In this document: piece after piece, positions 1 through 64,000 of the stretch
Position numbering within the stretch: position 1 is the stretch's first letter
How the letters are laid out: the number at the start of each line of letters is the position of its first letter
NCBI RefSeq assembly: GCF_003095655.1
Contig: NZ_CP029151.1
Location: 1,921,001-1,985,000 of the forward strand
Origin: Dokdonia sp. Dokd-P16
GTDB lineage: Bacteria > Bacteroidota > Bacteroidia > Flavobacteriales > Flavobacteriaceae
Length of the DNA stretch: 64,000 nucleotides
Reading direction: 5' to 3'
Notes under the pieces: model-generated
The model's input: only the letters and a program-made list of their open reading frames with translations
Databases searched by the model: none
Told to the model about the DNA's origin: nothing
Program-made: the position numbers and the translations under genes

Positions 1-2089
1 CATTAAGTGCAAAAAAGCTAAGTCTTGACAGATTTAATAATGGGATATCACCAGATAATTTATTGTTAGCAACATCTAGTGTGCTTATAAGCTCGAGCTC
101 AGTTAATGATTGTGGGATTACTCCACTTATTTCATTATTACTTATCACCAAGTCTCTTAGAGCATCTAGGTCTGCTAATTCTGAAGGGATGGTACCTACA
201 AGATTATTATTAGGCAAGTTTATGCGAGTCACTTTGTTTTGATCATCTGTAGTGATTCCAAACCAAGTATCATATCCTTGAGTCAAGTCCCAAGTAGTAC
301 TCCAGTTTTCTCCATCTGTGGCGTTGTATAGGGCGATGAGAGCTTCTCTGTCTGGTTCTGGTAAAGTACCTCCAGTAAGTGTTATGTTATTACGAGTAAG
401 TATGAGGTCAGTAATTATTGAGTTACTAACCTCACATGTATAAATCCCCGCATCTAACGAGCTCGGATTTTCTATTGTAAATGAAGGAGATGTAGCGTCC
501 TCAATAGGGGAGCCGTTTTTTAACCATTGAAATGTATTATTCATATTTGGCACCCCCGTTACAGATAGGGTTATGGGATCATTCATTATTGAGATCTCCT
601 CTTCTTGATTTAATTTCTTTTGATTGCTGTAGGTTAGAGTTGTAGTTTCATTGTAATAATCTACTCCAGGAATTAAATCATCAAAAACATAATTATTTTC
701 GCCTAGAGCTAGAAAATTGAAATTTGGACTCGCAATTTGCGGAATCACGCCACTTAAGTTATTCCCACTAAAAACAGCTATTTCTAAATTTGGTAAATCT
801 TCAATGCTACTTGGTAGAGAACCTTGTAATGAAACTTCTCCTAGCCACAGCGATCTAATAATTTGCAAGTTTGAAAATGCGTCGTCTGGTAAAGAAAAAG
901 CTTCGAAATCATTGCTTGACATATCGAGTCTGAATAATTGTTCAAATTGAAATATATATTGAGGAAAAACACCAGTAAAATTATTACTTCGCAGTTTCAA
1001 TTGAGTGAGGGCGGTTAAGTTTGATAAGTCAGGAACCACACCCTCTAAGTTATTTCTCTCTAAATCTAAATATTGTAGTGATGTATAATTACCATAATCT
1101 TGAGGTAATGACCCTGTAAGATTATTGAAGCTCAAATCTAAACGAGCTAACTGAGATCCATTTGTTATTGTTTCAGGTAACTCCCCTGTAAAACCACAGC
1201 CTTTTAAACTTATAAATGCTAGATTGGGCATCTCAAACAGGCCTAGAGGTAATTGTTCATTAAAATTTGCTGTATTGTTTAATGATAAGGCAATTAAATT
1301 TTGTAGTTCAAATATAGCCTGTGGAAAAGCTCCTGTAATATTCGAATTTCTACCTAAGTTGAGTTCTGATATAGCGTCAAGTTGTCCTATTTCTTCAGGG
1401 ATTTCGCCAGAGAGATTATTGTTGAAAAGGGCAAGTCTTGTTACTTTATATGTTGTTTGATCATATGATACTCCGTACCATTGTGTGTAAGGAGCATCTA
1501 AATCCCATGTATTTGTCCAGTTAGGTCCATCTAATGCATTATATATTGCAATTAGTGCATCTCGATCTGGCTCTGGTATTACCTCTGTAAATGATATATT
1601 ATCTATATATACTTTAAATGGCTCATCAATAAAATTACCGAGACTTATTTCGAACTGCCAGTCCTCAGTTTCTGTAACTTCTATTTCTACTTCTCTAGTA
1701 TTCCAGTCAAAATTTTGAGGTATACGGCTACTTGAGGTGTATGGAGAAAAGTCTGCTCCTCCGTACTTAGTCCCGATAACCTGTTGTCCAAAATTACTAG
1801 ATCCTGTTTTTACCTTAAAATCATAGCTCAAAGTGTAAGTTTTTCCTGCCTCTACAGGGAAGTTCAATGCGAGAAGCCTGGGAGTAGTGTCGCCATCCAC
1901 AAATAGTGCGCTACTTGTGCCACTAGTGAATTCTGCAAGTTCTTGAGAGATGGATCCCTCTTGACTTTGCCAATTGTCTAGCGAAGTAGAAGACCAATTT
2001 TCTAAGTCTCCATTGGTAATTAGATTAGTTTGTGAATTTGCTAGTTGAAAGACTAACAAACAAATGATTAGTAGGTTGATTTTTTTCAT
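1..2089 (-). CDS. Leucine-rich-repeat surface protein, N-terminal part (runs off window edge)
   Basis: Reading the minus strand from the ATG at 2089 gives an open frame through 696 codons to the window edge, so the 3' end is missing. A signal peptide (MKKINLLIICLLVFQLANSQ) is followed by a carbohydrate-binding-like beta domain at about residues 25-170. Next comes a PEPDRDALIAIYNALDGPNW unit and plant-type LRRs (LxxLxLxxNNLxGxxP), then an Ig-like stretch with TYTCEV near residue 560. A second copy of the PEPDREALIALYNATDGENW unit and more LRRs follow. The protein is secreted or surface-attached, and a C-terminal sorting domain is likely beyond the edge. LRRs of this type mediate binding; no enzymatic motif is visible. 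The block duplication suggests a modular adhesin. Confidence 0.85.
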   Translation of the reverse strand, partial: MKKINLLIICLLVFQLANSQTNLITNGDLENWSSTSLDNWQSQEGSISQELAEFTSGTSSALFVDGDTTPRLLALNFPVEAGKTYTLSYDFKVKTGSSNFGQQVIGTKYGGADFSPYTSSSRIPQNFDWNTREVEIEVTETEDWQFEISLGNFIDEPFKVYIDNISFTEVIPEPDRDALIAIYNALDGPNWTNTWDLDAPYTQWYGVSYDQTTYKVTRLALFNNNLSGEIPEEIGQLDAISELNLGRNSNITGAFPQAIFELQNLIALSLNNTANFNEQLPLGLFEMPNLAFISLKGCGFTGELPETITNGSQLARLDLSFNNLTGSLPQDYGNYTSLQYLDLERNNLEGVVPDLSNLTALTQLKLRSNNFTGVFPQYIFQFEQLFRLDMSSNDFEAFSLPDDAFSNLQIIRSLWLGEVSLQGSLPSSIEDLPNLEIAVFSGNNLSGVIPQIASPNFNFLALGENNYVFDDLIPGVDYYNETTTLTYSNQKKLNQEEEISIMNDPITLSVTGVPNMNNTFQWLKNGSPIEDATSPSFTIENPSSLDAGIYTCEVSNSIITDLILTRNNITLTGGTLPEPDREALIALYNATDGENWSTTWDLTQGYDTWFGITTDDQNKVTRINLPNNNLVGTIPSELADLDALRDLVISNNEISGVIPQSLTELELISTLDVANNKLSGDIPLLNLSRLSFFALN

Positions 2090-2223
2090 GATTGATGTTT
2101 AGAAACGCTAAAGTATAATTTTATTGAAGAATTTACCTACCTAATTAAGGTTTTTGTTCACTAGCTATTAAATGGTTTACCGTAAGCCTTCTTTTACGTG
2201 ACTTTGGGTTAGCATTAAAAAAT

Positions 2224-2260
2224 AAACTCCAAATTCTTACTGATAAGAATTTGGGGTATT
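2224..2260. terminator. Strong hairpin in the divergent spacer
   Basis: CCAAATTCTTA and TAAGAATTTGG pair perfectly around CTGA (2229-2254), and the stem extends outward with ACTCC/GGGGT. A-rich sequence lies before it and T-rich sequence after. It sits between two divergent genes, where a terminator is not expected. It may be a relic of a lost gene or an RNA leader structure. Confidence 0.5.
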
Positions 2261-2268
2261 TCTATTTA

Positions 2269-2284
2269 CGCTTTCGCGAAAGCG
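2269..2284. repeat. 16-bp palindromic repeat, exact copy 1
   Basis: Exact CGCTTTCGCGAAAGCG, intergenic, 38 bp upstream of the ATG of the lipoprotein gene at 2323. Confidence 0.95.
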
Positions 2285-2322
2285 TGATAATGATTACTTT
2301 GGTCACATCAAAACACTTAAAT

Positions 2323-2817
2323 ATGAAGTATATAGGATTAGTATTATTAGTTCTAACATTGAGTTGTTCTAGTGACGACAATCAAAATGAGTTATCTGTA
2401 AAGGGAGAAACGTATATTGCGGTATCTTATAAAGTTGAAAGCGCCATAGATATAAATGGTGATGGAATTGCTTCCATTGAATTATTTGATGAGTCAGATC
2501 GCAGCATGTTAGGGCAAGGTGTATATTTTAGAGAAGACAACAAAGTATATCCACCTAATCCATTAATTGTATGTATTGATGCAACTGAAGATGGTGATGT
2601 AGTAAATTATTGTGCGGTAATCGCAGATTACAATCCTCTTCCTACTTACACACAGAATAAAAATGCTGTTACTATTGATAATGGCATGGAAGGTGAAGTT
2701 TCTGCAGATTTTGAAACGATAGTATTTAAAGAAGTATTTTATAAATCTAGAAATAACAATGATGGAACGACTACTAGAGAACAAGAGGTAGCTATGGTAA
2801 CCTATCAGAAGCAATAA
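2323..2817 (+). CDS. Lipoprotein, tandem paralogue A
   Basis: This encodes 164 aa with a lipoprotein signal (MKYIGLVLLVLTLSCSSDD; lipobox Cys 15), so it is a predicted membrane-anchored periplasmic or surface protein. The mature part has a short acidic loop (DINGDGIAS) resembling a calcium-binding loop, and two Cys (IVCIDA, NYCAVI) that could form a disulfide. The next gene shares the same plan: SVKG, D-x-N-x-DG, YPPNP/IPPYP, TVTIDxxxxGxxSAD. I chose the ATG at 2323 because the upstream in-frame start would translate the palindromic repeat and would place the signal peptide internally. I do not recognise the family and assign no function. Confidence 0.85.
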   Translation: MKYIGLVLLVLTLSCSSDDNQNELSVKGETYIAVSYKVESAIDINGDGIASIELFDESDRSMLGQGVYFREDNKVYPPNPLIVCIDATEDGDVVNYCAVIADYNPLPTYTQNKNAVTIDNGMEGEVSADFETIVFKEVFYKSRNNNDGTTTREQEVAMVTYQKQ

Positions 2818-2840
2818 TATTAAGCTATCATTAATAATCT

Positions 2841-2882
2841 AAAGTCAGGTATTCAAGTAGTGGATATCTGGCTTTTTTTTTT
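2841..2882 (+). terminator. Rho-independent terminator
   Basis: AAAGTCAGGTATTC pairs, with G-U wobbles, with GGATATCTGGCTTT and is followed by a run of T. It lies 24 bp after the first lipoprotein gene, so the two paralogues are probably separate transcripts. Confidence 0.75.
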
Positions 2883-2991
2883 GTGACGGTCATAAGGTAT
2901 ACTAACAGATTTAAGCAAAATGTTAATTTTTTTCTATTTACTTAATAATCTAACTGTAGAACGCTCTATATTTGAAATCGTAAAATTAAAT

Positions 2992-3495
2992 ATGAAACGT
3001 ACTATTATTTTTTGTCTTGTATTTTTATGTCTATCCAGTTGTTCTGACGATGAGACAAAGAAGAAGGAAAGCGTCAAAGGCAGTTTATATAAGCAGATAT
3101 CTTATGTCGTTACGGTACCATTAGATTTAAATAATGATGGTATTTTTTCTACTAACTTATTGGAAGAAAACGGAGCAGTTTTGAGTCCGCAACAGATTAA
3201 TTTTAGTTTAGATAATACGGTGATACCACCTTATCCCATTACTACATGTGTAGATGATGATGGTAATGGTCATCTAAACGAATTTATATGCTTAGTGGTA
3301 GTAAACTACGTAAACCCTCCATCATATGTTCAGACTGGAAATACGGTGACAATTGATGATGAAATTATAGGCACATTATCTGCAGATAGGGATACATTGA
3401 GATTTGAAGAAACACTCACGAGAGATTTATTAAATAATGCTCCTTCGGGAGGTTTTGATGATACAATGGCAATATCTACATATGTGAGAGAGTAA
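2992..3495 (+). CDS. Lipoprotein, tandem paralogue B
   Basis: This encodes 167 aa with a lipoprotein signal (MKRTIIFCLVFLCLSSCSDDE; lipobox Cys 17). It is paralogous to the gene immediately upstream: both carry SVKG, a D-x-N-x-DGI loop (here DLNNDGIFS), a proline-rich centre, paired Cys (TTCVDD, FICLVV) and a TVTIDD-x-x-x-GxLSAD segment. The ATG at 2992 places the signal peptide at the N-terminus; an earlier in-frame start at 2920 would add an improbable leader. Sequence divergence is high, so the duplication is old. Function is unknown; the acidic loop suggests, but does not show, calcium binding. Confidence 0.85.
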   Translation: MKRTIIFCLVFLCLSSCSDDETKKKESVKGSLYKQISYVVTVPLDLNNDGIFSTNLLEENGAVLSPQQINFSLDNTVIPPYPITTCVDDDGNGHLNEFICLVVVNYVNPPSYVQTGNTVTIDDEIIGTLSADRDTLRFEETLTRDLLNNAPSGGFDDTMAISTYVRE

Positions 3496-3524
3496 CTTAT
3501 AGAATGTAAAACAGTAAACATAAG

Positions 3525-3558
3525 AAAGCCCAGACATCGTAAGGTGTTTGGGCTTTTA
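3525..3558 (+). terminator. Terminator after lipoprotein B
   Basis: AAAGCCCAGACATC pairs with GGTGTTTGGGCTTT around GTAA and is followed by a T-rich tract, 30 bp after the stop codon. Confidence 0.8.
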
Positions 3559-3561
3559 CTT

Positions 3562-3587
3562 TTAATTAGCTTTTAAAAGCTAATTAA
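3562..3587 (-). terminator. 26-bp perfect palindrome, probable terminator of the LipL32-like gene
   Basis: TTAATTAGCTTTT followed directly by its exact reverse complement. It lies between convergent genes, 25 bp beyond the stop at 3613 on the minus strand. It abuts the previous hairpin, so each convergent gene seems to have its own. Confidence 0.6.
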
Positions 3588-3612
3588 AGACAGTATAGTA
3601 ATTAATACTAAA

Positions 3613-4299
3613 TTAGTCCATTTGCTCTAGTAAACCTTCTAAGGTGTTTGACATTACAACTCCAGGTAATTTTACAGGAGAACCTACTTGAGCTAAGAAT
3701 GTTCCATTTACCTCACCTGTTTTGTAAGTAGTAAATCCTATTCTGTATAGTCCTTTAGTTAATGCTTTTAAAGGGTTGCTTACTTGGCTCTCATAACGTA
3801 AAAGAGAGTTGTAGCTGCTTCCGCTTGGTTGCTTTGGCATTTCTCCACTATCATCATTTCTCTCAAGAGTAGTCCACGTTGCATTTGCAGAACCTGCAAT
3901 TCCATCTTTTGTAAAAACGCTAGATCTTTCTAAAGTAATGTAAGTGTCAAAGTAATCTTTTGAGTCTTTGTTCTCTTCATAACCTGCACCTACAATTGGG
4001 TTTTTAGTTTTTACCTTTCCAGCAGGAGACATCATTCTCAAACCTAGCTCTGGTGCTACAGCAGGAACCCATAGATAGATGTAGTAAAATTTCTTTCCAT
4101 CTTTAATTTCATTTTCTGTACCTGGAGCAGCGTGACCTAAATAGCTTACTACGTCTAAGTAAGGAACTCTTTTTGTTACGGGTCCTATTTTCTTTTCAAT
4201 AGAACTTCCAAATGCTTTTAATTTTTGAGCATTCATGTTACTTGCTCCTACAGCAAATAAAAAGATGGCTAATAAACTGATGTTTTTGAGTGTTTTCAT
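3613..4299 (-). CDS. LipL32-like secreted protein
   Basis: This encodes 228 aa. A signal peptide (MKTLKNISLLAIFLFAVGAS, cleavage near NMNA-Q) has no lipobox Cys, unlike Leptospira LipL32. The mature protein follows LipL32 along its whole length: PYLDVVSYLGHAAPG, FYYIYLWVPAVAPELGLRMM, YFDTYITLERSS, SYNSLLR and KGLYRIGFTTYKTGEVNGTF all have counterparts as I recall that family. The positions equivalent to the LipL32 calcium site are present: Asp118-Thr119, Asp149-Asp150 and Tyr163. I therefore infer a secreted, calcium-binding, matrix-interacting protein. The start at 4299 is preferred over 4332 because it begins the signal peptide. The gene stands alone between convergent terminators and polA. 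Confidence 0.8.
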   Translation of the reverse strand: MKTLKNISLLAIFLFAVGASNMNAQKLKAFGSSIEKKIGPVTKRVPYLDVVSYLGHAAPGTENEIKDGKKFYYIYLWVPAVAPELGLRMMSPAGKVKTKNPIVGAGYEENKDSKDYFDTYITLERSSVFTKDGIAGSANATWTTLERNDDSGEMPKQPSGSSYNSLLRYESQVSNPLKALTKGLYRIGFTTYKTGEVNGTFLAQVGSPVKLPGVVMSNTLEGLLEQMD

Positions 4300-4423
4300 T
4301 GGTATTGATTTGTTAGATTTTGTTTGGTTCAAATCTATACCTTAACCCAGTTTTTTACTTGTATTTTATTGTTAATAAATGTTTAATTAGTGATTTTCAG
4401 ATGTTAATTTATCTTGACTATTC

Positions 4424-7273
4424 TTAATGCGCCTCAAGCCAATTTTGTCCTAATCCAACCTCAACATCAAGAGGCACGGCCATCTTAAAAGCACTTTCCA
4501 TTTCTGTCTTGATTAGCTCTTTAATGGCATCTAGCTCGTCATTAGGAACATCAAAAACAAGTTCATCATGTACTTGAAGAAGCATCTTTGTTTTATAGTC
4601 GCTATTTTCTAGCTTTTCAAAAATATTAATCATCGCGATTTTAATAATATCTGCAGCACTTCCTTGTATAGGAGCATTTACTGCATTTCGCTCGGCTGCG
4701 CCTCGCACAACTCCGTTGCTGGAGTTAATCCCGTTAAGGTAACGACGACGATCTAATACTGTTTTTACATAACCATTTTCTCTCGCAAACTCAACGAGCT
4801 CGCTCATGTAGTTACGTAGTTTTGGGTATGATTTGTAATAATTGTCTATTAGCTCTTTTGCCTCGCCACGCGATAAATCTGTCTGGTTAGAAAGTCCAAA
4901 GGCAGACACTCCGTATATAATCCCAAAGTTTACCGTCTTCGCATTACTACGTTGCTCGCGAGTAACTTCTTCTAGCGGTACATTAAAAACTTTAGCAGCC
5001 GTACTAGCGTGAATATCTTCTCCGTCTGTAAATGCTTGAATCATGTTCTCCTCCTCACTTAACGCAGCAATAATACGCAGTTCTATTTGAGAATAATCGG
5101 CAGCAAGTAGTGTGTGATTTTCATCTCTAGGAACAAAAGCCTTACGCACTTGGCGACCGCGTTCTGTACGTATCGGAATGTTTTGTAAGTTAGGGTTGTT
5201 TGAGCTCAAACGTCCCGTAGCTGCAACCGTTTGCATGTAATCTGTATGCACACGTCCATCTTGAGCCACTTGCTCTGGGAGTGCATCTACATAGGTAGAT
5301 TTTAATTTTGATAGGCCGCGATAGTCTAGCACTTTCTGGATGATGTCGTGATCTTTTGCAAGATACGATAGTACATCTTCTGCAGTAGAGTATTGACCCG
5401 TTTTTGTCTTTTTAGGTTTATCGACAAGTTTCATTTTGTCAAATAGAACCTCTCCTAATTGCTTAGGAGAGCCTATGTTAAATTCTTCTCCCGCTTCCGC
5501 GAAAATTTCTGATGTAAGACGCTCTATATCTGCATTGAGATCTCCAGAAAGGCTTTGTAAGAATGATACATCAAGATTGATCCCTTCAACTTCCATAGCC
5601 GCTAGCACTCGTAATAGCGGAATTTCAATATCGTCAAATAACTTACGAGTACCAGCCTCGTCTAGCTCTTTTTCAAAATGATGTTTAAGTTGTAAAGTAA
5701 TATCTGCATCCTCTACCGCATATTCTGTTTGGTCATCTACAGAAACATCGCGCATAGACTTCTGGTTCTTTCCTTTCTTTCCTATAAGTTCTGTAATAGA
5801 AACAGGTGTGTAGTTAAGATAGGTTTCTGCGAGTACGTCCATATTGTGACGCATATCTGGGTTGATGAGATAATGAGCGAGCATGGTATCAAAAAGTTTT
5901 CCTTTTACTTTTACGTTATACTTCGCAAGTACTTTGATATCGTATTTTAAATTCTGTCCTATTTTTTCAATCGCTGTGTTTTCAAAGAAAGGTCTCAACT
6001 CTTCTATAAGTGCCTGCGCTTCTTCCTTGCTTTCTGGAAAGGGTATGTAATATCCTTTTCCTGCTTCCCATGAAAAAGCAATTCCTACTAGTTCAGCAAC
6101 GAGCGGATCGAGACCTGTAGTTTCCGTGTCAAAACATACAGAAGACTGCTTGTTGAGGTTTTGTATGAATAGTTTTCGCGCAAGCGGACTATCAACTTTT
6201 TGATAAAAATGCTGCGTGTCTTTTATTGTTTTGCGAGTAGAAGCATCAGAAACTGCGGCTGCAGTCGCTCCGCTATCACCACCAAATAATGAAAACTGCC
6301 CAGCTCCGGCATTAGAAGCAACCGCTTTTTTTGCCGAAGGTGTAGAAGAAACTTGCGCACCTTGATCCGCCTCTCCGGAAAATATTTTGATAAATTGATC
6401 TTTCATTCTACGAAATTCGAGTTCTTCAAATTTCTTTCCTACTGCCTCAGCATCTGGTTCAGAAAGTTCGTAATCTTTTGCATTAAAGGTTACGTCGCAA
6501 TCTAGCATGATGGTCGCTAGTTTTTTAGACAGTAAGCCTAATTCCGCATTTTCTATAACTTTCTCCTTCATCTTACCCTTGAGCTTATCTGTATTTGCGA
6601 GTAAGCCTTCCATAGATCCGTATGCCGCTATAAATTTCTTTGCCGTTTTATCGCCCACACCTGGAAGTCCAGGAATGTTATCTGAAGCATCACCCATCAT
6701 TCCTAAGTAGTCAATAACTTGCTCCGGACGTTCAACTTCAAAACGTTTTTGCACCTCTGGTATACCCCATATTTCTATACCATTACCCATTCTGGCAGGC
6801 TTGTACATAAAGATATTTTCAGATACCAGCTGTGCATAATCTTTATCTGGAGTGACCATATATACCTTAAAACCTTCCTTTTCGGCTTGCTTAGATAGGG
6901 TTCCTATGAGGTCATCTGCTTCCACACCTTGACGTTCTATGATGGGAATGTGCATAGCCTTAAGAATTTCTTGTATATGAGGAATCGCGATGCGTATTGC
7001 TTCTGGAGTTTCATCACGGTTTGCTTTGTAATCTTCAAAAGCCTCCACACGTGCTGAGCTACCGCCTTTGTCAAAAGCTACGGCAAGATGATCAGGACGT
7101 TCTCTCTTTATAACATCAAAAAGACTATTAGTAAATCCCATAATTGCACTTACATCCATTCCGGAGCTTGTGATACGTGGGTTTTTTATAAGCGCATAAT
7201 ATCCTCTAAAAATGAGAGCATATGCATCTAGTAGAAATAATCTCTTCTGGGTATTCTCTGTGGTATTGGTCAC
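4424..7273 (-). CDS. polA: DNA polymerase I
   Basis: This encodes about 949 aa in three domains. The N-terminal 5' nuclease has RLFLLDAYALIFRGYY, GVEADDLIGT and the GDASDNIPGLPGVG helix-hairpin-helix. The 3'-5' exonuclease keeps its acidic residues (FDTETTG near residue 382, NLKYD, YAVEDAD), so proofreading should be active. The polymerase has motif A AADYSQIELR, motif B RSNAKTVNFGIIYG and motif C LLQVHDELVFD. It acts in Okazaki-fragment processing and repair. The start is not obvious: an ATG at 7381 would translate the palindromic repeat as TLSRKR and add 36 unrelated residues. A GTG at 7273 (V-T-N-T-T-E-N-T-Q-K-R) fits the family N-terminus and is chosen. Confidence 0.95.
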   Translation of the reverse strand: MTNTTENTQKRLFLLDAYALIFRGYYALIKNPRITSSGMDVSAIMGFTNSLFDVIKRERPDHLAVAFDKGGSSARVEAFEDYKANRDETPEAIRIAIPHIQEILKAMHIPIIERQGVEADDLIGTLSKQAEKEGFKVYMVTPDKDYAQLVSENIFMYKPARMGNGIEIWGIPEVQKRFEVERPEQVIDYLGMMGDASDNIPGLPGVGDKTAKKFIAAYGSMEGLLANTDKLKGKMKEKVIENAELGLLSKKLATIMLDCDVTFNAKDYELSEPDAEAVGKKFEELEFRRMKDQFIKIFSGEADQGAQVSSTPSAKKAVASNAGAGQFSLFGGDSGATAAAVSDASTRKTIKDTQHFYQKVDSPLARKLFIQNLNKQSSVCFDTETTGLDPLVAELVGIAFSWEAGKGYYIPFPESKEEAQALIEELRPFFENTAIEKIGQNLKYDIKVLAKYNVKVKGKLFDTMLAHYLINPDMRHNMDVLAETYLNYTPVSITELIGKKGKNQKSMRDVSVDDQTEYAVEDADITLQLKHHFEKELDEAGTRKLFDDIEIPLLRVLAAMEVEGINLDVSFLQSLSGDLNADIERLTSEIFAEAGEEFNIGSPKQLGEVLFDKMKLVDKPKKTKTGQYSTAEDVLSYLAKDHDIIQKVLDYRGLSKLKSTYVDALPEQVAQDGRVHTDYMQTVAATGRLSSNNPNLQNIPIRTERGRQVRKAFVPRDENHTLLAADYSQIELRIIAALSEEENMIQAFTDGEDIHASTAAKVFNVPLEEVTREQRSNAKTVNFGIIYGVSAFGLSNQTDLSRGEAKELIDNYYKSYPKLRNYMSELVEFARENGYVKTVLDRRRYLNGINSSNGVVRGAAERNAVNAPIQGSAADIIKIAMINIFEKLENSDYKTKMLLQVHDELVFDVPNDELDAIKELIKTEMESAFKMAVPLDVEVGLGQNWLEAH

Positions 7274-7292
7274 GTGAAGTTGTTTTGAATTA

Positions 7293-7308
7293 CGCTTTCG
7301 CGAAAGCG
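7293..7308. repeat. 16-bp palindromic repeat, exact copy 2
   Basis: Exact CGCTTTCGCGAAAGCG, 19 bp upstream of the preferred polA GTG, within the probable leader. Confidence 0.95.
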
Positions 7309-7385
7309 TATGACGGCTAAAACTCAAATGTAAGAAGATGTACTTAGATATAGCAGCGGTGTTGATAAATAGTGCCGCCAAACAT

Positions 7386-7608
7386 ATGACCTAAGCAAGT
7401 TTTACGTAAAAAATGAAGTAAGTGAAGGGTTGGAGCAAACTAGCGACAGCCTCATAATTATTGATTTATTGCCATATTTCGAAGTTAGCAGAATATGACT
7501 AATTCTTCAATGGCTTTTAGTTTGCGCCGCAACGAGGGGAATTTTTAATAAAGTTCGATTAAGTCTAGACTTTTTTGGTTCGTTTTTTTGTCAATGAAAA
7601 AAATGAAC
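7386..7608. repeat. Non-coding direct repeat, copy 1 (223 bp)
   Basis: About 90% identical by eye to 7717-7938. Both begin ATGACCTAAGC, contain the palindrome TTTTACGTAAAA and end AATGAAC. Internal inverted arms GCAAACTA/TAGTTTGC enclose a smaller TTAG/CTAA arm pair, and the distal end folds as GTTC-n-T7 against A7-n-GAAC. No credible ORF on either strand. Differences cluster in one 25-bp stretch while the arms are kept. Confidence 0.85.
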
Positions 7609-7716
7609 AACTTCTTTAAAAAGGACTCAATTAATAGAATGGAAATCTTTTTTTAGAGCCACAATTGAATTCGCCATTTTTAAGAATCAACATTTTATAG
7701 TTTACAATTATTCTAG

Positions 7717-7938
7717 ATGACCTAAGCGAATTTTACGTAAAAAATGATGTAAGTGAAGGGTTAAGCAAACTAGCGACAGCCTTACAATTAGTATTTATTA
7801 TTCATATTTCGAAGTTAGCAGAATATGACTAATTCTTCAGTAGCTTTTAGTTTGCGCCGCAACGAGGGAGATTTTTAGTAAAGTTCGGTTAAGTCTAGAC
7901 TTTTTTGGTTCGTTTTTTTGTCAATGAAAAAAATGAAC
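7717..7938. repeat. Non-coding direct repeat, copy 2 (222 bp)
   Basis: Second copy of the 7386-7608 element, same orientation, 108 bp further on. The terminal hairpin and the inverted arms GCAAACTA/TAGTTTGC are conserved. The 7609-7716 spacer is unrelated AT-rich sequence. This looks like a duplicated dispersed intergenic element rather than a gene. Confidence 0.85.
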
Positions 7939-7939
7939 G

Positions 7940-8163
7940 TATCGGGTATTAGAACTTAAACCTAATCACAGTAGAAGCCAAGGAAGAATGAGAAATATGT
8001 GAAACCGCTCGTTTAAAAATTGTACTAGCATTAGAGCTTGTCTACTCGCGACCCCGATATGATTTGTTGTGAAAGCCAATCTTTCACTTTAGGGCATAAA
8101 GAAAGCCAAGCAAGAATGCTTGGCTTTCACCCCAAATCATAATTGATTATTTAAAGTCAATTA
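7940..8163. other. Foldable non-coding region, candidate structured RNA or mobile-element end
   Basis: There are nested inverted repeats. TATCGGG (7940-7946) pairs with CCCGATA (8053-8059). ATGATTTG (8059-8066) pairs with CAAATCAT (8133-8140), enclosing the hairpins GTGAAAG-CCAAT-CTTTCAC (8069-8087) and GAAAGCCAAGCA-AGAA-TGCTTGGCTTTC (8101-8128). TAATTGA/TCAATTA follows at 8140-8163. This predicts a three-way junction. The rest of the gap (8164-8407) shows nothing I recognise. Confidence 0.5.
8101..8128 (-). terminator. 12-bp perfect hairpin, possible terminator of the mannosidase operon
   Basis: GAAAGCCAAGCA pairs perfectly with TGCTTGGCTTTC around AGAA. On the minus strand it is followed by TTTATG. 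It lies 280 bp beyond the glycosylasparaginase stop, so it may instead belong to the structured region. Confidence 0.4.
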
Positions 8164-8407
8164 CAACAGTCTTAAATATTTTTTGCCTTATCGGCTTGCG
8201 CAAATATATAACAAATCTTTAAATAGAATATTGTGTATTATTTAATTCTGTGATGATGTTGGTGTTTAATTGATTGAAATTCAGTATTTAAAAAACGTAT
8301 TTCAGGTTTTACAATTAACTAAACCTTAGTAAAATAGCGTCTTTTGTGTATTTTAACGATGCAAATAGGTATCGTGTCTATTTCATGTGACATATATGCG
8401 GGATGAA

Positions 8408-9436
8408 CTAGCTATTTTTTGTGTCGTAAAAAGAAGATGAAATATTTTCATTTTTTTTATTTTGATACTTCATCATTGTAAATCCTTTATGAATACAATG
8501 ACTTCCAGTCTCACCAGATTTATTCATAGCGATGTAGGCGATTTGGAAATCCTTATAACGAGCTCCCTTCTTTGTAATTCTATGGATTGCTTCCTCACAA
8601 GCAGCTTGTGGTGACATTCCAGAACGCATTAACTCTACAATTAAAAAACTGCCAACTGTCTTGAGTACTTCTTCTCCCATGCCTGTGGCTACAGCACCAC
8701 CTACTTCATTATCTATAAAAAGTCCAGATCCTATAATGGGAGAATCTCCTACGCGTCCTTTCATTTTATAACCTAAGCCAGAGGTAGTACAAGCACCTGC
8801 AATATCACCATTGTTATCTATAGCAAGCATCCCGATGGTATCGTGATTCTCTATGTTAATTTCAGGTTTGTAATCACTTGTTTTTAACCACTCTTTCCAA
8901 GCTTCTTTGCGTTCTTCTGTGAGAAGTTTTTGTTTAGTAAATCCCTGCTCATAAGCAAATTCTTCGGCGCCTTTTCCTGCTAAGATGACGTGTGGCGTTT
9001 CCTCCATAACCTTACGTGCTAGAGCTGCCACATTTACTATATTTTCAACAGCAAGAACGGCTCCGCAATCTCCTTCTGGATTCATCACGCAGGCATCTAG
9101 CGTTACATTGCCCTCTCTGTCTGGAGTGGCTCCTATTCCTACGGTGGTATTTTCTATATTTTCTTCTTCTACAGCGACACCTGCTATAATTGCATCGAGT
9201 GCAGAGCTGCCGCCATCTAGGAGTTCGCCAGCTTTTGCTGTAGCTCCAGAAAATCCCCATGTACAAATGGCAATGGGAGATGGTTTTTTGATATTTTCTT
9301 TTTGCGCTTTCGCGAAAGCGTTATTATCCACATCACCAGTGCTTGTGCTTAGGTTATTGCATGCCATCAAACTTGCGCCTGTAGCAATCCCAGCTCCCGC
9401 AACTGCAGATTTATTTATAAATTTTCTTCTGTTCAT
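8408..9436 (-). CDS. N4-(beta-N-acetylglucosaminyl)-L-asparaginase (glycosylasparaginase)
   Basis: This encodes 342 aa, an Ntn-hydrolase that cleaves the GlcNAc-Asn bond of N-glycopeptides. The autocleavage and catalytic Thr200 is visible in NHDTIGMLAID, with downstream motifs SGLGYKMKGRVGDSPIIGSG and GAVATGMGEE. The N-terminus has a twin-arginine start (MNRRKF) and a lipobox-like LMAC26, so it is probably Tat-exported and lipidated. The palindromic repeat is embedded at residues 40-44 (AFAKA), in the linker after the lipobox. It is last in an operon with a sulfurtransferase (24 bp gap) and a GH92 mannosidase, which points to N-glycan breakdown. Confidence 0.92.
   Translation of the reverse strand: MNRRKFINKSAVAGAGIATGASLMACNNLSTSTGDVDNNAFAKAQKENIKKPSPIAICTWGFSGATAKAGELLDGGSSALDAIIAGVAVEEENIENTTVGIGATPDREGNVTLDACVMNPEGDCGAVLAVENIVNVAALARKVMEETPHVILAGKGAEEFAYEQGFTKQKLLTEERKEAWKEWLKTSDYKPEINIENHDTIGMLAIDNNGDIAGACTTSGLGYKMKGRVGDSPIIGSGLFIDNEVGGAVATGMGEEVLKTVGSFLIVELMRSGMSPQAACEEAIHRITKKGARYKDFQIAYIAMNKSGETGSHCIHKGFTMMKYQNKKNENISSSFYDTKNS
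9305..9320. repeat. 16-bp palindromic repeat, exact copy 3 (coding)
   Basis: Exact copy inside the glycosylasparaginase gene, read as Ala-Phe-Ala-Lys-Ala in the flexible linker after the lipobox. Confidence 0.95.
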
Positions 9437-9460
9437 AATGCGATATGTACTACAGTGATA

Positions 9461-10261
9461 TTAAACAAATAGTTCTTGCTTTTCTGCCCATTCTGTCCAT
9501 GAGCCATCATAGACACTACACTTTCTATCTGAAATTAAGGCCAAAGCAAATAAAATGATACAAGCAGTAATTCCAGAACCGCAGCTAAAAATAATAGGCG
9601 TGTCTGCAAGATTAAGATTATTAAAAAGGAGTTTTAATTCTTCCTTAGACTTGAACTTTCCATTATTTAAAACTTCTGTATATGGTAAGTTTAAGGAGTT
9701 TTTAATGTGGCCGCTTTGTATATGTGTTCTCGGTTCTGGATCAGTTCCATTAAATCTACCACTAGATCGGGCATCAATGAGTTGGTAGTTTGAGGTGGTG
9801 ATATTTTGAACTACTTGTGCGTAGCTCTTAATAGCAGACTCGTCAAGGTGAGCTTTAAAATTACCAGTGGTTCTTTTTACTTCAACAATTGTTGTAACCG
9901 GAAAATTATTTGCTATCCATTCTGGAAGGCCACCGTCTAATACAGATACATTGTGATGCCCCATTGTTTTGAACATCCACCACACGTGCGGACTGGTAAA
10001 AATCCCTTTGTCATCATATACGATAATATGGCTCTCGGCATCTATGCCGAGCGCTTGGCATTCTTTTTCAAACTGTGGAGGTTGAGGGAATGTGTTAGGA
10101 AAAGCACTTTCTGTATCGCTAAAAGTGTTTTTAATATCAAAGTGCTGCGCTTCACGAATGTTTGAAGTAGTATTAAAATGAGAACTTGCATCTAATAATA
10201 CGATATTGTCATCACTAAGATGTTGCTCAAGCCACTGTACTGAAACTAATTGATTTACCAT
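9461..10261 (-). CDS. Thiosulfate/3-mercaptopyruvate sulfurtransferase
   Basis: This encodes 266 aa with two rhodanese domains. The N-terminal half is inactive-type (IVYDDKGIFTSPHVWWMFKTMG). The C-terminal half has the catalytic loop CGSGITA around residue 230, which is the mercaptopyruvate-type signature (CGSGVTA) rather than a thiosulfate-type loop. No signal peptide, so it is cytoplasmic. The stop codon lies 24 bp before the glycosylasparaginase ATG and its own ATG is 10 bp after the GH92 stop, so all three are co-transcribed. Its link to glycan use is not obvious; sulfated glycopeptide or cysteine catabolism is only a guess. Confidence 0.88.
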   Translation of the reverse strand: MVNQLVSVQWLEQHLSDDNIVLLDASSHFNTTSNIREAQHFDIKNTFSDTESAFPNTFPQPPQFEKECQALGIDAESHIIVYDDKGIFTSPHVWWMFKTMGHHNVSVLDGGLPEWIANNFPVTTIVEVKRTTGNFKAHLDESAIKSYAQVVQNITTSNYQLIDARSSGRFNGTDPEPRTHIQSGHIKNSLNLPYTEVLNNGKFKSKEELKLLFNNLNLADTPIIFSCGSGITACIILFALALISDRKCSVYDGSWTEWAEKQELFV

Positions 10262-10271
10262 AATTATATTG

Positions 10272-13214
10272 TTACTGCACTACAATCTCGTCTACAAATA
10301 CCCAACTTTTTCCTTGATAAGGAAAACCTAAATGCCACTCTGGAAGATCTCCTAGTGTCTTTGCAATAAGCTTTATGTATTGAGCTTGTGTGCCTTGTTG
10401 TTTCCCTTTAATACTTTTAATAGCAATGTCCTCATCGCGAGAAGCAGCATCAATTTGCTCTTGGTGATAGATTTCAAAATTTTCACCGTCCGTAGAAGTT
10501 AGTAATGTTACTTCTGTAGGGTAGAAAATCCAACTGCGCTGATCTTGTAAAAATGCAGTTTCAATACTAGTGATGGTTTGTGCTTTGCCTAAGTCTAGCG
10601 TAGCTACTACATCTTGAGCATCATAGCCCTGCCATGTACCTGAGCGGAATTCTTTTACACCTCTCACACCGTCTATCAATGCATTATCTCCACCAGCATT
10701 ATATGCATTTGCATAGATAGCGTCTAGTGTAAGAGAGTAGTTTTCATTTAGTTTAAATAATGGTGTTTCTATAGTAGCACTTTGCCCATGGCGACCCTTT
10801 GCGTAGGTGCGTAAAGTGTTGTGATCTTTAATTTTAATAGGCAGTCTGTATTTTTTAAAGTTATTGCCGTCTTCTTCTAGAGCGTAGAAAACATCCACAT
10901 TTTTATCTGTAGTAGCGAGTGTAATCTCTGTCGCTTTTTTAAAGTTGGCTTCTCCTTGTGCTATTAATGGAGCTGCTGTAAATTTATTATCCTCAATACT
11001 TGTTTTAGGACTGTGAGCGGGGTGTTTTGCCCATCGGGAATGAGTAGCTGCCATATTAAATATGAGTTCGCCGCCATCCATAATATCTTCGTGTTTCAAG
11101 TATGAATATGGGTAAGCCTTATCATCCATATAAGCACTTTCTATGTGTATGTTTTCTTCAGAAAGATTTTGTGCAACAATGGTAAAACTATTACCATTTT
11201 CTAAATGTATGGTAGCCTTATCAAATAATGGTGTGCCAATAGCATATTCATTACTTCCTGGGGTTACTGGATAAAAGCCTAAGGAGCTTAGTACGTACCA
11301 AGCGCTCATCTGCCCGCAATCTTCATTGCCAGAAATTCCGTCTGGAGAGTTGGTGTATAATGTGGTAAGGATTTGATGGACTCGCTTTTGAGTTTTCCAA
11401 GGCTTCTGGATGTAGTTGTATAAATATGCCATGTGGTGGCTAGGTTCATTGCCATGTGCATATTGCCCTATCAATCCTGTGATATCTTGCTGGTGACGAC
11501 CAGAAGTTGCAGTCTCGGCCGTAAATAGTGTGTCTAGCTTTCTTTCAAAAGCCTTGTTTCCTCCAGATAAGTTAATAAGACCACTTATGTCTTGAGGTGC
11601 ATAGAGGCTATATTGCCAAGCGTTTGCTTCGGTATAATTGAAATTTACTTCAAACGGATCAAAAGGGGAGAACCATGTATTTCTCATGCGACCTCGCATA
11701 AAACCAGAAGAAGGATCATACACGTTTTTATAAGACTGGGCGCGCTTTGTAAATTCTTGATAGATTTCATCATTGCCCATTTCTTGAGCCATTTGAGCGA
11801 TGGTCCAGTCGTCATAAGCATATTCTAGTGTCTTTGATACAGACTCTGCTTCGTCATTTGCAGGTATAAAACCGTATTTCTTGTAAGATGCAAGGCCAAG
11901 TTTGTCTTGTGAGGCACTATGAAGCATTGCTTCAAAAGCCTTATCTACATCATAATCACGTATTCCTTTCATATAAGCATCTGCGATTACGGGTACTGCA
12001 TGATAACCTATCATACAGCCTGTATAGTTGCCAGCTAGATCCCAAATAGGCATAATGCCACCTTCCTCATATTTGGCAAGAAATGTGTTTATAAAATCAT
12101 TAGTACGCTCTTCTTCTATAATCGTATATAATGGATGCGCTGCGCGATACGTATCCCACAGTGAGAATACCGTATAATAGTCAAAAGCATCTGTTTGATG
12201 AATTTCTAGATCCATCCCTCGGTAGCGACCATCCACATCTTGATAAAGATTAGGCGCGAGCATGGTGTGGTACAGCGAAGTGTAAAAATTAGTTTTGTAA
12301 TCTGAGTTTTCACTTTCTACAACAATTTTTTCCAGCTGACGCTCCCAAGTGGATTGTGCTTCTTGCTTTACTTGGTCAAAGGTTTTGTTTCCTATTTCGG
12401 TTTCTAGGTTCTTTCGCGCCCCAGCTTCATCTACGGCAGATATTCCGATTTTTATGATGATTTCTTCATTCTTGGGATTGTCAAACTGCAATGCAGCTTT
12501 ATGTGATGTCGCTCCGTTCTTAGTCCTTCTTGGTTGTTTTAGATATTTGAAAGTATGCGATGTTTTGATATAATAAAACAACTTTTGGTTGCTAGCCCAA
12601 GCCTTGGAATGTCTGTGTCCAGAGAGTTCTGTGCTAGAGAGTGTGTCTATTTTAGTACTTAGTACCTCATCACGATGTTCAAGATCTAAAATCACAAAGT
12701 TTTTTAAAGAGTCCGCTTTCGCGAAAGCGTACTTATGCACACCGCTACGAGCAGCAACAGTAAGTGCGACGTCTATGTTTGAGTTGTCTAGATGTACACT
12801 ATAATATCCCGGTTGTGCTACTTCATTATCATGCGTAAAATGATCCCGATACCCAGGTTTTCCATCTGCACCATTATTAAACATTATGGAAGTAGAAGGC
12901 ATCAAGAGGATATCTCCATAGTCTGAAACTCCCGTCCCACTTAAATGTGTGTGGCTGAAGCCATAGATAAACTCATCATCATAATGATACCCAGAACAAC
13001 CGTCCCAGCCATCAAGGCGTGTGTCTGGACTAAGTTGCATCATTCCAAAAGGCATGGTCGCCCCAGGGTAGGTGTGACCGTGACCGCCTGTACCTATAAA
13101 AGGATTTACATAGCCTATGAGGTCTTGGTCTTTTTGAGCGGGAGTAACCTCTGTAATATGCTCGCAACTAGTGATAATAAGTAGGAGAAGAAAAAGAGAG
13201 AGTAGGTAACGCAT
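10272..13214 (-). CDS. GH92 alpha-mannosidase lipoprotein with C-terminal F5/8-type domain
   Basis: This encodes 980 aa, a calcium-dependent exo-alpha-mannosidase family. A lipoprotein signal (LLLLIITSCEH, Cys17) starts the protein. The GH92 signature follows: NPFIGTGGHGHTYPGATMPF, CSGYHYDD and GFSHTHLSGTG. The catalytic-domain motif GNEDCGQMSAWYVLSSLGF is present. Residues from about 850 (DNALIDGVRG, YDAQDVVATLDLG, QDQRSW) form a discoidin-like carbohydrate-binding domain. The palindromic repeat encodes AFAKA near residues 162-167. It is first in the operon with a sulfurtransferase and glycosylasparaginase, so mannose trimming of N-glycans is the likely role. It is anchored on the periplasmic or surface side. 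Confidence 0.93.
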   Translation of the reverse strand: MRYLLSLFLLLLIITSCEHITEVTPAQKDQDLIGYVNPFIGTGGHGHTYPGATMPFGMMQLSPDTRLDGWDGCSGYHYDDEFIYGFSHTHLSGTGVSDYGDILLMPSTSIMFNNGADGKPGYRDHFTHDNEVAQPGYYSVHLDNSNIDVALTVAARSGVHKYAFAKADSLKNFVILDLEHRDEVLSTKIDTLSSTELSGHRHSKAWASNQKLFYYIKTSHTFKYLKQPRRTKNGATSHKAALQFDNPKNEEIIIKIGISAVDEAGARKNLETEIGNKTFDQVKQEAQSTWERQLEKIVVESENSDYKTNFYTSLYHTMLAPNLYQDVDGRYRGMDLEIHQTDAFDYYTVFSLWDTYRAAHPLYTIIEEERTNDFINTFLAKYEEGGIMPIWDLAGNYTGCMIGYHAVPVIADAYMKGIRDYDVDKAFEAMLHSASQDKLGLASYKKYGFIPANDEAESVSKTLEYAYDDWTIAQMAQEMGNDEIYQEFTKRAQSYKNVYDPSSGFMRGRMRNTWFSPFDPFEVNFNYTEANAWQYSLYAPQDISGLINLSGGNKAFERKLDTLFTAETATSGRHQQDITGLIGQYAHGNEPSHHMAYLYNYIQKPWKTQKRVHQILTTLYTNSPDGISGNEDCGQMSAWYVLSSLGFYPVTPGSNEYAIGTPLFDKATIHLENGNSFTIVAQNLSEENIHIESAYMDDKAYPYSYLKHEDIMDGGELIFNMAATHSRWAKHPAHSPKTSIEDNKFTAAPLIAQGEANFKKATEITLATTDKNVDVFYALEEDGNNFKKYRLPIKIKDHNTLRTYAKGRHGQSATIETPLFKLNENYSLTLDAIYANAYNAGGDNALIDGVRGVKEFRSGTWQGYDAQDVVATLDLGKAQTITSIETAFLQDQRSWIFYPTEVTLLTSTDGENFEIYHQEQIDAASRDEDIAIKSIKGKQQGTQAQYIKLIAKTLGDLPEWHLGFPYQGKSWVFVDEIVVQ
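12714..12729. repeat. 16-bp palindromic repeat, exact copy 4 (coding)
   Basis: Exact copy inside the GH92 gene, read as Ala-Phe-Ala-Lys-Ala between predicted beta strands. Confidence 0.95.
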
Positions 13215-13314
13215 TGATATGGTAGGTTTGTGTCTAAGATACAGAAAAGCAGTAATTCTTTAAACCGACTTTTACATTAAAGAAAGGGCACATATGGTTT
13301 AGTATCTTTAAAAA

Positions 13315-14031
13315 ATGAAATTAGAAATCTGTGCAAACTCGTTTGAAAGTGCTCTGGATGCTCAAGATGCAGGAGCACATCGTATTGAACTTTGTCAAGA
13401 GCTGTCACTTGGAGGTATTACTCCTAGTCATGGTTTGATAGAGAAAGTGATGCAAGAACTAGAGATTCCTGTGTTTGTACTCATAAGGCCAAGATCTGGA
13501 GATTTTATGTACTCGGAAGCAGAGTTTGATGTGATGTTGCGGGATATTGCTTTCGCGAAAGCGCAAGGTGCTCAAGGAATAGTTTCTGGAATATTAAACA
13601 TAGATTTTACAATTGACGCAGACAGGACTAAACAATTAATCGTGGAATGTGGCGAACTACCTTTCACCTTTCATCGTGCTTTTGATTGGACGCCTGATGT
13701 TCTTGCTGCCTTAGAGCTGCTCATAGATATGGGAGCTCAGAGGATTTTAACTTCTGGAATGAATGTTAATGTGAATGAAGGTTATGAAACCTTGGTGCAA
13801 TTGCTAGCTGCGGCTAGAAATCGTATAGGTATTTTACCTGGCGGAGGAATTTCTGTTGATAATATTATGAAATTTAAGAACGCAGGTTTTAGCGAAGTGC
13901 ATGGTAGTTTGAGTAGTAGTGCGTTTGGATATAATCATGCTATAAAAATGCATTCGCTAGCAGGTCATGAAAATAACTTACTTCAAACCTCTGATGTTTT
14001 TAAAATAAAGGCACTCTTAAATATGCTATAA
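13315..14031 (+). CDS. cutC: CutC family protein
   Basis: This encodes 238 aa, full length for the TIM-barrel CutC family. Visible motifs are LEICANSFESALDAQDAGAHRIELCQEL, the strand PVFVLIRPRSGDF, FHRAFDW, RILTSGMN and GILPGGGI. The family was named for copper homeostasis, but its biochemical role is unsettled. It is divergent from the GH92 operon with a 100-bp spacer and convergent with lepA. An imperfect copy of the palindromic repeat encodes AFAKA at residues 79-83, in the helix of the third beta-alpha unit. Confidence 0.9.
   Translation: MKLEICANSFESALDAQDAGAHRIELCQELSLGGITPSHGLIEKVMQELEIPVFVLIRPRSGDFMYSEAEFDVMLRDIAFAKAQGAQGIVSGILNIDFTIDADRTKQLIVECGELPFTFHRAFDWTPDVLAALELLIDMGAQRILTSGMNVNVNEGYETLVQLLAAARNRIGILPGGGISVDNIMKFKNAGFSEVHGSLSSSAFGYNHAIKMHSLAGHENNLLQTSDVFKIKALLNML
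13549..13563. repeat. Palindromic repeat, 15/16 copy (coding)
   Basis: GCTTTCGCGAAAGCG preceded by T instead of C. It lies inside cutC and is read as Ala-Phe-Ala-Lys-Ala. Confidence 0.85.
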
Positions 14032-14034
14032 AAA

Positions 14035-14064
14035 AAAGGGTGCAGTTTTAAAACTGCACCCTTT
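14035..14064. terminator. Bidirectional terminator between cutC and lepA
   Basis: A perfect 30-bp palindrome: AAAGGGTGCAGTTTT followed by its reverse complement. It is flanked by A-runs and T-rich sequence and lies exactly between two convergent stop codons. Confidence 0.9.
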
Positions 14065-14088
14065 GATATTAATTATTATAGTTGATGA

Positions 14089-15885
14089 TTAATCATTCAA
14101 CTTAAGAACCGCCATAAATGCTTCTTGTGGAATTTCTACATTACCCACGGCACGCATACGCTTCTTACCTTTCTTTTGTTTTTCTAGTAGCTTACGCTTA
14201 CGAGAGATATCTCCACCATAACACTTAGCCGTTACATCCTTACGAAGTGCTTTAACCGTCTCACGAGAGATGATTTTAGCCCCAATAGCTGCTTGTATTG
14301 GAATGTCAAACTGCTGGCGTGGTATTAATTCTCTTAATTTCTCACACATACGCTTACCTATATCGTATGCATTGTCTTGGTGCAATAACGCAGATAATGC
14401 ATCTACCGCTTGCCCGTTGAGGAGTACATCAACTTTTACAAGTTTTGAAGCGCGTAATCCTATAGGAGAGTAATCAAAAGAAGCATACCCTTTTGATACT
14501 GTTTTAAGACGATCATAGAAGTCAAAAACAATCTCTGCAAGTGGCATGTCAAAATTAAGTTCTACCCTTTCTGTAGTTAGGTATGTCTGGCTTACAATCT
14601 GTCCTCTTTTTTCAATACATAAAGACATTACAGGTCCCACAAAATCAGATTTTGTAATGATAGTTGCTTTAATGAAAGGTTCTTCTACACGGTTTAAAGA
14701 AGAAGGTTCAGGAAGATCTGAAGGATTATTTACTAGAATAATCTCTTCAGGGTTTTTATGTGTAAAGGCATGGTAAGACACGTTAGGTACCGTAGTGATA
14801 ACCGTCATGTCAAATTCACGCTCAAGACGTTCTTGTATGATTTCTAGGTGAAGCATTCCAAGGAATCCACAACGGAAACCAAAACCTAGTGCTGCCGAAC
14901 TCTCTGGCTCAAAAACTAGAGAAGCATCATTAAGTTGTAGTTTTTCCATAGAGTTACGAAGCTCTTCGTAGTCCTCGGTGTCTACTGGATAGATACCGGC
15001 AAAAACCATTGGTTTTACATCTTCAAAACCTTCAATAGCATTTTGCGTTGGGTTCTTGGCATCTGTAATTGTATCTCCCACTTTTACTTCGCGGGCATCT
15101 TTTATTCCAGTGATTAGGTAGCCTACATCACCAGTTTTTACTTCTTGCTTTGGGGCTTGTGTAAGTTTTAACGTACCTACCTCGTCTGCGCCGTATGTGT
15201 TTCCTGTTGCGACAAACTTAATTTGCTGGTTTTTCTTGATACTTCCATTAATAACGCGGAAGTAAGTCTCAACACCACGGAAAGGGTTGTAAACACTGTC
15301 AAATATCAAAGCTTGAAGAGGTTCATCTGGATTTCCTTTTGGTGCAGGAATACGATTGATTACCGCAGCAAGAATCTCTTTGATGCCAATTCCAGTTTTT
15401 GCAGAAGCGGGTATAATGTCTTCTGGTTCGCATCCTAGAAGGTCTACGATATCATCTGTAACCTCTTCTGGATTTGCACTTGGAAGATCTATTTTATTAA
15501 GAACAGGGATAATCTCAAGATCATTTTCTAATGCTAGATAAAGATTTGAAATTGTTTGTGCTTGTATACTTTGAGCAGCATCAACAACTAGTAAAGCTCC
15601 TTCACAAGCAGCGATACTTCGAGATACTTCATAAGAGAAATCCACGTGTCCAGGAGTGTCTATGAGGTTGAGAATATAATTTTCTCCCTCATATACATAT
15701 TCCATTTGGATAGCGTGAGATTTGATCGTGATTCCACGCTCACGCTCTAGGTCCATACTGTCTAGCAGTTGTGCTTGAGATTCACGTTTTGTAACCGTTG
15801 CAGTCTCATCAAGTAGACGATCTGCAAGTGTACTTTTACCGTGATCAATATGGGCAATTATGCAAAAATTTCGGATGTTCTTCAT
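14089..15885 (-). CDS. lepA: Elongation factor 4 (LepA)
   Basis: This encodes 598 aa, the usual length for EF4. GTPase motifs are intact: AHIDHGKST (P-loop), DTPGHVDF (G3), NKIDL (G4) and SAKTG (G5). The LepA-specific C-terminal region follows (KYCYGGDI-like [24 protein letters not shown]). It acts on the ribosome to back-translocate or to aid initiation under stress. It is monocistronic here. A TATATTTG -7 box lies just upstream on the minus strand (15904-15911), giving a very short leader. Confidence 0.97.
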
Positions 15886-16020
15886 AGTCTCTCAAATAGA
15901 CTGCAAATATACGAGATATGACACCATATTGTCACGGTATTAAAAATTAGAATAATTATTATAAAAAAATGTTAAATACATTGTGCTCATTATTAGGTTT
16001 CTATCTATTTTTATCAACTT

Positions 16021-18432
16021 ATGACAAAAATTAAGAACTCCCTCATTCTCATATTCATAGTGTTAACAGCGTTTTCCGCTTATTCTCAAGACTTTAACAT
16101 TAGTGGTAAAGTGCAAGATGTTAATGCACAACCTATTCCATTTGCAAACGTAGTGTTGCTAGATGCAGAAAAGGAAATCATACAAGGTACTATTACAGAA
16201 GACAATGGGTCTTTTGTGATTTCTTCTATCAAACCATCTGATGAATATTACATTAAGGTGAGTTTTGTAGGGTTTGAAGATGCTACAACTAGTGTGTTTT
16301 CCCTTTCGGGAAATAAAACGCTTCCTCCAATTATTTTACAAGCTAGTCAAGAAACCTTAGATGAAGTCACAATTACTGCTAAGACACCTACTGTTGTGCG
16401 CAAGGCAGATAGACTTGTGTTTAATGTGGAAAATAGTATTCTCTCTACTGGAAGTACACTAGATATCTTAAGACGTACACCTGCTGTAGTTGTAACTCAA
16501 GGAGGAATAAATGTTAGGAATCAACCTGTTACTGTATATCTTAATGATAGAAAAGTACAACTCAGTGTTGAAGAGATAAGAAGTTTACTAGAAAGTCTGG
16601 ACGGGAATAATATAAAGTCTGTTGAGGTGATTACAAATCCTCCAGCTAAGTATGATGCAGAGGGAGGAGCTATTTTAAATATCAATACCTCTAAGGCTGT
16701 TGCAGCTGGTTACAAAGGAAATGTGAGTGCTACAGGTACTTATGCTATTTACCCAAAACATACTTTTGGTACTAGTCATTTTTTTAAAAATGATAAGGTA
16801 AGCTTGTTCTTTAATTATAGTTATAATCCTCTTAAAGCTACAAAGCAGAGTGATAACTCAATTAATTATGTAGATCAAGGTGTTAGTACGATTTGGGATC
16901 AAGATTTTGAACGTAAGACTTGGTCTAAGGCACACAATGCAAATCTTGTTGTAGATTATGAGCTAACGGAGAAGTCACAATTAAGTTTATCTGTAATAGG
17001 TTTATTTTCTCCAGATGTTTTTGAATTTACAAGAGCAACGACAGATGTTATCTCTCCTTCGCAAGATCCTTTTTTTATAAGAACACAAAGTAATATAGAC
17101 AGTGATCGTAACAATGTAGCTTTTGATTTAAAGCATACATACGCCCTAGAGAAAGGAGAGCTTAGTACAAGTGCACACTTTACTAGTTTTAATCGTAGTA
17201 AACTACAACGACTAGGATCAATCTATACAGATCAAAATGATGATGTACTCAGTAACGTAAGGTTTGCAACAGATGCGACTCAAGATATCGAGATTTTTAC
17301 GGGACAGGTAGATTATAATACGAGTTTTGGCGAAGTGCTTTTTGAATCAGGTGCAAAAGTTGCGATTATAGATTCTCAATCTAAGATTGATTTTTTTGAT
17401 TTAAATAATGTCGAAAATACAGGACTTGAGCAGGCACAAAGCGATAACTTCTTATATGATGAAAATGTATACGCTGCATATATTTCGTTTAATAAAGATT
17501 GGGAAAAATGGTCTATTAAAGGTGGTTTAAGAGCTGAACAAACAAATAGTGTAGGAAATTCTATTGTTTTAAATACAAAGACAGAGTTAGATTATTTTGA
17601 ATTATTCCCTAGTGCTTATGTGCAATATAGCCCTTTTGAAAACCACAGCTTTGCGATAGATTATTCTCGTAGGTTAGAAAGACCGCGCTACCAAGACCTT
17701 AATCCATTTGCATATTTTATAAATGAAAACAATTTCATAATAGGAAATTCTGGACTTCAACCATCTTTTAGTCATCAATTCAATGTGAACTATTCATTAA
17801 AAGATGAATACTTTTTTGATGTTTATTATAGAGATAATGGAGAGAACATTGTTACGGTGGCTACACAAGACAACGAGAATCAAGTGTTGAGGTCAGACAG
17901 TCAGAATGCTTTAGGGAGTAAATCTTGGGGGCTAGATTTTAATCATGGTCGCTCTGTAAGTAGCTGGCTTTATACAAGTGTGTATTTAAGTGCTTTTCAT
18001 GAAGAAGATTCATTCCTTATAAATAGATCTACAAACACTAGCTTTAAAAATGACGTAAATGGATTTTATGCTTATGTGGGAAACTATCTTACCCTAGATA
18101 ACGCAGAGACCTTAACGGGTTTTGTGACCTTCGAGTACTTATCTAAATTTATCGTAGGTTCCTATACTCAAGATGAAACCATTCAACTGGACCTTGGCCT
18201 TCGTAAATCTTTATGGAATAAGAGAGCTTCTTTGAGCTTATCTGTAGGAGATATTCTTAATCAGGCAAATGCTGTTGTATCAGCCAAATATGAGGGGCTA
18301 GACAATCAATATTTTCCTGAATTGGAGACTCAATTTCTTAGAATTGGGTTCAATTATAATTTTGGTAACTATAAGTTGAAAGATAATAATCGCGATTTAG
18401 ATAAGGCAGAGCGAGATAGAATTAACAATTAA
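16021..18432 (+). CDS. Outer-membrane beta-barrel receptor with carboxypeptidase-like and plug domains
   Basis: This encodes 803 aa. The signal peptide is MTKIKNSLILIFIVLTAFSAYSQ. Residues about 25-110 form a CarboxypepD_reg-like beta-sandwich (FNISGKVQDVNAQPIPFANV). Residues 120-230 resemble a TonB plug (ILRRTPAVVVTQGGINVRN, VYLNDRKVQLS, VEVITNPPAKYDAEGGAILNI). The remainder is a beta barrel ending LRIGFNYNFGNYKLKDNNRD. This matches the OMP_b-brl_3 family of Bacteroidota, often near metal or signalling genes. The substrate is unknown. The gene is isolated from its neighbours by a 135-bp spacer and a strong downstream hairpin. Confidence 0.85.
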   Translation: MTKIKNSLILIFIVLTAFSAYSQDFNISGKVQDVNAQPIPFANVVLLDAEKEIIQGTITEDNGSFVISSIKPSDEYYIKVSFVGFEDATTSVFSLSGNKTLPPIILQASQETLDEVTITAKTPTVVRKADRLVFNVENSILSTGSTLDILRRTPAVVVTQGGINVRNQPVTVYLNDRKVQLSVEEIRSLLESLDGNNIKSVEVITNPPAKYDAEGGAILNINTSKAVAAGYKGNVSATGTYAIYPKHTFGTSHFFKNDKVSLFFNYSYNPLKATKQSDNSINYVDQGVSTIWDQDFERKTWSKAHNANLVVDYELTEKSQLSLSVIGLFSPDVFEFTRATTDVISPSQDPFFIRTQSNIDSDRNNVAFDLKHTYALEKGELSTSAHFTSFNRSKLQRLGSIYTDQNDDVLSNVRFATDATQDIEIFTGQVDYNTSFGEVLFESGAKVAIIDSQSKIDFFDLNNVENTGLEQAQSDNFLYDENVYAAYISFNKDWEKWSIKGGLRAEQTNSVGNSIVLNTKTELDYFELFPSAYVQYSPFENHSFAIDYSRRLERPRYQDLNPFAYFINENNFIIGNSGLQPSFSHQFNVNYSLKDEYFFDVYYRDNGENIVTVATQDNENQVLRSDSQNALGSKSWGLDFNHGRSVSSWLYTSVYLSAFHEEDSFLINRSTNTSFKNDVNGFYAYVGNYLTLDNAETLTGFVTFEYLSKFIVGSYTQDETIQLDLGLRKSLWNKRASLSLSVGDILNQANAVVSAKYEGLDNQYFPELETQFLRIGFNYNFGNYKLKDNNRDLDKAERDRINN

Positions 18433-18458
18433 GACAAGTATTCATCGATAATACTATT

Positions 18459-18487
18459 ACAAAACCACTTCAACGAAGTGGTTTTGT
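18459..18487 (+). terminator. Terminator after the barrel receptor
   Basis: ACAAAACCACTTC pairs perfectly with GAAGTGGTTTTGT around AAC, 26 bp after the stop, followed by TGTTTAG. Confidence 0.85.
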
Positions 18488-18573
18488 TGTTTAGATACAA
18501 ATCCGTTTTACAATTACTTCTTGAGCGCTTCGTTTTATTCACTTGGAAAAAGAAAGTACCTTTGCGGTTGTTA

Positions 18574-18589
18574 CGCTTTCGCGAAAGCG
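18574..18589. repeat. 16-bp palindromic repeat, exact copy 5
   Basis: Exact copy 71 bp upstream of dusB. It sits 9 bp after a TACCTTTG -7-like box (18557-18564), so it would lie at the very start of the transcript if that promoter is real. Confidence 0.95.
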
Positions 18590-18660
18590 TACTAAAAAAC
18601 ATAATGCGTTTACAATAAAACAGTGGTGACATTTATTACCACACTTTTTAATACCGAATA

Positions 18661-19653
18661 ATGGCAAAAATAGGAGATATAGATGTAGGAGATTTTCCGC
18701 TATTACTGGCGCCTATGGAGGATGTGAGTGATCCACCTTTTAGGGCGTTGTGTAAAGAGCAGGGGGCAGATGTGGTGTATACGGAGTTTATCTCTAGTGA
18801 GGGCTTGATAAGAGATGCTGCCAAAAGTGTCATGAAGCTTGATATTTATGAAAAAGAACGCCCTGTAGGAATCCAAATATTTGGTGCTGTAGAGGAGTCT
18901 ATGCTGCGCAGTGTAGAGATTGTAGAGGCTAGTGGTCCAGATATTATAGATATCAACTTTGGATGTCCAGTAAAAAAAGTGGTTTCTAAAGGAGCAGGAG
19001 CTGGAATTTTGAAGGATATTGACTTAATGGTAAGCCTTACTAAAGCTATGGTAAATCATACCAAGCTTCCAGTAACGGTAAAGACTCGTCTAGGCTGGGA
19101 TCACGATAGTATAAAAATCGTTGAGGTTGCAGAGCGATTACAAGATGTAGGTTGTGCTGCCATATCTATACATGGTCGTACACGTGCACAAATGTATAAA
19201 GGAGATGCAGACTGGGGTCCTATTGCAGAGGTGAAGAATAATCCTCGTATGCATATTCCTGTGTTTGGTAATGGTGATGTAAATACACCAGAGCGTGCTG
19301 TAGAGATGCGTGATAAGTATGGACTAGATGGTGCGATGATAGGTCGCGCAAGTATAGGATATCCTTGGTTTTTTAATGAAGTAAAGCATTTCATGGAAAC
19401 GGGAACACACAAGGCGCCTCCTACTATGAAAGAACGTATAGAAGCCGCAAGACGTCACCTACAGATGTCTATAGACTGGAAAGGTGAAGTGCTAGGTGTT
19501 TTTGAAACACGAAGACATTATACAAATTATTTTAGAGGGATTCCACACTTTAAGGAATACAGAATGAAGCTAGTAACTTCAGATCAAAGTGTAGATGTAT
19601 TTACAGCGCTAGATGTTATCGAAAAAGAATTTGGTGACTACCAGTTCGTCTAA
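18661..19653 (+). CDS. dusB: tRNA-dihydrouridine synthase
   Basis: This encodes 330 aa, an FMN-dependent enzyme that reduces uridines in the tRNA D-loop. It shows the Dus hallmarks: LLLAPMEDVSDPPFR at the N-terminus, the catalytic cysteine in INFGCPVKKV, the FMN phosphate site VFGNGDV and MIGRASIG, and HGRTRAQMYKG. The C-terminal helical domain is present. DusB subtype is inferred from overall pattern. Its last 4 bases overlap the end of the convergent permease gene. Confidence 0.93.
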   Translation: MAKIGDIDVGDFPLLLAPMEDVSDPPFRALCKEQGADVVYTEFISSEGLIRDAAKSVMKLDIYEKERPVGIQIFGAVEESMLRSVEIVEASGPDIIDINFGCPVKKVVSKGAGAGILKDIDLMVSLTKAMVNHTKLPVTVKTRLGWDHDSIKIVEVAERLQDVGCAAISIHGRTRAQMYKGDADWGPIAEVKNNPRMHIPVFGNGDVNTPERAVEMRDKYGLDGAMIGRASIGYPWFFNEVKHFMETGTHKAPPTMKERIEAARRHLQMSIDWKGEVLGVFETRRHYTNYFRGIPHFKEYRMKLVTSDQSVDVFTALDVIEKEFGDYQFV

Positions 19654-20855
19654 GAGTCTTCTATAAGTTTTCTATTTATTCTAGTAGCTGCAAGTCTAGC
19701 TGCTAGAAAACCTAATATTAATATAGTGGCGTATACGAGCACGATATTAATTACTTCAAACTTTACAGGATAAGGAAGTTCGGCAGTGATAGGTATAAAG
19801 CCAAATTGCTGCTGCAGGACTATAAGTATCGCTCCTAGTAGAATACCAACAGCTCCGCCTATAACAATCATGAGCGCACCCTGAGTAAATATTATTTTTC
19901 TTATAGTAGGTAGCGTTGCTCCTAAGTCACTTAGTGTCTTGATGTGTTTGCGTTTATCTACAATAATCATAATTAAACTTCCTACAAAGCTAAAAAGAGC
20001 GATAATAAGTACGAGCGTACAAATAAAGTACAAAGCCAGATTTTCTGTGTTGAGCATTTTATAAAGAGCATCGTTAAGCTCTATTCTATTTTTGATAATG
20101 ATATTATTATTAAAAATAGCATTTAACTCTTCACGCAGATTATCTTCATCTGCATCTGGATTTAGTTTAAACTCAATGGTGCTTATTTGGTTTACAGGAT
20201 AATCAAGGAGAGAACCTACAAAGTCAATATTACCAAAAACGTGATCGTTATCTAGTGCCTCTCCTGCTTGAAAAACACCGCTTACCATTGCTTTAGAGGA
20301 GTTGAAAGCCTGTGTGGGGTCTGTAATCTGACCCGTACCTGGTTTTGGCGTCATGATAGTAACGAGACTTCCATAATCTCCTACATTTATTGATAATCGC
20401 TTGCGCACGAGAAGTCCCATAGAAACTTCAGGTTCTCCTGTACTAGGCCAGTAGCCTACAAAAATAGTGCTGTCCATTTGAGTGACATCTAGGTATTGCT
20501 CATCCACACCTTTTAAGAAGGCTAGTGAGGTTCTTCCATCATACTCAAGATATGCACGTTCTTCAATAATTTTAGAATAAGAAGCTACGCCTTTTAAGGA
20601 GTTGAGCTGCTGTTCTTGATCTGGAGATAGGGTAATGGTCTTTCCTGAAGCGGGAGCAATTTTTAAATCTGGATCTATAATGGAAGTTATAGATAAATTA
20701 AACTCCTTAAGTCCAGAGAACGCTGAGAGTACTATAAACAGTACTAATGTTCCTAGTATAATGCTTACCACAGATACTAGTGTGATGATATTTACGGCAT
20801 TCGTGCCGCTTTTAGAAATAAGATATCTCTTTGCAATATAATAGGGAAATTGCAT
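19650..20855 (-). CDS. FtsX-like ABC transporter permease, LolC/LolE type
   Basis: This encodes 401 aa. It begins FPYYIAKRYLISKSGTNAVN and has one transmembrane helix at about 20-45, then a MacB-type periplasmic domain (residues 50-260). Three C-terminal helices form the FtsX domain (LALYFICTLVLIIALFSFVGSLIMI, MIVIGGAVGILLGAILIVLQQ). This is the arrangement of the lipoprotein-releasing permeases LolC/E, which pull lipoproteins from the inner membrane; the window is rich in lipoproteins. No ATPase gene is adjacent. The start codon directly follows the rbfA stop, so the two genes are translationally coupled. Confidence 0.88.
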   Translation of the reverse strand: MQFPYYIAKRYLISKSGTNAVNIITLVSVVSIILGTLVLFIVLSAFSGLKEFNLSITSIIDPDLKIAPASGKTITLSPDQEQQLNSLKGVASYSKIIEERAYLEYDGRTSLAFLKGVDEQYLDVTQMDSTIFVGYWPSTGEPEVSMGLLVRKRLSINVGDYGSLVTIMTPKPGTGQITDPTQAFNSSKAMVSGVFQAGEALDNDHVFGNIDFVGSLLDYPVNQISTIEFKLNPDADEDNLREELNAIFNNNIIIKNRIELNDALYKMLNTENLALYFICTLVLIIALFSFVGSLIMIIVDKRKHIKTLSDLGATLPTIRKIIFTQGALMIVIGGAVGILLGAILIVLQQQFGFIPITAELPYPVKFEVINIVLVYATILILGFLAARLAATRINRKLIEDS

Positions 20856-21248
20856 TTATATCTTTTTACGTCGCGCTAGTAAGCTAGGATCTTCAAGTGG
20901 ATTTTCCTCGCGCTTAAGAGAGCGTTCAATACCGTCTAGATACTCTAGTGTATCGTCTATAAAAAATTGTAACTCAGGCATACGGCGCAGCTGGTGGCGT
21001 GTGCGTTGAGAGATATTATGTCTTATAATAGGTTTTACTTGATTTACCTCTTTAAGTATATCGGCTGCTTTGTCGTTTGGGAAAACGCTTAGATATACTT
21101 TGGCAATAGAAAGATCTGTAGGAACTTTTACCTTAGTAACGGACACAATGATGCCTCCCTTACCACTGTCACGTAGTGCGTTCTGAAGAACTTCTGCAAG
21201 ATCCTTCTGAAGAACTCCTGCTACTTTTTTCTGTCTGTTTGATTCCAT
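20856..21248 (-). CDS. rbfA: 30S ribosome-binding factor A
   Basis: This encodes 130 aa from MESNRQKKVAG, with the RbfA KH-like fold (RQKKVAGVLQKDLAEVLQ, VTKVKVPTDLSIAKVYLSVF, RMPELQFFIDDTLEY). It aids late 16S rRNA processing and cold adaptation. An ATG three codons upstream (21257) is possible, but MESN matches the usual family start. A TATTTTTG -7-like box (minus strand, 21256-21263) almost touches the start, so the mRNA may be nearly leaderless. It is followed without any gap by the LolC/E permease. Confidence 0.93.
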   Translation of the reverse strand: MESNRQKKVAGVLQKDLAEVLQNALRDSGKGGIIVSVTKVKVPTDLSIAKVYLSVFPNDKAADILKEVNQVKPIIRHNISQRTRHQLRRMPELQFFIDDTLEYLDGIERSLKREENPLEDPSLLARRKKI

Positions 21249-21335
21249 AGACTGCAAAAATACGTTTTTTGAATTGTATTACTTTTGTGTAAGTAAGTTA
21301 TCATTAAACTTTAGTAGTAATAATGGTTGTAATTA

Positions 21336-21350
21336 CGCTTTCGCGAAAGC
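21336..21350. repeat. Palindromic repeat, 15/16 copy
   Basis: CGCTTTCGCGAAAGC followed by T instead of G. Intergenic, 58 bp upstream of the epimerase ATG. Confidence 0.88.
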
Positions 21351-21408
21351 TAAACTTGCCTACACGATACTATTAGTATGAAACAACATATCATAAATTA
21401 AATAAACT

Positions 21409-21816
21409 ATGAAAAAAATAGAGCATATAGGAATTGCAGTTAAAGATCTTGAGGCGGGAAATAATTTATACGAGAAGTTGCTGGGTGTAGCTCATTATAA
21501 GATAGAAGAAGTAGCCTCAGAAGGAGTGCGTACATCTTTTTTCCAATCTGGACCTAATAAGATAGAACTCCTAGAGGCAACAACAGAAGATGGGCCTATT
21601 GCTAAATTCTTAGAAAAGAAAGGAGAAGGTATCCATCACATAGCCTTTGCAGTAGAGAATATCGTAGAAGAAATGGAGCGATTAAAAAAAGAAGGCTTTA
21701 TTTTATTAAATGAAAAACCAAAGAAAGGAGCTGATAATAAGCTGGTTGTCTTTGTGCACCCTAAGACTGCTGGAGGTGTTCTAGTAGAATTATGTCAAGA
21801 AATAGATAATTTGTAA
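21409..21816 (+). CDS. mce: Methylmalonyl-CoA epimerase
   Basis: This encodes 135 aa, a single vicinal-oxygen-chelate protein. Metal ligands are visible in KIEHIGIAVKDLE (His), GIHHIAFAVEN (His) and GGVLVELCQ (Glu). It converts S- to R-methylmalonyl-CoA in propionate or odd-chain metabolism. Length and motifs match the family throughout. It diverges from rbfA, and the mutase is not in the window. A 15/16 palindromic repeat lies in its leader. Confidence 0.92.
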   Translation: MKKIEHIGIAVKDLEAGNNLYEKLLGVAHYKIEEVASEGVRTSFFQSGPNKIELLEATTEDGPIAKFLEKKGEGIHHIAFAVENIVEEMERLKKEGFILLNEKPKKGADNKLVVFVHPKTAGGVLVELCQEIDNL

Positions 21817-21824
21817 TAAAAACC

Positions 21825-21855
21825 TTTGGTTGGGTCAAGATTTATATTAAATTTG
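21825..21855 (+). promoter_or_regulatory. Bacteroidota-type promoter for the tRNA gene
   Basis: TTTG (21825-21828) and TAAATTTG (21848-21855) are separated by 19 bp. This matches the flavobacterial -33 TTTG / -7 TAnnTTTG consensus. Transcription would start about 35 nt before the tRNA. Confidence 0.7.
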
Positions 21856-21895
21856 CAGCCGTTTTCAACCTCATCTGAGAAACATAGAAAACAAC

Positions 21896-21969
21896 GGTCC
21901 CATAGCTCAGCTGGTTAGAGCATCTGACTCATAATCAGAGGGTCCTTGGTTCGAGCCCAAGTGGGACCA
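21896..21969 (+). tRNA. tRNA with anticodon CAT (probably elongator Met)
   Basis: This is a complete 74-nt cloverleaf. The acceptor arms are GGTCCCA/TGGGACC, the D-arm GCTCAGCTGGTTAGAGC, the anticodon stem TCTGA-CTCATAA-TCAGA with CAT at 21930-21932, and the T-arm CTTGG-TTCGAGC-CCAAG. The discriminator is A and CCA is not encoded. Elongator Met and lysidine-modified Ile2 cannot be separated with certainty by eye. Confidence 0.95.
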
Positions 21970-22209
21970 CTTTTTTAGTTAGAATACTAAATCCATAAAT
22001 TTTATCGTTTTACTGTAAAATATTAATTAGATAACCTATCTAATTGGTATTTCGGTATGTTCTTATATTAAATTAAAATTACAAGTAATTTGCTTGTAAT
22101 TCCGTTTAAATGCGTATTATTGGTGTCGAAATACACAAATATACCCAACCTAAGCTCTGGAAGCTTGTAAAATTATTTTACAGCCAAAGGGTATTACTTT
22201 TGAATTATT

Positions 22210-22437
22210 ATGAGCCCCAATCTCAGAACTTTCATTGCAACAATTATCCTATCATTCGTGGGGATATGTGCATATGCACAAGATGGACCTCCGCCTCCGG
22301 GCACTAGGACATCCTCGCTGCCTGGACTTGTCGCGCCTATAGATGACAATATCATTATATTGGTAATTTGTGGTGTACTAGCAGGTGCTTTTTACGCTTA
22401 CAAGAATAATAAAGCTAGATCTAATAGCCCTGCGTAA
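22210..22437 (+). CDS. Small exported protein with CTERM-like sorting tail
   Basis: This encodes 75 aa. A signal peptide (IATIILSFVGICAYAQ) is followed by a tiny mature segment DGPPPPGTR and LPGLVAPIDDN. A single hydrophobic helix (IIILVICGVLAGAFYAY) and a basic end (KNNKARSN) come last. The Pro-Ile-Asp, helix, basic order resembles the PID-CTERM type of protein-sorting tail found in Bacteroidota, so it may be processed by an exosortase-like enzyme. Its 3' end overlaps the convergent ribE by 17 bp. A TACTTTTG box at 22195-22202 leaves a leader of only a few nucleotides. Confidence 0.7.
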   Translation: MSPNLRTFIATIILSFVGICAYAQDGPPPPGTRTSSLPGLVAPIDDNIIILVICGVLAGAFYAYKNNKARSNSPA

Positions 22438-23008
22438 GACGTTTTACATATTTCCCTATTACATCAAACTCTAAGTTTACCTCCGAACCTATTTTAAAGT
22501 CTTTAAATACGGTGTTCTCATATGTGTAAGGAATAATAGCTACACTAAAGCCTCCTTCTGTAGAGTCTACTACGGTTAAGCTTGTCCCATTTACAGTGAT
22601 AGATCCCTTTTCAATAGTAACATTTCCTAATGAAGTGTCATATTTAAAAGTAAATCTCCAGCTTCCATTCTCTTCCTCAATGTTAGTGCATGTTCCCACT
22701 TGGTCTACATGACCTTGTACAATATGTCCGTCAAGACGTGCGCCTAGTTGCATAGCGCGCTCTAGATTTACAGTGTCGTTAGTAGCGAGGCTGTTTAAAT
22801 TTGTCTTGTCAAGAGTTTCTTGTATGGCTGTAACTTTATAAGTGTCATTCTTTATGGCAACTACTGTGAGGCAAACACCGTTGTGAGCAACACTTTGGTC
22901 AATTTTAAGTTGGCTAGTGATAGTGCTCCTTACGGTATAATGTATATTTTCTTGGTCTTTTTCAATTGAAACTATGGTAGCAAGATCTTCGATAATACCT
23001 GTAAACAT
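22421..23008 (-). CDS. ribE: Riboflavin synthase, alpha subunit
   Basis: This encodes 195 aa with the characteristic N-terminal MFTGIIED and two lumazine-binding repeats. Repeat one has VAHNGVCLTVV and repeat two has TVNGTSLTVVD; GHIVQGHVDQVG sits at the junction. It dismutates two 6,7-dimethyl-8-ribityllumazine molecules into riboflavin. It is monocistronic and diverges from pdxA across a 59-bp spacer. No FMN riboswitch sequence is visible in that spacer. Confidence 0.95.
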   Translation of the reverse strand: MFTGIIEDLATIVSIEKDQENIHYTVRSTITSQLKIDQSVAHNGVCLTVVAIKNDTYKVTAIQETLDKTNLNSLATNDTVNLERAMQLGARLDGHIVQGHVDQVGTCTNIEEENGSWRFTFKYDTSLGNVTIEKGSITVNGTSLTVVDSTEGGFSVAIIPYTYENTVFKDFKIGSEVNLEFDVIGKYVKRLTQGY

Positions 23009-23067
23009 GAATGGATTTTATTTGGTTACTTTTGTGTTGTAAAAATACAAAACGCTAGAAGCATCAC

Positions 23068-24150
23068 ATGAATAAAGATCAAAAAGTACGTGTAGGGATT
23101 TCTATTGGAGATTTAAATGGAATAGGGGCAGAGGTTGTGATAAAGACATTTTCAGAAGTGATGATGTTTGATTTTTGTACGCCTATAATTTTTGCTTCGG
23201 CAAAGACACTTTCTTATATTAAGAAGTCTTTGAGTTTACAAGCAGAGTTTCATGGTATAGACGCTTTCGCGAAAGCGTTAGATAACAAAATAAACGTCTA
23301 TAATTTATGGAAGGAGCCTGTAGAGATTAAATGGGGAGAGGCGACTGAAACAGCAGGCGATTATGCTTTAAAGTCTTTTGTGGAAGCTACTAAGGCGCTT
23401 AAAAATGGAGATATTGATGTACTTGTAACCGCTCCTATAAATAAGGCTAATATCCAGAAAGAAGATTTTGCATTCCCGGGTCATACAGATTATCTAGCAC
23501 AAGAGCTAGAGGGCGATGCGATGATGCTTATGATTACAGATACGCTTAAGGTAGGTTTGCTAACAGATCACGTTCCTGTAAAAGATGTGGCTAGTGAGAT
23601 TACACCAGAGGTGATTGTTAAGAAAGTAAATACATTATATAATGCCTTGAAGCAAGATTTTGGCGTAGATAGGCCTAAAATTGCTTTACTGGGCATTAAT
23701 CCTCATGTAGGAGACAACGGAGTTATAGGAGATGATGATGATAAGGTATTGATACCTACGCTTGAAAAAATGCGTGCAAATGGTCAGTTAGTTTACGGGC
23801 CTTATGCTGCAGATAGCTTTTTTGGGTCAGGGAATTATAAAAATTTTGATGCAATTCTAGCTGCTTATCACGACCAAGGGTTAATTCCTTTTAAGACATT
23901 ATCTTTTGGTAAGGGTGTTAATTATACTGCGGGATTAGATAAAATACGCACATCCCCAGATCATGGTACGGCATATGAGATTGCAGGTAAGGGAGTGGCA
24001 GACGAGGGTTCTTTTAGGGAAGCTGTTTTTTCGGCAGTAAAGATTTATAATAAAAGAAAAGAATACCAAGAGATTACAAAGGATGTACTTAAGGTTTCTC
24101 CTAGACGTGCTGGTAGAGAGCGATCGGGAAGACCGCCAGCAAAAAGATAA
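23068..24150 (+). CDS. pdxA: 4-hydroxythreonine-4-phosphate dehydrogenase
   Basis: This encodes 360 aa. PdxA motifs are complete: GISIGDLNGIGAEVVIK, TAPINKANIQ, FPGHTDYLA, the metal ligands in LLTDHVPVKDV, AAYHDQGLIPFKTL and TSPDHGTAYEIAGKG. It oxidises 4-phosphohydroxythreonine in pyridoxal phosphate synthesis. The palindromic repeat supplies the AFAKA of residues about 65-70 (GIDAFAKALDN). The C-terminus ends in an unusually basic tail (SPRRAGRERSGRPPAKR) beyond the normal domain end. Confidence 0.96.
   Translation: MNKDQKVRVGISIGDLNGIGAEVVIKTFSEVMMFDFCTPIIFASAKTLSYIKKSLSLQAEFHGIDAFAKALDNKINVYNLWKEPVEIKWGEATETAGDYALKSFVEATKALKNGDIDVLVTAPINKANIQKEDFAFPGHTDYLAQELEGDAMMLMITDTLKVGLLTDHVPVKDVASEITPEVIVKKVNTLYNALKQDFGVDRPKIALLGINPHVGDNGVIGDDDDKVLIPTLEKMRANGQLVYGPYAADSFFGSGNYKNFDAILAAYHDQGLIPFKTLSFGKGVNYTAGLDKIRTSPDHGTAYEIAGKGVADEGSFREAVFSAVKIYNKRKEYQEITKDVLKVSPRRAGRERSGRPPAKR
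23262..23277. repeat. 16-bp palindromic repeat, exact copy 6 (coding)
   Basis: Exact copy inside pdxA, read as Ala-Phe-Ala-Lys-Ala in a surface helix. Confidence 0.95.
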
Positions 24151-24206
24151 GATACTAAAGACATTTTTAGTATTTGTAGAGAATTAAAATAAAATTGAGC
24201 TTGTGC

Positions 24207-24235
24207 TTTGTGATATAAAAAATTATGTATCTTTG
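24207..24235 (+). promoter_or_regulatory. Bacteroidota-type promoter for the DUF177-rpmF operon
   Basis: TTTG (24207-24210) and TATCTTTG (24228-24235) with a 17-bp spacer match the -33/-7 consensus. The start of transcription falls about 15 nt before the ATG at 24258. Confidence 0.7.
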
Positions 24236-24257
24236 CACGCTCCAAACGGCTGATGTG

Positions 24258-24797
24258 ATGAAAGGATTGAAACCATACACCATACAATACGTAGGTTTAA
24301 AAGAAGGAGAGCATACATTTGATTACACGATTACAAAATCGTTCTTTGATCTTTTTGAATATGATGACTTTAATGATGCAAACATTGAGGCTACACTTCT
24401 CTTAACAAAGAAGTCTACTTTTATGGAGTTTGATTTTAAAATCTCAGGTACTATCAATGTGAATTGTGATGTTACTAATGAGCCTTATGATCAACCTGTA
24501 GAAGATGTCTACACTCTTGTAGTGAAGTTTGGTCAAGAGTTTAATAATGATATTGAAGATATTTTAATCTTGCCTTACGGTGAGTATGAAGTAAATGTCG
24601 CTCAGTATATTTATGAACTCATTATATTAGCACTGCCTAATAAGAGGGTTCACCCTGGCATTGAGGATGGGACATTGCAGTCAGATATATTAGATAAGCT
24701 GGAAGAATTAAGTATTCCAGATCAAAAAGTAAAAGAAGAAAAAGAAAATACAGATCCTAGATGGGATTCTTTAAAAAAACTATTAACAGATAAATAA
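24258..24797 (+). CDS. DUF177 (YceD) family protein
   Basis: This encodes 179 aa, acidic. It matches the YceD/DUF177 family by its position directly before rpmF and by the CDVTNEPYDQPVEDVYTLVVKFG segment, where the family has a conserved Cys and Glu/Asp. The family is linked to 23S rRNA accumulation and ribosome assembly. Start 24258 is chosen because the earlier in-frame start overlaps the promoter -7 box. The tail EEKENTDPRWDSLKKLL is typical. It is 9 bp from rpmF. Confidence 0.88.
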   Translation: MKGLKPYTIQYVGLKEGEHTFDYTITKSFFDLFEYDDFNDANIEATLLLTKKSTFMEFDFKISGTINVNCDVTNEPYDQPVEDVYTLVVKFGQEFNNDIEDILILPYGEYEVNVAQYIYELIILALPNKRVHPGIEDGTLQSDILDKLEELSIPDQKVKEEKENTDPRWDSLKKLLTDK

Positions 24798-24806
24798 GAG
24801 TACGTA

Positions 24807-25004
24807 ATGGCACATCCTAAGAGAAAAATCTCCAAAACAAGAAGAGATAAAAGAAGAACGCATTACAAAGCTGCTATACCACAAATAGCTGTAGATCCAA
24901 CAACTGGAGAGGCACACCTTTACCACAGAGCACACTGGTTTGAAGGGAAGTTGTACTATAGAGGTCAAGTAGTTATTGATAAGACGGAAGAAGTAGAGGC
25001 GTAA
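24807..25004 (+). CDS. rpmF: 50S ribosomal protein L32
   Basis: This encodes 65 aa, beginning [21 protein letters not shown], which is diagnostic of L32. The zinc-binding Cys residues of some L32 forms are absent, so this is the Cys-free type. It is co-transcribed with the DUF177 gene 9 bp upstream and ends before a strong terminator, which separates it from fabH. Confidence 0.97.
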
Positions 25005-25024
25005 GCTTTGCTTTTATAAAATAG

Positions 25025-25051
25025 AACTCTCACGTTGTGAGAGTTTTTTTT
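25025..25051 (+). terminator. Terminator after rpmF
   Basis: AACTCTCAC-GTT-GTGAGAGTT followed by a run of seven or more T, 20 bp after the rpmF stop. Confidence 0.9.
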
Positions 25052-25167
25052 ATGCTCACAATTCATCAAAAAAAGTTAATTAAAGGCTGGTTTTGATCAA
25101 TTTTTAGTATTTTTCCCCTCGTTTTTGACTATAATCGTCAATATTCGAAAAAATCTAACTGAAACAA

Positions 25168-26166
25168 ATGAGTAAAATCTCAGCGGCAATTACAGCTGTA
25201 GGAGCTTACGTTCCAGACTATGTCTTGACCAATGAAATACTGGCAGGCATGGTAGATACTAATGATGAGTGGATAACCTCTCGCACTGGTATTAAAGAAC
25301 GTAGAATCCTCAAGGAAAAGGGAAAGGGAACTTCGTTTCTAGCCATAAAGGCAGCCCAAGACCTTCTTGCAAAAAGACAACTTGACCCCTCAGAAATTGA
25401 TATGGTCATAGTTGCGACTGCGACACCAGATATGCCTGTGGCATCCACAGCAGTGTATACTGCAACTCAAATAGGAGCCGTAAATGCTTTTGCATTTGAT
25501 CTTTCGGCTGCATGTTCTAGCTTCCTTTACGGGATGTCTACAGCAGCGAGCTATATTGAGTCTGGTCGTTATAAAAAAATACTTCTTATCGGGGCAGATA
25601 AAATGTCCTCTATTATAGACTATACAGATAGAACAACCTGTATCATCTTTGGTGATGGTGCTGGAGCTGTCTTGTTTGAACCCAATGAAGAAGGATTGGG
25701 ACTACAAGACGAGCTCTTACGATCTGATGGAATAGGTAGAGAGTATCTTAAGATTGATGCCGGAGGAAGTATATTACCTCCTTCACAAGAAACTATAGAT
25801 AATAAACAGCACACTGTCTTTCAAGATGGAAAGACTGTTTTCAAATTTGCAGTGTCTAATATGGCAGATGTAAGTGATAAAATAATGAAGCGTAATAACC
25901 TTACGGGTGACGACGTAGACTTCCTTATCGCACATCAAGCAAACAAGCGTATTATAGATGCTACCTCAAGACGAATGGGTCTTGATGATGATAAAGTACT
26001 TATTAATATACATAGGTATGGAAATACCACGTCAGCTACCTTACCCTTGCTGATGAGTGATTACGAAAACCAACTAAAAAAAGGAGATAATATTATATTT
26101 GCTGCCTTTGGTGGTGGATTCACTTGGGGTTCAATTTACCTCAAGTGGGCATATAACTCCAACTAA
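25168..26166 (+). CDS. fabH: Beta-ketoacyl-ACP synthase III
   Basis: This encodes 332 aa. The catalytic Cys is in DLSAACSSFLYGM (about residue 115), His in FLIAHQANKRI and Asn in YGNTTSATLP. The glycine-rich FAAFGGGFTWGS is near the C-terminus. It condenses acetyl-CoA or branched acyl-CoA with malonyl-ACP to begin fatty-acid synthesis. It is followed by accB after 27 bp, so the initiation enzyme is encoded with the malonyl-CoA supply. Confidence 0.96.
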   Translation: MSKISAAITAVGAYVPDYVLTNEILAGMVDTNDEWITSRTGIKERRILKEKGKGTSFLAIKAAQDLLAKRQLDPSEIDMVIVATATPDMPVASTAVYTATQIGAVNAFAFDLSAACSSFLYGMSTAASYIESGRYKKILLIGADKMSSIIDYTDRTTCIIFGDGAGAVLFEPNEEGLGLQDELLRSDGIGREYLKIDAGGSILPPSQETIDNKQHTVFQDGKTVFKFAVSNMADVSDKIMKRNNLTGDDVDFLIAHQANKRIIDATSRRMGLDDDKVLINIHRYGNTTSATLPLLMSDYENQLKKGDNIIFAAFGGGFTWGSIYLKWAYNSN

Positions 26167-26193
26167 AACTAAACAAGCTAAATTCAAACACTT

Positions 26194-26682
26194 ATGGATT
26201 TAAAAGAAATTCAAAACCTGATCAGATTTGTTGCAAAGTCTGGCGCGAGCGAAGTAAAACTTGAAATGGATGACGTAAAAATCACGATCAAGACTGGCGA
26301 AGATGATAAGGCACCTACTACTTTCTTACAGCAAATGCCTGCAATGCAAATGGCCCCACAAGCGCCAGTAGCAGCAGCACCTGCCCCAGAAGCAGCCGCT
26401 CCTGTAGCACCAGCTGCTCCAGTAGAGGATGAAAATTCAAAATATATCACTATAAAGTCTCCTATTATCGGAACTTTTTATAGAAAGCCTGCACCAGACA
26501 AGCCTATGTTTGTAGAGGTAGGAAAACAAATCTCAGAAGGAGATGTACTTTGTGTTATTGAAGCGATGAAGCTTTTTAACGAGATCGAAAGTGAAGTATC
26601 TGGAACAATCGTAAAGATTCTTGTAGACGATTCTTCTCCTGTAGAGTTTGATCAACCATTATTCTTGGTAGATCCATCATAA
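26194..26682 (+). CDS. accB: Biotin carboxyl carrier protein of acetyl-CoA carboxylase
   Basis: This encodes 162 aa. An N-terminal domain (MDLKEIQNLIRFVAKSGASE) is followed by an Ala/Pro-rich linker (about residues 55-80) and the biotinyl domain (IKSPIIGTFYRKPAPD). The biotinylated Lys is in VIEAMKLFNEI. It carries carboxybiotin between AccC and the carboxyltransferase. It sits between fabH and accC in a standard arrangement. Confidence 0.97.
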   Translation: MDLKEIQNLIRFVAKSGASEVKLEMDDVKITIKTGEDDKAPTTFLQQMPAMQMAPQAPVAAAPAPEAAAPVAPAAPVEDENSKYITIKSPIIGTFYRKPAPDKPMFVEVGKQISEGDVLCVIEAMKLFNEIESEVSGTIVKILVDDSSPVEFDQPLFLVDPS

Positions 26683-26726
26683 TCCCTTGCGGGTATTTTA
26701 ATCATTGAGGAGGTATTGTAGTAGTA

Positions 26727-26742
26727 CGCTTTCGCGAAAGCG
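26727..26742. repeat. 16-bp palindromic repeat, exact copy 7
   Basis: Exact copy in the accB-accC spacer, 46 bp before the accC ATG. It is in the middle of a presumed operon, so it need not be a promoter element. Confidence 0.95.
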
Positions 26743-26788
26743 TAATCTTACTGCTCATTTTTACGTACCACAATAAAAAATAAACACT

Positions 26789-28141
26789 ATGTTTAAAAAG
26801 ATACTTATAGCAAATCGTGGTGAGATTGCACTCCGTGTGATACGCACGTGTAAGGAGATGGGAATCAAAACCGTAGCGGTATACTCTACTGCAGATCGTG
26901 AGAGTTTACACGTGAAGTTTGCAGATGAGGCCGTATGTATAGGACCTGCGCCTAGTGCAGAGTCTTATCTTAAAATGTCTAATGTTATTGCTGCTGCAGA
27001 GATTACAAATGCAGACGCAATTCACCCGGGATATGGTTTCTTATCTGAGAACGCAAAGTTTTCAAAAATATGTGAGGAGCACGATATTAAATTTATAGGA
27101 GCATCTGCAGAGATGATTTCTAAAATGGGAGATAAGGCAACTGCAAAGAAAACAATGAAAGCAGCCGGTGTACCATGTGTACCTGGATCTGACGGAATTA
27201 TAAAAGACTTTGAAGAGTGCCAGAAACTAGCAAAAGAAACTGGTTACCCTGTTATGCTTAAAGCTACTGCCGGTGGTGGTGGTAAAGGTATGCGTGCTGT
27301 ATGGAAGAAAGAAGATCTTCTTAAGGCTTGGGAAGGTGCTCGTCAAGAAAGTGCTGCGGCATTTGGAAATGATGGCATGTATATGGAAAAGCTTATTGAA
27401 GAGCCACGCCATATTGAAATCCAGATTGTAGGAGATAGCAACGGTAAAGCGTGTCACCTCTCTGAAAGAGATTGTTCTGTACAAAGACGTCACCAAAAAC
27501 TTACTGAGGAGACTCCGTCACCATTTATGACAGATGACCTACGTGAGCGTATGGGAGAAGCTGCTGTAAAAGCTGCCGAATATATTAAGTATGAAGGAGC
27601 AGGTACGGTTGAGTTTCTTGTAGATAAACATCGCAACTTCTACTTCATGGAGATGAACACTCGTATCCAAGTAGAGCATCCTATTACAGAGCAGGTAGTA
27701 GATTACGATTTAATACGTGAGCAAATACTTGTTGCTGCTGGAGTACCAGTATCAGGAAAGAATTATTACCCACAGTTACACTCTATCGAGTGTCGTATAA
27801 ATGCAGAAGATCCTTATAACGGTTTTAGACCATCACCAGGGCGCATTACTAATTTGCATGCACCAGGAGGTCACGGAGTACGTATAGATACTCACGTTTA
27901 TAGTGGTTATATGATTCCTCCTAATTATGACTCTATGATTGCAAAGTTGATTACTACTGCGCAAACTAGAGAAGAGGCAATTAATAAAATGAAGCGTGCT
28001 CTTGATGAGTTTGTGATTGAAGGTATTAAAACAACAATTCCTTTTCACAGACAGTTGATGGATCACCCGGATTATATAGCTGGTAATTATACAACGAAGT
28101 TTATGGAAGACTTTGTAATGAAGCCAGCAGAACAAGAATAG
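26789..28141 (+). CDS. accC: Acetyl-CoA carboxylase, biotin carboxylase subunit
   Basis: This encodes 450 aa. It begins [22 protein letters not shown], with the ATP-grasp glycine loop [12 protein letters not shown] and the catalytic region [45 protein letters not shown]. The C-terminal biotin-carboxylase domain ([18 protein letters not shown]) is complete. It carboxylates the biotin on AccB. It is last in the fabH-accB-accC operon, with a strong terminator 7 bp downstream. Confidence 0.97.
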
Positions 28142-28147
28142 TTTTTA

Positions 28148-28177
28148 AAAAATCTCGATAGCAATATCGAGATTTTT
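28148..28177 (+). terminator. Terminator after accC
   Basis: AAAAATCTCGATA-GCAA-TATCGAGATTTTT, a 13-bp perfect stem followed by T residues. Confidence 0.92.
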
Positions 28178-28200
28178 TTGATTTAGATGATAGCAGTAGA

Positions 28201-28674
28201 TTACTTTAATTGGGCTCGCAACATCTTTTTTATAAGCACTATCTGCCCAAAATGATAATGTGAGTGTTCTAATAAGCCTACTAAGTTATGCTCATAACTG
28301 CCATATTTTTTCAACACAAATTCTTCTTTTAATTTCTCTTGAGGAAAATCTTTTGCTAGTTGTGCACAGCGATGTGTCGCCGCATAGAGTTGTTCTTTTT
28401 GTAATTGCCATGCTGCTTCCGTAGTGATCAAGGGAGCATCAAAACTTAAAGAATCCTTAGCAAGAAGTGGTTTGCCTTCTAGTACGTCTCCCACAGCATT
28501 TATGTAATAGTGAATATGAAATACTAGCTGCGCTATACTGTTGAGTCCATAGAGACTCGTGATGGCCTCTTCTACAGAAACATCATCTAGGTGTTGCAAT
28601 AGATGTGATCCCGTCAGATTAGGCCCTGTAATGAGTTGCTGTAGGTGAACGCCTAGTAATTGTGAAGTAGTCAT
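28201..28674 (-). CDS. DinB-family putative metal-dependent enzyme
   Basis: This encodes 157 aa, all helical. The spaced His residues of the DinB/YfiT four-helix bundle are visible: FHIHYY near residue 53 and LEHSHYHFGQIVLIKK near residue 137. These bind a metal in the family, members of which act as thiol or bacillithiol transferases or remain uncharacterised. It is a single gene, divergent from the LpxR-like gene, with an exact palindromic repeat in the shared spacer. Exact substrate unknown. Confidence 0.8.
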   Translation of the reverse strand: MTTSQLLGVHLQQLITGPNLTGSHLLQHLDDVSVEEAITSLYGLNSIAQLVFHIHYYINAVGDVLEGKPLLAKDSLSFDAPLITTEAAWQLQKEQLYAATHRCAQLAKDFPQEKLKEEFVLKKYGSYEHNLVGLLEHSHYHFGQIVLIKKMLRAQLK

Positions 28675-28707
28675 CTATCGTAATTTTTTACAAGATATTA
28701 TTTATTA

Positions 28708-28723
28708 CGCTTTCGCGAAAGCG
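28708..28723. repeat. 16-bp palindromic repeat, exact copy 8
   Basis: Exact copy between the divergent DinB and LpxR-like genes, 33 bp from one start and 82 bp from the other. Confidence 0.95.
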
Positions 28724-28805
28724 TATATAGAGACCATAACCTTTATGATATATAATTAGGATCTTATTTTAAAAACCTTGATTGCAAATTTCTCGTATAC
28801 TTAGT

Positions 28806-29768
28806 ATGAGGAATTTGTGTTGTCTATTAGTTATGTTATCGCTTTCAAGCCAGTATTCTTGGAGCCAAAAAATTGATAATACTACTTCCTATAGAGCAAT
28901 AAATACGGATCATTATTTTAGGTTTAGCTATGACAATGACTACTTTGCTGCAACAGATGAAAATTATACCCAAGGCTATAGTTTTGAATTGGTAGCACCA
29001 TTTTTAGCGAAAAATCCTGTCAATAAGTTGTTTTATATACCTAAAAATACCGAGCGTCGCTATGGATTATCCATCGAGCATATAGGGTTTACACCTAATC
29101 ATTATGAGCTCCCAGAAATACAAGTGAGCGACAGGCCATTTGCTGCAGCAATAATGCTCAAGAGCTCCATGATTGCGGTAGATGTTTCTGCAAAAAGTAT
29201 ATTTAGTAGTGGTTTAAGTATTGGAATTATAGGTCCTGGAGCTTTTGGCGAAGAAATGCAGCGAGGCATTCATGAGGCTACGGGAAATAAAATTCCGCTG
29301 GGGTGGAGAAATCAAATTAAAAATGATCTCATACTTAACTACGAACTAGGATATGAGAAGCAACTATTGAGGTACGAAGATTTATTCTCGCTTCAAGCGA
29401 GTGCACATGCAAAAGTAGGAACTCTTTTTACTAATGGATCATTAGGATTAAATAGTACTGTGGGGATTATTAATAATTCATTTTCATCACTATCAGAGCG
29501 TAGCGGTTTTAAACTATACGCCTATGCCGCCCCTATGGTGAGCGTCATTGGTTATGACGCTACATTACAAGGAGGATTGATTAATCGAGATAGTCCATAC
29601 ACCATTGCGTCTGGAGATGTGCAAAGAGTAACGGGACAGTTTGATTATGGACTTATTCTTAAAACGAAAAAGCTCTATTTTGAATACACTCGCTCAGTAA
29701 TTACAAAGGAATTTGCGACTGGCAGCTCTTATAAATGGGGAGGTATTAGGATTGGGTTTACGTTGTAA
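28806..29768 (+). CDS. LpxR-type lipid A deacylase (DUF2219)
   Basis: This encodes 320 aa, an outer-membrane beta-barrel after a signal peptide (MRNLCCLLVMLSLSSQYSWSQ). The LpxR hallmark is at the N-terminus: FSYDNDYFAATDENYTQGYSF, containing the Asn-Asp pair used for catalysis and calcium binding in LpxR as I recall it. The protein ends in a barrel strand (KWGGIRIGFTL). It is expected to remove 3'-acyloxyacyl chains from lipid A. The ATG at 28806 starts the signal peptide; a TTG 24 bases upstream is less likely. Confidence 0.85.
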   Translation: MRNLCCLLVMLSLSSQYSWSQKIDNTTSYRAINTDHYFRFSYDNDYFAATDENYTQGYSFELVAPFLAKNPVNKLFYIPKNTERRYGLSIEHIGFTPNHYELPEIQVSDRPFAAAIMLKSSMIAVDVSAKSIFSSGLSIGIIGPGAFGEEMQRGIHEATGNKIPLGWRNQIKNDLILNYELGYEKQLLRYEDLFSLQASAHAKVGTLFTNGSLGLNSTVGIINNSFSSLSERSGFKLYAYAAPMVSVIGYDATLQGGLINRDSPYTIASGDVQRVTGQFDYGLILKTKKLYFEYTRSVITKEFATGSSYKWGGIRIGFTL

Positions 29769-29836
29769 AAGCTTGTCTTGATTTACTAGAGTTTTTACTG
29801 CTGTTTACAGATACCTTTTAGTAAATGCGTATGCTT

Positions 29837-30025
29837 TTACTGAGTTCGTAAGATTTTTTCCATAGAACGACCTCTGGCTAGTTCATCAACTAGTTTGTCA
29901 AGGTATCTAACTTGTCGCGTAAGATCGTTCTCTATTTCTTCGATACGATAACCGCAAATAACTCCTTTGATAAGCTGAGCATTAGGATGAAGTGATGCAT
30001 TTTCAAAAAATGTAGTAAACGTTAC
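29837..30025 (-). pseudogene. DUF2200 gene remnant, C-terminal fragment only
   Basis: The minus strand encodes 62 residues from [20 protein letters not shown] to a TAA. They include [31 protein letters not shown] and SMEKILR, matching the C-terminal half of DUF2200 proteins as I know them. An in-frame TAG and no start codon precede it, and the fragment begins within 3 bp of the stop of the neighbouring acetyltransferase gene. The N-terminal half (about 55 residues) is missing, consistent with a deletion that joined the two genes. The rest of 29769-30027 shows nothing else. Confidence 0.65.
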
Positions 30026-30027
30026 AT

Positions 30028-30717
30028 TTATTCTTTTCTACAATATAACCACCAGTTCATATCTCTAGTGACCTCAAATCCTAATCTTTCATATAATGGG
30101 ATTGCAAGGTTCCCTTTATTCGTATGTAAAATGGGTGTCTTGTTTTCTTTTAAGATCTCTTTGGCATTGTAAGCAATGAGCTGACTAGCTAATTTTTGCT
30201 TTGTGTAATCTGGATGGGTGACTACGGAGCTTATTTCTACAAAGAGATTGGTTTGCATGCGCTGTCCAGCGATGGCAACTAGTTTGCCGTTTTTAATAAT
30301 TCCATAGAAATGGCCCATTTCAAAGCTGCGCTTTTGATAGAAACCTGGCATTACTAACCATACAAGCTCATAAATTTCATCAATATAAGATTTGTCCAAT
30401 AATATGATCTCTTCGGTGATTTCAACTTTACTTAATTCTTTCAACACCATCTGGCACCCATCAATTTTTCTGTCTAGTACAACTTTTGTTTCATCTATTT
30501 GAGGTGTTTGGTTTTCTGTAACGAAGAAGAAATCTTTTCTTGTTTTTATATATTCTCTAGAAGCAGTTGCAGTCTTTGCTTCATTAAAGAAAGCTCCAAA
30601 CGTACATACCGCGGGATCATAAAAAAGAACACCATCAAAAGTAACGGCAAACTTTTTATGTGTTTCATCTAAAGAATACCAGACAGGGTTTTCTAATTGT
30701 TGGGGTAGGGTTGTCAT
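30028..30717 (-). CDS. GNAT-family N-acetyltransferase
   Basis: This encodes 229 aa. A degenerate N-terminal half precedes a C-terminal GNAT fold. The acetyl-CoA region is [29 protein letters not shown], with TKQKLAS in place of the usual Q/RxxGxG/A, followed by [21 protein letters not shown]. The substrate is unknown. The stop codon directly abuts a DUF2200 remnant, so the C-terminus may have been altered by a deletion. It stands apart from the MazG-like gene by 102 bp. Confidence 0.85.
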
Positions 30718-30819
30718 TGAGCTGATGGAAGATTAAGTTTTATTAAAATTTTTACAGTTCTGTAGTCGTTTATAAAGTTGATTTCTTAACCAAAAGTATA
30801 CCTATAAGAAAGTTTGAAA

Positions 30820-31125
30820 TTATGACTTTATATGTGAATAGCTATTATTTGAATTCTTCTTCCAAGTTCGCTTCATATTGATGGTAAGCTTCTCTTCGTA
30901 GGCTATCATTACTTCTTCTGCGCTTATTCCCATTCTAGCTGCTACGTCAAATATGCACATGATAGCATCTGCATACTCCACTGGATTTTTGATGTTCTTA
31001 GTAATATCCTCCTCAATTTCTCGTATCTCTTCTTTTGCTTTTTGAAGCGATCCCATTGGGGTTGCTTCTGTAAATGTTCTAAGAGACCATTCTAGTCTTT
31101 CCTTTTCTAATGCGATGATATCCAT
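30820..31125 (-). CDS. MazG-like (DUF550) nucleotide pyrophosphohydrolase
   Basis: This encodes 101 aa. The all-alpha MazG-like pattern is visible: LEWSLRTFTEATPMGSLQKAKEEIREIEED has the E-x-x-E-I/x-E metal ligands, and VEYADAIMCIFDVAARMG has the conserved acidic Asp. The WSLRTF opening and the final KRTW match the DUF550 dATP/dGTP pyrophosphohydrolase group, originally phage-derived. It would hydrolyse (d)NTPs in nucleotide-pool cleaning. A DUF4328 gene ends at its 5' side on the same strand with a 25-bp gap, so the two may be co-transcribed. Confidence 0.7.
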   Translation of the reverse strand: MDIIALEKERLEWSLRTFTEATPMGSLQKAKEEIREIEEDITKNIKNPVEYADAIMCIFDVAARMGISAEEVMIAYEEKLTINMKRTWKKNSNNSYSHIKS

Positions 31126-31150
31126 GATTCGGTTAATTTTAAGCTATTTA

Positions 31151-31927
31151 CTAAATAGATTCTTGTTTTTCTAAACTTGAAATTTTCTCTTCTTTAGACG
31201 AATAGTTTTTGATAATAGTTACGGTCACGATAGCTAGCGGTATTCCTAATATCGACATAACCATGTCTGCAATAGTACTATTCATTAAGGTCTCAATAGT
31301 TTGTTCTTTAAAGATACTCTTAAGTACATAATTACCTACATAGTTAGATACAATCCATAGCGTCCACCAAAGTCCGATAACTGTAGTATTGCTGTCTAAG
31401 TAGTTAGAGTCTTTAGCTTTTATTAAACGTGTTGTTTTTTTCCACATTTCCTTCATTATCTGATACGGACGATACAATGAAATTATAGGTACAAACCAAC
31501 TACCTGCAGCCCATCCATCTGTGTGGTTTGTTTTTGTTCTGATATTCAGGTTGTAGTAGGCTCTTCTAAACCATTGAATAAACGTTACTGTAGATGTTAT
31601 AAATATGATTGTGTAAAGAATGGCTACAATTTGTTCTCTAGTGTCGTTTGCATTTAGTGCTTGCTCAGTAACAAACTCATCATTTTGTATTAACCTTAGA
31701 ATGTCATACTGTAGGTAAGATGATATGATTGAGAAGATGTCGAGAATCATTACAAGCCAGATTAATGTCTGTGCAATTTTTGCTCTTTTCAGATTTGGCT
31801 TTATGGCATTTACGTTATAAGTTATTCTTGTTTTAGTCGGGTTGTTGTTACTGTTTTCTACGTTTGAATTTTCCAAGGGAGTAGCCGGTTTTTTTAGTTT
31901 ATATATTTCTAAGTGATATGGAGCCAC
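31151..31927 (-). CDS. DUF4328 membrane protein
   Basis: This encodes up to 258 aa with about four transmembrane helices (near residues 50-75, 100-118, 178-198 and 222-240). The family signature IQWFRRAYYNLN followed by DGWAAGSWFVPIISLYRPYQIMKEMW is clear. Function is unknown. The start is uncertain: the frame opens at a GTG (31927) and no ATG occurs before the first helix, so the true protein may begin at a later non-ATG codon. The first 45 residues are Asn-rich and may be a disordered tail. Confidence 0.8.
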   Translation of the reverse strand: MAPYHLEIYKLKKPATPLENSNVENSNNNPTKTRITYNVNAIKPNLKRAKIAQTLIWLVMILDIFSIISSYLQYDILRLIQNDEFVTEQALNANDTREQIVAILYTIIFITSTVTFIQWFRRAYYNLNIRTKTNHTDGWAAGSWFVPIISLYRPYQIMKEMWKKTTRLIKAKDSNYLDSNTTVIGLWWTLWIVSNYVGNYVLKSIFKEQTIETLMNSTIADMVMSILGIPLAIVTVTIIKNYSSKEEKISSLEKQESI

Positions 31928-32043
31928 CGAAAATACAACACCTTAGTGCTTTATTTTTACGGATTCCCATATAATCATATTTTTTTTGAAATAAAGTGCA
32001 TGTAAGGTTATCAGAAATAAGTTTTAACACACAGTTTAAAACC

Positions 32044-32077
32044 AAAAAAACCACCACAGTTTCCTGAGGTGGTTTTT
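32044..32077 (-). terminator. Terminator of the Fe-S membrane protein operon
   Basis: On the minus strand AAAAACCACC pairs with GGTGGTTTTT and is followed by more T, 37 bp after the stop at 32114. Confidence 0.88.
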
Positions 32078-32089
32078 GAAATATCACAT

Positions 32090-32103
32090 TTTCGCGAAAG
32101 CGT
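32090..32103. repeat. Palindromic repeat, degenerate copy
   Basis: TTTTCGCGAAAGCG: one half-site is intact and the other has lost its CGC end. It lies between the stop and the terminator of the Fe-S protein gene, 10 bp from the stop. Confidence 0.75.
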
Positions 32104-32113
32104 AATAAAATAG

Positions 32114-33748
32114 TTACGCTACATCTTGATCATTATTTACATAGTCCATAAGGTCTACGTCATTACCTAGTAATACTTGAGTAGGATTGATACGACCTGC
32201 TTCTGGTCCGTTTTCTAATTTAAGTACGCCACGAGGACATACAGCACTACATACACCACAACCTACACAGCTAGAGCGCACGATGTTTTCTCCCTTTTGA
32301 GCATATGCACGTACATCAATTCCTTGCTCACAATAGGTAGAACAGTTACCACAAGAGATACATTGCCCTCCGTTTGTAGTGATCCTAAAACGAGATTTAA
32401 AACGTTGTACAAATCCTAAGTAGGCTGCTAGCGGGCATCCAAAACGACACCATACACGGTTACCAAAAATAGGGTAGAACCCAGTCCCGATTACTCCTGC
32501 AAACCAAGCTCCTATCAAGAAACTATACGTATCCTTAATCCACTGCGTGTTGATACCTAGTAGCGACTCTGCTCCTGTGAAGTAGCAATACAAAGTAACC
32601 ACGGTCATTACAAGTGAGAAAGCAAGTACAGAATGAATGAGCCATCGCTCCAGCTTCCAGGCTTTCATAGATTTATTAGAATGCTGGCGGTAGGGATCGC
32701 CAAGAGTTTCGGCAAGTCCACCACAACCACAAACCCAACTACAGTACCATCTTTTTCCGAAGAAGTATACCATTACTGGCACAATAACTAGTGTAAGCAC
32801 AATACCCCATACGAGGATGAAAATACCTAGGCCACCACTCTGAGTAAGTGTGTCGAGATTCCACTCAAAGAAGAAATCATAATCTAGCGGGAATGCGTTT
32901 TTAAAATCATAACCAGGCTTTCCTAAACTTGCCATAATCTCAGGGATAAGAAAGGCAAATACAATCTGGAAGAATAGTACAGATGTAGTACGTACAATCT
33001 GGTATTTATTGTGACGGTATTTTATATACATACGCACCGCCATAGTTACCATAATCACACAGTATAAAAAGCCATATACAAACCACTGGCTCGCATCACC
33101 TCCGTTAAGCGCATTACTTATAGGGTCGAGTACAAATGTCCAGTTTACCACATAGTCTGCATTAAAATAAAGTACGAGATAAAATAGTACGAGGTACACA
33201 AGCACCAGCCAGGCAATCCATCCTCTATTTGTTGCTGCCTCGTGATATACGTGGTCATTTTTGATACCTGGTTTGCCTAGCAACACGAGATTAGGAAAAA
33301 TGAACATAAGAGCTCCTAGTATTCCTAGCCCAAAGGTTAAGAACCACATAAGTCCTTTATTTTCTACTATAAATCCTGTTCCGGCTTTTTTGGCTAGTGA
33401 GAAGCTAAAGGCTTGAAAGTCTTTATCATTTATTCTGTACTGATATTGTTCTCCTTTTTTATCCCACTCTTTAGCTGCGTCATACTTAGCTATTTGAGCA
33501 TCATAATAGGTGTTATTTTCGGCAAGGGCATTACGTATGGCACCTGTAAAAGCAAATGTGCCGAGTTTTTTACCCACTACGTTATCTGAGATTTTTTGAG
33601 CTACTAGCTCACTTTTAATTCCTTTTTCAGAAATAAAGGAATCAAGTTGTTCTTGTTTTAAGGTGAAGTCTCCCATAAAGATGGAAGCTGTCCAGATGGC
33701 AAGCCCAGTAATAAAGATCACCAAGCCTAGGTTTTTAATAATTTTCAT
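32114..33748 (-). CDS. NapH/NosR-like polyferredoxin membrane protein
   Basis: This encodes 544 aa. About seven transmembrane helices carry cytoplasmic Cys motifs CSWVCGCGGLAETLGDPYR and WCRFGCPLAAYLG, typical of NapH/NosR/RdxA-type quinol-linked electron carriers. Two 4Fe-4S clusters follow: CISCGNCSTYCEQGI and CVGCGVCSAVCPRGV. It probably moves electrons between the quinone pool and a partner. The gene begins 21 bp after the FAD oxidoreductase gene, so NADH-linked electrons may enter from that partner. No nos or nap genes are in the window, so the terminal acceptor is unknown. Confidence 0.88.
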   Translation of the reverse strand: MKIIKNLGLVIFITGLAIWTASIFMGDFTLKQEQLDSFISEKGIKSELVAQKISDNVVGKKLGTFAFTGAIRNALAENNTYYDAQIAKYDAAKEWDKKGEQYQYRINDKDFQAFSFSLAKKAGTGFIVENKGLMWFLTFGLGILGALMFIFPNLVLLGKPGIKNDHVYHEAATNRGWIAWLVLVYLVLFYLVLYFNADYVVNWTFVLDPISNALNGGDASQWFVYGFLYCVIMVTMAVRMYIKYRHNKYQIVRTTSVLFFQIVFAFLIPEIMASLGKPGYDFKNAFPLDYDFFFEWNLDTLTQSGGLGIFILVWGIVLTLVIVPVMVYFFGKRWYCSWVCGCGGLAETLGDPYRQHSNKSMKAWKLERWLIHSVLAFSLVMTVVTLYCYFTGAESLLGINTQWIKDTYSFLIGAWFAGVIGTGFYPIFGNRVWCRFGCPLAAYLGFVQRFKSRFRITTNGGQCISCGNCSTYCEQGIDVRAYAQKGENIVRSSCVGCGVCSAVCPRGVLKLENGPEAGRINPTQVLLGNDVDLMDYVNNDQDVA

Positions 33749-33769
33749 AAGTGTAAGTCGTTAGGTTGG

Positions 33770-35110
33770 TTATGCAAAAATTCTTTTCCAGCTTTTCTTT
33801 TTGGGACTAAGCGATGTCCCGTATGCAGCATTATAAGCATCGAGAATATCTTTCTCGTAATGGCTATAAAACTCAGGATCAAAGTTGGCATCCTTAAGAT
33901 GCTCTAGTACATAGTCTGTAGTTTGCCCTTCGGTAAGCCAGCGGTCAAATAGTTCATGACGCAGGCGTATTCCAAAATTATTTATTCCTATAAACTTGCG
34001 AGTACCTTCTTGCATCTCGATAGTGATACATTTATTATCATCCTTATGCATCCAGTGAAAGTGTATATTACCTTCTTTAGGTTTTGAGAATACCCATCCA
34101 TAGGTCTGGTATTCTATATCCATAAACTTAGCACTATTAAACCAGTGCCCAGGGTTATATGCCGTAGGTTTTCCAGTAAGTGTCTGAGCAAGTGCCTCGC
34201 CCATCATTCTACCAGTGTACCACACAGCCTCTATAGGACGACGGCCGTTTATACCGTCGTGCTGCTCTGCACAATCACCTATGGCATAAATATCTTTTAT
34301 ATTAGTCTCTAGCATAGGATTGACCTTGATACCTCGTCCTATCTCAATACCGCTATCTTTTAAGAAAGCCACATTAGGAGACACACCAGCGGTAAGTCCC
34401 ACTACGTTGCAGGCTATTTCTTCTCCTGTCTCTTTTATAGTTACAGCGCGTACTTTACCATTATCATCTGCTAGAATACTATCTAGATTAAAGCCTAAAC
34501 GTAAATCTACGTGGTGAGATTTAATGTGTCTGTTAATCATCTCACTTTCTCCTTGTGGTAAAACACCATTCCAGAAACTATTTTCTCGTACTAAAAATGT
34601 GACCGGTATATCACGCGTGAGCAGCATCTCTACCATCTCAATACCTATAAGACCGCCACCTACTACCACAGCACGTTTACAGGTTTCTTTATCTGGAGCA
34701 TTTGCCTCTAGTTTATCTAGATCTTGTTTTGAGTACAACCCTTGTACACCATCGAGATCTTGTCCTGGCCAGCCAAATTTATTAGGAGTAGATCCCACGG
34801 CAAGTACCAGCTTATCATAACTCATTTTTTCACCACCAGAGAGTAGTAATTGTTTGTTTTCATGATCTACAGTCTCTACAAAAGCGCGTTTAAGATCGAT
34901 ACGGTTTTTCTTCCAGAAGTAATCTTCATACGGCTTTGTATGTTCATATTTCATGTGTCCCATATAGATATACATGAGCGCCGTACGAGAAAAGAAGTGA
35001 TCCGTTTCGGCAGAAATGATGGTGATCTTTTTGTCAGAAGCCTTGCGGATGTGTCTCGCGGTGGTAACGCCAGAAATACCGTTGCCTATAATGACGATGT
35101 GTTCTTCCAT
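33770..35110 (-). CDS. NAD(P)/FAD-dependent oxidoreductase
   Basis: This encodes 446 aa. The FAD dinucleotide site is VIIGNGISGVTTARHI, the NAD(P) site is VVVGGGLIGIEMVEML and the second FAD motif is DIYAIGDCAEQ. The fold matches nitrite-reductase/rubredoxin-reductase-type oxidoreductases, with a C-terminal domain (from about 330) of its own. It pairs with the NapH-like Fe-S membrane protein 21 bp downstream, suggesting an NAD(P)H-to-membrane electron path. The ATG at 35110 is used because upstream codons would translate two degenerate palindromic repeats. Confidence 0.88.
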   Translation of the reverse strand: MEEHIVIIGNGISGVTTARHIRKASDKKITIISAETDHFFSRTALMYIYMGHMKYEHTKPYEDYFWKKNRIDLKRAFVETVDHENKQLLLSGGEKMSYDKLVLAVGSTPNKFGWPGQDLDGVQGLYSKQDLDKLEANAPDKETCKRAVVVGGGLIGIEMVEMLLTRDIPVTFLVRENSFWNGVLPQGESEMINRHIKSHHVDLRLGFNLDSILADDNGKVRAVTIKETGEEIACNVVGLTAGVSPNVAFLKDSGIEIGRGIKVNPMLETNIKDIYAIGDCAEQHDGINGRRPIEAVWYTGRMMGEALAQTLTGKPTAYNPGHWFNSAKFMDIEYQTYGWVFSKPKEGNIHFHWMHKDDNKCITIEMQEGTRKFIGINNFGIRLRHELFDRWLTEGQTTDYVLEHLKDANFDPEFYSHYEKDILDAYNAAYGTSLSPKKKSWKRIFA

Positions 35111-35174
35111 AGAGGTTGGTTTTATATAATTTTCACCTAAGTAAAAACTAAAAAATGAATGGTTGTTGTTGTCT

Positions 35175-35187
35175 CGCTTTCGCGAAA
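35175..35187. repeat. Palindromic repeat, degenerate copy
   Basis: CGCTTTCGCGAAA then AAA; the last GCG is lost. Upstream of the FAD oxidoreductase gene and 16 bp from another degenerate copy. Confidence 0.7.
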
Positions 35188-35203
35188 AAATCTTTTTGTT
35201 ACC

Positions 35204-35216
35204 CTTTCGCGAAAGC
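35204..35216. repeat. Palindromic repeat, degenerate copy
   Basis: CTTTCGCGAAAGC lacking the outer bases on both sides. It and the copy at 35175 form the only closely paired copies in the window. Confidence 0.7.
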
Positions 35217-35467
35217 AAAATATATAGTAGTCTAAACAAGTATTTTAAAACTTGTTTCTATGAGATAACATATCCTTGGGTCGTTTTAAAGATAGTAAAC
35301 TTAATGTGATGCTGTCTATTTAGAATTTATCTAAATGAAAAAGTGCTGTAAGGAAATTATAGTCTTGATTATGGAGCGTACTGAACTGGTTATTTTAAAT
35401 TTTTAATGATCTGGCTGTAAGTCTCTCTATTTGAGCTCGACCCATTGTGCAGAAAAAAAGTTTACTT

Positions 35468-36190
35468 ATGAAATCAATTACCAACCTCGCACTACTTCTA
35501 TTAATCACCTTGTCAAGTGTGCACATCCAAGCACAAGACACGGCAGCATTTTTTGCTAATGCAGATACTTTTTTTAAAGCAAACGTAAAAAATGGGCTAG
35601 TGAATTATAAAGCGGTAAAGGCAAATCCACAAGCGCTAGATAAGCTATTAGAAAATGCAGCATCTATATCTGTAAGCACATCTGACGCGGCAACGTATCA
35701 ATCTTTCTGGATTAACGCATATAATCTAGCGGTAATTAAAGGAATCACAGAGAAGTACCCAGTAAAACAACCACTATCTATAAAAGGTTTTTTTGATAAA
35801 AACACCTACAAGTTAGGCGGGACGAATATTACCTTAAATGATATTGAAAATAAGAAACTCAGAGCACAATTTCCTGGAGAACCTCGTTTTCACTTTGTAC
35901 TAGTATGTGCAGGTTTAGGGTGTCCTCCTATTATCAATGAGGCATATACACCAGCCAAATTAAAATCACAACTACAACGCCAGACCACGATTGCTGTTAA
36001 TAATCCTAACTTCATTAAAGTGAAAGGTAACAAGGTCCAGATTTCTCAAATATTTGAGTGGTATAAAGAAGATTTTGTGCGCAAGGGTACAGAAATAGAT
36101 TTTCTAAATAAATACCGTAAAGAAGCAATTTCTAGTGATGCAAAGCTTTCATACTATCCATATGACTGGACGCTTAATGATACTAAATAA
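35468..36190 (+). CDS. DUF547 secreted protein
   Basis: This encodes 240 aa with a signal peptide (MKSITNLALLLLITLSSVHIQAQ). The DUF547 pattern follows: GLVNYKAVKANPQAL, YQSFWINAYNLAVIKGI, DIENKKLRAQFPGEPRFHFVLVCAGLGCPPI and KIEWYKEDF-like IFEWYKEDF. DUF547 shares the papain/transglutaminase-like Cys and His in its core (the Cys near GCPP). Function is unproven. Two lipoprotein relatives occur in the arsenosugar island; this one is soluble and stands alone. ATG 35468 is preferred to a GTG 21 bases upstream. Confidence 0.85.
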   Translation: MKSITNLALLLLITLSSVHIQAQDTAAFFANADTFFKANVKNGLVNYKAVKANPQALDKLLENAASISVSTSDAATYQSFWINAYNLAVIKGITEKYPVKQPLSIKGFFDKNTYKLGGTNITLNDIENKKLRAQFPGEPRFHFVLVCAGLGCPPIINEAYTPAKLKSQLQRQTTIAVNNPNFIKVKGNKVQISQIFEWYKEDFVRKGTEIDFLNKYRKEAISSDAKLSYYPYDWTLNDTK

Positions 36191-36257
36191 AAGTTCTAGT
36201 ACATTAGAGTTGGTATAAATCACTTGCTCTAACTCCAATAAAATTTATCTATTACAA

Positions 36258-36340
36258 CTACTCGACATCAGTCGAGGTAGGTAACTATTGTCTAAAAAAG
36301 CCGTTCTCACCAGATAGTATTAAACCCTAGCCGTCTGGTG
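36258..36340 (+). promoter_or_regulatory. Two hairpins in the leader of the barrel gene
   Basis: CTACTCGAC-ATCA-GTCGAGGTAG (36258-36280, one bulge) and CACCAGA/TCTGGTG arms (36308-36314 and 36334-36340) lie between the DUF547 stop and the barrel ATG. No T-run follows either one. They could be a weak terminator and a leader structure. Confidence 0.35.
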
Positions 36341-36375
36341 TGTAACGCACAAATAAATAATCAAAAACAACTACA

Positions 36376-37266
36376 ATGAAAAAAACAATCCTATTAGTCG
36401 CTTTAATGCTTATTGCTGCAACATCTTTTGCACAAGATGATACAGAAAACCTTGAAGACGGAGGCTCTGTGATACAAACACTCACACCTTCTAAACTTAT
36501 CTCAAAAGGGCAATTTGATATCAAATGGTTTAATAATCTATACACAGAGACTAAAGACACCTTCGGAGAAAATGGTGAGGATCGTGACATCCCAAGGAAT
36601 AATTTCTTTACATCAACACTTGAAGTATATACTGGTGTTTCAAATAATAATAGAGTAAACGTAGGATTAATACTAGAGGCAAGATCTAGCACTATAGGCG
36701 GTCGTGATGCCTTTGATGTTTTTAAATTTGATGGTGAGCGCGGCACTGCGCGTAGCGGTCTTACATCTATAGCACCATCTGTAAAGTTTGTTCCGTTTAG
36801 TAAAGTAAATAATTTCTCTATCCAGAGTTCGTTTTTTATTCCTCTGGTGGATAATGAGACAGAAGACGGTGTTTTTCTAGATCAAAAAGGATTTACATGG
36901 CAAAACAGATTTTTCTTTGACCACACTTTTGCAGGAGGAGACTGGCAATTATTTGCCGATTTAAACTCTGAGCTCAACTTTGGAGATGATGAGGATAGTT
37001 TTGCAAATGATAGTTTGCGTCTTACACCAGGATTGTTTTTAAGTTATTTCCCAAGTTCAAAATTTACAGTTTTAGGCCTTGTACAGCACTCACAACTTCT
37101 TGACCTAGGAAACGAATTTTCTCAAGACTTTACAGCTGTGGGTGGTGGTGCAAAATATCAACTTACAGATGCTCTCAACCTTGAGGCATTATATACAAAC
37201 TTTGTAAGAGGAAACGATACTGGATTAGGGCAGACTTTTAACCTAGGGTTGAGAGCTGTTTTTTAA
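36376..37266 (+). CDS. Outer-membrane beta-barrel protein of unknown function
   Basis: This encodes 296 aa. The signal peptide is MKKTILLVALMLIAATSFAQ. The rest is amphipathic beta-strand, with alternating polar and aromatic residues and a closing strand LNLGLRAVF typical of the terminal barrel strand. An acidic N-terminal segment (DDTENLEDGG) precedes the first strand. I do not recognise the family and can only predict about 10-12 strands. It might be a porin. Neighbours are a DUF547 protein and a GH113-like enzyme, each with its own hairpin boundary. Confidence 0.75.
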   Translation: MKKTILLVALMLIAATSFAQDDTENLEDGGSVIQTLTPSKLISKGQFDIKWFNNLYTETKDTFGENGEDRDIPRNNFFTSTLEVYTGVSNNNRVNVGLILEARSSTIGGRDAFDVFKFDGERGTARSGLTSIAPSVKFVPFSKVNNFSIQSSFFIPLVDNETEDGVFLDQKGFTWQNRFFFDHTFAGGDWQLFADLNSELNFGDDEDSFANDSLRLTPGLFLSYFPSSKFTVLGLVQHSQLLDLGNEFSQDFTAVGGGAKYQLTDALNLEALYTNFVRGNDTGLGQTFNLGLRAVF

Positions 37267-37365
37267 CATATAGCTAGAGCGCTTAGGTTCCCCTAATCTA
37301 AGCTTTTTACAAGTGCAATGTATATTCATATATGTTAACTACAATGAGGATACTGCACACTTTTA

Positions 37366-37407
37366 AAGACCCTGAGAGTTACCCAGCTCTTAGGGTCTTA
37401 TTGTTTT
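37366..37407 (+). terminator. Terminator after the barrel gene
   Basis: AAGACCCTGAGAG and CTCTTAGGGTCTT pair with one G-U, followed by TTGTTTTT, 100 bp after the stop. Confidence 0.8.
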
Positions 37408-37408
37408 T

Positions 37409-37440
37409 GAGCTTATTTTTTAATAAAAATAAGCTTCTCA
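37409..37440 (+). terminator. Second hairpin directly behind the terminator
   Basis: GCTTATTTTT-TAAT-AAAAATAAGC follows at once, giving tandem stem-loops before the GH113-like gene. Confidence 0.5.
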
Positions 37441-37483
37441 AACTTTAATCGTAAACACATATCTTTAAATCAAAAATAAGTAG

Positions 37484-38494
37484 ATGAAAAAGATTATAGG
37501 GTGCCTCTTTTTATTGATTTGTCTACAAGCGTGTACTGCTCAAAAAGCGCAAGAACAAAAAATAAATGGCGTAAGTTTTGTTGCAAATCGTAATCCGGTA
37601 GATAGCACTCATGTAAGCCCTGTACAACTTGTAAATGCAAACTATGCTGCGGTAATGCCGTTTGGGTTTGTGCCACAAAAAGATAAACCACAAATCATAT
37701 ACAATACAGACAGGCAGTGGTATGGAGAGACCAGAGAAGGAGGTCGCAACTATGTGTCAGAATTGCACAAAGCAGGTATTGAGGTGATGGTAAAACCACA
37801 GATATGGATGCGCAATGGCGAGTTTACTGGGTACCTTAAAATGGAAACAGAGTCAGAGTGGACAGCGCTTGAAGATTCATACCGCAACTTTATAATTGAT
37901 TATGCCACACTATCGCAAGAAGAAGGAGCAACCATTTTTTGCATAGGTACAGAGTTAGAACAATTTGTAACAAACAGACCAGATTTTTGGACGCAACTTA
38001 TTATTGATATAAGAAAGGTGTACAATGGTAAACTTACGTATGCTGCAAACTGGGATGAGTATAAGACAACTCCATTTTGGAGCCAACTAGACTACATAGG
38101 GATTGATGCTTATTTTCCTGTTTGTGATGATCAAACGCCATCTGTGGAGTGTGTTACCGCAGGATGGCAACGATGGAAGGAGGAGATGTCCGCTTTCGCG
38201 AAAGCGGAAAACCGCAAAGTGATTTTTACAGAATTTGGGTACCGCTCTGTAGATTATACAGGTAAAGAGCCGTGGAAGGCAGATAGATCTATGACCACCG
38301 TAAATCTTGAGGGACAGGCACAAGCTACGCAAGCTCTCTTTGATACAATATGGGATGAAGAGTGGATGGCAGGAGGATTTATCTGGAAGTGGTTTATAAA
38401 ACATGATGAGGTAGGAGGTCCAGAAAACAACCAATTTACACCACAAAACAAACCAGCCGAAGCTGTAATAAGACAGCATTATGGTAAATATTAA
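37484..38494 (+). CDS. GH113-like beta-mannanase lipoprotein
   Basis: This encodes 336 aa. It is a lipoprotein (MKKIIGCLFLLICLQAC; Cys 17) with a TIM-barrel. Clan GH-A features are present: acid/base Glu in FCIGTELEQF (about residue 157) and nucleophile Glu in VIFTEFGYRS (about residue 250). It also has DYIGIDAYFPV and GGFIWKWF. This matches GH113 beta-1,4-mannanase-like proteins. The palindromic repeat encodes AFAKA at about residues 236-241, in the helix just before the nucleophile strand. Surface attachment and the GH92 operon elsewhere suggest use of mannose-containing glycans. Confidence 0.78.
   Translation: MKKIIGCLFLLICLQACTAQKAQEQKINGVSFVANRNPVDSTHVSPVQLVNANYAAVMPFGFVPQKDKPQIIYNTDRQWYGETREGGRNYVSELHKAGIEVMVKPQIWMRNGEFTGYLKMETESEWTALEDSYRNFIIDYATLSQEEGATIFCIGTELEQFVTNRPDFWTQLIIDIRKVYNGKLTYAANWDEYKTTPFWSQLDYIGIDAYFPVCDDQTPSVECVTAGWQRWKEEMSAFAKAENRKVIFTEFGYRSVDYTGKEPWKADRSMTTVNLEGQAQATQALFDTIWDEEWMAGGFIWKWFIKHDEVGGPENNQFTPQNKPAEAVIRQHYGKY
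38191..38206. repeat. 16-bp palindromic repeat, exact copy 9 (coding)
   Basis: Exact copy inside the GH113-like gene, read as Ala-Phe-Ala-Lys-Ala ten residues before the predicted nucleophile strand. Confidence 0.95.
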
Positions 38495-38590
38495 ATAGGA
38501 TATTCATTATTTATTTAAGTAAATAATGGCGTCTTGCGCAATGATTGTACATTACTTTCGACCAATGTTTTTAATATAACTATTGCCTTT

Positions 38591-39850
38591 ATGAAATATT
38601 TCTCCCTCATCTGCGCCTTGTTGATGACTTCATTTCTTTTTTCACAAGAACCTATTGTAGAAGAAATCACTTTTGAAGGATTAAAGCGTGTAGATGAATC
38701 TTTATTGAGAAGGCTTATTAAAGTAAAGCTACAAACAGCATATGATTCTCTTAAAGTAGCAACAGATATTGAGCGTTTAAATAGACTGCCAGCTATCGCA
38801 AATGCTACCGTTGTTCAAACTAAACTTCAGAACAACTCCTACAGGCTCACCTATAAGATTGTTGAAAATTTTACCATCATCCCGGGATTACGCATCTCGG
38901 AAGCAAATGATGGTAGTTTTGCTTTTCGCGTAAGCGCATTCGAATTTAATTTTCTTGGTCAAAGTCAGATACTTGGCGGCTTTTATCAGCGGGATGTTTT
39001 TGACTCTTATGGAGCTTACTGGGAAGCACCTTTTTTAATTACTAACAAATTAGGCTTAGGTGTCAATTATATTAAAAATGTGACTTTTGAACCTATTTAC
39101 CTAGATGAGACTCCTATAAATTATAAGAAAGATGATGTAGGTGCAGAGATTTATGGGTTGTATGAAATAGACTTCCATAACAAGGCAGAATTAGGAGTGA
39201 GAGTGTACCAAGAGTCTTACGACATTGATGATACAGAGGTGCAAAGTGTACTGCCCGCAGGGCTTGATGCAAATAAAGTTTCTCTACGCGGAGAGTATGA
39301 GACTAATTTTTTAAACATCACGTATCAATATGTAGAGGGAGTGCGCAATCTCCTTGATGTGCGATATATTCTAGGTGGTGATGGACTCTTAGAGGAAGGG
39401 CTAGTAGCACAAAACGCAACAGAATATTTTAAAAAAGTAGGAACAAAGGGTAACTTGGCAAGTAGACTACAGCTAGGGTATGCTTCTTATAATGAATCTG
39501 AGTTTGCTCCTTTTACGGTTGATAATCAGTTTAATCTTAGAGGAGCAGGTAATGATATTGATAGAGGGACATCCTTTGTTTTTGTAAATACAGAATACAG
39601 ACACACGCTTATAGAAAAGGATTGGTTTGTACTTCAAGGAAATGCTTTTATAGATGCTGGATCAATACGAAGTCCTAGAGAAGGGTTTGGTGATCTAGCC
39701 AGTATCAATAATGTGGAGCTATACTCTGGTCTTGGAGTGCGTTTTATTCATAAACGTATTTTTAATGCGGTAATTAGATTAGACTATGGTGTCGGATTAG
39801 GGGCTACCCAAAACCGCGGACTCGTATTTGGGATAGGGCAGTATTTTTAA
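38591..39850 (+). CDS. Omp85-superfamily protein A, short POTRA plus barrel
   Basis: This encodes 419 aa. The signal peptide is MKYFSLICALLMTSFLFSQ. Residues about 22-95 form one POTRA-like domain (VEEITFEGLKRVDESLLRRLI, TDIERLNRLPAIANATV). The remainder is an Omp85 barrel with the loop-6 motif FNLRGAG and the closing FGIGQYF. Classic BamA has five POTRA domains, so a single one suggests a translocase or lipid-exporter variant such as TamA-like or patatin-associated types. ATG 38591 is used; 38534 would add an improbable leader. A paralogue follows after 62 bp. Confidence 0.82.
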   Translation: MKYFSLICALLMTSFLFSQEPIVEEITFEGLKRVDESLLRRLIKVKLQTAYDSLKVATDIERLNRLPAIANATVVQTKLQNNSYRLTYKIVENFTIIPGLRISEANDGSFAFRVSAFEFNFLGQSQILGGFYQRDVFDSYGAYWEAPFLITNKLGLGVNYIKNVTFEPIYLDETPINYKKDDVGAEIYGLYEIDFHNKAELGVRVYQESYDIDDTEVQSVLPAGLDANKVSLRGEYETNFLNITYQYVEGVRNLLDVRYILGGDGLLEEGLVAQNATEYFKKVGTKGNLASRLQLGYASYNESEFAPFTVDNQFNLRGAGNDIDRGTSFVFVNTEYRHTLIEKDWFVLQGNAFIDAGSIRSPREGFGDLASINNVELYSGLGVRFIHKRIFNAVIRLDYGVGLGATQNRGLVFGIGQYF

Positions 39851-39912
39851 AGTAAGAGAATTTATAGATGATGAGATAATCTAATTATAAAGCATAGTAA
39901 ATCCTACAGTAC

Positions 39913-41172
39913 ATGAATCGCTTCTGGTTATATATTTTACTTATGCTGTGTTGCTCTCTGGCTAATGCGCAAGAAAGCATTGTGGAGGAATTTACCATTC
40001 ATGGCAATAAAAAACTTAAGACTTCTTTTATTAAACTCATTAGTGATTTGCATATAGATAGTCCTTTAGATTCTACCATGCTAGAGGTAGATATCATTAG
40101 ACTCAAAAGGCTGCCTGCAGTACGTCACGCATATTATCAAGTGATTCGTTCTTTTGATAATTATGAAGTTCGCTATCATATTGAAGAGCATATAACGATA
40201 AATCCTCAACTTAATATCTATACCACAAATGATGATGAATTTGCTTTTAGAATAGGCTTATATGAGTTCAACACCTTAGGAAGGAATATTGCCTTTGGGG
40301 GATTTTATCAACGAGATATTTTTGATTCTTACGGAGTGAATCTTAGAGTGCCATTCTTGTTCAATAATAAGTTCGGGATTGCGATTAATGCGCAGCGATT
40401 AACCACGCAGGAGCCTGTGTTTCTAGAAGAAGGTACTGCAGATTATAAGTATAGTAACACCTCTTTTGAAGTGCTAGGATTATATGCTATTAACTTTAAA
40501 CATCGGGTAGAAGCAGGTGTAAATTTATTTAATGAAAAGTATGAATACCTAGCTGGTGCGACTTCTGCAGGGGTTCCTCAAGAATTTAATGTAGATAAGA
40601 TTCTTTTAAAAGGTATTTATGAGTACGATGCTCTAGACTACTATTACCAGTATATATCTGGTTTTAAGAGCACTTTTAATGTGCAGCATGTCATGGCAAA
40701 TGATAGTAGATTACCCGATTTTACAATCTGGTGGAATGATTTTCAATATTTTACTAGAGTAGGTGACAAAGGAAACTGGGCAAACAGGTTACGTGTAGGT
40801 CTAGCATCTAATGCAGACTCACCATTTGCTCCATTTTCTGTAGATAATAATTTAAATATAAGAGGTGTAGGGAATACGATAGATCGTGGCACAGGAGTAA
40901 TTGTAATAAATACGGAGTATAGACATACACTTGTAGATAAAGAATCATTTGTACTACAAGGTAATGCGTTTGTAGATGCTGGATCTTGGAGAAATCCAGG
41001 TGGAGATTTTGATGACTTTGGAGATGATCAAAACCTTAGGGTGTATCCTGGACTAGGATTGCGTTTTACTCACAAAAAGATTTTTAACGCAACTTTCCGT
41101 ATTGATTATGGATATGGAATAACCCCAAACTCCACTAGTGGATTTGTTTTTGGTGTGGGGCAATATTTTTAA
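39913..41172 (+). CDS. Omp85-superfamily protein B (tandem paralogue)
   Basis: This encodes 419 aa, the same length as its upstream paralogue. Shared landmarks are SIVEEFTIHGNKKLKTSFIK (POTRA), GGFYQRDIFDSYG, APFSVDNNLNIRGVGNTIDRG (loop-6 region), NTEYRHTLVDK and FVFGVGQYF. The signal peptide is MNRFWLYILLMLCCSLANAQ. The two genes look like a duplication that has diverged while keeping equal length, so they may form a heterodimer or serve related clients. The end lies 16 bp from the convergent histidine-kinase gene, leaving no room for a separate terminator. Confidence 0.82.
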   Translation: MNRFWLYILLMLCCSLANAQESIVEEFTIHGNKKLKTSFIKLISDLHIDSPLDSTMLEVDIIRLKRLPAVRHAYYQVIRSFDNYEVRYHIEEHITINPQLNIYTTNDDEFAFRIGLYEFNTLGRNIAFGGFYQRDIFDSYGVNLRVPFLFNNKFGIAINAQRLTTQEPVFLEEGTADYKYSNTSFEVLGLYAINFKHRVEAGVNLFNEKYEYLAGATSAGVPQEFNVDKILLKGIYEYDALDYYYQYISGFKSTFNVQHVMANDSRLPDFTIWWNDFQYFTRVGDKGNWANRLRVGLASNADSPFAPFSVDNNLNIRGVGNTIDRGTGVIVINTEYRHTLVDKESFVLQGNAFVDAGSWRNPGGDFDDFGDDQNLRVYPGLGLRFTHKKIFNATFRIDYGYGITPNSTSGFVFGVGQYF

Positions 41173-41188
41173 TTTAAAAAAACTACGA

Positions 41189-43408
41189 TTATATATGTAG
41201 TTGCTTTGCAATTGCAGATTGATCAGTAATTGTGTGTTGTAGGTTACGCAATATTGTGCGCTTAAAAATGGTGATATCGTAAGGCTTTACGATAATATCT
41301 GTAAGTCCAGCGTTGTAGATTTTGTAACGCATTTCTTTTACCTCTACAGCCGTAAGCGCTATAATAGGGATTTGTTTATTAAAGAGTCTAATCTCCTTGG
41401 TAGCTTCTAGTCCGTCTTTTACAGGCATGTTTATATCCATAAGGATAAGATCATATTCATTATCCCTAGCGCATTCTACAGCTTCTTGACCATTATTTGC
41501 AATGCTGCAAGTAACTTCTAGTTTCTGTAATATTTTCTTTGTCACTATTTGATTGATACGATTATCGTCTACAATAAGGATGCGTTTATTTTTAAGTTGT
41601 TTGTCATCTATAATAATTATGGGATCTACAATTAATGATTCATTTGATATCTCAAAGTCTAGTGTAAAGAAAAATGTAGATCCTTTTCCTTCCTTACTAG
41701 ACAAGTGTATTTCTGCTCCAGAAAGCGCCAGTAGTTTTTGTACAATAGGCAGTCCTAATCCAGTTCCTTGATATGTGTAGTGTCTTGAGCTTACTTGAGA
41801 AAATTCATCAAATATACTTTGTTGTTTTTCTTCTGGAATCCCTATACCCGTATCTTGGATTGTAAAGTGAATACTCGCCTTTTGATCATTTAAACCAGAA
41901 GCTTCAAGTAGAATATAGATGTCTCCATTTTCTGTAAACTTACAAGCGTTTCCTACTAAGTTCATTAGTATTTGAGAAAGCCTTGTAGCATCTCCTTTAA
42001 CAAATTCTGGAACGTTATCATCAATGTTAATGTGAATGTTGTTCTTGTTTTGCTGGCGCATGTATTCAAAGGAAGAAACGATGTTCTTAATAAAATCTCT
42101 TGTATTAAAAACTTCATTATTTTCTATAACCGTATTTGAATCAATTTTATTGATCTGTAGCACATCATTTATGAGCGCAAGGAGATAGTCTGCTGAGAAC
42201 TTGAGAGACTTAAGATCTTGTTGATGAGATTTTAATTTTGGATCATCCATCAAAATCGTACTGAGCCCTATAACACCATAAAGAGGAGTTCTCAATTCAT
42301 GACTTACAGTAGAGAAAAAGGCTGTCTTAGCTTTTGTAGATTGCTCAGATTCATTTTTTGCTGTAAGATATTCTATGTTTTTTTCAGTGAGACTTTTTAC
42401 ATAGTCCTTCTTACTTTTATACATTCTATAAAGCAAGATGAGCAATAAAATACTTGATGCCGCTACAACAATGAGAAATTTATTCCAATTTATTTGGTTA
42501 CGTACAATTTCTGCTTGAAGTCTATTTTTTAATTCATTTCTCTCAATATTTTTTTTGTATTCGGCTACTTGAAAGTTTGCGGCTATTTTTTGAGATTCTT
42601 CATTTTGATATTCTTCTGTAGTTTCTTCATACAGATTTTGATACTTCACGCTATATTCATAAGCTTCCTTGTAGCGCTTTTGACCATAAAGGCTCAAACT
42701 GTAAGTGAGGTAGCTATCTGCAAGTTCAAATTTTGATGCTTGTAATAATGTATCCTTGAAAATTTTTGATAAATGATAATCTACTTTCTTATAGTTATTC
42801 TCGTGTAAGTAATAGATGGCCCATTGATTTTCAAGACTTGTCTTTAAGCTGTTTGAGAGTTGATTTTTTAACTGGTCAGCCTTTTTTAAATATTTTAATG
42901 ACTTATCATATCGCTCATGCTCTTGTAATGTGAGCACAGTATTTAAATAGGCATTACTTAAGTTAAATGAGTCTTTTGTTTTTTCAAATATTGCAATAGA
43001 CTTGTCATGATATTGAAGTGCTTTATTTATAGAATTATCTGAGTAACCATAAAGATTTGCAAGATCCATATAGGTAAGTCCTAAGCCTAGACTATCTTGT
43101 GCAAGATTAGCGTACTCTTGAGAGCGTTCAAAGCTTTCTCGAGCTTGTATGGTATCTTGTAGGATTAAATAGTCATAGCCTAAATACCGAAAGCCACTTT
43201 GTAAATAACCGGTATCATTAATTTTTTTTGCCTCCTCAATGATTCTAACATTGAGTTCGAGTGACTTACTATAATTAGTAGCTTCGTAATACGTAGCCGA
43301 CGAATCCATCAGTTGTTCTAATCGCTCTTTTATTTTCAAGCTGTCAGTCTGCGCAGTTCCTAAAGAAACAGACATAACTAAGATTAAAAAAATAATAATT
43401 CTCTTCAT
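41189..43408 (-). CDS. TPR-containing hybrid histidine kinase
   Basis: This encodes 739 aa: a signal peptide, then TPR-like repeats (residues about 30-280) with a periplasmic sensor role. One transmembrane helix follows (FLIVVAASSILLLILLY, near 310). The HisKA H-box is FFSTVSHELRTP. HATPase boxes are LVGNACKFTENG, DTGIGIPEE and GTGLGLPIV. A C-terminal receiver holds VDDNRIN, the phosphoacceptor Asp in LILMDINMPVKDG, the Thr in IALTA and the Lys in IVKPY. It signals to an unknown partner; no DNA-binding regulator is adjacent, so it is an orphan. Confidence 0.93.
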   Translation of the reverse strand: MKRIIIFLILVMSVSLGTAQTDSLKIKERLEQLMDSSATYYEATNYSKSLELNVRIIEEAKKINDTGYLQSGFRYLGYDYLILQDTIQARESFERSQEYANLAQDSLGLGLTYMDLANLYGYSDNSINKALQYHDKSIAIFEKTKDSFNLSNAYLNTVLTLQEHERYDKSLKYLKKADQLKNQLSNSLKTSLENQWAIYYLHENNYKKVDYHLSKIFKDTLLQASKFELADSYLTYSLSLYGQKRYKEAYEYSVKYQNLYEETTEEYQNEESQKIAANFQVAEYKKNIERNELKNRLQAEIVRNQINWNKFLIVVAASSILLLILLYRMYKSKKDYVKSLTEKNIEYLTAKNESEQSTKAKTAFFSTVSHELRTPLYGVIGLSTILMDDPKLKSHQQDLKSLKFSADYLLALINDVLQINKIDSNTVIENNEVFNTRDFIKNIVSSFEYMRQQNKNNIHINIDDNVPEFVKGDATRLSQILMNLVGNACKFTENGDIYILLEASGLNDQKASIHFTIQDTGIGIPEEKQQSIFDEFSQVSSRHYTYQGTGLGLPIVQKLLALSGAEIHLSSKEGKGSTFFFTLDFEISNESLIVDPIIIIDDKQLKNKRILIVDDNRINQIVTKKILQKLEVTCSIANNGQEAVECARDNEYDLILMDINMPVKDGLEATKEIRLFNKQIPIIALTAVEVKEMRYKIYNAGLTDIIVKPYDITIFKRTILRNLQHTITDQSAIAKQLHI

Positions 43409-43599
43409 TTCAGTAGCTTAATCTTTGACAATATACAAAACATAAATAAAAATGCATTTAATCGTGTGATTCAAAATAGAAACCTTGAAAAATCTTACAA
43501 AATTAACTTTAGTTAGTTAAGACTATCTCAATTAATAATGGCTTAACGTTCTCAAACACTGATGCTCGATATATTTGTGACTAACTAAAACCAAAAACA

Positions 43600-43755
43600 A
43601 TGTCAATTCTAACCATCATTTTAAGCCTTATATTTCCACCACTTGCAGTAGCCCTAGAGAAAGGAGCTGGCAAAGATTTAATTATAAATATTATTCTTAC
43701 TTTATTAGGCTGGTTACCAGGTGTGATACATGCATTTTATGTAAATGGTAAATAA
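43600..43755 (+). CDS. YqaE/Pmp3-family small membrane protein
   Basis: This encodes 51 aa. The Pmp3/UPF0057 pattern is clear: SLIFPPLAVALEKG in the first helix and LLGWLPGVIHAFYV in the second. The polar loop between them is short (AGKDLI). The family consists of two-helix hydrophobic proteins that limit membrane depolarisation under salt or cold stress. It is a single gene between the hybrid kinase and a PagL-like gene. Confidence 0.85.
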   Translation: MSILTIILSLIFPPLAVALEKGAGKDLIINIILTLLGWLPGVIHAFYVNGK

Positions 43756-43857
43756 GAGAATATCACGATATAGTAGGGGTGCATGACTTTGCATCCCTTT
43801 TTTGTTTTAGAGCAATTACTATCTATAAATTGACTAATAAAATATTTATTTATGCTA

Positions 43858-43873
43858 CGCTTTCGCGAAAGCG
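43858..43873. repeat. 16-bp palindromic repeat, exact copy 10
   Basis: Exact copy in the spacer between the Pmp3-like gene and the PagL-like gene, 106 bp before the next ATG. Confidence 0.95.
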
Positions 43874-43979
43874 TAACTTTCCCTATCAACAAGGTTTTTC
43901 ATTATCAGATAATTAGAATAAAAGGCAAACCTGCACGTTCAAATTTTCGTAAGTTCACGCACACTAACCAGTGACTCTT

Positions 43980-45086
43980 ATGAATTACTTGCGCCAGCTA
44001 GCAATTACTTTTTCGTGTATACTAACCATCACGATACATGCACAAGAAGGAAAAGTGCGTCCTTTTGATCTCGAGGCAGATTTTTTTTATGGTACGCTCT
44101 TAGAGCATAATCCTGATATATCTCATCTTATAACAGAGCATCCGCAGGGAATAATGCTTGCTTATAACCGTAAAACATACGGGTACGAGGAATGGGAGCG
44201 ACGCTATAATTTTCCAGATGTGGGGTACACTTTTGTGTATCAAGACATGAAAAATGAAAATCTAGGAGAATTATATAGCGCCTATGCGCACTATAACTTT
44301 TACTACTGGAAGCGTAGATTACAGTTTAGAATAGGGCAAGGAGTTGCAATTGCTACAAATCCATATGACAGAGAGACTAACTTTATGAATAATGCATACG
44401 GAACTACTGTGTTGAGTAGCACCATGCTTAAATTTGGTTTCAAGCAGGATAATATCTTTAAAAATATAGGAGTACACGCAGGGGTTACCATTATCCACTA
44501 TAGTAATGCCAACCTTAAAGCACCTAATAACTCCACAAATACTTGGGCATTTACTGCGGGGATTAATTATTTTCCAAAAGCAAATGAGTTTCCAGATTAC
44601 ATCCCACTAGGAGAAAAAACATCATACTCAGAGCCTGTACATTATAACCTAGTTGTGAGTGGTGGAGCAAATCAAAGTGATATTAATAACTCGCCGCGAT
44701 ATGGCTTCTTAACGCTTACGGCATTTGCAGATAAGCGTATTAATCACAAATCTAGTTTTACAGCAGGTGTAGATGCATTTTTTGCAAATTTCTTAAAAGA
44801 GCTTATTCGTTATGAGTCTGTCGCTTTTCCAGATGGAGAAGTTACAGGCGATGAAGACTGGAAACGTTTTGGAGTTTTTATAGGACATGAGTTGCACTTT
44901 AATGAGCTCTCGTTTGTGTCACAGCTCGGGTACTATGTGTATTATCCGTACGATTTTGAAGGAAGGTTTTATAATCGATTAGGGCTTAAAAGAACTTTTG
45001 GAGAGCACTTTTCTGGAAGTATGGTCGTAAAAGCACACGGAGCAAAAGCAGAGGCGGTTGAATTTGGACTAGGATATAGATTTTAA
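43980..45086 (+). CDS. PagL-like outer-membrane acyloxyacyl hydrolase
   Basis: This encodes 368 aa with a signal peptide (MNYLRQLAITFSCILTITIHAQ) and a beta-barrel. The catalytic motif typical of PagL lipid A 3-O-deacylases is present as IHYSNANLKAPNNSTNTW, with the His-Ser pair spaced HxS before an Asn-rich loop. About 370 aa is longer than enterobacterial PagL, so an extra N-terminal domain may exist. The next gene (GIN-domain lipoprotein) starts 2 bp downstream, so they form an operon. ATG 43980 is preferred to a GTG nine bases upstream. Confidence 0.75.
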   Translation: MNYLRQLAITFSCILTITIHAQEGKVRPFDLEADFFYGTLLEHNPDISHLITEHPQGIMLAYNRKTYGYEEWERRYNFPDVGYTFVYQDMKNENLGELYSAYAHYNFYYWKRRLQFRIGQGVAIATNPYDRETNFMNNAYGTTVLSSTMLKFGFKQDNIFKNIGVHAGVTIIHYSNANLKAPNNSTNTWAFTAGINYFPKANEFPDYIPLGEKTSYSEPVHYNLVVSGGANQSDINNSPRYGFLTLTAFADKRINHKSSFTAGVDAFFANFLKELIRYESVAFPDGEVTGDEDWKRFGVFIGHELHFNELSFVSQLGYYVYYPYDFEGRFYNRLGLKRTFGEHFSGSMVVKAHGAKAEAVEFGLGYRF

Positions 45087-45088
45087 AG

Positions 45089-45850
45089 ATGAAAAACAAA
45101 TATTTAATAGTAGTGTTGTTGCCAGTGATGATGTGGTTTGCATCATGTGATACTGAGGATACATTATCATGTCTCAAAACAAGCGGATCCATAATCACTG
45201 AGCAATATGACCTGGCAAGCTTTGATAGTATCATAGTTTTTGAACGTGTACAATTAGTCGTAAAAGATGCTCCAGAGATATCAGTAGTACTAGAAACAGG
45301 AGAAAATCTGCTAGAAGATTTTGAGGTTTATGTAGAGGATAATACGCTCATCGTAAAAAATAATGCCTCATGTAATCTTGTTAGAGATTATGATACTTCT
45401 ATATTACGTGTATCACATCCTAATTTAAGTCAGATTAGAAATAGTAGCGGCAGTACAGTTTTAGGAGACGGACTCATAAGTTGGAATACCTTGCGCTTAG
45501 TGTCTGATGATCTTATCGAGGAAGATTTTTATCATAAAGATGGAGATTTTGATATGGAGCTAGATTCAGAAAATGTTTTACTTCAATGTAATGGGTTATC
45601 TAACTTCTTTATACGAGGAGCGGTCACTAATCTAGATATTAACTTGCTGGAGGGTGATAGTAGATTGCCACTACAGGATCTAGCGGTTCAGAATGTCACT
45701 ATTTTCCATAGAGGTACAAATGATGTATTGATCTCTCCCCAATTATCAATTACAGGAGAACTTAGAAGTACTGGTAATTTGATATTGAATAACACGCCAC
45801 CTATTGTAGATGTGGAAGCATTTTTTACAGGAGAAGTTATTTTTGATTAG
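45089..45850 (+). CDS. GIN-domain (DUF2807) lipoprotein
   Basis: This encodes 253 aa. It is a lipoprotein (MKNKYLIVVLLPVMMWFASC; Cys 20) followed by a beta-helix-like GIN domain. Typical pieces are ITEQYDLASFDSIIVFERVQLVVKD, YVEDNTLIVKNNASCN and LRVSHPNLSQIRNSSGSTV. Such domains bind head-to-tail as a cell-envelope scaffold; the role here is unknown. It is coupled to the PagL-like gene by a 2-bp gap and ends before a strong terminator. Confidence 0.88.
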   Translation: MKNKYLIVVLLPVMMWFASCDTEDTLSCLKTSGSIITEQYDLASFDSIIVFERVQLVVKDAPEISVVLETGENLLEDFEVYVEDNTLIVKNNASCNLVRDYDTSILRVSHPNLSQIRNSSGSTVLGDGLISWNTLRLVSDDLIEEDFYHKDGDFDMELDSENVLLQCNGLSNFFIRGAVTNLDINLLEGDSRLPLQDLAVQNVTIFHRGTNDVLISPQLSITGELRSTGNLILNNTPPIVDVEAFFTGEVIFD

Positions 45851-45874
45851 TCCTGTACTTCAGATATAGACCAT

Positions 45875-45911
45875 AAAAAAGGAGTCACTTATTTAGAGTG
45901 ACTCCTTTTTT
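45875..45911. terminator. Bidirectional terminator
   Basis: AAAAAAGGAGTCACT pairs perfectly with AGTGACTCCTTTTTT around TATTTAG, between the GIN-domain gene and the convergent nitroreductase gene. Confidence 0.92.
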
Positions 45912-45940
45912 AATGATGCTCATGTAACAATCTTAGTGCC

Positions 45941-46540
45941 TTAGATGCTTTCTACTACTTTTTCTAAAGCTATTCTTGACTTTGGCTTTTTACTAGGTTG
46001 ATTAAAATCATCCTCATCGCGATATCCTATTGCAACAGCTACTAGCGTTGCGTAGCCTTTGTTATCTATAATCTTATCGTAATTTTCTGGCTCAATACCT
46101 TCCATTGGAGTTGCATCAATTTTCATCGCAGCACAGGCGCTTAATAATACTCCTAGCGATAAATATACCTGCTTGTCAAACCAAGCCTTGATTTCTTGCT
46201 CTGGTAGCGGTTTTAGGTATTCTTTATAGTAATCTACTGCACCCTGAGGTAGTTCTTCTTCTATTTGTTTTTCAAAGGTTGCTAGATCATTAATCCTGCT
46301 AAAAACAACTACAGTATCACTATCTGTTACCTTCTCGGTATTAATCCACGATACTTTAGAAAGTTTTTCCTTGGTAGCCTCGTCAGAAACAAAAGTGAAT
46401 TTCCATGGCTGACTATTGATGGAAGATGGACTTAAGCGAAGTATTTCCTTAAGCTCTTCTATGTGTTTACTATCTATTTTTTTTGATGCGTTATACTTCT
46501 TTGTAGTATAACGTTCTTGCATTGCATTTATAAAACTCAT
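45941..46540 (-). CDS. NAD(P)H-dependent nitroreductase family protein
   Basis: This encodes 199 aa, an FMN-binding nitroreductase. Typical elements are QERYTTKKYNASKKI near the N-terminus, LRLSPSSINSQPWKFTFV, LGVLLSACAAMKIDATPMEG and LVAVAIGYRDEDD. No signal peptide, so it is cytoplasmic and monocistronic. It is separated from the arsenosugar island by 196 bp that show only a short GCAATG/CATTGC hairpin, so I regard it as outside that group. Confidence 0.92.
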   Translation of the reverse strand: MSFINAMQERYTTKKYNASKKIDSKHIEELKEILRLSPSSINSQPWKFTFVSDEATKEKLSKVSWINTEKVTDSDTVVVFSRINDLATFEKQIEEELPQGAVDYYKEYLKPLPEQEIKAWFDKQVYLSLGVLLSACAAMKIDATPMEGIEPENYDKIIDNKGYATLVAVAIGYRDEDDFNQPSKKPKSRIALEKVVESI

Positions 46541-46736
46541 ATCAATTAATTTTAAACCATATTAGGTATAGTAGTAAAAATAAGTATCGCAATGTTGCAT
46601 TGCAATAACGGCCTAAAAGGATAGTGCTTTTTTAAGAGAACTTTATGCGTTTAGCTCGTTTAATGGAGTTCAACAATGAATTAAATGATCTCAGGATAAC
46701 TAAGGAAAGGAGCTGCGAGGTTTAATCTCTTGGAGG

Positions 46737-47447
46737 CTAAGAAATTTTTTTGAGATAGTACTTATGTAAATCTTCTGCGCTTGCGCCAAACCACTTACGC
46801 ACATAAATACTCCAGAAGTGAAACTGCAATTTCCACACACCATTCTCATCATAGCGTCGTGCAGAGGTAGTTAGCCATTCTTGAATTACGACAAATTTAC
46901 GCTTAGCATATAACTTATTGATGAGGTCATTATCTTCATAAATAATATAACGCTCGTCAAAAGTGCCTAGCTCCTTAAATAACTGTGCCGTAATAAACTG
47001 ACTTTGATCTCCTCCTCTGCAGGCTCTCCACTTAAATTGTGTGAGCCATCCAGCGAGTTTTAACCACCAGTGGTTAGAGTCAAATTTCATCTTAAAACAT
47101 CCAGCAGGATTACCAGTAACTACTTGCTCCACGATATACTTATCATAGTCTTGAGGAGGGTAAGAGTCTGCATGTAAAAAGTAGAGAATTGAGCTTGTGG
47201 CGATGGCCGCTCCTGTATTCATTTGTTTAGCTCTGCCCTTTGCAGATTTTATCACTGTGACCTGAGGATTGTGATTGCTATAGCTGCTTACGAGCTTGTA
47301 AGTATCATCTTTGCTTCCTCCATCAACTACAATAATTTGCTTGACATAAATACTAGAAGAAGCCTTCTCTTTCAAGTGTGCTAGTAATTTAATAATCGTT
47401 TCAGATTCATTAAGTACCGGTATGACAATCGAAATAGAAGGCTTCAT
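46737..47447 (-). CDS. TIGR04283-type arsenosugar-associated glycosyltransferase
   Basis: This encodes 236 aa, a GT-A glycosyltransferase family 2 fold. SISIVIPVLNESETI opens the nucleotide-binding domain, VVDGGSKDDT and FLHADSYPP supply the D-x-D type metal site, and RAKQMNTGA matches the TIGR04283 arsenosugar group. The donor sugar is unknown. Start 47447 (MKPSISI) is chosen because the earlier ATG adds seven residues not seen in the family. It is the last gene of the island on the minus strand. Confidence 0.87.
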   Translation of the reverse strand: MKPSISIVIPVLNESETIIKLLAHLKEKASSSIYVKQIIVVDGGSKDDTYKLVSSYSNHNPQVTVIKSAKGRAKQMNTGAAIATSSILYFLHADSYPPQDYDKYIVEQVVTGNPAGCFKMKFDSNHWWLKLAGWLTQFKWRACRGGDQSQFITAQLFKELGTFDERYIIYEDNDLINKLYAKRKFVVIQEWLTTSARRYDENGVWKLQFHFWSIYVRKWFGASAEDLHKYYLKKIS

Positions 47448-47500
47448 TAAATAATTTATGGTCACCAAATCTACGCAAAAAGAGTAGAGATGGTTTTCAT

Positions 47501-48301
47501 TTACTGGTTATTTAATCCCCAGTTGTAATCTTTAAAAGTTACGGGAGCATCTCCTGCAACTTCTACCGTACTGTATTTATTTAAGTAAGGGATTAAACTC
47601 TCATTAGATCCTCTATAAAAGTCCTTTGTATAAAATTTAAAAATCGAAGATAACTCAGCTTTATTAGTTGTGATAGTATTCTTGTCACTGTTTATAAACT
47701 CCTTTGTTGCTCTTTCTAGTTGTTCATTAATCTTTCCAGCAGTATAAGCTTCTCTTAATAATGGTGGGCAAGAAATAGAAGCGCAATTTATAGCAAAGTG
47801 TATTCTAGGTTCGTTCATCTTACGCAGCACCCCATTCTCAATTCCTCCTAGGGAAAGCTTGCGGTTTTGCACGGTAACAATTCCCTTAGTCCATACCCCG
47901 TCTATTTCTTTTATGCTCGTAACATTTGGATTTTTAAGGATTTGATCTACGGTATACGCATTGTAAATATTGATGTAATAAGCCAGCAATTCTTGAACGC
48001 TCCAGTCATTATTAGGGTCTAGGCTCGCAAGCTTATCTAAATAAGCATTAAGGGCTCCTTGATCCTTAGCAAATCCTTTATAATCTACCATTCCTTTTGA
48101 GTCTACATGCTTTTTAAGAAGCTTGTCCCACGCAGAGTGATCTACATTTACAGGAGAGTTTGCAGTGGTTGAGGTAAGTGTTCCTTCTACTTGTTTAGTA
48201 GGCTGTCCTTGACTTGTAATTCCGCCTGCTGCTAGTGTAGCGCAACTTTGCAGTGTGATTGCAAAGGCACTTATGGTAAGTAATCGTAAGAAGTTTTTCA
48301 T
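47501..48301 (-). CDS. DUF547 lipoprotein (arsenosugar island, copy 1)
   Basis: This encodes 266 aa. It is a lipoprotein (LTISAFAITLQSCATLAAGG; lipobox LQSC). The DUF547 landmarks are MVDYKGFAKDQGALNAYLDKL, AYYINIYNAYTVDQILKNP, RIHFAINCASISCPPLLREAY and FKFYTKDFY. A catalytic Cys/His pair in the DUF547 core (NCASISCPP) is preserved. It precedes a second lipoprotein of the same family by 91 bp, and both lie in the arsenosugar island, but their role in it is unknown. Confidence 0.88.
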   Translation of the reverse strand: MKNFLRLLTISAFAITLQSCATLAAGGITSQGQPTKQVEGTLTSTTANSPVNVDHSAWDKLLKKHVDSKGMVDYKGFAKDQGALNAYLDKLASLDPNNDWSVQELLAYYINIYNAYTVDQILKNPNVTSIKEIDGVWTKGIVTVQNRKLSLGGIENGVLRKMNEPRIHFAINCASISCPPLLREAYTAGKINEQLERATKEFINSDKNTITTNKAELSSIFKFYTKDFYRGSNESLIPYLNKYSTVEVAGDAPVTFKDYNWGLNNQ

Positions 48302-48327
48302 AATATATCTTATTGAGAGTACAATAT

Positions 48328-48342
48328 CGCTTTCGCGAAAGC
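48328..48342. repeat. Palindromic repeat, 15/16 copy
   Basis: CGCTTTCGCGAAAGC then A instead of G, in the spacer between the two DUF547 genes of the island. Confidence 0.88.
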
Positions 48343-48392
48343 AAAATCAATACCCATTAACGCGCAGTTAAGTGAGTTTTGTGAAAACATTA

Positions 48393-49286
48393 CTACTTAT
48401 TCAATGTCCAGTCGTAATCACGATAACGTACTTTTGCATTCTCTGAAATTGAAGTCGTTGAGTAGCGATTTAAGAAATCTATGAGTGATCCGTCTGTTTT
48501 GAAATCTTTGGCAAACCACGTGAAAATCTTTGAAACTTCTACGCGATCACTTGTGATAGTATTGCGAGTAGGATCATTAATAAATTTGCGAGAAAGCATC
48601 TCTAATTGCGCATCTACCTCGCTAGGTGTAAATGCCTCATTGAGTAGCGGCGGACAAGAATAAGAAGCGCAGTTTATCCCAAAATGTATACGAGCATCTC
48701 CCATTTTACGTAGAATTTCATGCTCAATCTCATTGAGATTATACCACTTGTTACCTAATTTCCAAAAGCGTTGATCCCACGGATCTTTAATATCTTTTAT
48801 ACTTTCAAGTGGATAATTACGTAGTATAAGATCTATCGTCATCGCATTATACGCATTCATCCAGTAGGATAGTTTCTCTTCTTGCGACCAAGTTGCTGTA
48901 GGCAGCGATTGCCCTAGAGAAGCAATATATGCACGTAAACTACTCCAATTAGATTTAATACCATTGTAGTTCACATTACCTTCTTTAGAAACGTATTTCT
49001 TTAAAAGTGTATCAAAAGCGTCATGATTAAAATTGGAAACTTCTTCTATAACTTCAACAACCTCTTCGGGTTCATTATTTGAGACGGCAACTTCAACGAC
49101 TTCCTCTGGTTCGGAGATTGTTGATTCTGCTTCTTCAGTATCTGTAATTACCGTTTGCGGTATTTCAACGCGGGACTCGGTAATCACCATAGCAACCTCA
49201 GGTTCGGCAGGAGTTGTAACATTTTTAGAACTGCTACAGCCAGTGATAAGTGCAATTGCAAGTATGAAGTAAATTAATTTTTGCAT
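48393..49286 (-). CDS. DUF547 lipoprotein (arsenosugar island, copy 2)
   Basis: This encodes 297 aa. It is a lipoprotein (MQKLIYFILAIALITGCSSS; Cys 17) with a long acidic, Glu/Val-rich linker at about residues 25-95 (TEEAESTISEPEEVVEVAV). The DUF547 domain has RIHFGINCASYSCPPLLNEAF and KIFTWFAKDF. The start is set at MQKLIY because the upstream in-frame ATG at 49331 would translate a palindromic repeat as TLSRKR. Paralogous to the following lipoprotein. Confidence 0.88.
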   Translation of the reverse strand: MQKLIYFILAIALITGCSSSKNVTTPAEPEVAMVITESRVEIPQTVITDTEEAESTISEPEEVVEVAVSNNEPEEVVEVIEEVSNFNHDAFDTLLKKYVSKEGNVNYNGIKSNWSSLRAYIASLGQSLPTATWSQEEKLSYWMNAYNAMTIDLILRNYPLESIKDIKDPWDQRFWKLGNKWYNLNEIEHEILRKMGDARIHFGINCASYSCPPLLNEAFTPSEVDAQLEMLSRKFINDPTRNTITSDRVEVSKIFTWFAKDFKTDGSLIDFLNRYSTTSISENAKVRYRDYDWTLNK

Positions 49287-49308
49287 CAGATTTTTTCTAA
49301 GATTAGTT

Positions 49309-49324
49309 CGCTTTCGCGAAAGCG
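49309..49324. repeat. 16-bp palindromic repeat, exact copy 11
   Basis: Exact copy 22 bp upstream of the DUF547 ATG, in the space after the sterol-desaturase-like gene. Confidence 0.95.
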
Positions 49325-49335
49325 TATGCAATAAC

Positions 49336-50226
49336 CTACTTTTCTTTTTCAGAAAGAGGGTAGGTGATTTGACCTACAAAATCTGTTGGAAATGTTTCAT
49401 CTCCATCAAATCCTAATTCGATATCACGACCATCATGAGGAACGTGACTAGTTCCAAAAAGGTAATCCCATACACTCAATGTTAGTCCGAAATTTACGCC
49501 ATACTTTACACGCTCAGGTAATTCTTTTGCGTGATGCCAGATGTGCATCTTCGGGTTATTGAGAATATACTTAAGCGGTCCATAATCCCAGCCTATATTT
49601 GCATGGTTGAGATGACCTACAGTAAGTGCGGTGAAATGTATAATAGCCACATATGCAAGGTCAAAACCACCTATAATTGCAATAGGAATGTATAAAAAGG
49701 ACTTGTACATAATAGGCTCTACCCAGTGATAGCGCATCTGTGCTGCAAAAGCCATCTCCTTTGTTGAGTGATGCACTTTATGAAAATTCCATAAAAAAGG
49801 AACTCTGTGTAGTATTCTGTGCGTGTTCCACTGCACAAAGTCAGATATGATAAAAAAGATAAGCAACCCTACGCCAAAGGGTAGTGTGTCTACATCAAAA
49901 AGTTGGAAATCACTCAATGCTAATCCTACAACGCCCAGAATATCATCAAAGAAGAGTGCTGCTGTATTTGTAAGTGCGATAAATACGATGAGATTGAGGA
50001 AGAAGAAATTAAAGAACATATAAAATAAGTCCATCCAGAAGTCTTCACGGAAAATCTTCTGATTCTTACGCCATGGGAATGCAATTTCTAGTCCCCAGAC
50101 TACAAGAGATACAATTATTAATCCCCAGAAATAGTTGTCCCAGTTATTCTCAAAGAAAATCTCACGCTTAAAATAACTCCAATAGTCGGAGTAAGATTGT
50201 AAGAAAGTATCTAAGTATTTGCGCAT
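49336..50226 (-). CDS. Sterol desaturase / fatty-acid hydroxylase family membrane protein
   Basis: This encodes 296 aa with four or so transmembrane helices. The eight-His di-iron ligand set of the family is present: HRILH, FHKVHH and IWHH. These enzymes hydroxylate or desaturate alkyl chains in membranes. In this cluster it could act on a lipid-linked arsenic species, because arsenolipids are known, but that is inference. The ATG at 50226 is used; the earlier start at 50271 would overlap the ArsM terminator. It is transcribed after a terminator from arsM, so it may have its own promoter. Confidence 0.88.
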   Translation of the reverse strand: MRKYLDTFLQSYSDYWSYFKREIFFENNWDNYFWGLIIVSLVVWGLEIAFPWRKNQKIFREDFWMDLFYMFFNFFFLNLIVFIALTNTAALFFDDILGVVGLALSDFQLFDVDTLPFGVGLLIFFIISDFVQWNTHRILHRVPFLWNFHKVHHSTKEMAFAAQMRYHWVEPIMYKSFLYIPIAIIGGFDLAYVAIIHFTALTVGHLNHANIGWDYGPLKYILNNPKMHIWHHAKELPERVKYGVNFGLTLSVWDYLFGTSHVPHDGRDIELGFDGDETFPTDFVGQITYPLSEKEK

Positions 50227-50260
50227 ATTATAAGATGATAATAACAAATTTACAAAAATG

Positions 50261-50288
50261 AAAAGGCACAACCTTAGTTGTGCCTTTT
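50261..50288 (-). terminator. Terminator of arsM
   Basis: AAAAGGCACAAC-CTTA-GTTGTGCCTTTT, 12-bp perfect stem, 68 bp after the arsM stop on the minus strand, followed by a T-rich tract. Confidence 0.88.
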
Positions 50289-50355
50289 GTATTATCCTTA
50301 CAAGGTTTCAATAGATTTGAACACCTAAAAGGGTGGTGATATTATAGGGAACAGC

Positions 50356-51324
50356 TTAACAACATCCACCACCATCATAATGATAAGTAGACTCACTTAT
50401 AAAGATGTCATCACGTCCTAAAGCAGCAAGTGCTCCAGCAGTCTTATCACAAATAGCCAGCGGCTGATTCTTAAGAAGGATGTGTCCTAGCTTATCATCA
50501 AAGAAATCTTCTTCTCCGTAATAAATGGCAGCTTTTCCTGTAAAAATACAAGGTCCGTCTGCTGGCATAGGGTCTTTGATTGCTGCAACTTCAATAGACT
50601 CAATGTATATGAGCTCATCTGTAGGATACGCCCCAGGATTAAGTATTCTATATGGCTTGCGAGCTCTTATCTCAATAGTTCCAAAACCAGCATCTGTAAG
50701 TGCTTTTACATACTCGGCTATGGGTAGACTTCCAGAAAGACAAAGCGCACGTAAACGATCATCATTGCGCAACTCTTCATTCATTTCTTGCTCACAAGTA
50801 GGGTCGCTCATTACAAGCTTGCCGTGAGGTTTAAGCACGCGATACATCTCTGCAATAGCACGTTTTAAATCTTCGGCTTTAAAGATGTTGAAGAGGCAGT
50901 TTTGTGCAGCTACGTCTATTGAGTTATCTGCTACATTGAGGTTAAGAGCATCTCCTTTTTGAAGATCTACAAATTCGCTCTTAAACCAAGGGTTTAACCT
51001 CTCTGCTTCTTCAAAGTTTTTACGAGACGCCTCTAGCATTTCATCCACCACGTCTACACCTACTACGCCACCTTTATTGCGATTAAAATATGCAAACTGT
51101 AAAAGCTCCATACCACCACCTACACCTACATATAGCATCTTAGGCTCATTAGTAAGGTCACGAGCGTTTACAGTGCTTCCGCAACCGTAGTTCATCTCCT
51201 GCATAATCTTTGGGATCTTTAGTCCAGGTAATTCCCAAATAGGATTTGTAGTACAGCAAAGTCCTACATCTGGTGTAAGTGCTGCTTCTTTATAAAGATC
51301 ATTTGTAGCATCTAAGTAGCTCAT
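50356..51324 (-). CDS. arsM: Arsenosugar-type arsenite methyltransferase
   Basis: This encodes 322 aa. The SAM site is LYVGVGGGMELLQFAY with VVGVDVVDEML, and a motif with D-x-x-x-N-C is DVAAQNCLFNIF. Cys pairs expected to hold arsenic are C23-C24 (GLCCTTNPIW) and the extreme C-terminus GGGCC (321-322). This matches the ArsM subgroup of arsenosugar clusters, which methylates arsenite to mono- and dimethylarsenic species. It is 78 bp from the PNP gene. Confidence 0.88.
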   Translation of the reverse strand: MSYLDATNDLYKEAALTPDVGLCCTTNPIWELPGLKIPKIMQEMNYGCGSTVNARDLTNEPKMLYVGVGGGMELLQFAYFNRNKGGVVGVDVVDEMLEASRKNFEEAERLNPWFKSEFVDLQKGDALNLNVADNSIDVAAQNCLFNIFKAEDLKRAIAEMYRVLKPHGKLVMSDPTCEQEMNEELRNDDRLRALCLSGSLPIAEYVKALTDAGFGTIEIRARKPYRILNPGAYPTDELIYIESIEVAAIKDPMPADGPCIFTGKAAIYYGEEDFFDDKLGHILLKNQPLAICDKTAGALAALGRDDIFISESTYHYDGGGCC

Positions 51325-51382
51325 GTGTTATGTTTTTGTGGTTCGTGATTGATAGGTTTTGTGTCTGTTTTTGATGATGTTA

Positions 51383-51398
51383 CGCTTTCGCGAAAGCG
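51383..51398. repeat. 16-bp palindromic repeat, exact copy 12
   Basis: Exact copy between arsM and the PNP stop (51403), 4 bp from that stop. Confidence 0.95.
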
Positions 51399-51402
51399 TG
51401 CT

Positions 51403-52215
51403 TTACAAAGATTTAATCAATCCCGTAAATAGCGTAATCATTTCTGGCTCTGCCTTACCAGCCATTGCAATTATTTCTGGAATATTTACAGGCTTGAGGT
51501 TATCTGGGTCACACTCATCTGTAAGTACAGAAACCGCCACCACTGGAAGTTTTAAGTGGTTTGCCACGATAATTTCTGGTACAGTACTCATCCCTACAGC
51601 ATCTGCTCCTATGATTTTTAAGTAACGATATTCTGCTCTAGTCTCCAGTTGTGGCCCCACAACAGATGCATATATTCCTTCGTGAAGATTAATATTGTTT
51701 TTCTTTGCGATGTCACGTAGCGTATTGTTCATAGCAGCATCATAAGGTGCGCTCATATCTACAAAGCGCTCTCCCATTTTTTCCACTCCTTTAAAAGCTA
51801 GCGGTGATCCACCTTGTAGATTAATGTGATCATCTATGAGCATTAATTCTCCTTTTTTGAAATCAAGGTTAATCGCTCCAGAAGCATTAGATACTAATAG
51901 ATGCTTGATGCCTAAAGCGTGCATTACACGTACTGGGTAAGTTACATCTGTAAGTGAGTAGCCTTCATACACGTGAAAACGACCTTGCATAATGATAACC
52001 TTTTTACCTTCTAGCGTACCGTAAATTAATTTACCTGTGTGGAACTCTACCGTTGCCGTTGGGAAGTTAGGGATATGATTATAACTCGCGGTGTGTTCTA
52101 TCTCAACACGATCAATAAGTTGCCCAAGGCCAGTACCTAAAATGATACCAACTTCAGGTTTCTCAAATCCCTTACCTTTTAAATAGTCTGCTGTTTCTAT
52201 GATATATTTTTCCAT
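51403..52215 (-). CDS. Purine nucleoside phosphorylase
   Basis: This encodes 270 aa of the trimeric PNP-I type. Motifs are GIILGTGLGQLI (phosphate site), GRFHVYEGYS, VSNASGAIN, ETRAEYRYLKIIGADAVGMSTVPE and VLTDECDPDNLKP. It splits purine nucleosides by phosphorolysis. Within the island it is a candidate to release adenine from 5'-dimethylarsinoyl-adenosine and give a ribose-1-phosphate that the glycosyltransferases could use; that role is inferred from gene order. Confidence 0.9.
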   Translation of the reverse strand: MEKYIIETADYLKGKGFEKPEVGIILGTGLGQLIDRVEIEHTASYNHIPNFPTATVEFHTGKLIYGTLEGKKVIIMQGRFHVYEGYSLTDVTYPVRVMHALGIKHLLVSNASGAINLDFKKGELMLIDDHINLQGGSPLAFKGVEKMGERFVDMSAPYDAAMNNTLRDIAKKNNINLHEGIYASVVGPQLETRAEYRYLKIIGADAVGMSTVPEIIVANHLKLPVVAVSVLTDECDPDNLKPVNIPEIIAMAGKAEPEMITLFTGLIKSL

Positions 52216-52248
52216 AATATGTTTTTTTAAACGTATTAAATTTTCTTG

Positions 52249-52851
52249 TTATTGTAAATACTGAGCAAACTCAGCATATGGTTTTAAATCTTCGGCAAAG
52301 TCAATGTCGTTAAGTGTTTCTAGTTGATGAACTTTTGCCGTTGCTAGATTATCCATAGTACTTTTAAAAACCGTATCTCCGCCCCATTCTTTATTGTAAA
52401 ACACTTCTTTTATAAGCTTACTCATACCTAGTAAGTAATAGCCTCCATCTTGCGCTGGACCTATTACTGCATCGTTAGATTGTAGCGCGTCAAACGCCTC
52501 ATTTATGTGAGAAGCGCGCAAGTCAAAAAGATCACTTCCCACAATGAGTACATTGTCATACCCATCTGCAAACGCTTGCTCGAAGGCATTGTGCATACGT
52601 ACTCCTAGATCTTCACCTTCTTGCTGGAATTTTTCAAAAATAGCATTATCCCACATGTCATCTGGGCGTACTTGCACAGAGTAACCTACGCGTTTTGTGC
52701 AATTTAAAGTTGCAACTACGTCCTTAGTGTGCGCGAGTAGGGTTTTGTAAATCTCAAGCGCATTTTCTTGACCTACACCTTTGGCAAGTCTGCTTTTTAC
52801 TTTGCCTAGCTCTGGATTTCTGGTGAATATGAGTACTATATTTTTTTTCAT
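52249..52851 (-). CDS. TIGR04282-type arsenosugar-associated glycosyltransferase, copy 1
   Basis: This encodes 200 aa, GT-A-like (DUF2064). Landmarks are IVLIFTRNPELGKVKSRLAKGVG (P-loop-like nucleotide site), GVRMHNAFEQAFADG, VLIVGSDLFDLRASH (metal-binding D) and AVIGPAQDGGYYLLGM. A paralogue with the same C-terminal plan lies at the other end of the island. The start codon overlaps the preceding small membrane gene by 4 bp (ATGA), so they are coupled. Confidence 0.88.
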   Translation of the reverse strand: MKKNIVLIFTRNPELGKVKSRLAKGVGQENALEIYKTLLAHTKDVVATLNCTKRVGYSVQVRPDDMWDNAIFEKFQQEGEDLGVRMHNAFEQAFADGYDNVLIVGSDLFDLRASHINEAFDALQSNDAVIGPAQDGGYYLLGMSKLIKEVFYNKEWGGDTVFKSTMDNLATAKVHQLETLNDIDFAEDLKPYAEFAQYLQ

Positions 52852-53030
52852 TTTTGCTTTCTATAATTATATACGAGATATAAAAACATAACTGCCATTG
52901 TGATGAGCTGTTGGTACATACTTGCGTTAGAAGACCAACCTAGGTTTTCAAAATCTAGCTTGCTTACAGTAAGTATAAGTAATAGGATAATAAGTATGAT
53001 AAATATGAGAATGATTTTCTTTCTAGTCAT
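52848..53030 (-). CDS. Small membrane protein (60 aa)
   Basis: This encodes 60 aa with two hydrophobic helices: IILIFIILIILLLILTVS near the N-terminus and LITMAVMFLYLVYNY near the C-terminus, and a basic end RKQK. It overlaps the next gene by 4 bp and the previous by 1 bp, which supports a real translated gene. I do not recognise a family. The matched position next to another short membrane protein suggests a two-subunit complex. Confidence 0.7.
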   Translation of the reverse strand: MTRKKIILIFIILIILLLILTVSKLDFENLGWSSNASMYQQLITMAVMFLYLVYNYRKQK

Positions 53031-53221
53031 TACTCGTCATCTTTTTTTGTCCACTGGTCACTTTTTTTAATGGCTATAAACATCCCAATGTTTGCTATGA
53101 TAATGAGACTACTAGAGAGATAGTCTTTCCAGGTGGATGTCTCGTTAGTAAGATGGTAAGCCAGTAAAGCAAATCCTCCTATGGTGAGTCCTATAAAAAT
53201 GAGTGGTATATATTTATTCAT
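53030..53221 (-). CDS. Small membrane protein (63 aa)
   Basis: This encodes 63 aa: two hydrophobic helices (YIPLIFIGLTIGGFALLAY and SSSLIIIANIGMFIAI) and a polar tail (SDQWTKKDDE). The ATG follows the rhodanese stop immediately, and the last base overlaps the next gene's start. Family unknown; conservation in other arsenosugar clusters would be needed to assign a role. Confidence 0.7.
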   Translation of the reverse strand: MNKYIPLIFIGLTIGGFALLAYHLTNETSTWKDYLSSSLIIIANIGMFIAIKKSDQWTKKDDE

Positions 53222-53716
53222 CTAGTAAACTTTATTTCCTGTTTTTAAATACTTTCCCCATACTTTGGAAAATACGTGAACAGAGTCGGTTGGTTGGTTG
53301 TTTTTGTTTTGAATTTCGTAGCCTTCATCTTTCCAAGCAAATATGCTTCCGTATAGATTTTTGACATTTGTAAATCCTTTCTTCTTCAGTCGCTCGCCAA
53401 AATCTTCAGAGCGTATCCCTACGGAGCAATAAACGACGATGGGTTGATCTTTTTTTGCTTTCGCGAAAGCGTACATACTATCATTCACCTTCTCAGAAAC
53501 CCACACCGCTCCAGGGATATGACTCACATCAAACTCTTCTTTTTTACGAGTGTCTAAAATTAAATAGTCACTCATTTCCATCTTGAGTTCTTGCACAGAA
53601 ATATAAGGAACAGAGCGCGTGTTGTACTGTTTTAAGAGCACATCCATATCCGACTGTCCAAATGAAACTGCCGAAACCAATAGAAGTAATATGTAAGCGA
53701 TATTCTTAGTGTTCAC
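53222..53716 (-). CDS. Secreted single-domain rhodanese
   Basis: This encodes 164 aa. Signal peptide MNTKNIAYILLLLVSAVSFGQ, then one rhodanese domain with LILDTRKKEEFDVSHIPGAVWV and the catalytic Cys in VVYCSVGIRSEDFGERL. It is predicted periplasmic. An imperfect palindromic repeat encodes AFAKA at residues about 82-87. It is tightly packed: 3 bp after the metallophosphoesterase-like gene and directly before two small membrane genes. A periplasmic sulfur carrier in an arsenic island could serve thioarsenical or thiol chemistry; this is speculation. Confidence 0.88.
   Translation of the reverse strand: MNTKNIAYILLLLVSAVSFGQSDMDVLLKQYNTRSVPYISVQELKMEMSDYLILDTRKKEEFDVSHIPGAVWVSEKVNDSMYAFAKAKKDQPIVVYCSVGIRSEDFGERLKKKGFTNVKNLYGSIFAWKDEGYEIQNKNNQPTDSVHVFSKVWGKYLKTGNKVY
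53457..53471. repeat. Palindromic repeat, 15/16 copy (coding)
   Basis: GCTTTCGCGAAAGCG preceded by T, inside the rhodanese gene and read as Ala-Phe-Ala-Lys-Ala. Confidence 0.85.
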
Positions 53717-53719
53717 GTC

Positions 53720-54547
53720 TTATAGTTTTATACCAAATCCTTGTAAGCCACTCTCTACAGGTGGCAGTATTTCTGTATTGTCCCAGATGCCAGTTACGAT
53801 GGTACGTGCATATTCTTCTGGCAGTAAGCCGTTTTGCATTAACTGGCTCGTGAGCTTGTAATTATATGCAAAGGTATGATGTTCATAGCTAAGATTGCCA
53901 GAAGTGTCATCTAGAATGGCATACCACACTTCGGTAGAACCATCATTTGCGGGCATACCGATTACGCCAGGGTTGAGCCAGATTTTATCTTCTTGCTCCG
54001 TATGAAAAGGCAGGCCGCAATGTCCCGCAATGATTACATCACTTTGCGTTGCATCAAAATTTGAACCTTTCATTTCCCAAGGCGTAGATCTAAATATAAA
54101 TTCAGAGATATGATGGTATGATCCGTGTACAACCGTAATCTTTTTACCAGCGTAGGTAAACGTAATATGGTCTGGAAGTGCCTCTAATGTTTCTAGCGAA
54201 TTCTTAGAGAGCTTGCTTTGTGCATAAGGATACCACAGTTGGCTAAAACCATCACAACGCGATCCTTCTCTAAAGTCACATCCACAATCTTCTGCGCCTT
54301 CGCTTAGCTGTTTTTCTACATTACCAGCAATACCGTGTGTTCCCCATATTTTATAGAGTTGCACCGTTTCTTCTGGTTGCGCACAATATCCCACGATATC
54401 TCCAGTGCATATGCAATTTTCTGGTGCAATTCCTTGCTGCTCTGCAATAGACTTTAGTTTCTCTAGCGCTTGTAGATTGCTATACACACCGCCATAAAGG
54501 AGTATTTTACCAGTGAGATTGCCTATGTTTTTTATCTTTTTATCCAT
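53720..54547 (-). CDS. Metallophosphoesterase-like protein with altered metal motifs
   Basis: This encodes 275 aa. It aligns with the YfcE/Metallophos_2 plan: KILLYGGVYSNLQALEKL in the place of D-x-H-G-N, CTGDIVGYCAQPEE (GDxxGYG-like) preserved, GIAGNVEKQL in place of GNHD, VVHGSYHH preserved and IAGHCGLPF in place of GHTH. Two or three ligands of the usual di-metal site are therefore replaced. It carries C-G-C (DCGCDFREG), adding thiols that could bind arsenic. It overlaps the symporter by 16 bp and precedes the rhodanese by 3 bp. Phosphatase activity is doubtful. Confidence 0.8.
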   Translation of the reverse strand: MDKKIKNIGNLTGKILLYGGVYSNLQALEKLKSIAEQQGIAPENCICTGDIVGYCAQPEETVQLYKIWGTHGIAGNVEKQLSEGAEDCGCDFREGSRCDGFSQLWYPYAQSKLSKNSLETLEALPDHITFTYAGKKITVVHGSYHHISEFIFRSTPWEMKGSNFDATQSDVIIAGHCGLPFHTEQEDKIWLNPGVIGMPANDGSTEVWYAILDDTSGNLSYEHHTFAYNYKLTSQLMQNGLLPEEYARTIVTGIWDNTEILPPVESGLQGFGIKL

Positions 54548-55866
54548 CGTGGTATGAGGTATAATATCGTACAGGCTGTTATGCCCCAGACGTTTGTCCA
54601 GAGTAACGCAGCATAAGATCCTGTTGTAAATTGTAACGACATTGGTAGTGCATCAAAAACTAATATGAAACCAAATATGATACCAGTAACCACACTCAAG
54701 TAATAACTAATTTTTGGGGCTGGCTTTTGCCAAAATAAAAACACTGGCGTTAGTCCAATCACCATTGTTCCAGATATGGTTGTAGCACTCAAAATCTCTG
54801 CGTTAAGAAATACGGGAATGGTTCCCAATATGGCAATTACAGCCATAGATAATCTCCCAAACGAAAGATTCTTACCCAAATTCAAATCAACTGAAAGTAA
54901 TTTTGAAAATGACGAGAACGTACTATCCAACGTAGATGCAGCCGAGGTAATCATAATAAAGTTGATGACTAACAATATGACTACACCAAAAGCTTTGCCC
55001 ACTTCTACCGCAGCCTGGCCTTCCATTCCTTGTGACTGTGCATACACACCGATAATACTAAATAAGATAATACAAGCTGCTCCCAATACCGAGGCGATTA
55101 GAAAGCTACGTAATGTAACCTTAGGCGAACTTAAAAAAGCTCTGTCTGTCAATACTGGATCGTGAAAAGGATAAGAGAATGACTGTAACAAGGCTGCAAA
55201 TAGCAAATTAAGACCAAGATCAAAACTCCACGTTCCAGAAGTCGCAACCTCCTTCACACTAAAATCATCTACCGAAAATATACTCCATAAAATCACACAT
55301 AGCAGTATGGAGAATAATCCCATCTGTATCACATCTGTAAATATAGAACTGCTCAATCCGCCCTTAAGTGCGTAAGCTAGTGTGAGTATCGTAAATACAA
55401 GAATCGCCCAATAGTAAGGAGTACTTCCCATTTCTCCAAAGTAAGAACCTATCACCATCGTGTTACTCCACACCTCATTAAAAAGCCTAATGGCAATGAG
55501 CACAGAAAATAAGCGCATCGCTCCTTTTCCAAATCTAGAAGTTAGAAACTGATGAATGCTCGTAAATCCTCCTTGCAGGCGCATCTGGTAGATAATCACA
55601 CCAGCCACAGCAAAGGAGAGGTAATAACCCGCATAAGCCACACCACCCACAATCCCAAAACTCAGGCCTAAGTTGGCAGCGTTTGTAATACTCTTTGCAA
55701 AAATCCACGAGATAATGAGGCTACCCGTAAGCATCCACACATTAGGAGACTTCTTGCGATGCGTAGCCTTAAAAAACTCATCAGGACTTTTGGCAAGCGG
55801 AGACAGCACAAACATCAACACACTTGATGCTATAATTAATCCCCATTGCCAGATCTCTACATTCAT
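54532..55866 (-). CDS. Sodium:solute symporter family protein
   Basis: This encodes 444 aa with about 12 to 13 transmembrane helices. SSS-family features are SFGIVGGVAYAGYYLSFAVAG, GGFTSIHQFLTSRFGKGAMR and SAASTLDSTFSSFSKLLSVDL (the sodium-binding Ser/Thr region). The substrate cannot be read from sequence. It begins the tight sub-operon with the metallophosphoesterase-like, rhodanese, small membrane and TIGR04282 genes, so it may move an arsenosugar precursor or product. Confidence 0.85.
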   Translation of the reverse strand: MNVEIWQWGLIIASSVLMFVLSPLAKSPDEFFKATHRKKSPNVWMLTGSLIISWIFAKSITNAANLGLSFGIVGGVAYAGYYLSFAVAGVIIYQMRLQGGFTSIHQFLTSRFGKGAMRLFSVLIAIRLFNEVWSNTMVIGSYFGEMGSTPYYWAILVFTILTLAYALKGGLSSSIFTDVIQMGLFSILLCVILWSIFSVDDFSVKEVATSGTWSFDLGLNLLFAALLQSFSYPFHDPVLTDRAFLSSPKVTLRSFLIASVLGAACIILFSIIGVYAQSQGMEGQAAVEVGKAFGVVILLVINFIMITSAASTLDSTFSSFSKLLSVDLNLGKNLSFGRLSMAVIAILGTIPVFLNAEILSATTISGTMVIGLTPVFLFWQKPAPKISYYLSVVTGIIFGFILVFDALPMSLQFTTGSYAALLWTNVWGITACTILYLIPRWIKR

Positions 55867-55892
55867 ATAGTAATTACTTAACTAGTCGTTAT

Positions 55893-55945
55893 CGCTTTCC
55901 GTCAGGAAAGTGTATTTCATAAAAGTTCCCCTCTTTGAAGAGGGG
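55893..55945 (-). terminator. Two hairpins after susD-like gene
   Basis: CTTTCC-GTCA-GGAAAG (55895-55910) and CCCCTCTTTGAAGAGGGG (55928-55945). The latter, with the flanking GTTCCCCTCTTT...GGGGCTAGGGG, resembles an intergenic element common in Bacteroidota. On the minus strand it follows the SusD stop by 45 bp and precedes a T-rich tract. Confidence 0.6.
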
Positions 55946-55989
55946 CTAGGGGAGATGTCCGCATCACTACACCCACCTCCCACAATTCC

Positions 55990-57429
55990 TTAATCTACAT
56001 CCCACCAAACGCGCACATTAAGGCTATTGCCATCTGTCGCATCAAATGCCGTCTGGTAATTATCTGCATTGAGCGCTTCTTCTTCAGATGGGTAAGGCAT
56101 ACGTACGGGAATTAAACCGTCGTTAAGACTTGCTTGCACATCCATAAACGCAGGAAAACCGGTGCGTCTATATTCTATCCAACCTTCATAACCGTTTATG
56201 ATATTTGCAATCCATTTTTGAGTAAGTATTTGCTCTAGTGGCGAACTATCTGCGTTATTAAAAGCAGCATTACCAGTAAGATAATCTGCTGGCAATGGTG
56301 TTTGCCAGTACTCAAAAGCAAGCGTGACACCGTTTTCATAAAGTGCTTGTGCATCTGCGGTGATAAGTCCGCGCTGGGCAGCTTCGGCTAGTGCTAGCGA
56401 AGTTTCCCAAGCCGTCATAAAGTTGGCATCTAGTACAGACGTATCTTCTCTAAAAGCTGTGCCTGCAAGTGATAAATCTCCTAGCACTGCAGCTGTTGAG
56501 GTTGCATCTATTCCATTGATTAGTCCGTTAAATTCTCCAGTATTTGATGCGGGTCTAAAGAACGTATTAAGCCTCGCGTCTTCAAGGTCTACAAGAATGG
56601 TTTCCATCGTTTCTGAGAGCACAAAGTTGTTAAAGTCACCCACACGCAACTGTGCAAGTCTAAAACTATTAGGCTCCGTATTGCTAAAGTTAAAAACAGC
56701 ATTATCACTATTACTAGTTATAAAGTTATCCTCATTAACAAGCGCTTGTAAATCTGCACTTACATCTACTTGATCTGAGATACGTAAAAGATGTTTGATT
56801 TTAAGACTGTTTGCAAAGCGTACCCAAGCTTGTAAGTCACCACCATATAGAATATCTCCTTCTAGCGGGATCACATCTTCATAAGCTTCTATTGCAGCAA
56901 TTCCTGCATCTAGATTAGCCAGAATACCATCTGCTCCAGTATATATTGCCTCCTGTGTGTCATAGGCAGGCGTTACCGTTCCATCTATTCCATTAAACGC
57001 TTCTGAGTAAGGAACATCGCCAAAAAGATCTGTAAGCCCAGCAGCCATATAAGCCTTGAGGATAAGTGCAGGACCTTCATACACAGCAAAGGTCACATTA
57101 GTTTGCGCCTGCTGTAAGATAATCTCGTTGTCTCTTAAATTAGTATAAAATATAGGCCAAGGATTTCCACCTAGCTGAGGTGATTTTAAGGCGTGACGAT
57201 CAAAAAGATTAAAGTCAAGAGCCGTTCTGTGCTGCGATAGTAAATCTCCAGCCACAAAACCTTCATAGCTCATTTGCTCTCCGTAGTCATAAATAACTTG
57301 TCGCAATAACAAGCTAGGTTGCACGCTTACGGGGTCATTTGGGTTGGTGTTTATTTCTTCATAATCTTCTGTGCAACTGCTCATTACGAGTAATAGCAGG
57401 AGGGAAGTGATGTATAAAAAATGTTTCAT
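55990..57429 (-). CDS. SusD/RagB-family lipoprotein
   Basis: This encodes 479 aa. It is a lipoprotein (MKHFLYITSLLLLLVMSSC; Cys 19). SusD_like features follow: EDYEEINTNPNDP, WPIFYTNLRDNEIILQ, AYMAAGLTDLFGDVPYSEAF, WVRFANSLKIKHLLRIS and ILTQKWIANIINGYEGWIEYRRTGFP. It pairs with the SusC-like protein at its 5' side (gap 34 bp). It binds the substrate for outer-membrane import. Location inside the arsenosugar island raises the possibility that the ligand is an organic arsenical, which is unproven. Confidence 0.92.
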   Translation of the reverse strand: MKHFLYITSLLLLLVMSSCTEDYEEINTNPNDPVSVQPSLLLRQVIYDYGEQMSYEGFVAGDLLSQHRTALDFNLFDRHALKSPQLGGNPWPIFYTNLRDNEIILQQAQTNVTFAVYEGPALILKAYMAAGLTDLFGDVPYSEAFNGIDGTVTPAYDTQEAIYTGADGILANLDAGIAAIEAYEDVIPLEGDILYGGDLQAWVRFANSLKIKHLLRISDQVDVSADLQALVNEDNFITSNSDNAVFNFSNTEPNSFRLAQLRVGDFNNFVLSETMETILVDLEDARLNTFFRPASNTGEFNGLINGIDATSTAAVLGDLSLAGTAFREDTSVLDANFMTAWETSLALAEAAQRGLITADAQALYENGVTLAFEYWQTPLPADYLTGNAAFNNADSSPLEQILTQKWIANIINGYEGWIEYRRTGFPAFMDVQASLNDGLIPVRMPYPSEEEALNADNYQTAFDATDGNSLNVRVWWDVD

Positions 57430-57447
57430 TTGTAATGTTTTATGTTA

Positions 57448-57463
57448 CGCTTTCGCGAAAGCG
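57448..57463. repeat. 16-bp palindromic repeat, exact copy 13
   Basis: Exact copy in the 34-bp spacer between SusC and SusD genes; it abuts the SusC stop codon and lies 18 bp before the SusD ATG. Confidence 0.95.
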
Positions 57464-60400
57464 TTAAAAGTTAAATCCTGCCTTAAATCCGAAGCTTCTT
57501 GTTGTGGCATAGCTCAAATCTTCTACACCGCTCACAAATCCTTGTCCCTGTACTGCGAGTTGCTCAGGGTCAAAATGTGGATTTTCTGTGATGGCAAAAA
57601 GATTGCGTCCTATAAGTGAAAGGTTGACGTCTACACCTTCCTTAAGACCGATAAATCCGTCTTTGAGCTTGAATGAATATCCTATAGAAAACTGACGAAG
57701 TTTTAAGAACGAGGCGTCATAAATGTTGTTTTCTTCGTGATTGCGGTCATAAAACTGGCGGTAGTAACTCTCTGCCGAAACCGCCGTGGTGTTTGGAACA
57801 AAATTTGGATTTGCCGCAGTACCTGTGTTTACAACTCCTTGTGCTATAATTCCCTCTTCTGGGCGGAAGGCTGTTTCTGCTAGTTGGCCTCCTACATTAC
57901 CTAGTGCTCGCGTTCTTGAGACAATATCTCCACCTTGACGCCAGTCAAATAAGAAAGAGGCACTCCACTGCTTGTAGCGGAAATCATTGTTCCACCCTAG
58001 ATTAAAATCTGCTGTGTAGTTTCCTATTTTCTTGAGGTTGTTATCTGCAATAAAGCGACCGTTATTATCAATGATAAAATCACCATCGTCATTACGTAGG
58101 TAACCTGTTCCATAAATATCGCCAACTTCCCCGCCTTCTTCTACTTGAAAAAATACGGTTTGGTTTGCGCTGTCATAAATACGGCTAAAGGCAAGCGTAA
58201 GACGACCATCAGATTGTGGTAAACTTTCAACTACAGACTTGTTGGTGCTGAAGTTAAAGGTCGTGTTCCATGTAAAGTTTTCATTTACGATAGGAGTAAT
58301 GCCTGCAATTACCTCGATACCCGAAGTGCGCACCTCACCACCATTTACTACCTGCTGATTAAAGCCAGAAGAAATAGCAATAGGTAAGGAGATGATCTGA
58401 TCTTTGGTAAGCGCGTTGTAGTACGTGAAGTCTACATTAAACCTGTCTTTAAAGAAACGTATGTCTGTACCTATCTCGTACGATGTAGTTTGCTCTGGTT
58501 TAAGGTTTGCATTAGGGATAAAGTTTTGTGCACTAAAAGTAGGCTGCCCTTCAAAAGGAGTTTGTGCGATAAAAGCTCCAGAAGTTTGGAAAGGATTAGT
58601 ATCATTACCCACCTGAGCAACACTTGCTCTTAATTGTAAATAGCTTACTGCTTCTGGAAGTTCCCACACATTAGATCCTATAAAACTCAAACTAGCCGAA
58701 GGATAGAAAAACGAAGTATTATCTGCACTAAAAGGTGTTGCCAGTGCACTTGACCAGTCATTACGTCCAGTAACATCTAAATATAAAAAGTTCTTGTAAC
58801 CCAGTTTTGCCACTCCGTAAAAAGAGTTGATACGCTTTTCAGATTCAAATTGGAATGCTTCTATAGGTGATGCGGCATTATTAAGGTTAAAAATACCTGG
58901 TTGTGCAAGGTTTGTAGTCTGCACCTGTTTTGTAGAAGCTACTTGTGATAAACGATTACCTCCAAGACTTACATCTAGCGAGAAGTCGCCAAATTTATTG
59001 TCATAGTTAAGTAAGAAGTCTGTATTGATCTCACGATAAAAAACATCGTGCTCCGCATAGCCACCATTCTGGAAACGGTTAGAACTAAAGTTTCTTAAAA
59101 ACTGTCGTTTCTCACTACTGTAGTCCATCCCTGTACGTATGGTAAGGTCAAGATTTTTGGCGAGCGTTTGTGTAAGGGCTATGTTTCCAAAAACGCGATC
59201 ACGGTTAAAAGAGTTTCTGTTTTCTTCTAAGATAAAAAACGGATTATCAAAGAAGGTGTAGTTAAAAGAATACTGCTGTACGCCTTCTAAACCTGGCTGC
59301 CAGTAATCACGTAGGCTGTCTATATTAAGAGAACGAGGTCCCCAGGCTACGAGCGAGTAATTTACATTCTCACTTCCATAGCCGTTTGATGGGCGGTTAT
59401 CACTGCCAGAATTTACATAACTAATGCTCGCCTTAATTTTAGTTTTGTCTGTTGGCTTAAAGTTGAGCTTTGTCGCGATAGTCTGTCTATCTAAATTAAC
59501 ACCAGGTATGATAGACTCACTACGTAAATCTGTAAACGATATACGGAAATCACCTTGGTCAAATCCGCTAGAGACAGATACATTATTTATGGTGGTTACA
59601 CCAGTTTCATAAAAGTCTTTTAGGTTGTCTGGGTTTGATCTAAATTCAGTAGGAGTAATGGCAAGTCCATTGTATAAAGCTGTATCTCCACCACGTACAA
59701 TCGTCCCATCTGGAAGCGTCACCGGACTATCAAATTGCGAAATTAAATTTCCAGCATCTAGTCTAGGTCCCCAAGAATACGTGATGTTATCTGAGATTCC
59801 TGCTCCAAGACCATCTACATACTCAAAAACGCCTCCTTGACCTTGTCCATACTCGTTTTGAAAATCGGGAAGTTGGAAAGCACTGTCAAAAAAGATAGAA
59901 GAGTTAATGCTTATACCAAGTCCTTTTTTCTTACTACCATCTTTTGTTTCAATAACAATGACTCCGTTTGATGCACGCGTACCATATAATGCAGCAGCAC
60001 TTGGGCCTTTAAGTACAGAAACAGAAGCTATGTCATCTGGGTTTACTTCCATTGCGCCGTTCCCAAAATCTACTTCTTGAAAACCTGCGGCAGCTTCATT
60101 CGTGAAGTTAAAAACAGTGTTATTATTAATAGGTACTCCATCTACCACAAAAAGCGGATTGTTATTAGAAAAAGAAGCTTCTCCACGTATGCTTATACGT
60201 GATGAAGATCCTACGCCGGTTGCACCTTGAGTGATAGTAACACCAGCAAGCTTACCAGAAAGGTTGTCTAGAAAGTTTACAGACTTAACCTCGTCTATAG
60301 CTTCTGAGTTTATGGTCTGTACCGTGTATCCTAGCTCTCTTGTGTTGCGTTTTACGCCGAGCGCGGTTACAACAATCTCATTTAATCCCTCAAAAGAATT

Positions 60401-60679
60401 TTCTAGTGAGATATCGATTGTTGTTTGCGAATTAACTGCAACTGACTGTGTGGTAAACCCTAAAGCAGAAAACTTCAGTCTGTCGTTTAGTGAGGTTGTT
60501 GTGATGGTGTAAAAACCATTTTCGTCTGTAATAGTTCCTTGAGTTGTGCCCTCTAGAATAACGTTTACAAATGGTATTGTAGTGTTATCTTCAGCGCTTG
60601 TAACAGTTCCGGTAACGGTAGTTTGAGCATACAAACTTGCTGTAAAAAGCAAGAGTATACTAAGATAAAATGATTTCAT
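57464..60679 (-). CDS. SusC/RagA-family TonB-linked outer-membrane protein
   Basis: This encodes 1071 aa. Signal peptide MKSFYLSILLLFTASLYAQ, then a CarboxypepD_reg-like domain (TVTGTVTSAEDNTTIPFVNV). The SusC plug follows (ALGVKRNTRELGYTVQTINS, VDGVPINNNT, VLKGPSAAALYGTRASNGVI), then a long barrel ending in YATTRSFGFKAGFNF. It is the channel partner of the SusD lipoprotein. Such pairs import glycans or other compounds; inside this island the substrate is unknown. 66 bp separates it from the second TIGR04282-type gene. Confidence 0.95.
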   Translation of the reverse strand: MKSFYLSILLLFTASLYAQTTVTGTVTSAEDNTTIPFVNVILEGTTQGTITDENGFYTITTTSLNDRLKFSALGFTTQSVAVNSQTTIDISLENSFEGLNEIVVTALGVKRNTRELGYTVQTINSEAIDEVKSVNFLDNLSGKLAGVTITQGATGVGSSSRISIRGEASFSNNNPLFVVDGVPINNNTVFNFTNEAAAGFQEVDFGNGAMEVNPDDIASVSVLKGPSAAALYGTRASNGVIVIETKDGSKKKGLGISINSSIFFDSAFQLPDFQNEYGQGQGGVFEYVDGLGAGISDNITYSWGPRLDAGNLISQFDSPVTLPDGTIVRGGDTALYNGLAITPTEFRSNPDNLKDFYETGVTTINNVSVSSGFDQGDFRISFTDLRSESIIPGVNLDRQTIATKLNFKPTDKTKIKASISYVNSGSDNRPSNGYGSENVNYSLVAWGPRSLNIDSLRDYWQPGLEGVQQYSFNYTFFDNPFFILEENRNSFNRDRVFGNIALTQTLAKNLDLTIRTGMDYSSEKRQFLRNFSSNRFQNGGYAEHDVFYREINTDFLLNYDNKFGDFSLDVSLGGNRLSQVASTKQVQTTNLAQPGIFNLNNAASPIEAFQFESEKRINSFYGVAKLGYKNFLYLDVTGRNDWSSALATPFSADNTSFFYPSASLSFIGSNVWELPEAVSYLQLRASVAQVGNDTNPFQTSGAFIAQTPFEGQPTFSAQNFIPNANLKPEQTTSYEIGTDIRFFKDRFNVDFTYYNALTKDQIISLPIAISSGFNQQVVNGGEVRTSGIEVIAGITPIVNENFTWNTTFNFSTNKSVVESLPQSDGRLTLAFSRIYDSANQTVFFQVEEGGEVGDIYGTGYLRNDDGDFIIDNNGRFIADNNLKKIGNYTADFNLGWNNDFRYKQWSASFLFDWRQGGDIVSRTRALGNVGGQLAETAFRPEEGIIAQGVVNTGTAANPNFVPNTTAVSAESYYRQFYDRNHEENNIYDASFLKLRQFSIGYSFKLKDGFIGLKEGVDVNLSLIGRNLFAITENPHFDPEQLAVQGQGFVSGVEDLSYATTRSFGFKAGFNF

Positions 60680-60745
60680 CTGAGTGTATTAGTTGATAAT
60701 TAAGAAAATCTAAGAATAACTGTAAGCTGTTGTAGCTTACAAGAT

Positions 60746-61435
60746 TTAAATACTAACTAATGATGGTGACCCTTTATTAAAGTGGCTTTTGGTGAGCGAC
60801 TCAAAGAATCGGTTTGTAGTGTGGTAATCAAGAGAAATACCTTGATTTACTATGTTTTGTATAAGTTGTAATACTCTTTTTGATAATGTCGAAGAAGCCT
60901 CTTTAAGCATCTGCTGTAAATCTGCAAATGTGTCAAGATCTGAAAGGGTCTCAAGGAGGTAAAGGTTTGTACGCTTTCGCGAAAGCGTATCAGAAATAAT
61001 AGCGCCAAGTTTACTAGACTGCCACGGTAGATTTTTAAACTGCTCCGGCTTAAAATGGTTCTTTTTAATCCCCATTAGATAACAACCGCCATCTGTACTT
61101 GGGCCAATAACAAGCGCAGATTGTTTGAGCTTTTCTTGTGCTAAAAGAATATGCCCCGCCGAAAGGTGCGGAGTGTCATTACCGATGGTTATAACTTGGT
61201 CATAACCACTGTCAAAAACAGCTGTAAGTGCGTTTGTAAAACGCTCGCCAAAGGTGTTTCCTACCTGCTCATTTTCAGAAAAAATAACATAGGGAATTCC
61301 CGTCTTGCGTACCGTAGCGATAGTTTGCCTATTGAGCTCCTTAAATAAAGCCACAGACTGCCCGAGCTTCTTGCGAGAAGCTTCGGTTGTTGCTGTTTGA
61401 GCAAATATGAGTATGGCGGTTTTTGGTGTCGTGAT
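60746..61435 (-). CDS. TIGR04282-like (DUF2064) glycosyltransferase-like protein, copy 2, unclear start
   Basis: This encodes about 229 aa. The C-terminal plan (VGNTFGERFTNAL, VITIGNDTPHLSAGH, LVIGPSTDGGCYLMG) matches its paralogue at the other end of the island. The family N-terminal strand is present in frame upstream (PKTAILIFAQTATTEASRKK), preceded by a TAG, but no ATG, GTG or TTG exists before it. Translation must start at a rare codon (ATC at 61435 is the best placed), or the start codon has been lost; a GTG at 61354 would delete the nucleotide-binding strand. The palindromic repeat encodes TLSRKR near residue 150. ArsS ends 10 bp upstream. Confidence 0.7.
   Translation of the reverse strand: MTTPKTAILIFAQTATTEASRKKLGQSVALFKELNRQTIATVRKTGIPYVIFSENEQVGNTFGERFTNALTAVFDSGYDQVITIGNDTPHLSAGHILLAQEKLKQSALVIGPSTDGGCYLMGIKKNHFKPEQFKNLPWQSSKLGAIISDTLSRKRTNLYLLETLSDLDTFADLQQMLKEASSTLSKRVLQLIQNIVNQGISLDYHTTNRFFESLTKSHFNKGSPSLVSI
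60972..60987. repeat. 16-bp palindromic repeat, exact copy 14 (coding)
   Basis: Exact copy inside the DUF2064 gene, read as Leu-Ser-Arg-Lys-Arg, the only coding copy not read as AFAKA. Confidence 0.95.
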
Positions 61436-61445
61436 TCTCTACGTA

Positions 61446-62501
61446 TTAAGCAACGGTTCCTTGACAACTACTTCCTGCACCTGCAGTACAACCATAACAA
61501 TGCTGAGAGATCATAATGTTACGATCATTAAGTAAATCTTCATTATAATCTTTTATGTGCTTTACACTACTCGCGACTGGCAATTCTAGCATTTGATTAA
61601 AATCACAATCAAATAAATAACCATCCCAGCTTATTGAAATTGTGTTTTTACACATCACATTCTCTACTGCGGCAGGGTTATATGCCTCTACGAGTTGATA
61701 CATATAATCCTCATAGTTTTCTGATGCGATGAGGTAGTCTAAAAATCGTGCTATAGGTAAGTTTGTGATTGCAAAAAGGTTGTGGAACTGGATATTAAAA
61801 TCCTCCATAAGTCCTTTTTTAAAGTCCTTTTCCATACTCGCTTGGTCTCCCGGTAAGAAAGCTCCAGATGGATTGTAAACTAAGTCAAGTCTTAAGTCAC
61901 TGCCTGGCATACCATAGCCACGCTCGTTAAGCTCTTGTAATGCTTTGATAGATTTATCAAAAACACCGTCTCCACGTTGTTTGTCTGTCTTTCCACGTGT
62001 CCAGTGTGGCATAGATGAGATGACGTGTACGTTGTGCTTTTTAAAGAAATCTGGTAGGTCGTAGTACTTTTTATTTGCACGTATAATAGTAAGGTTAGAA
62101 CGCACAATAAAGTCTTTAATCCCCGCCTTACTCGCTTCTTCTACAAAACGTCTAAAATGCGGATTCATCTCTGGTGCACCACCAGTAAGATCTAGCGTGT
62201 GAGCTCCTGTGTTGCGTATCACTTCTAGACATTGCTCCATAGTCTCCCAAGTCATAATCTCCTTGCGATCTGGGCCAGCATCTACGTGGCAGTGATCACA
62301 CACTTGATTACACATATACCCCACGTTTATTTGGAGTATTTCTAGTTTGTTAGGGCGTAACGGTAGCTGGTTGGTCTCCTTTATTTTCTTAGCAAACGTA
62401 GGTAGTTCGTCTTTAAAAATACCATTAGATAAAATTTCTATCTGCTTGTTTGCTTGTGCGAGTTCGCTACCTTCTTTCTTGAGTGATTTTGTTGCTGACA
62501 T
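61446..62501 (-). CDS. arsS: Arsenosugar biosynthesis radical SAM protein
   Basis: This encodes 351 aa. The radical-SAM cluster motif is C64-x3-C68-x2-C71 (YMCNQVCDHCHVDAG), with LDLTGGAPEMNPHFRRF as the second SAM strand. A C-terminal DUF3641-type Cys cluster follows (ISQHCYGCTAGAGSSCQG). ArsS transfers a 5'-deoxyadenosyl group to dimethylarsenite to make 5'-deoxy-5'-dimethylarsinoyl-adenosine, the core arsenosugar precursor. It precedes the second TIGR04282-like gene by 10 bp. Confidence 0.93.
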   Translation of the reverse strand: MSATKSLKKEGSELAQANKQIEILSNGIFKDELPTFAKKIKETNQLPLRPNKLEILQINVGYMCNQVCDHCHVDAGPDRKEIMTWETMEQCLEVIRNTGAHTLDLTGGAPEMNPHFRRFVEEASKAGIKDFIVRSNLTIIRANKKYYDLPDFFKKHNVHVISSMPHWTRGKTDKQRGDGVFDKSIKALQELNERGYGMPGSDLRLDLVYNPSGAFLPGDQASMEKDFKKGLMEDFNIQFHNLFAITNLPIARFLDYLIASENYEDYMYQLVEAYNPAAVENVMCKNTISISWDGYLFDCDFNQMLELPVASSVKHIKDYNEDLLNDRNIMISQHCYGCTAGAGSSCQGTVA

Positions 62502-62559
62502 TTAAAAATGTTTGTCGTTTGTAGTGTTGATTTCTTTTGGTTGGAAATCTGTATGAGTA

Positions 62560-62575
62560 CGCTTTCGCGAAAGCG
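62560..62575. repeat. 16-bp palindromic repeat, exact copy 15
   Basis: Exact copy between the AhpD-like gene and arsS, 58 bp before the arsS ATG and 5 bp after the stop at 62581. Confidence 0.95.
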
Positions 62576-62580
62576 TAAAA

Positions 62581-62916
62581 CTACCCGTCTAGTTTATTTA
62601 CTTTATTCATCATCATCACGCCGTGTACGAGGGTCGCACCACTTTTTATAGCGGCACCTACGTGTACAGCCTCCATCATCTCTTCCTTAGTAATTCCTTT
62701 CTGTAGGCCGTCTTTAGTATATGCATCTATACAATATGGGCACTGCTCTGTGTGGGCAACAGCAAGCGCGATAAGGGATTTCTCACGCGCGGTGAGTGCT
62801 CCCTCTTCAAAAACTTTACCGTAGTAGTCAAAAAACTTAGTTCCTAGCTCTTCACTCCACTCCGTGATTTTTCCGAATTTTCTTAAATCTTTTGGGTCGT
62901 AATATTGATCTGCCAT
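62581..62916 (-). CDS. Arsenosugar biosynthesis-associated AhpD-like peroxidase-like protein
   Basis: This encodes 111 aa in the carboxymuconolactone decarboxylase/AhpD fold. The redox motif is C59-P-Y-C62 with upstream His (VAHTEQCPYCIDAYTKDG), and HVGAAIKSGATLVHGVMMM closes the fold. It is the arsenosugar-cluster subfamily and begins the island on the minus strand. Start 62916 (MADQYYD) is preferred over an ATG 48 bases upstream. An imperfect inverted pair TGTGT/ACACA lies upstream at 62928-62939 and could be an operator, weakly supported. Confidence 0.85.
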   Translation of the reverse strand: MADQYYDPKDLRKFGKITEWSEELGTKFFDYYGKVFEEGALTAREKSLIALAVAHTEQCPYCIDAYTKDGLQKGITKEEMMEAVHVGAAIKSGATLVHGVMMMNKVNKLDG

Positions 62917-63046
62917 AATAACATTGTTGTGTAAACACACGAATATACCTTTAATCGTAACCACTCCCTATTACTTACGTAGAAAATTAGATTCAAGTTT
63001 TGATGTCTTGAAATTCTAGCTGTACATTAGCATAGGAACCATTGAT

Positions 63047-64000
63047 ATGACTATAACTAAAACGACTTTTGGCTTTACAGGTGAGGGCGAAGAAATTTTT
63101 AAATTTATTTTAGAAAACTCTCTCGGATTGCGTGTTGAGTTACTCACGTAAGGAGCAACTATCCAGAAACTTTTTATTCCCAATGGAGATGGAGGGGCAG
63201 TAGATGTAGTTTTAGGTTTTGATACTTTACAGGAGTATGAGGCTGCACATCCGTATGTAGGGAGTTTTATAGGGCGCAATGCAAACAGACTTAAAAAAGA
63301 GGTGGTTATTGCAGGTGAAAAAATAGCGTTAGCAGTAAATGAAGGAGAGAACCAACTTCACGGAGGTGTTAAAGGTTTTGATAAACATGTCTGGGGTGCA
63401 GCAATAAGAGATGAAAGCTTAGAGCTTTCTCTAGATAGTGAAGATGGTGATCAAGGTTTTCCAGGTAATTTGAAAGTTAAAATTACTTTTAAGCTTGTGG
63501 GCCTACGACTAGAAATGCAATTAAGTGCTACTACAGATCAGCCAACTATCGCAAACTTCACTAGGCATGATTATTTTAACTTGTGTAGTGGAGTAAAGAA
63601 TGCTGTTGTAGATCATAAGTTGCAAATACATGGCGCTTCGTATACTGAGCTGGATGGCAATATGATAACTACTGGTCGCTTATTGCTGGTTGCGGGCACT
63701 CCATATGATTTTACTGAAGTGAGAGCCGTGGGAGATGCTGATGAAGGTTTTGATTTAAATTATGTTTTAGATAAAACCTCTTATAAACTCAGGTTAGCAG
63801 CTCAGGTGTGGGCTCCAGATAGCGATATTACTTTGAAAGTGTATTGCACGCAACCAGGATTACAATTTTTTAGTGCAAAATCTATTATGCTTGCTAGTGG
63901 TAAAAAAGACTATTTGGCCGTAGAAAGTCCGGGATTGTGCTTAGAGCCACAATATTTTCCAAATTCTCCATCCCATTCACATTTTCCTTCAACAATCGTT
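63047..64000 (+). pseudogene. Aldose 1-epimerase (GalM-like), interrupted by a premature stop and cut by the window edge
   Basis: The frame from ATG 63047 reads MTITKTTFGFTGEGEE and reaches TAA at 63149-63151 (codon 35), where GalM proteins have Tyr (VELLT-stop-GATIQ against the family T-Y-GA). After it the frame stays open to the window end. All GalM landmarks follow: LGFDTLQEYEAAHPYVGSFIGRNANR, the catalytic-region His in ENQLHGG, TRHDYFNL and the base Glu in GLCLEPQYFPNSP. One base change therefore seems to have broken an otherwise intact gene. Reinitiation or a sequencing error is possible. It is convergent-divergent with the arsenosugar island: its start is 130 bp from the AhpD-like start. 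Confidence 0.78.

Follow-up and report, generated by a model that had tools for sequence, protein, structure and literature searches.

The uptake sequences of Haemophilus are reported to be present in about 1471 copies, to lie in genic as well as intergenic DNA without strand bias and to be spaced significantly evenly (cited in PMC1939737). Published uptake sequences are non-palindromic, and their one-mismatch copies are in excess (947 against 438 perfect ones in one table of PMC1939737); AT-tracts adjoin the core of the Haemophilus sequences as described in PMC7811141. Chi in E. coli is found in 1008 copies (PMC1939737), and HIP1, a highly iterated palindrome of cyanobacteria, is reported to be almost co-extensive with CGATCG methyltransferases (PMC4390886). 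Here we analyse an iterated palindrome in a 64,000-nucleotide stretch of the genome of Dokdonia sp. Dokd-P16 (the window) and its counterparts in related genomes. Its regular spacing and its maintenance by selection suggest that DNA is read at fixed intervals by a system so far undescribed.

Copy number and distribution

An earlier note on this DNA had listed 15 exact copies of a 16-bp palindrome and about seven near copies. Each of the 15 positions was verified, and the window contains 22 instances of the core TTTCGCGAAA, in agreement with the two counts. Places with at most two mismatches to the 16-mer number 21, versus a mean of 0.01 in 100 dinucleotide shuffles. The extension to 20 bp (TACGCTTTCGCGAAAGCGTA), ascribed to many copies, is present by reading at 7 of the 15 exact window copies, and 38 times in an 864-kb genome sample that has 134 exact 16-mers. 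The motif might have been confined to the window or explained by base composition. Neither holds: there are 556 exact copies in the 3.62-Mb home genome (backward-read control, 0), and the 864-kb sample contains 259 cores versus 0.92 expected from a first-order Markov model. By extrapolation from this sample there are about 1,090 cores in the home genome. The core is almost all-or-none; one-mismatch copies number 53 in the same sample versus 30 by chance, alongside the 259 perfect ones.

An Rfam search of the window matched tRNA alone. Literature searches with the 16-mer and the 14-mer gave no match, the ten matches to the 10-mer appear unrelated as judged by title and start of the abstract, and among the matches listed for Dokdonia or Nonlabens nothing concerned the motif. 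A plasmid search with a 101-base piece returned one record, which is unrelated, and no other iterated palindrome was obvious in small stretches of other genera.

Between 138 and 737 copies were found in all 18 Dokdonia genomes and in all 23 genomes of a second genus, inferred to be Nonlabens; both genera have been cultured as marine isolates. One additional genome has 153 copies, and the other Bacteroidota sampled have at most 13, the phylum and family samples being even but incomplete draws. In several other genera the motif lies inside the coding regions of one shared operon, and it thus seems to mark DNA that left the Dokdonia/second-genus lineage. Temperate-type phage contigs carry sites at near-host density. 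No site occurs in two isolate Nonlabens phages, which are close relatives of each other; the annotation of both includes ERF and YqaJ recombination proteins.

The sites in the window are listed below, with the strand where a site has one. Genes are the longest non-overlapping ORFs, called without a trained gene finder, and handles beginning with G denote compared genomes.

2269..2284: exact 16-mer; 188-aa plus-strand ORF whose start (2251, TTG) may be false; core kept and outer bases changed in G302
5492..5507, plus strand: core-variant CGCTTCCGCGAAAATT (T5 class); polA ORF
6171..6186, minus strand: core-variant (T5 class); polA ORF
7293..7308: exact; near the predicted polA start, probably in the leader; kept in G301, G302, G299 and G304
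9305..9320: exact; inside an asparaginase-family gene; kept in G301, G302 and G299
12714..12729: exact; inside a GH92 gene; kept in G301, G302 and G299, and at the equal alignment place in one of three second-genus genomes aligned
13548..13563: TGCTTTCGCGAAAGCG; in a gene; lost from two genomes, G299 and G313, the former with a core site at window-equivalent 14198
18574..18589: exact; between two plus-strand genes; G302 differs by one substitution in the core
21336..21351: CGCTTTCGCGAAAGCT; between divergent genes; core kept in G301, G302, G299, G304 and G314
23262..23277: exact; inside pdxA; kept in 4 of 4 Dokdonia genomes aligned; absent in G314
26727..26742: exact; between a 162-aa gene and a biotin carboxylase gene, an accB-accC-like gap; core also in this gap in G314 and in all four second-genus genomes aligned, but missing from G190 and G087
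28708..28723: exact; between divergent genes; kept in G301
32087..32102, minus strand: one-sided CATTTTCGCGAAAGCG; kept in G301 and G302
35175..35190, plus strand: one-sided CGCTTTCGCGAAAAAA; kept in G301 and G302
35202..35217, minus strand: one-sided CCCTTTCGCGAAAGCA; 27 bp from the preceding site; kept in G301 and G302
38191..38206: exact; inside a GH113-family gene; core kept in 4 of 4 Dokdonia genomes aligned, outer bases changed in G304; absent in G314
38921..38936, minus strand: core-variant (T5 class); in a gene
43858..43873: exact; between divergent genes; G301 shows diverged flanks and a joint change of the two outer bases (TATGCTTTCGCGAAAGCATA)
48328..48343: CGCTTTCGCGAAAGCA; between genes; kept in G301 and G302; lost in G299
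49309..49324: exact; start of a DUF547 gene; kept in G301; one core substitution in G302
51383..51398: exact; between genes; kept in 4 of 4 Dokdonia genomes aligned
53456..53471: TGCTTTCGCGAAAGCG; in a gene; all four Dokdonia genomes aligned retain it
57448..57463: exact; between two minus-strand genes; kept in 4 of 4 Dokdonia genomes aligned
60972..60987: exact; in a gene (202-aa ORF); all four Dokdonia genomes aligned retain the core
62560..62575: exact; between two minus-strand genes; kept in 4 of 4 Dokdonia genomes aligned

The site at 7293..7308 is tentatively placed in the polA leader because most of the listed homologues align from about residue 40 (the 30 PolA rows are best matches and do not cover all genera).

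Architecture and conservation of the element

The repeat, about 50 bp long, is an element of duplex DNA. The core TTTCGCGAAA is flanked by GC shoulders, and each strand has a GT-rich, C-poor arm of about 17 nt on the 5' side of the palindrome. The element is larger than the 16-bp palindrome of the earlier note: its outer bases differ between copies, its 10-bp core hardly varies and its arms are strand-asymmetric. The arms, the regular spacing, the variant classes and the phage copies all go beyond what had been noticed before. Within CGCTTT....AAAGCG, the centre is CGCG in 134 of 135 cases in the 864-kb sample, and no arm-to-arm complementarity was found above the level given by composition; together these observations argue for recognition as duplex. 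In G306, exact 16-mers are few (9 per 100 kb) and cores number 30 per 100 kb, which shows that core density is kept while the outer bases drift.

The element is kept by selection. At orthologous places the core was retained in 65 of 69 pair-cases, compared with 19-56% for control 10-mers in the same alignments, and mismatches amount to 6/690 in the core versus 608/4048 in the flanks. Sites with a neighbour within 1.2 kb were lost in 22 of 153 pair-cases versus 8 of 261 for sites without one; these pair-cases share history and correspond, by reading, to about eight distinct changes. Differences between orthologues are few and mostly substitutions, some of them in gapped, poorly alignable stretches, and among the aligned orthologous sites no clean empty site of the kind left by a REP or MITE insertion was seen. 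The suggestion of a self-spreading palindrome is not supported by this pattern, in which flanks diverge and the core stays.

Spacing and genomic placement

Cores are spaced more evenly than expected by chance, at about 2.9 kb in Dokdonia and 4-6 kb in the second genus. The gap CV was 0.62 versus 0.96 ± 0.05 in null draws with the same split between genic and intergenic DNA, and the lowest of 3000 such draws was 0.80. Regular spacing was also found in the window, in G301, G302, G299 and G304, and in all three second-genus genomes sampled. The Dokdonia samples without significant regularity were G314 (9 sites, CV 0.98) and G300 (17 sites, P 0.14). The stretches from G190 (CV 0.80 and 0.65, descriptive values) were picked at site-rich places and are therefore biased. 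It is the cores as a set that are regularly spaced. For the first 100 exact 16-mers of G000 the gap CV is 0.92, yet no gap is below 1 kb versus 13% expected; in-gene sites alone are weakly regular (CV 0.77 versus 0.89 ± 0.07).

Weaker variant sites tend to sit in the gaps. The median distance from one-sided sites to the nearest 14-mer site is 2670 bp, versus 1467 bp for random positions (P 0.0005), and the corresponding distance from T5 variants to the nearest 14-mer or one-sided site is 1627 bp, versus 901 bp for random positions (P 0.0013). Adding the variant sites lowered the CV in some samples and raised it in others. Even cover is not absolutely required, since the 20-kb stretch 90001-110000 is free of any site.

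Of 195 sites, 113 are in genes and 82 are intergenic, noncoding DNA making up 10.5% of the sequence. Site density is similar across four kinds of intergenic gap (converging, diverging, tandem). Neither an ori-ter gradient, with the replication origin placed by hand via GC skew, nor a strand bias of one-sided sites was detected. A terminator or promoter element was rejected: gene ends are not preferred, the 3' flank is A-rich and C-rich without a T-run, and none of the 17 terminator-like matches in 22000-41000 is a palindrome site.

Candidate reader proteins

The analysis yielded no reader protein; a second ParB as in Noc, the single named candidate class examined, is absent. ParB_N was searched in 37 genomes, and each of the 13 motif-rich genomes among them has one match. 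With a criterion of at least 85% one residue in 24 others and none in the five clade rows, one ParB column differs, residue 269, which lies after the helix-turn-helix; the helix-turn-helix itself is unchanged. A Noc-like ParB paralogue or a re-specified ParB was thus not found. The methylation signal that had also been considered gained no support from C5-cytosine methyltransferases, the one enzyme class tested (33 genomes): a match is present in 14 of 29 motif-rich genomes and missing from the other 15, the home genome and G190 included, which excludes a C5 methyltransferase common to the motif-rich genomes. A PDDEXK_1 match in 23 of 23 genomes marks genes of about 900 aa, called AddB-like on the basis of size and domain alone; they are equally present in genera without the motif and therefore do not explain its restriction. 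The search for autoregulatory clusters covered 15 close site pairs, none of which pointed to a reader gene.

Possible functions

We tentatively favour the reading that the palindrome is the putative binding site of a dimeric protein acting on the chromosome at kilobase intervals, most likely organising DNA. A lineage-specific protein dimer would bind each site, and what would matter is that every stretch of the chromosome has an occupied site within a few kilobases. The bound proteins could be anchors or loading points at even intervals, through which the chromosome is organised or maintained. Sites with a close neighbour would then be partly redundant, and the weaker variant sites would serve where no strong site is nearby. 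Of the chromosome-organising or segregation protein proposed in the earlier note, the organising role is retained; segregation is disfavoured by the missing ori-ter gradient, the lack of a second ParB and the unchanged ParB helix-turn-helix. Anchoring alone does not predict sites in temperate-type phage contigs. It is possible, though doubtful, that the motif is a dedicated, hitherto undescribed chromosome 'ruler', with a lineage-specific protein loading at about 1000 50-bp palindromes a few kilobases apart so that the whole chromosome and resident temperate phages are within reach of a loaded site.

A somewhat unlikely alternative to the organising protein is self-recognition in DNA uptake, where a receptor would bind incoming DNA at the palindrome, and recombination together with a bias in uptake would build up and maintain one site per typical fragment and thereby even spacing. 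The high count and even spacing are as in Haemophilus uptake sequences, a low-GC stretch and the two isolate phages are free of sites, and competence is reported for Riemerella, assigned to Flavobacteriaceae (PMC7965970). However, Flavobacterium johnsoniae was not competent under the conditions of PMC7965970, and the motif is palindromic without a marked one-mismatch excess. A limited literature search listed no competence studies on Dokdonia or Nonlabens among its matches. To our knowledge, type IV pili are lacking in the phylum, which counts against uptake as well. Known Chi motifs are non-palindromic, 5-8 nt long and read on one strand, and this makes it unlikely that the palindrome is a stop-and-recombine mark read from either side by an AddAB-type nuclease or similar, with broken self DNA degraded only to the next site. 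Such a mark would agree with the Chi-like density, the AddB-like genes in all 23 genomes and the GT-rich sequence 5' of the palindrome on each strand. The occurrence of sites in temperate-type phage contigs and not in the phages with ERF and YqaJ also fits, a similar contrast between phages without and with their own recombinases being reported for Chi (PMC3784561), but this comparison is limited to two closely related isolates, and the AddB-like genes extend to genera without the motif.

Maintenance by a DNA methyltransferase marking part of the palindrome has its precedent in HIP1, and, as raw counts, only 55 of the 315 TCGCGA in the 864-kb sample lie outside TTCGCGAA. It is nevertheless improbable, given the patchy C5 matches and a 50-bp unit with kilobase spacing, which would be unexpected for a methylation site. 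The perfect palindrome and the intergenic enrichment would fit a small element that is mobile or acts at the RNA level (a REP-like element, an RNA hairpin or an intrinsic terminator), but the orthologue comparison, with substitutions in place of empty sites, the invariant centre where loop bases would lie and the arms without complementarity led us to reject a mobile element or hairpin. The missing T-run, the similar density across gap types and the lack of coincidence with terminator-like matches speak against the RNA-level variants too, and we consider this whole class highly improbable.

Comparison with known systems

Like Noc sites, parS and matS, the palindrome would be a short duplex site of a chromosome-acting protein, with parS-like stringency; unlike them, it has several hundred to a thousand sites, no regional bias and no extra ParB-family protein that we could find. 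It resembles Chi of RecBCD or AddAB in occurring once per few kilobases, in its presence in some phages and in its GT-rich context. In contrast to Chi, it is palindromic, of about 50 bp and of a duplex recognition type, and is restricted to few genera although AddB-like genes are more widespread. As in the USS/DUS of Pasteurellaceae and Neisseriaceae, weaker arms accompany a stringent core, and the copies are numerous, evenly spaced and without strand bias, but the motif is palindromic with two arms, has few one-mismatch intermediates, occurs in temperate-type phage contigs at near-host density and belongs to genera without demonstrated competence.

The description as HIP1-like in abundance but longer was a fair one. 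As with HIP1 (GCGATCGC), a perfect palindrome occurs at very high count in genic and intergenic DNA, is conserved within a clade and is gained or lost mostly by substitution. The phylum and the sequence are different, the 14-bp core with shoulders plus arms compares with 8 bp in HIP1, the kilobase spacing is regular, and no co-extensive C5 methyltransferase accompanies it. Even spacing with local redundancy, which few motifs show, is direct evidence that distance along the DNA matters to the function, and results on this palindrome would also bear on the role of iterated palindromes such as HIP1.

Abundance and taxonomic range

All 15 positions at which the earlier note had counted exact copies of the 16-mer palindrome carry it, and its 10-bp core TTTCGCGAAA is found 22 times within the window. 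The element is not confined to this region: a whole-genome count of the home genome (G000, a single contig of 3,623,447 bp with the window at 1921001-1985000) gave 556 exact 16-mers, the backward-read control giving none. The inner 14-mer, which consists of the core and its GC shoulders, occurs there 808 times. An even draw of 299 family genomes from 236 genera yielded 38 with any copy of the 16-mer and only five with more than 13.

Family genomes with more than 13 exact 16-mer copies
G000 (Dokdonia sp. Dokd-P16): 556
G206: 630
G010: 495
G242: 579
G190: 153

The 16-mer is found in every genome of the home genus (18 genomes, 138-711 copies) and of a second genus (23 genomes, 180-737 copies). 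Among 80 of the 111 stretches of named genomes that match the 20-bp extension, most belong to Dokdonia and Nonlabens, from which we infer that the second genus is Nonlabens; a 20-mer copy in another genus, on a contig of Muricauda sp. TY007 (L108), may reflect transfer or contamination. Across the phylum, the 14-mer was present in 22 of 395 genomes, G000 included, with a maximum of six copies per genome outside G000. In a PolA tree of 32 rows, a branch supported by an SH-aLRT of 95 has both genera on the same side, and G190, whose sample has about 50% G+C, lies on the opposite side near the base.

Structure of the repeat unit

A sample of 864 kb (the window and forty 20-kb stretches, together 24% of the genome) contained 134 exact 16-mers, 199 14-mers and 259 cores, compared with 0.92 cores expected from first-order composition. 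One-mismatch cores numbered 53, with 30 expected, and TTCGCGAA occurs a single time outside the core. GC shoulders flank 199 of the 257 classable cores on both sides and 58 on one side; none lacks both. The centre is CGCG in 134 of 135 CGCTTT....AAAGCG sequences and so cannot be a free RNA loop. There are two weaker classes of site, the one-sided sites and the T5 variants (GCTT[ACG]CGCGAAA, 26 counted).

The palindrome is preceded on either strand (5') by an arm of 15-20 nt with little C and much T and G. By eye, GATT-like preferences recur in it at an interval of about 10 bp (positions -15 to -12 and then -5 to -2), most clearly in the second genus; the arms are weaker in G190. The two arms show no complementarity beyond composition. 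Two other repeated palindromes in the sample, CCCTCTTCGAAGAGGG (9 copies) and CCCGATAGCTATCGGG (4 copies), are possibly terminators.

Placement and spacing

Among the 195 placeable 14-mer sites (of 199), 113 are genic and 82 intergenic, the noncoding share of the sequence being 10.5%. Tandem, converging and diverging gene gaps are alike, with 0.75-1.05 sites per kb of gap. Along the ori-ter axis, with the origin placed by GC skew, distance from the origin showed no relation to the sites (Spearman 0.10, P 0.52). One 20-kb stretch (L234, G000 90001-110000, G+C 0.33) has no site and is probably a recent island.

Cores in G000 are evenly spaced, with a mean gap of 2.86 kb and a coefficient of variation (CV) of 0.62, compared with 0.92 for random placement; a null matched for genic and intergenic counts gave 0.96 ± 0.05 and never fell below 0.80 in 3000 draws. 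Intergenic sites alone gave 0.72 (null 1.00 ± 0.08) and 14-mer sites alone 0.65 (null 0.91); in-gene sites alone are weakly regular (0.77, null 0.89 ± 0.07). The first 100 exact 16-mers gave a CV of 0.92, so evenness is a property of the core set and not of the strict 16-mer; none of their gaps is below 1 kb, where 13% were expected. CVs of 0.50-0.59 in the window and the Dokdonia relatives G301, G302, G299 and G304 are not independent, as the regions are orthologous. In four stretches from three genomes of the second genus, the CV was 0.39-0.49 with mean gaps of 4.0-5.7 kb. G306, with 9 exact 16-mers and 30 cores per 100 kb, gave 0.72 (P 0.04); G300 (17 cores, CV 0.73, P 0.14) and the sparse Dokdonia genome G314 (9 cores, CV 0.98) were not significantly regular.

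Weaker sites occupy places far from other sites: the median distance from a one-sided site to the nearest 14-mer site is 2670 bp (random 1467, P 0.0005), and from a T5 variant to the nearest 14-mer or one-sided site 1627 bp (random 901, P 0.0013). Adding the T5 variants changed the CV in G000 from 0.618 to 0.612 and shifted it either way elsewhere. The closest pair in 864 kb, two sites 27 bp apart at window 35175-35217, lies close to where a 489-aa ORF starts. In L271, one-sided sites at 14456 and 14688, separated by 232 bp and with both flanks similar, are apparently a short duplication.

Conservation

When the window was aligned in turn with each of four Dokdonia relatives, the core was kept in 21/21, 20/22, 13/15 and 11/11 cases, respectively; for other 10-mers, the genic/intergenic fractions kept were 0.56/0.53, 0.41/0.44, 0.23/0.31 and 0.19/0.28. 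Mismatches amounted to 6/690 in cores vs 608/4048 in flanks, and two cores were found only in a relative. Sites changed mostly by point substitution, a few within gapped, poorly alignable stretches; no clean empty site was seen among them. At 43858, where the flanks have diverged, G301 still has a palindrome, both outer bases having changed together.

When six genomes were compared in all pairs, loss affected 22 of 153 cases of a site that has another within 1.2 kb, and 8 of 261 cases of the remaining sites (Fisher P 4e-5, which is overstated because cases share history; by our count about eight distinct changes underlie the losses, five at near sites). The 26727 site lies in the gap before a biotin carboxylase gene; all four second-genus genomes aligned have it there too, and G190 and G087 lack it. 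G314, with about one third of the usual Dokdonia core density (L400-L404, L419), keeps this and one other intergenic site, and neither of the two in-gene sites that aligned.

Copies in a shared gene pair and in viral contigs

In 10 of 20 stretches surrounding the scarce copies of other genera, the 16-mer lies in two shared genes, one of about 1250 aa and the other of 405-470 aa. Judging by size and order, these are probably horizontally moved metal-efflux genes.

Stretches with the 16-mer in coding regions of the gene pair (several genera)
L041, L043, L044, L045, L047, L050, L052, L053, L055, L057

The copies are sometimes 933 bp apart, and the host genera are otherwise poor in 16-mers. The pair carrying the 16-mer probably came from the Dokdonia/second-genus lineage.

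The 16-mer was also found in 41 stretches of viral contigs, several of them homologous or from one contig, and 19 of the 41 have at least two cores. A 37-kb contig encoding terminase, portal, tail sheath and a DNA transposition protein has at least seven cores (27.9 kb read, chosen around matches). On other viral contigs, the distance from core to core is about 4 to 6.5 kb, with genes for portal, head and tape-measure proteins nearby; an integrase match came from 2 of the 30 proteins scanned. The pooled arms of low-GC viral contigs resemble host arms, the hosts being presumed. Two isolate Nonlabens phages, annotated with ERF and YqaJ recombination proteins and no named integrase, have no core, nor has a Mu-like Winogradskyella phage. 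L199, L192 and L204, one group of isolate records, have host-like genes such as those for transporters and restriction proteins and few phage genes, and were left out of the phage set.

Possible function

Duplex symmetry and the almost all-or-none core point to recognition by a protein, probably a dimer, and even spacing with local redundancy indicates that what counts is how far along the DNA the nearest site lies. We tentatively favour, at somewhat less than even chances, sites that serve the chromosome as anchors or loading points, set at regular intervals, for a putative protein. No second ParB_N protein was found (a single one in 13 of 13 motif-rich genomes searched) and no change in the ParB helix-turn-helix. 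Fewer than half of the motif-rich genomes (14 of 29) matched C5 methyltransferases; parts of PMC4390886 treat HIP1 and methyltransferases together.

An uptake signal ranks behind the anchor reading and seems unlikely. Passages of PMC1939737 note even spacing of uptake sequences and give mismatch tables, sections of PMC7811141 deal with uptake, AT-tracts and spacing, and portions of PMC7965970 with Riemerella competence. Behind both, and more doubtful still, stands a Chi-like mark: one-sided sites show no bias with respect to replication strand (33 vs 27), and AddB-like genes turned up in each of the 23 genomes searched, in those that have the motif and those that lack it alike; Chi in phages is covered in part of PMC3784561. 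The sparse G314 could help to find the gene of the protein that would recognise the element.

No literature match to the 16-mer or 14-mer was found outside subscription journals. The closest kind of known element is the highly iterated palindrome, to which ruler-like spacing would here be an added property.

What the first reader, a model, noticed from the sequence alone, without database searches (positions are those of the whole stretch)
2269..62575. Highly iterated 16-bp perfect palindrome CGCTTTCGCGAAAGCG
I count 15 exact copies (starting at 2269, 7293, 9305, 12714, 18574, 23262, 26727, 28708, 38191, 43858, 49309, 51383, 57448, 60972, 62560) and about 7 near copies. Chance would give about 64000/4^16, roughly 1.5e-5 exact copies at equal base frequencies. 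Many extend to TACGCTTTCGCGAAAGCGTA. Copies lie in leaders, between operon genes, directly at stop codons and inside genes. It resembles iterated palindromes such as cyanobacterial HIP1 in abundance, but is twice as long. Candidate roles: a chromosome-organising or segregation protein site, an uptake or methylation signal, or a self-spreading short palindrome. I know of no described function.
Basis: seen in the sequence. Interest (0 to 1): 0.85.

Follow-up and report, generated by a model that had tools for sequence, protein, structure and literature searches.

The report
Genome-wide palindrome with G-poor arms
A marine flavobacterium and its relatives carry one exact 14-16-letter palindrome many hundreds of times, evenly spaced, strongly conserved and flanked by stretches that avoid G, which points to an undescribed DNA-handling site used across the whole chromosome.

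Summary
The window holds 15 exact 16-mers (chance about 3e-6); the 3.62-Mb genome holds 556, and 808 copies of the inner 14-mer GCTTTCGCGAAAGC. The 18 genomes searched in the genus have 369-905 14-mers. Two other genera and the named strain BBFL7 have 408-664; other Flavobacteriaceae and class members searched have 0-13.

It is a selected DNA site, not an RNA hairpin, with no sign of current mobility. Third codon positions inside it differ in 0 of 242 and 3 of 238 cases between species, against 22% and 35% for controls. Spacing is more even than random, with no obvious origin-terminus trend. Strain-specific DNA is nearly free of sites. How sites arise is unresolved.

New: both flanks (about 16-20 nt) avoid G on the outward strand (about 7%, background 18-19%), in genes and between genes; third-codon-position data favour selection. 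The functional unit is therefore a symmetric site of about 50 bp.

Most likely it binds an unidentified symmetric factor serving bulk chromosome maintenance. Uptake-signal and Chi-like roles remain open. Factor and function are not shown. I found no description in the library searched.

The parts
2269..2284 (.). exact 16-mer, upstream of ORF 2290-2817 (+)
7293..7308 (.). exact 16-mer just upstream of the part of the polA ORF (-) that matches the family (true start uncertain); same in both sister genomes
9305..9320 (.). exact 16-mer inside ORF 8408-9436 (-), AFAKA frame
12714..12729 (.). exact 16-mer inside GH92-family ORF 10272-13214 (-), AFAKA frame
13548..13563 (.). one-mismatch copy inside ORF 13315-14031 (+; CutC-like, below the NCBIfam cut-off), AFAKA frame
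18574..18589 (.). exact 16-mer between ORFs; one substitution in G303
21336..21351 (.). one-mismatch copy between divergent ORFs
23262..23277 (.). exact 16-mer inside ORF 23068-24150 (+), AFAKA frame
26727..26742 (.). exact 16-mer between ORFs
28708..28723 (.). exact 16-mer between divergent ORFs
32087..32102 (.). two-mismatch copy between ORFs
35175..35190 (.). three-mismatch copy with intact core, 27 bp from the next; pair kept in both sister genomes
35202..35217 (.). two-mismatch copy, second of the pair
38191..38206 (.). exact 16-mer inside ORF 37484-38494 (+), AFAKA frame
43858..43873 (.). exact 16-mer between divergent ORFs
48328..48343 (.). one-mismatch copy between ORFs
49309..49324 (.). 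exact 16-mer between ORFs; one substitution in G303
51383..51398 (.). exact 16-mer between ORFs
53456..53471 (.). one-mismatch copy inside ORF 53222-53647 (-), AFAKA frame
57448..57463 (.). exact 16-mer in the 34-bp gap between the 3' end of the SusC-like ORF 57464-60679 (-) and ORF 55990-57429 (-)
60972..60987 (.). exact 16-mer inside ORF 60746-61075 (-), LSRK frame
62560..62575 (.). exact 16-mer between ORFs
7275..7326 (.). example of the whole proposed unit: 14-mer 7294-7307 plus about 19 nt on each side, C-poor to the left and G-poor to the right on the + strand; the same architecture is inferred around every copy
   Evidence: arm statistics; 3 outward G in 32 arm bases at this site

Best explanation
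Shown: a symmetric DNA element, an almost all-or-none 14-bp palindrome (weaker C/G at its ends, then TA in this genus) with an arm of about 16-20 nt on each side that avoids G on the strand read outward. The copies are kept by constraint on the DNA itself, about one every 3-5 kb, irrespective of gene orientation. Inferred: a symmetric (probably homodimeric) DNA-binding protein reads the core while a further part of the complex tracks the arms in a strand-aware way, in the duplex groove or on locally opened strands. One complex every few kb serves a bulk chromosome function, most likely nucleoid organisation or DNA maintenance. Neither the protein nor the function is shown. I would put about 0.9 on 'selected, composite, DNA-level site' and about 0.4 on 'chromosome organisation or maintenance' as its purpose.
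For: Counts: 556 16-mers and 808 14-mers in G000; the 18 genomes searched in the genus, own included, have 369-905 14-mers. DNA-level selection: exact copies perfectly conserved 65 of 76 (control 42%) and 64 of 77 (control 22%) in two sister genomes; third codon positions inside the 14-mer differ 0 of 242 and 3 of 238 (G/C-ending controls 22%, 35%). All-or-none: folded one-mismatch counts over three genomes are 72 at the outermost pair and 0-3 at each inner pair, with no compensatory double changes at inner pairs. Arms: G about 7% against 18-19%, in genes and between genes, on both sides whatever the gene strand; genome-wide 652 of 1616 arms have no G in 14 nt against 51 of 1616 with no C, and the same direction in 18 of 18 genomes; A/G exchange at third codon positions in arms is about 0.4 of control (p 1e-5 and 9e-4); 39 other TCGCGA hexamers and 246 other palindromes have no such arms. 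Weaker cores have G-richer arms (p 0.008), and so do the 12 sites lost in one sister genome (no test made). Even spacing of cores: CV 0.57-0.73 against 1.03 (0 of 1000 randomisations) in three related genomes that share most sites, and independently in G300, G242 and G190. Density 0.5-5.5 cores per 10 kb in 41 stretches, no obvious origin-terminus trend.
Against: No binding protein was identified; no protein whose presence follows the site was systematically sought. Even spacing, intergenic preference and scarcity in strain-specific DNA (1 core in 29.6 kb against 123 in 390 kb) are shared with uptake signals. With exact 16-mers alone the spacing is much less even (CV 0.90 and 0.92 over the first 100 in G300 and G000), although close pairs are still rare. 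Absence of G from one strand over about 15 bases is not a classical protein-DNA contact pattern. In arms, A/T exchange at third codon positions is also reduced (0.53-0.69), so the constraint there is not on G alone, and in intergenic arms A/G exchange is near control (0.84-1.01) while A/C is raised (1.46-2.42). The lepA tree does not unite the three palindrome-bearing groups (3 changes needed, 0% of bootstrap trees with one; well-supported branches force only 1). G190 shows weak arms.
Confidence: 0.45

Rival explanations
1. DNA-uptake (self-recognition) signal: a surface receptor of a competent cell prefers DNA with this site, and biased uptake plus recombination keeps sites exact and spread.
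For: Same statistical fingerprint as Haemophilus/Neisseria uptake sequences: hundreds of exact copies, sharp drop at one mismatch (82-92-fold in overrepresentation there), even spacing, partly inside ORFs with intergenic excess, no orientation bias (passages of PMC1939737; here). Depleted in strain-specific DNA. Flank dialect differs between genera (GCGTAA against GCG[AG][AG]A).
Against: The known signals are not palindromes (PMC1939737); a symmetric site of about 50 bp would be unlike any I know. I recall no report of transformation in these genera (not searched). Sites also sit in related uncultured phage contigs at one per 6-10 kb, near the host's 16-mer density, which uptake bias alone does not predict.
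Confidence: 0.25
2. Bidirectional Chi-like recombination signal: the palindrome is read by an AddAB-type repair nuclease from either side and RecA loads on the strand next to it.
For: On the strand whose 3' side is the palindrome, the arm is T/G-rich and C-poor, the composition that RecA is reported to prefer (recalled). G000 has two PF12705 (AddB-type nuclease) matches about 5 kb apart, read by me as an AddAB pair. Even spacing and concentration in shared DNA fit. Uncultured siphophage-like contigs carry the site, while two isolated Nonlabens phages, both annotated with ERF- and YqaJ-type recombination genes, have none in the sequence examined (35.7 kb, and 30 of 35.65 kb).
Against: Known Chi sites are 5-8 nt, asymmetric and orientation-biased (recalled). 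PF12705 matches occur in 11 of 11 genomes searched, 7 with and 4 without the palindrome (a second adjacent match in 6 of 7 and 2 of 4), so the enzyme does not follow the site.
Confidence: 0.12
3. HIP-like site made and kept by a DNA methyltransferase coupled to biased mismatch repair, as proposed for cyanobacterial HIP1.
For: Palindromic, iterated, deviations concentrated at the outermost bases as reported for HIP1 (PMC4390886; here).
Against: A 14-bp core is much longer than a usual methyltransferase target (recalled); single-mismatch inner variants are almost absent here whereas one-off HIP1 variants are common; the model does not predict G-poor arms.
Confidence: 0.1
4. RNA-level element (terminator, rut site or mRNA hairpin).
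For: The transcript could form a 6-bp hairpin with a C-rich, G-poor 3' arm (read from the sequence, not folded).
Against: No compensatory changes at inner pairs; A rather than T follows the palindrome; density per intergenic bp is similar for convergent, divergent and codirectional gaps; about half of the cores lie inside ORF calls; both arms are biased alike whatever the gene strand.
Confidence: 0.04
5. Mobile or self-spreading short repeat (REP/MITE-like).
For: High copy number; inner intermediates are rare, so the way sites are gained is unexplained; in two or three cases a gap or an unalignable stretch covers the site in G303 (at R0 62892; at R0 114235 and 207465).
Against: Positions are conserved (102 of 117 cores comparable in all three genomes); 14 of the 16 non-conserved cases printed from G000 run through the core without a gap, as do 5 of 11 against the more distant G300 (the other 6 have gaps nearby and are unclear); even spacing; the low-count genomes examined carry genes that contain the site rather than dispersed lone copies.
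Confidence: 0.04
6. By-product of base composition or codon use.
For: 48 of 76 genic cores encode the same peptide AFAKA.
Against: Model expectation 1e-5 against 88; pattern read backwards 0; all three frames are used.
Confidence: 0.005

Closest known systems
HIP1 (GCGATCGC), cyanobacteria (PMC4390886: passages and one section read)
   Same: Exact palindrome, highly iterated, extensions keep the symmetry, deviations fall mostly on the outermost bases, function unsettled.
   Different: Unrelated sequence, 14-16 bp instead of 8, almost no inner one-off variants, long G-poor arms, in Flavobacteriaceae; link to methyltransferases untested here.
DNA uptake sequences of Haemophilus and Neisseria (PMC1939737: passages read)
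   Same: Copy number class, sharp one-mismatch drop, even spacing, intergenic excess but many in ORFs, no orientation bias; dialects between genera (recalled).
   Different: Those are about 9-12 nt (recalled) and not palindromic; uptake is not shown here.
Chi sites (GCTGGTGG and others, recalled)
   Same: Widely spread oligomer; here the adjacent strand is T/G-rich as RecA is said to prefer.
   Different: Chi is short, asymmetric and orientation-biased; this site is symmetric and about twice as long.
matS, Noc and SlmA binding sites (recalled)
   Same: Palindromic sites of chromosome-organising proteins.
   Different: Tens of degenerate copies confined to or excluded from one chromosome region; here about 800 exact 14-mers, found in each of 41 stretches sampled.
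REP/BIME palindromes (recalled)
   Same: Hundreds of dispersed palindromes.
   Different: Those are mainly intergenic, longer and mobile; here about half are genic and positions are conserved between species.

Membership tests
HIP1-type iterated palindrome | sequence GCGATCGC | tested here: not met
   unrelated 16-mer
HIP1-type iterated palindrome | hundreds or more of exact palindromic copies over the whole genome | tested here: met
HIP1-type iterated palindrome | one-off variants common | tested here: not met
   0-3 per inner pair over three genomes; 72 at the outer pair only
HIP1-type iterated palindrome | associated orphan methyltransferases acting inside the site | not testable with these tools
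   no methylome; methyltransferase genes not surveyed
DNA uptake sequence | strong overrepresentation with sharp fall at one mismatch | tested here: met
DNA uptake sequence | even spacing | tested here: met
   cores and 14-mers; exact 16-mers alone are much less even (CV 0.90-0.92)
DNA uptake sequence | non-palindromic signal | tested here: not met
   perfect palindrome with symmetric arms
DNA uptake sequence | preferential uptake by competent cells | not testable with these tools
   needs an uptake assay
Chi site | short asymmetric, orientation-biased oligomer | tested here: not met
   symmetric 14-mer
Chi site | host has a RecBCD/AddAB-type enzyme | tested here: inconclusive
   two adjacent PF12705 matches in G000, read as AddAB by me; also found in palindrome-free relatives
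REP/MITE | arises by insertion | tested here: inconclusive
   most differences are substitutions, but 2-3 gapped cases exist and gains were not observed
REP/MITE | cognate REP-associated transposase | not tested
   not searched
intrinsic terminator | U-tract 3' of hairpin, at gene ends | tested here: not met
   A-rich 3' arm; many genic sites; no preference for convergent gaps
matS/Noc/SlmA-type regional site | restricted to or excluded from one chromosome region | tested here: not met
   cores in each of 41 stretches spread over G000

The most novel reading that the evidence does not exclude
A class of chromosome site not yet described: a symmetric element of about 50 bp (rigid 14-bp palindrome plus two strand-asymmetric, G-poor but otherwise fairly free arms) read by a dedicated protein about once per few kb. 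Whatever acts there opens or tracks single strands outward on both sides (for example a loading platform for a recombinase, a topoisomerase or a loop-forming complex). It marks long-resident, self DNA in several Flavobacteriaceae genera and some of their phages.
Probability: 0.35. Interest if true: 0.93.

Novelty: new variant of a known kind. Interest (0 to 1): 0.82.

Why it matters
Highly iterated oligomers are either explained (Chi, uptake signals) or a long-standing riddle (HIP1). This is an exact palindrome under almost complete constraint at third codon positions, at hundreds of chromosomal positions, with a clear flank rule that I have not found described. Organisms I take to be Dokdonia (recalled identity) are cultured and sequenced (recalled), so a pull-down, ChIP-seq, methylome and uptake assay would be direct. 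It also marks the source of DNA: metal-efflux genes carrying the site occur in Flavobacteriaceae that otherwise lack it.

Tried and rejected
Composition or codon artefact: rejected. RNA hairpin or terminator: rejected by the lack of compensatory changes, the A-rich 3' arms and indifference to gene orientation. Current transposition: not supported. One search found 38 non-conserved rows; I printed the 16 seen from G000: 14 run through the core without a gap, 1 has a 32-bp gap over the site in G303 (R0 207465) and 1 is poorly alignable (R0 114235). (first 45 of 137 cores printed) shows one more gap in G303 (R0 62892). Against G300, 5 of 11 non-conserved cases are gap-free and 6 unclear. The odds of the mobile rival were raised from 0.02 to 0.04 for this on checking. 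Regional chromosome site: rejected. Arms as extended dyad symmetry: no left-right matching beyond column composition. Arms as a pure mutation bias: A/C differences first looked raised in arms; with matched controls A/G and G/T exchanges are reduced at third codon positions (0.42-0.43 and 0-0.35) while C/T is near control (0.79-0.95), which favours selection; A/T is reduced too (0.53-0.69), and intergenic arms give a weaker, partly contrary picture. Other iterated palindromes in named relatives: in the loci of at least 15 kb among 80, no GC-containing palindrome stood out (one 12-mer three times in L035), AT-rich runs and N runs aside. AddAB as a discriminator: uninformative. A lepA tree to show a single origin: unresolved and, as it stands, against one origin. 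Phage records: two isolated Nonlabens phages have no site; whether their host carries it was not confirmed.

Literature: the 16-, 14- and 12-mer occur in no held paper. A search with the 10-mer lists ten papers whose titles and abstract openings concern other matters; none was opened. Searches on palindromes with Nonlabens, Dokdonia, Flavobacteri-, uptake or Chi terms listed nothing on this motif (listings only). The library lacks most subscription journals.


Full report
Observation. The 15 exact copies are at the stated places, and 7 near copies share the core TTTCGCGAAA. Expected exact copies in the window are about 3e-6. The window lies at 1,921,001-1,985,000 of a 3,623,447-bp single-contig genome that holds 556 copies of the 16-mer, and none of the pattern read backwards. 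The inner 14-mer GCTTTCGCGAAAGC occurs 808 times. In a 464-kb stretch, 114 of all 168 14-bp palindromes are this one.

Who has it. The window is from a flavobacterium: polA, lepA, SusC/RagA and other families, with lepA relatives in Flavobacteriaceae. The 18 genomes searched in the genus, the own one included, have 138-711 16-mers and 369-905 14-mers; some are incomplete. Copy number does not simply rise with genome size: 899 in a 3.3-Mb and 903 in a 5.5-Mb genome. Two contig lengths (3,293,944 and 3,389,993) are those I recall for Dokdonia donghaensis and Dokdonia (Krokinobacter) sp. 4H-3-7-5; this identity is recall, not a tool result. Of 299 family genomes searched (own included), 38 have the 16-mer and only five are high: two of this genus, two of a second (495, 579) and one of a third (153); the other 33 have 1-13. 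Of 32 genomes searched by handle, 30 were reached through named lepA loci; among these only Flavobacteria bacterium BBFL7 is high (551 14-mers) and the other 29 have 0-3, while the two comparison genomes G242 and G190 have 664 and 408. Across the class, 13 of 247 genomes have the 14-mer, at most 4 copies apart from the own genome; the reversed control has single hits in 5 of them. The lepA tree places the three groups apart, with weak deep support, so one origin is not shown.

It is selected DNA. I aligned 464 kb of this genome with 400 kb each of two syntenic sister genomes (93% and 88% identity). Of 137 cores, 117 can be compared in all three genomes and 102 are present in all. Exact 16-mers are perfectly conserved in 65 of 76 and 64 of 77 alignable cases, against 42% and 22% of GC-matched 16-mers. 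Inside the 14-mer, third codon positions differ in 0 of 242, 3 of 238 and 3 of 228 cases in the three pairwise comparisons, against 22%, 35% and 34% for G/C-ending third positions elsewhere. Most differences between species are substitutions through the core; two or three gapped cases are unclear, and the way sites are gained was not seen. One-mismatch copies over the three genomes: 72 at the outermost pair, and 3, 2, 0, 1, 1, 3, 0 at the seven inner pairs. Among double changes, none is a compensatory inner pair. This is a sequence read as DNA, not a hairpin kept as RNA.

Where it sits. 61 of 137 cores lie in the roughly 9% of DNA outside my ORF calls (p 4e-27), at similar density per bp in convergent, divergent and codirectional gaps. 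The 76 genic cores use all three frames: AFAKA 48, LSRK 15, RFRES 13. ORFs were called mechanically, so some start sites are wrong. Core spacing is much more even than random: CV 0.73, 0.64 and 0.57 against about 1.03, with 0 of 1000 randomisations as low in each. These three genomes share most sites and are not independent, but the same holds in a more distant congener and both other genera (CV 0.68, 0.46, 0.68). Exact 16-mers alone are less even (CV 0.90 and 0.92), though pairs under 1 kb are few (2 and 0, against about 19 and 12 expected). Density is 0.5-5.5 cores per 10 kb in 41 stretches spread over the chromosome. DNA that aligns to neither of the fetched sister stretches has 1 core in 29.6 kb, against 123 in 390 kb (p 0.001); it might align elsewhere in those genomes.

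The arms. Reading outward from the 14-mer on either side, G falls from 18-19% to about 7% over +5 to +16, is 12% at +17 to +20, and returns gradually to 15-16% by +26 to +40, while A and C rise. This holds in genes and between genes, and on both sides whatever the gene strand. It holds in the second genus with another inner dialect, weakly in the third, and around 24 distinct sites in low-GC viral contigs (G 8%) but not around 11 in higher-GC ones (28%) (groups sorted by hand). Genome-wide, 652 of 1616 arms have no G in 14 consecutive bases and 51 of 1616 have no C; all 18 genomes of the genus show the same direction. Other TCGCGA hexamers (39) and other GC-containing palindromes (246) lack it. 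At third codon positions in arms, A/G differences are 0.42 and 0.43 of control (19 of 585 and 12 of 577) and G/T 0-0.35, while C/T is near control (0.79-0.95): this favours selection against G over a mutation bias. Against a G-only rule, A/T is reduced too (0.53-0.69); and in intergenic arms A/G is 0.84-1.01 of control and A/C raised, so the evidence there is weaker. Cores that lack the full 14-mer have G-richer arms (3.35 against 2.30 per 32 nt, p 0.008), and so do the 12 sites lost in one sister genome (3.75 against 2.43 for 107 conserved, untested).

Phages and transferred genes. 41 stretches of viral contigs hold the 16-mer. In two low-GC contigs examined, genes include portal, major head and tape-measure proteins (L131, L114), and their sites have G-poor arms. 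Five low-GC contigs, several sharing flanks and so related, have one site per 6-10 kb. Two isolated Nonlabens phages have none in the sequence examined. In 15 of the 33 low-count family members I read 32 sites; 31 are inside ORFs. Eight of these ORFs were searched and 7 matched: an AcrB-type pump, two outer-membrane efflux proteins, a CusB-like adaptor, a heavy-metal P-type ATPase, a Fur-like regulator and a DUF4138 protein; the peptides around the sites recur between genomes by eye. These read as genes imported from a palindrome-rich donor (inference).

Mechanism and rank. Shown: a symmetric, composite, selected DNA site used about once per few kb. Inferred: a dedicated symmetric DNA-binding factor and a chromosome-wide function, with organisation or maintenance first, uptake signal second, Chi-like recombination site third and methylation-coupled HIP-like site fourth. 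The G-poor strands suggest either a groove-tracking arm or exposure of single strands beside the core. The experiments listed would separate these.

Known or new. It resembles HIP1 in kind (PMC4390886, passages) and uptake sequences in statistics (PMC1939737, passages) but fails at least one defining feature of each. I found no description of this motif.

Noticed in passing
window 7386-7608 and 7717-7938: Two copies (92% identical, about 224 bp) of a non-coding repeat between polA and an asparaginase-like gene; seven matches of 200-245 bp in congener G206, short matches in a Bizionia locus (L026). No Rfam family at the curated cut-off; weakly more folded than shuffles (z -1.5 and -2.4).
   Followed up: partly
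window 8086-8234: Intergenic stretch of the same gap conserved to G300 (87%) and partly to G190 (81%, another genus); possible small RNA or leader.
   Followed up: no
L081-L100: Palindromes in 15 low-count Flavobacteriaceae sit recurrently in metal-efflux genes and, in two genomes by peptide, a DUF4138-like gene, so the palindrome works as a marker of DNA from a palindrome-rich donor.
   Followed up: partly
L242 and L243 (phages P12024S, P12024L): Neither Nonlabens phage has a TCGCGA, the central hexamer of the site, in the sequence examined (expected about 2.6 and 2.2); suggestive only.
   Followed up: partly
L148-L149, G000 about 1,780,000-1,795,000: Arrays of repeats with periods of about 711 and 1050 bp (seen as shifted alignments), with few palindromes; perhaps a large repeat protein (guess).
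   Followed up: no
window 35175-35217: Two palindrome cores only 27 bp apart, kept in both sister genomes although pairs under 1 kb are otherwise rare.
   Followed up: no
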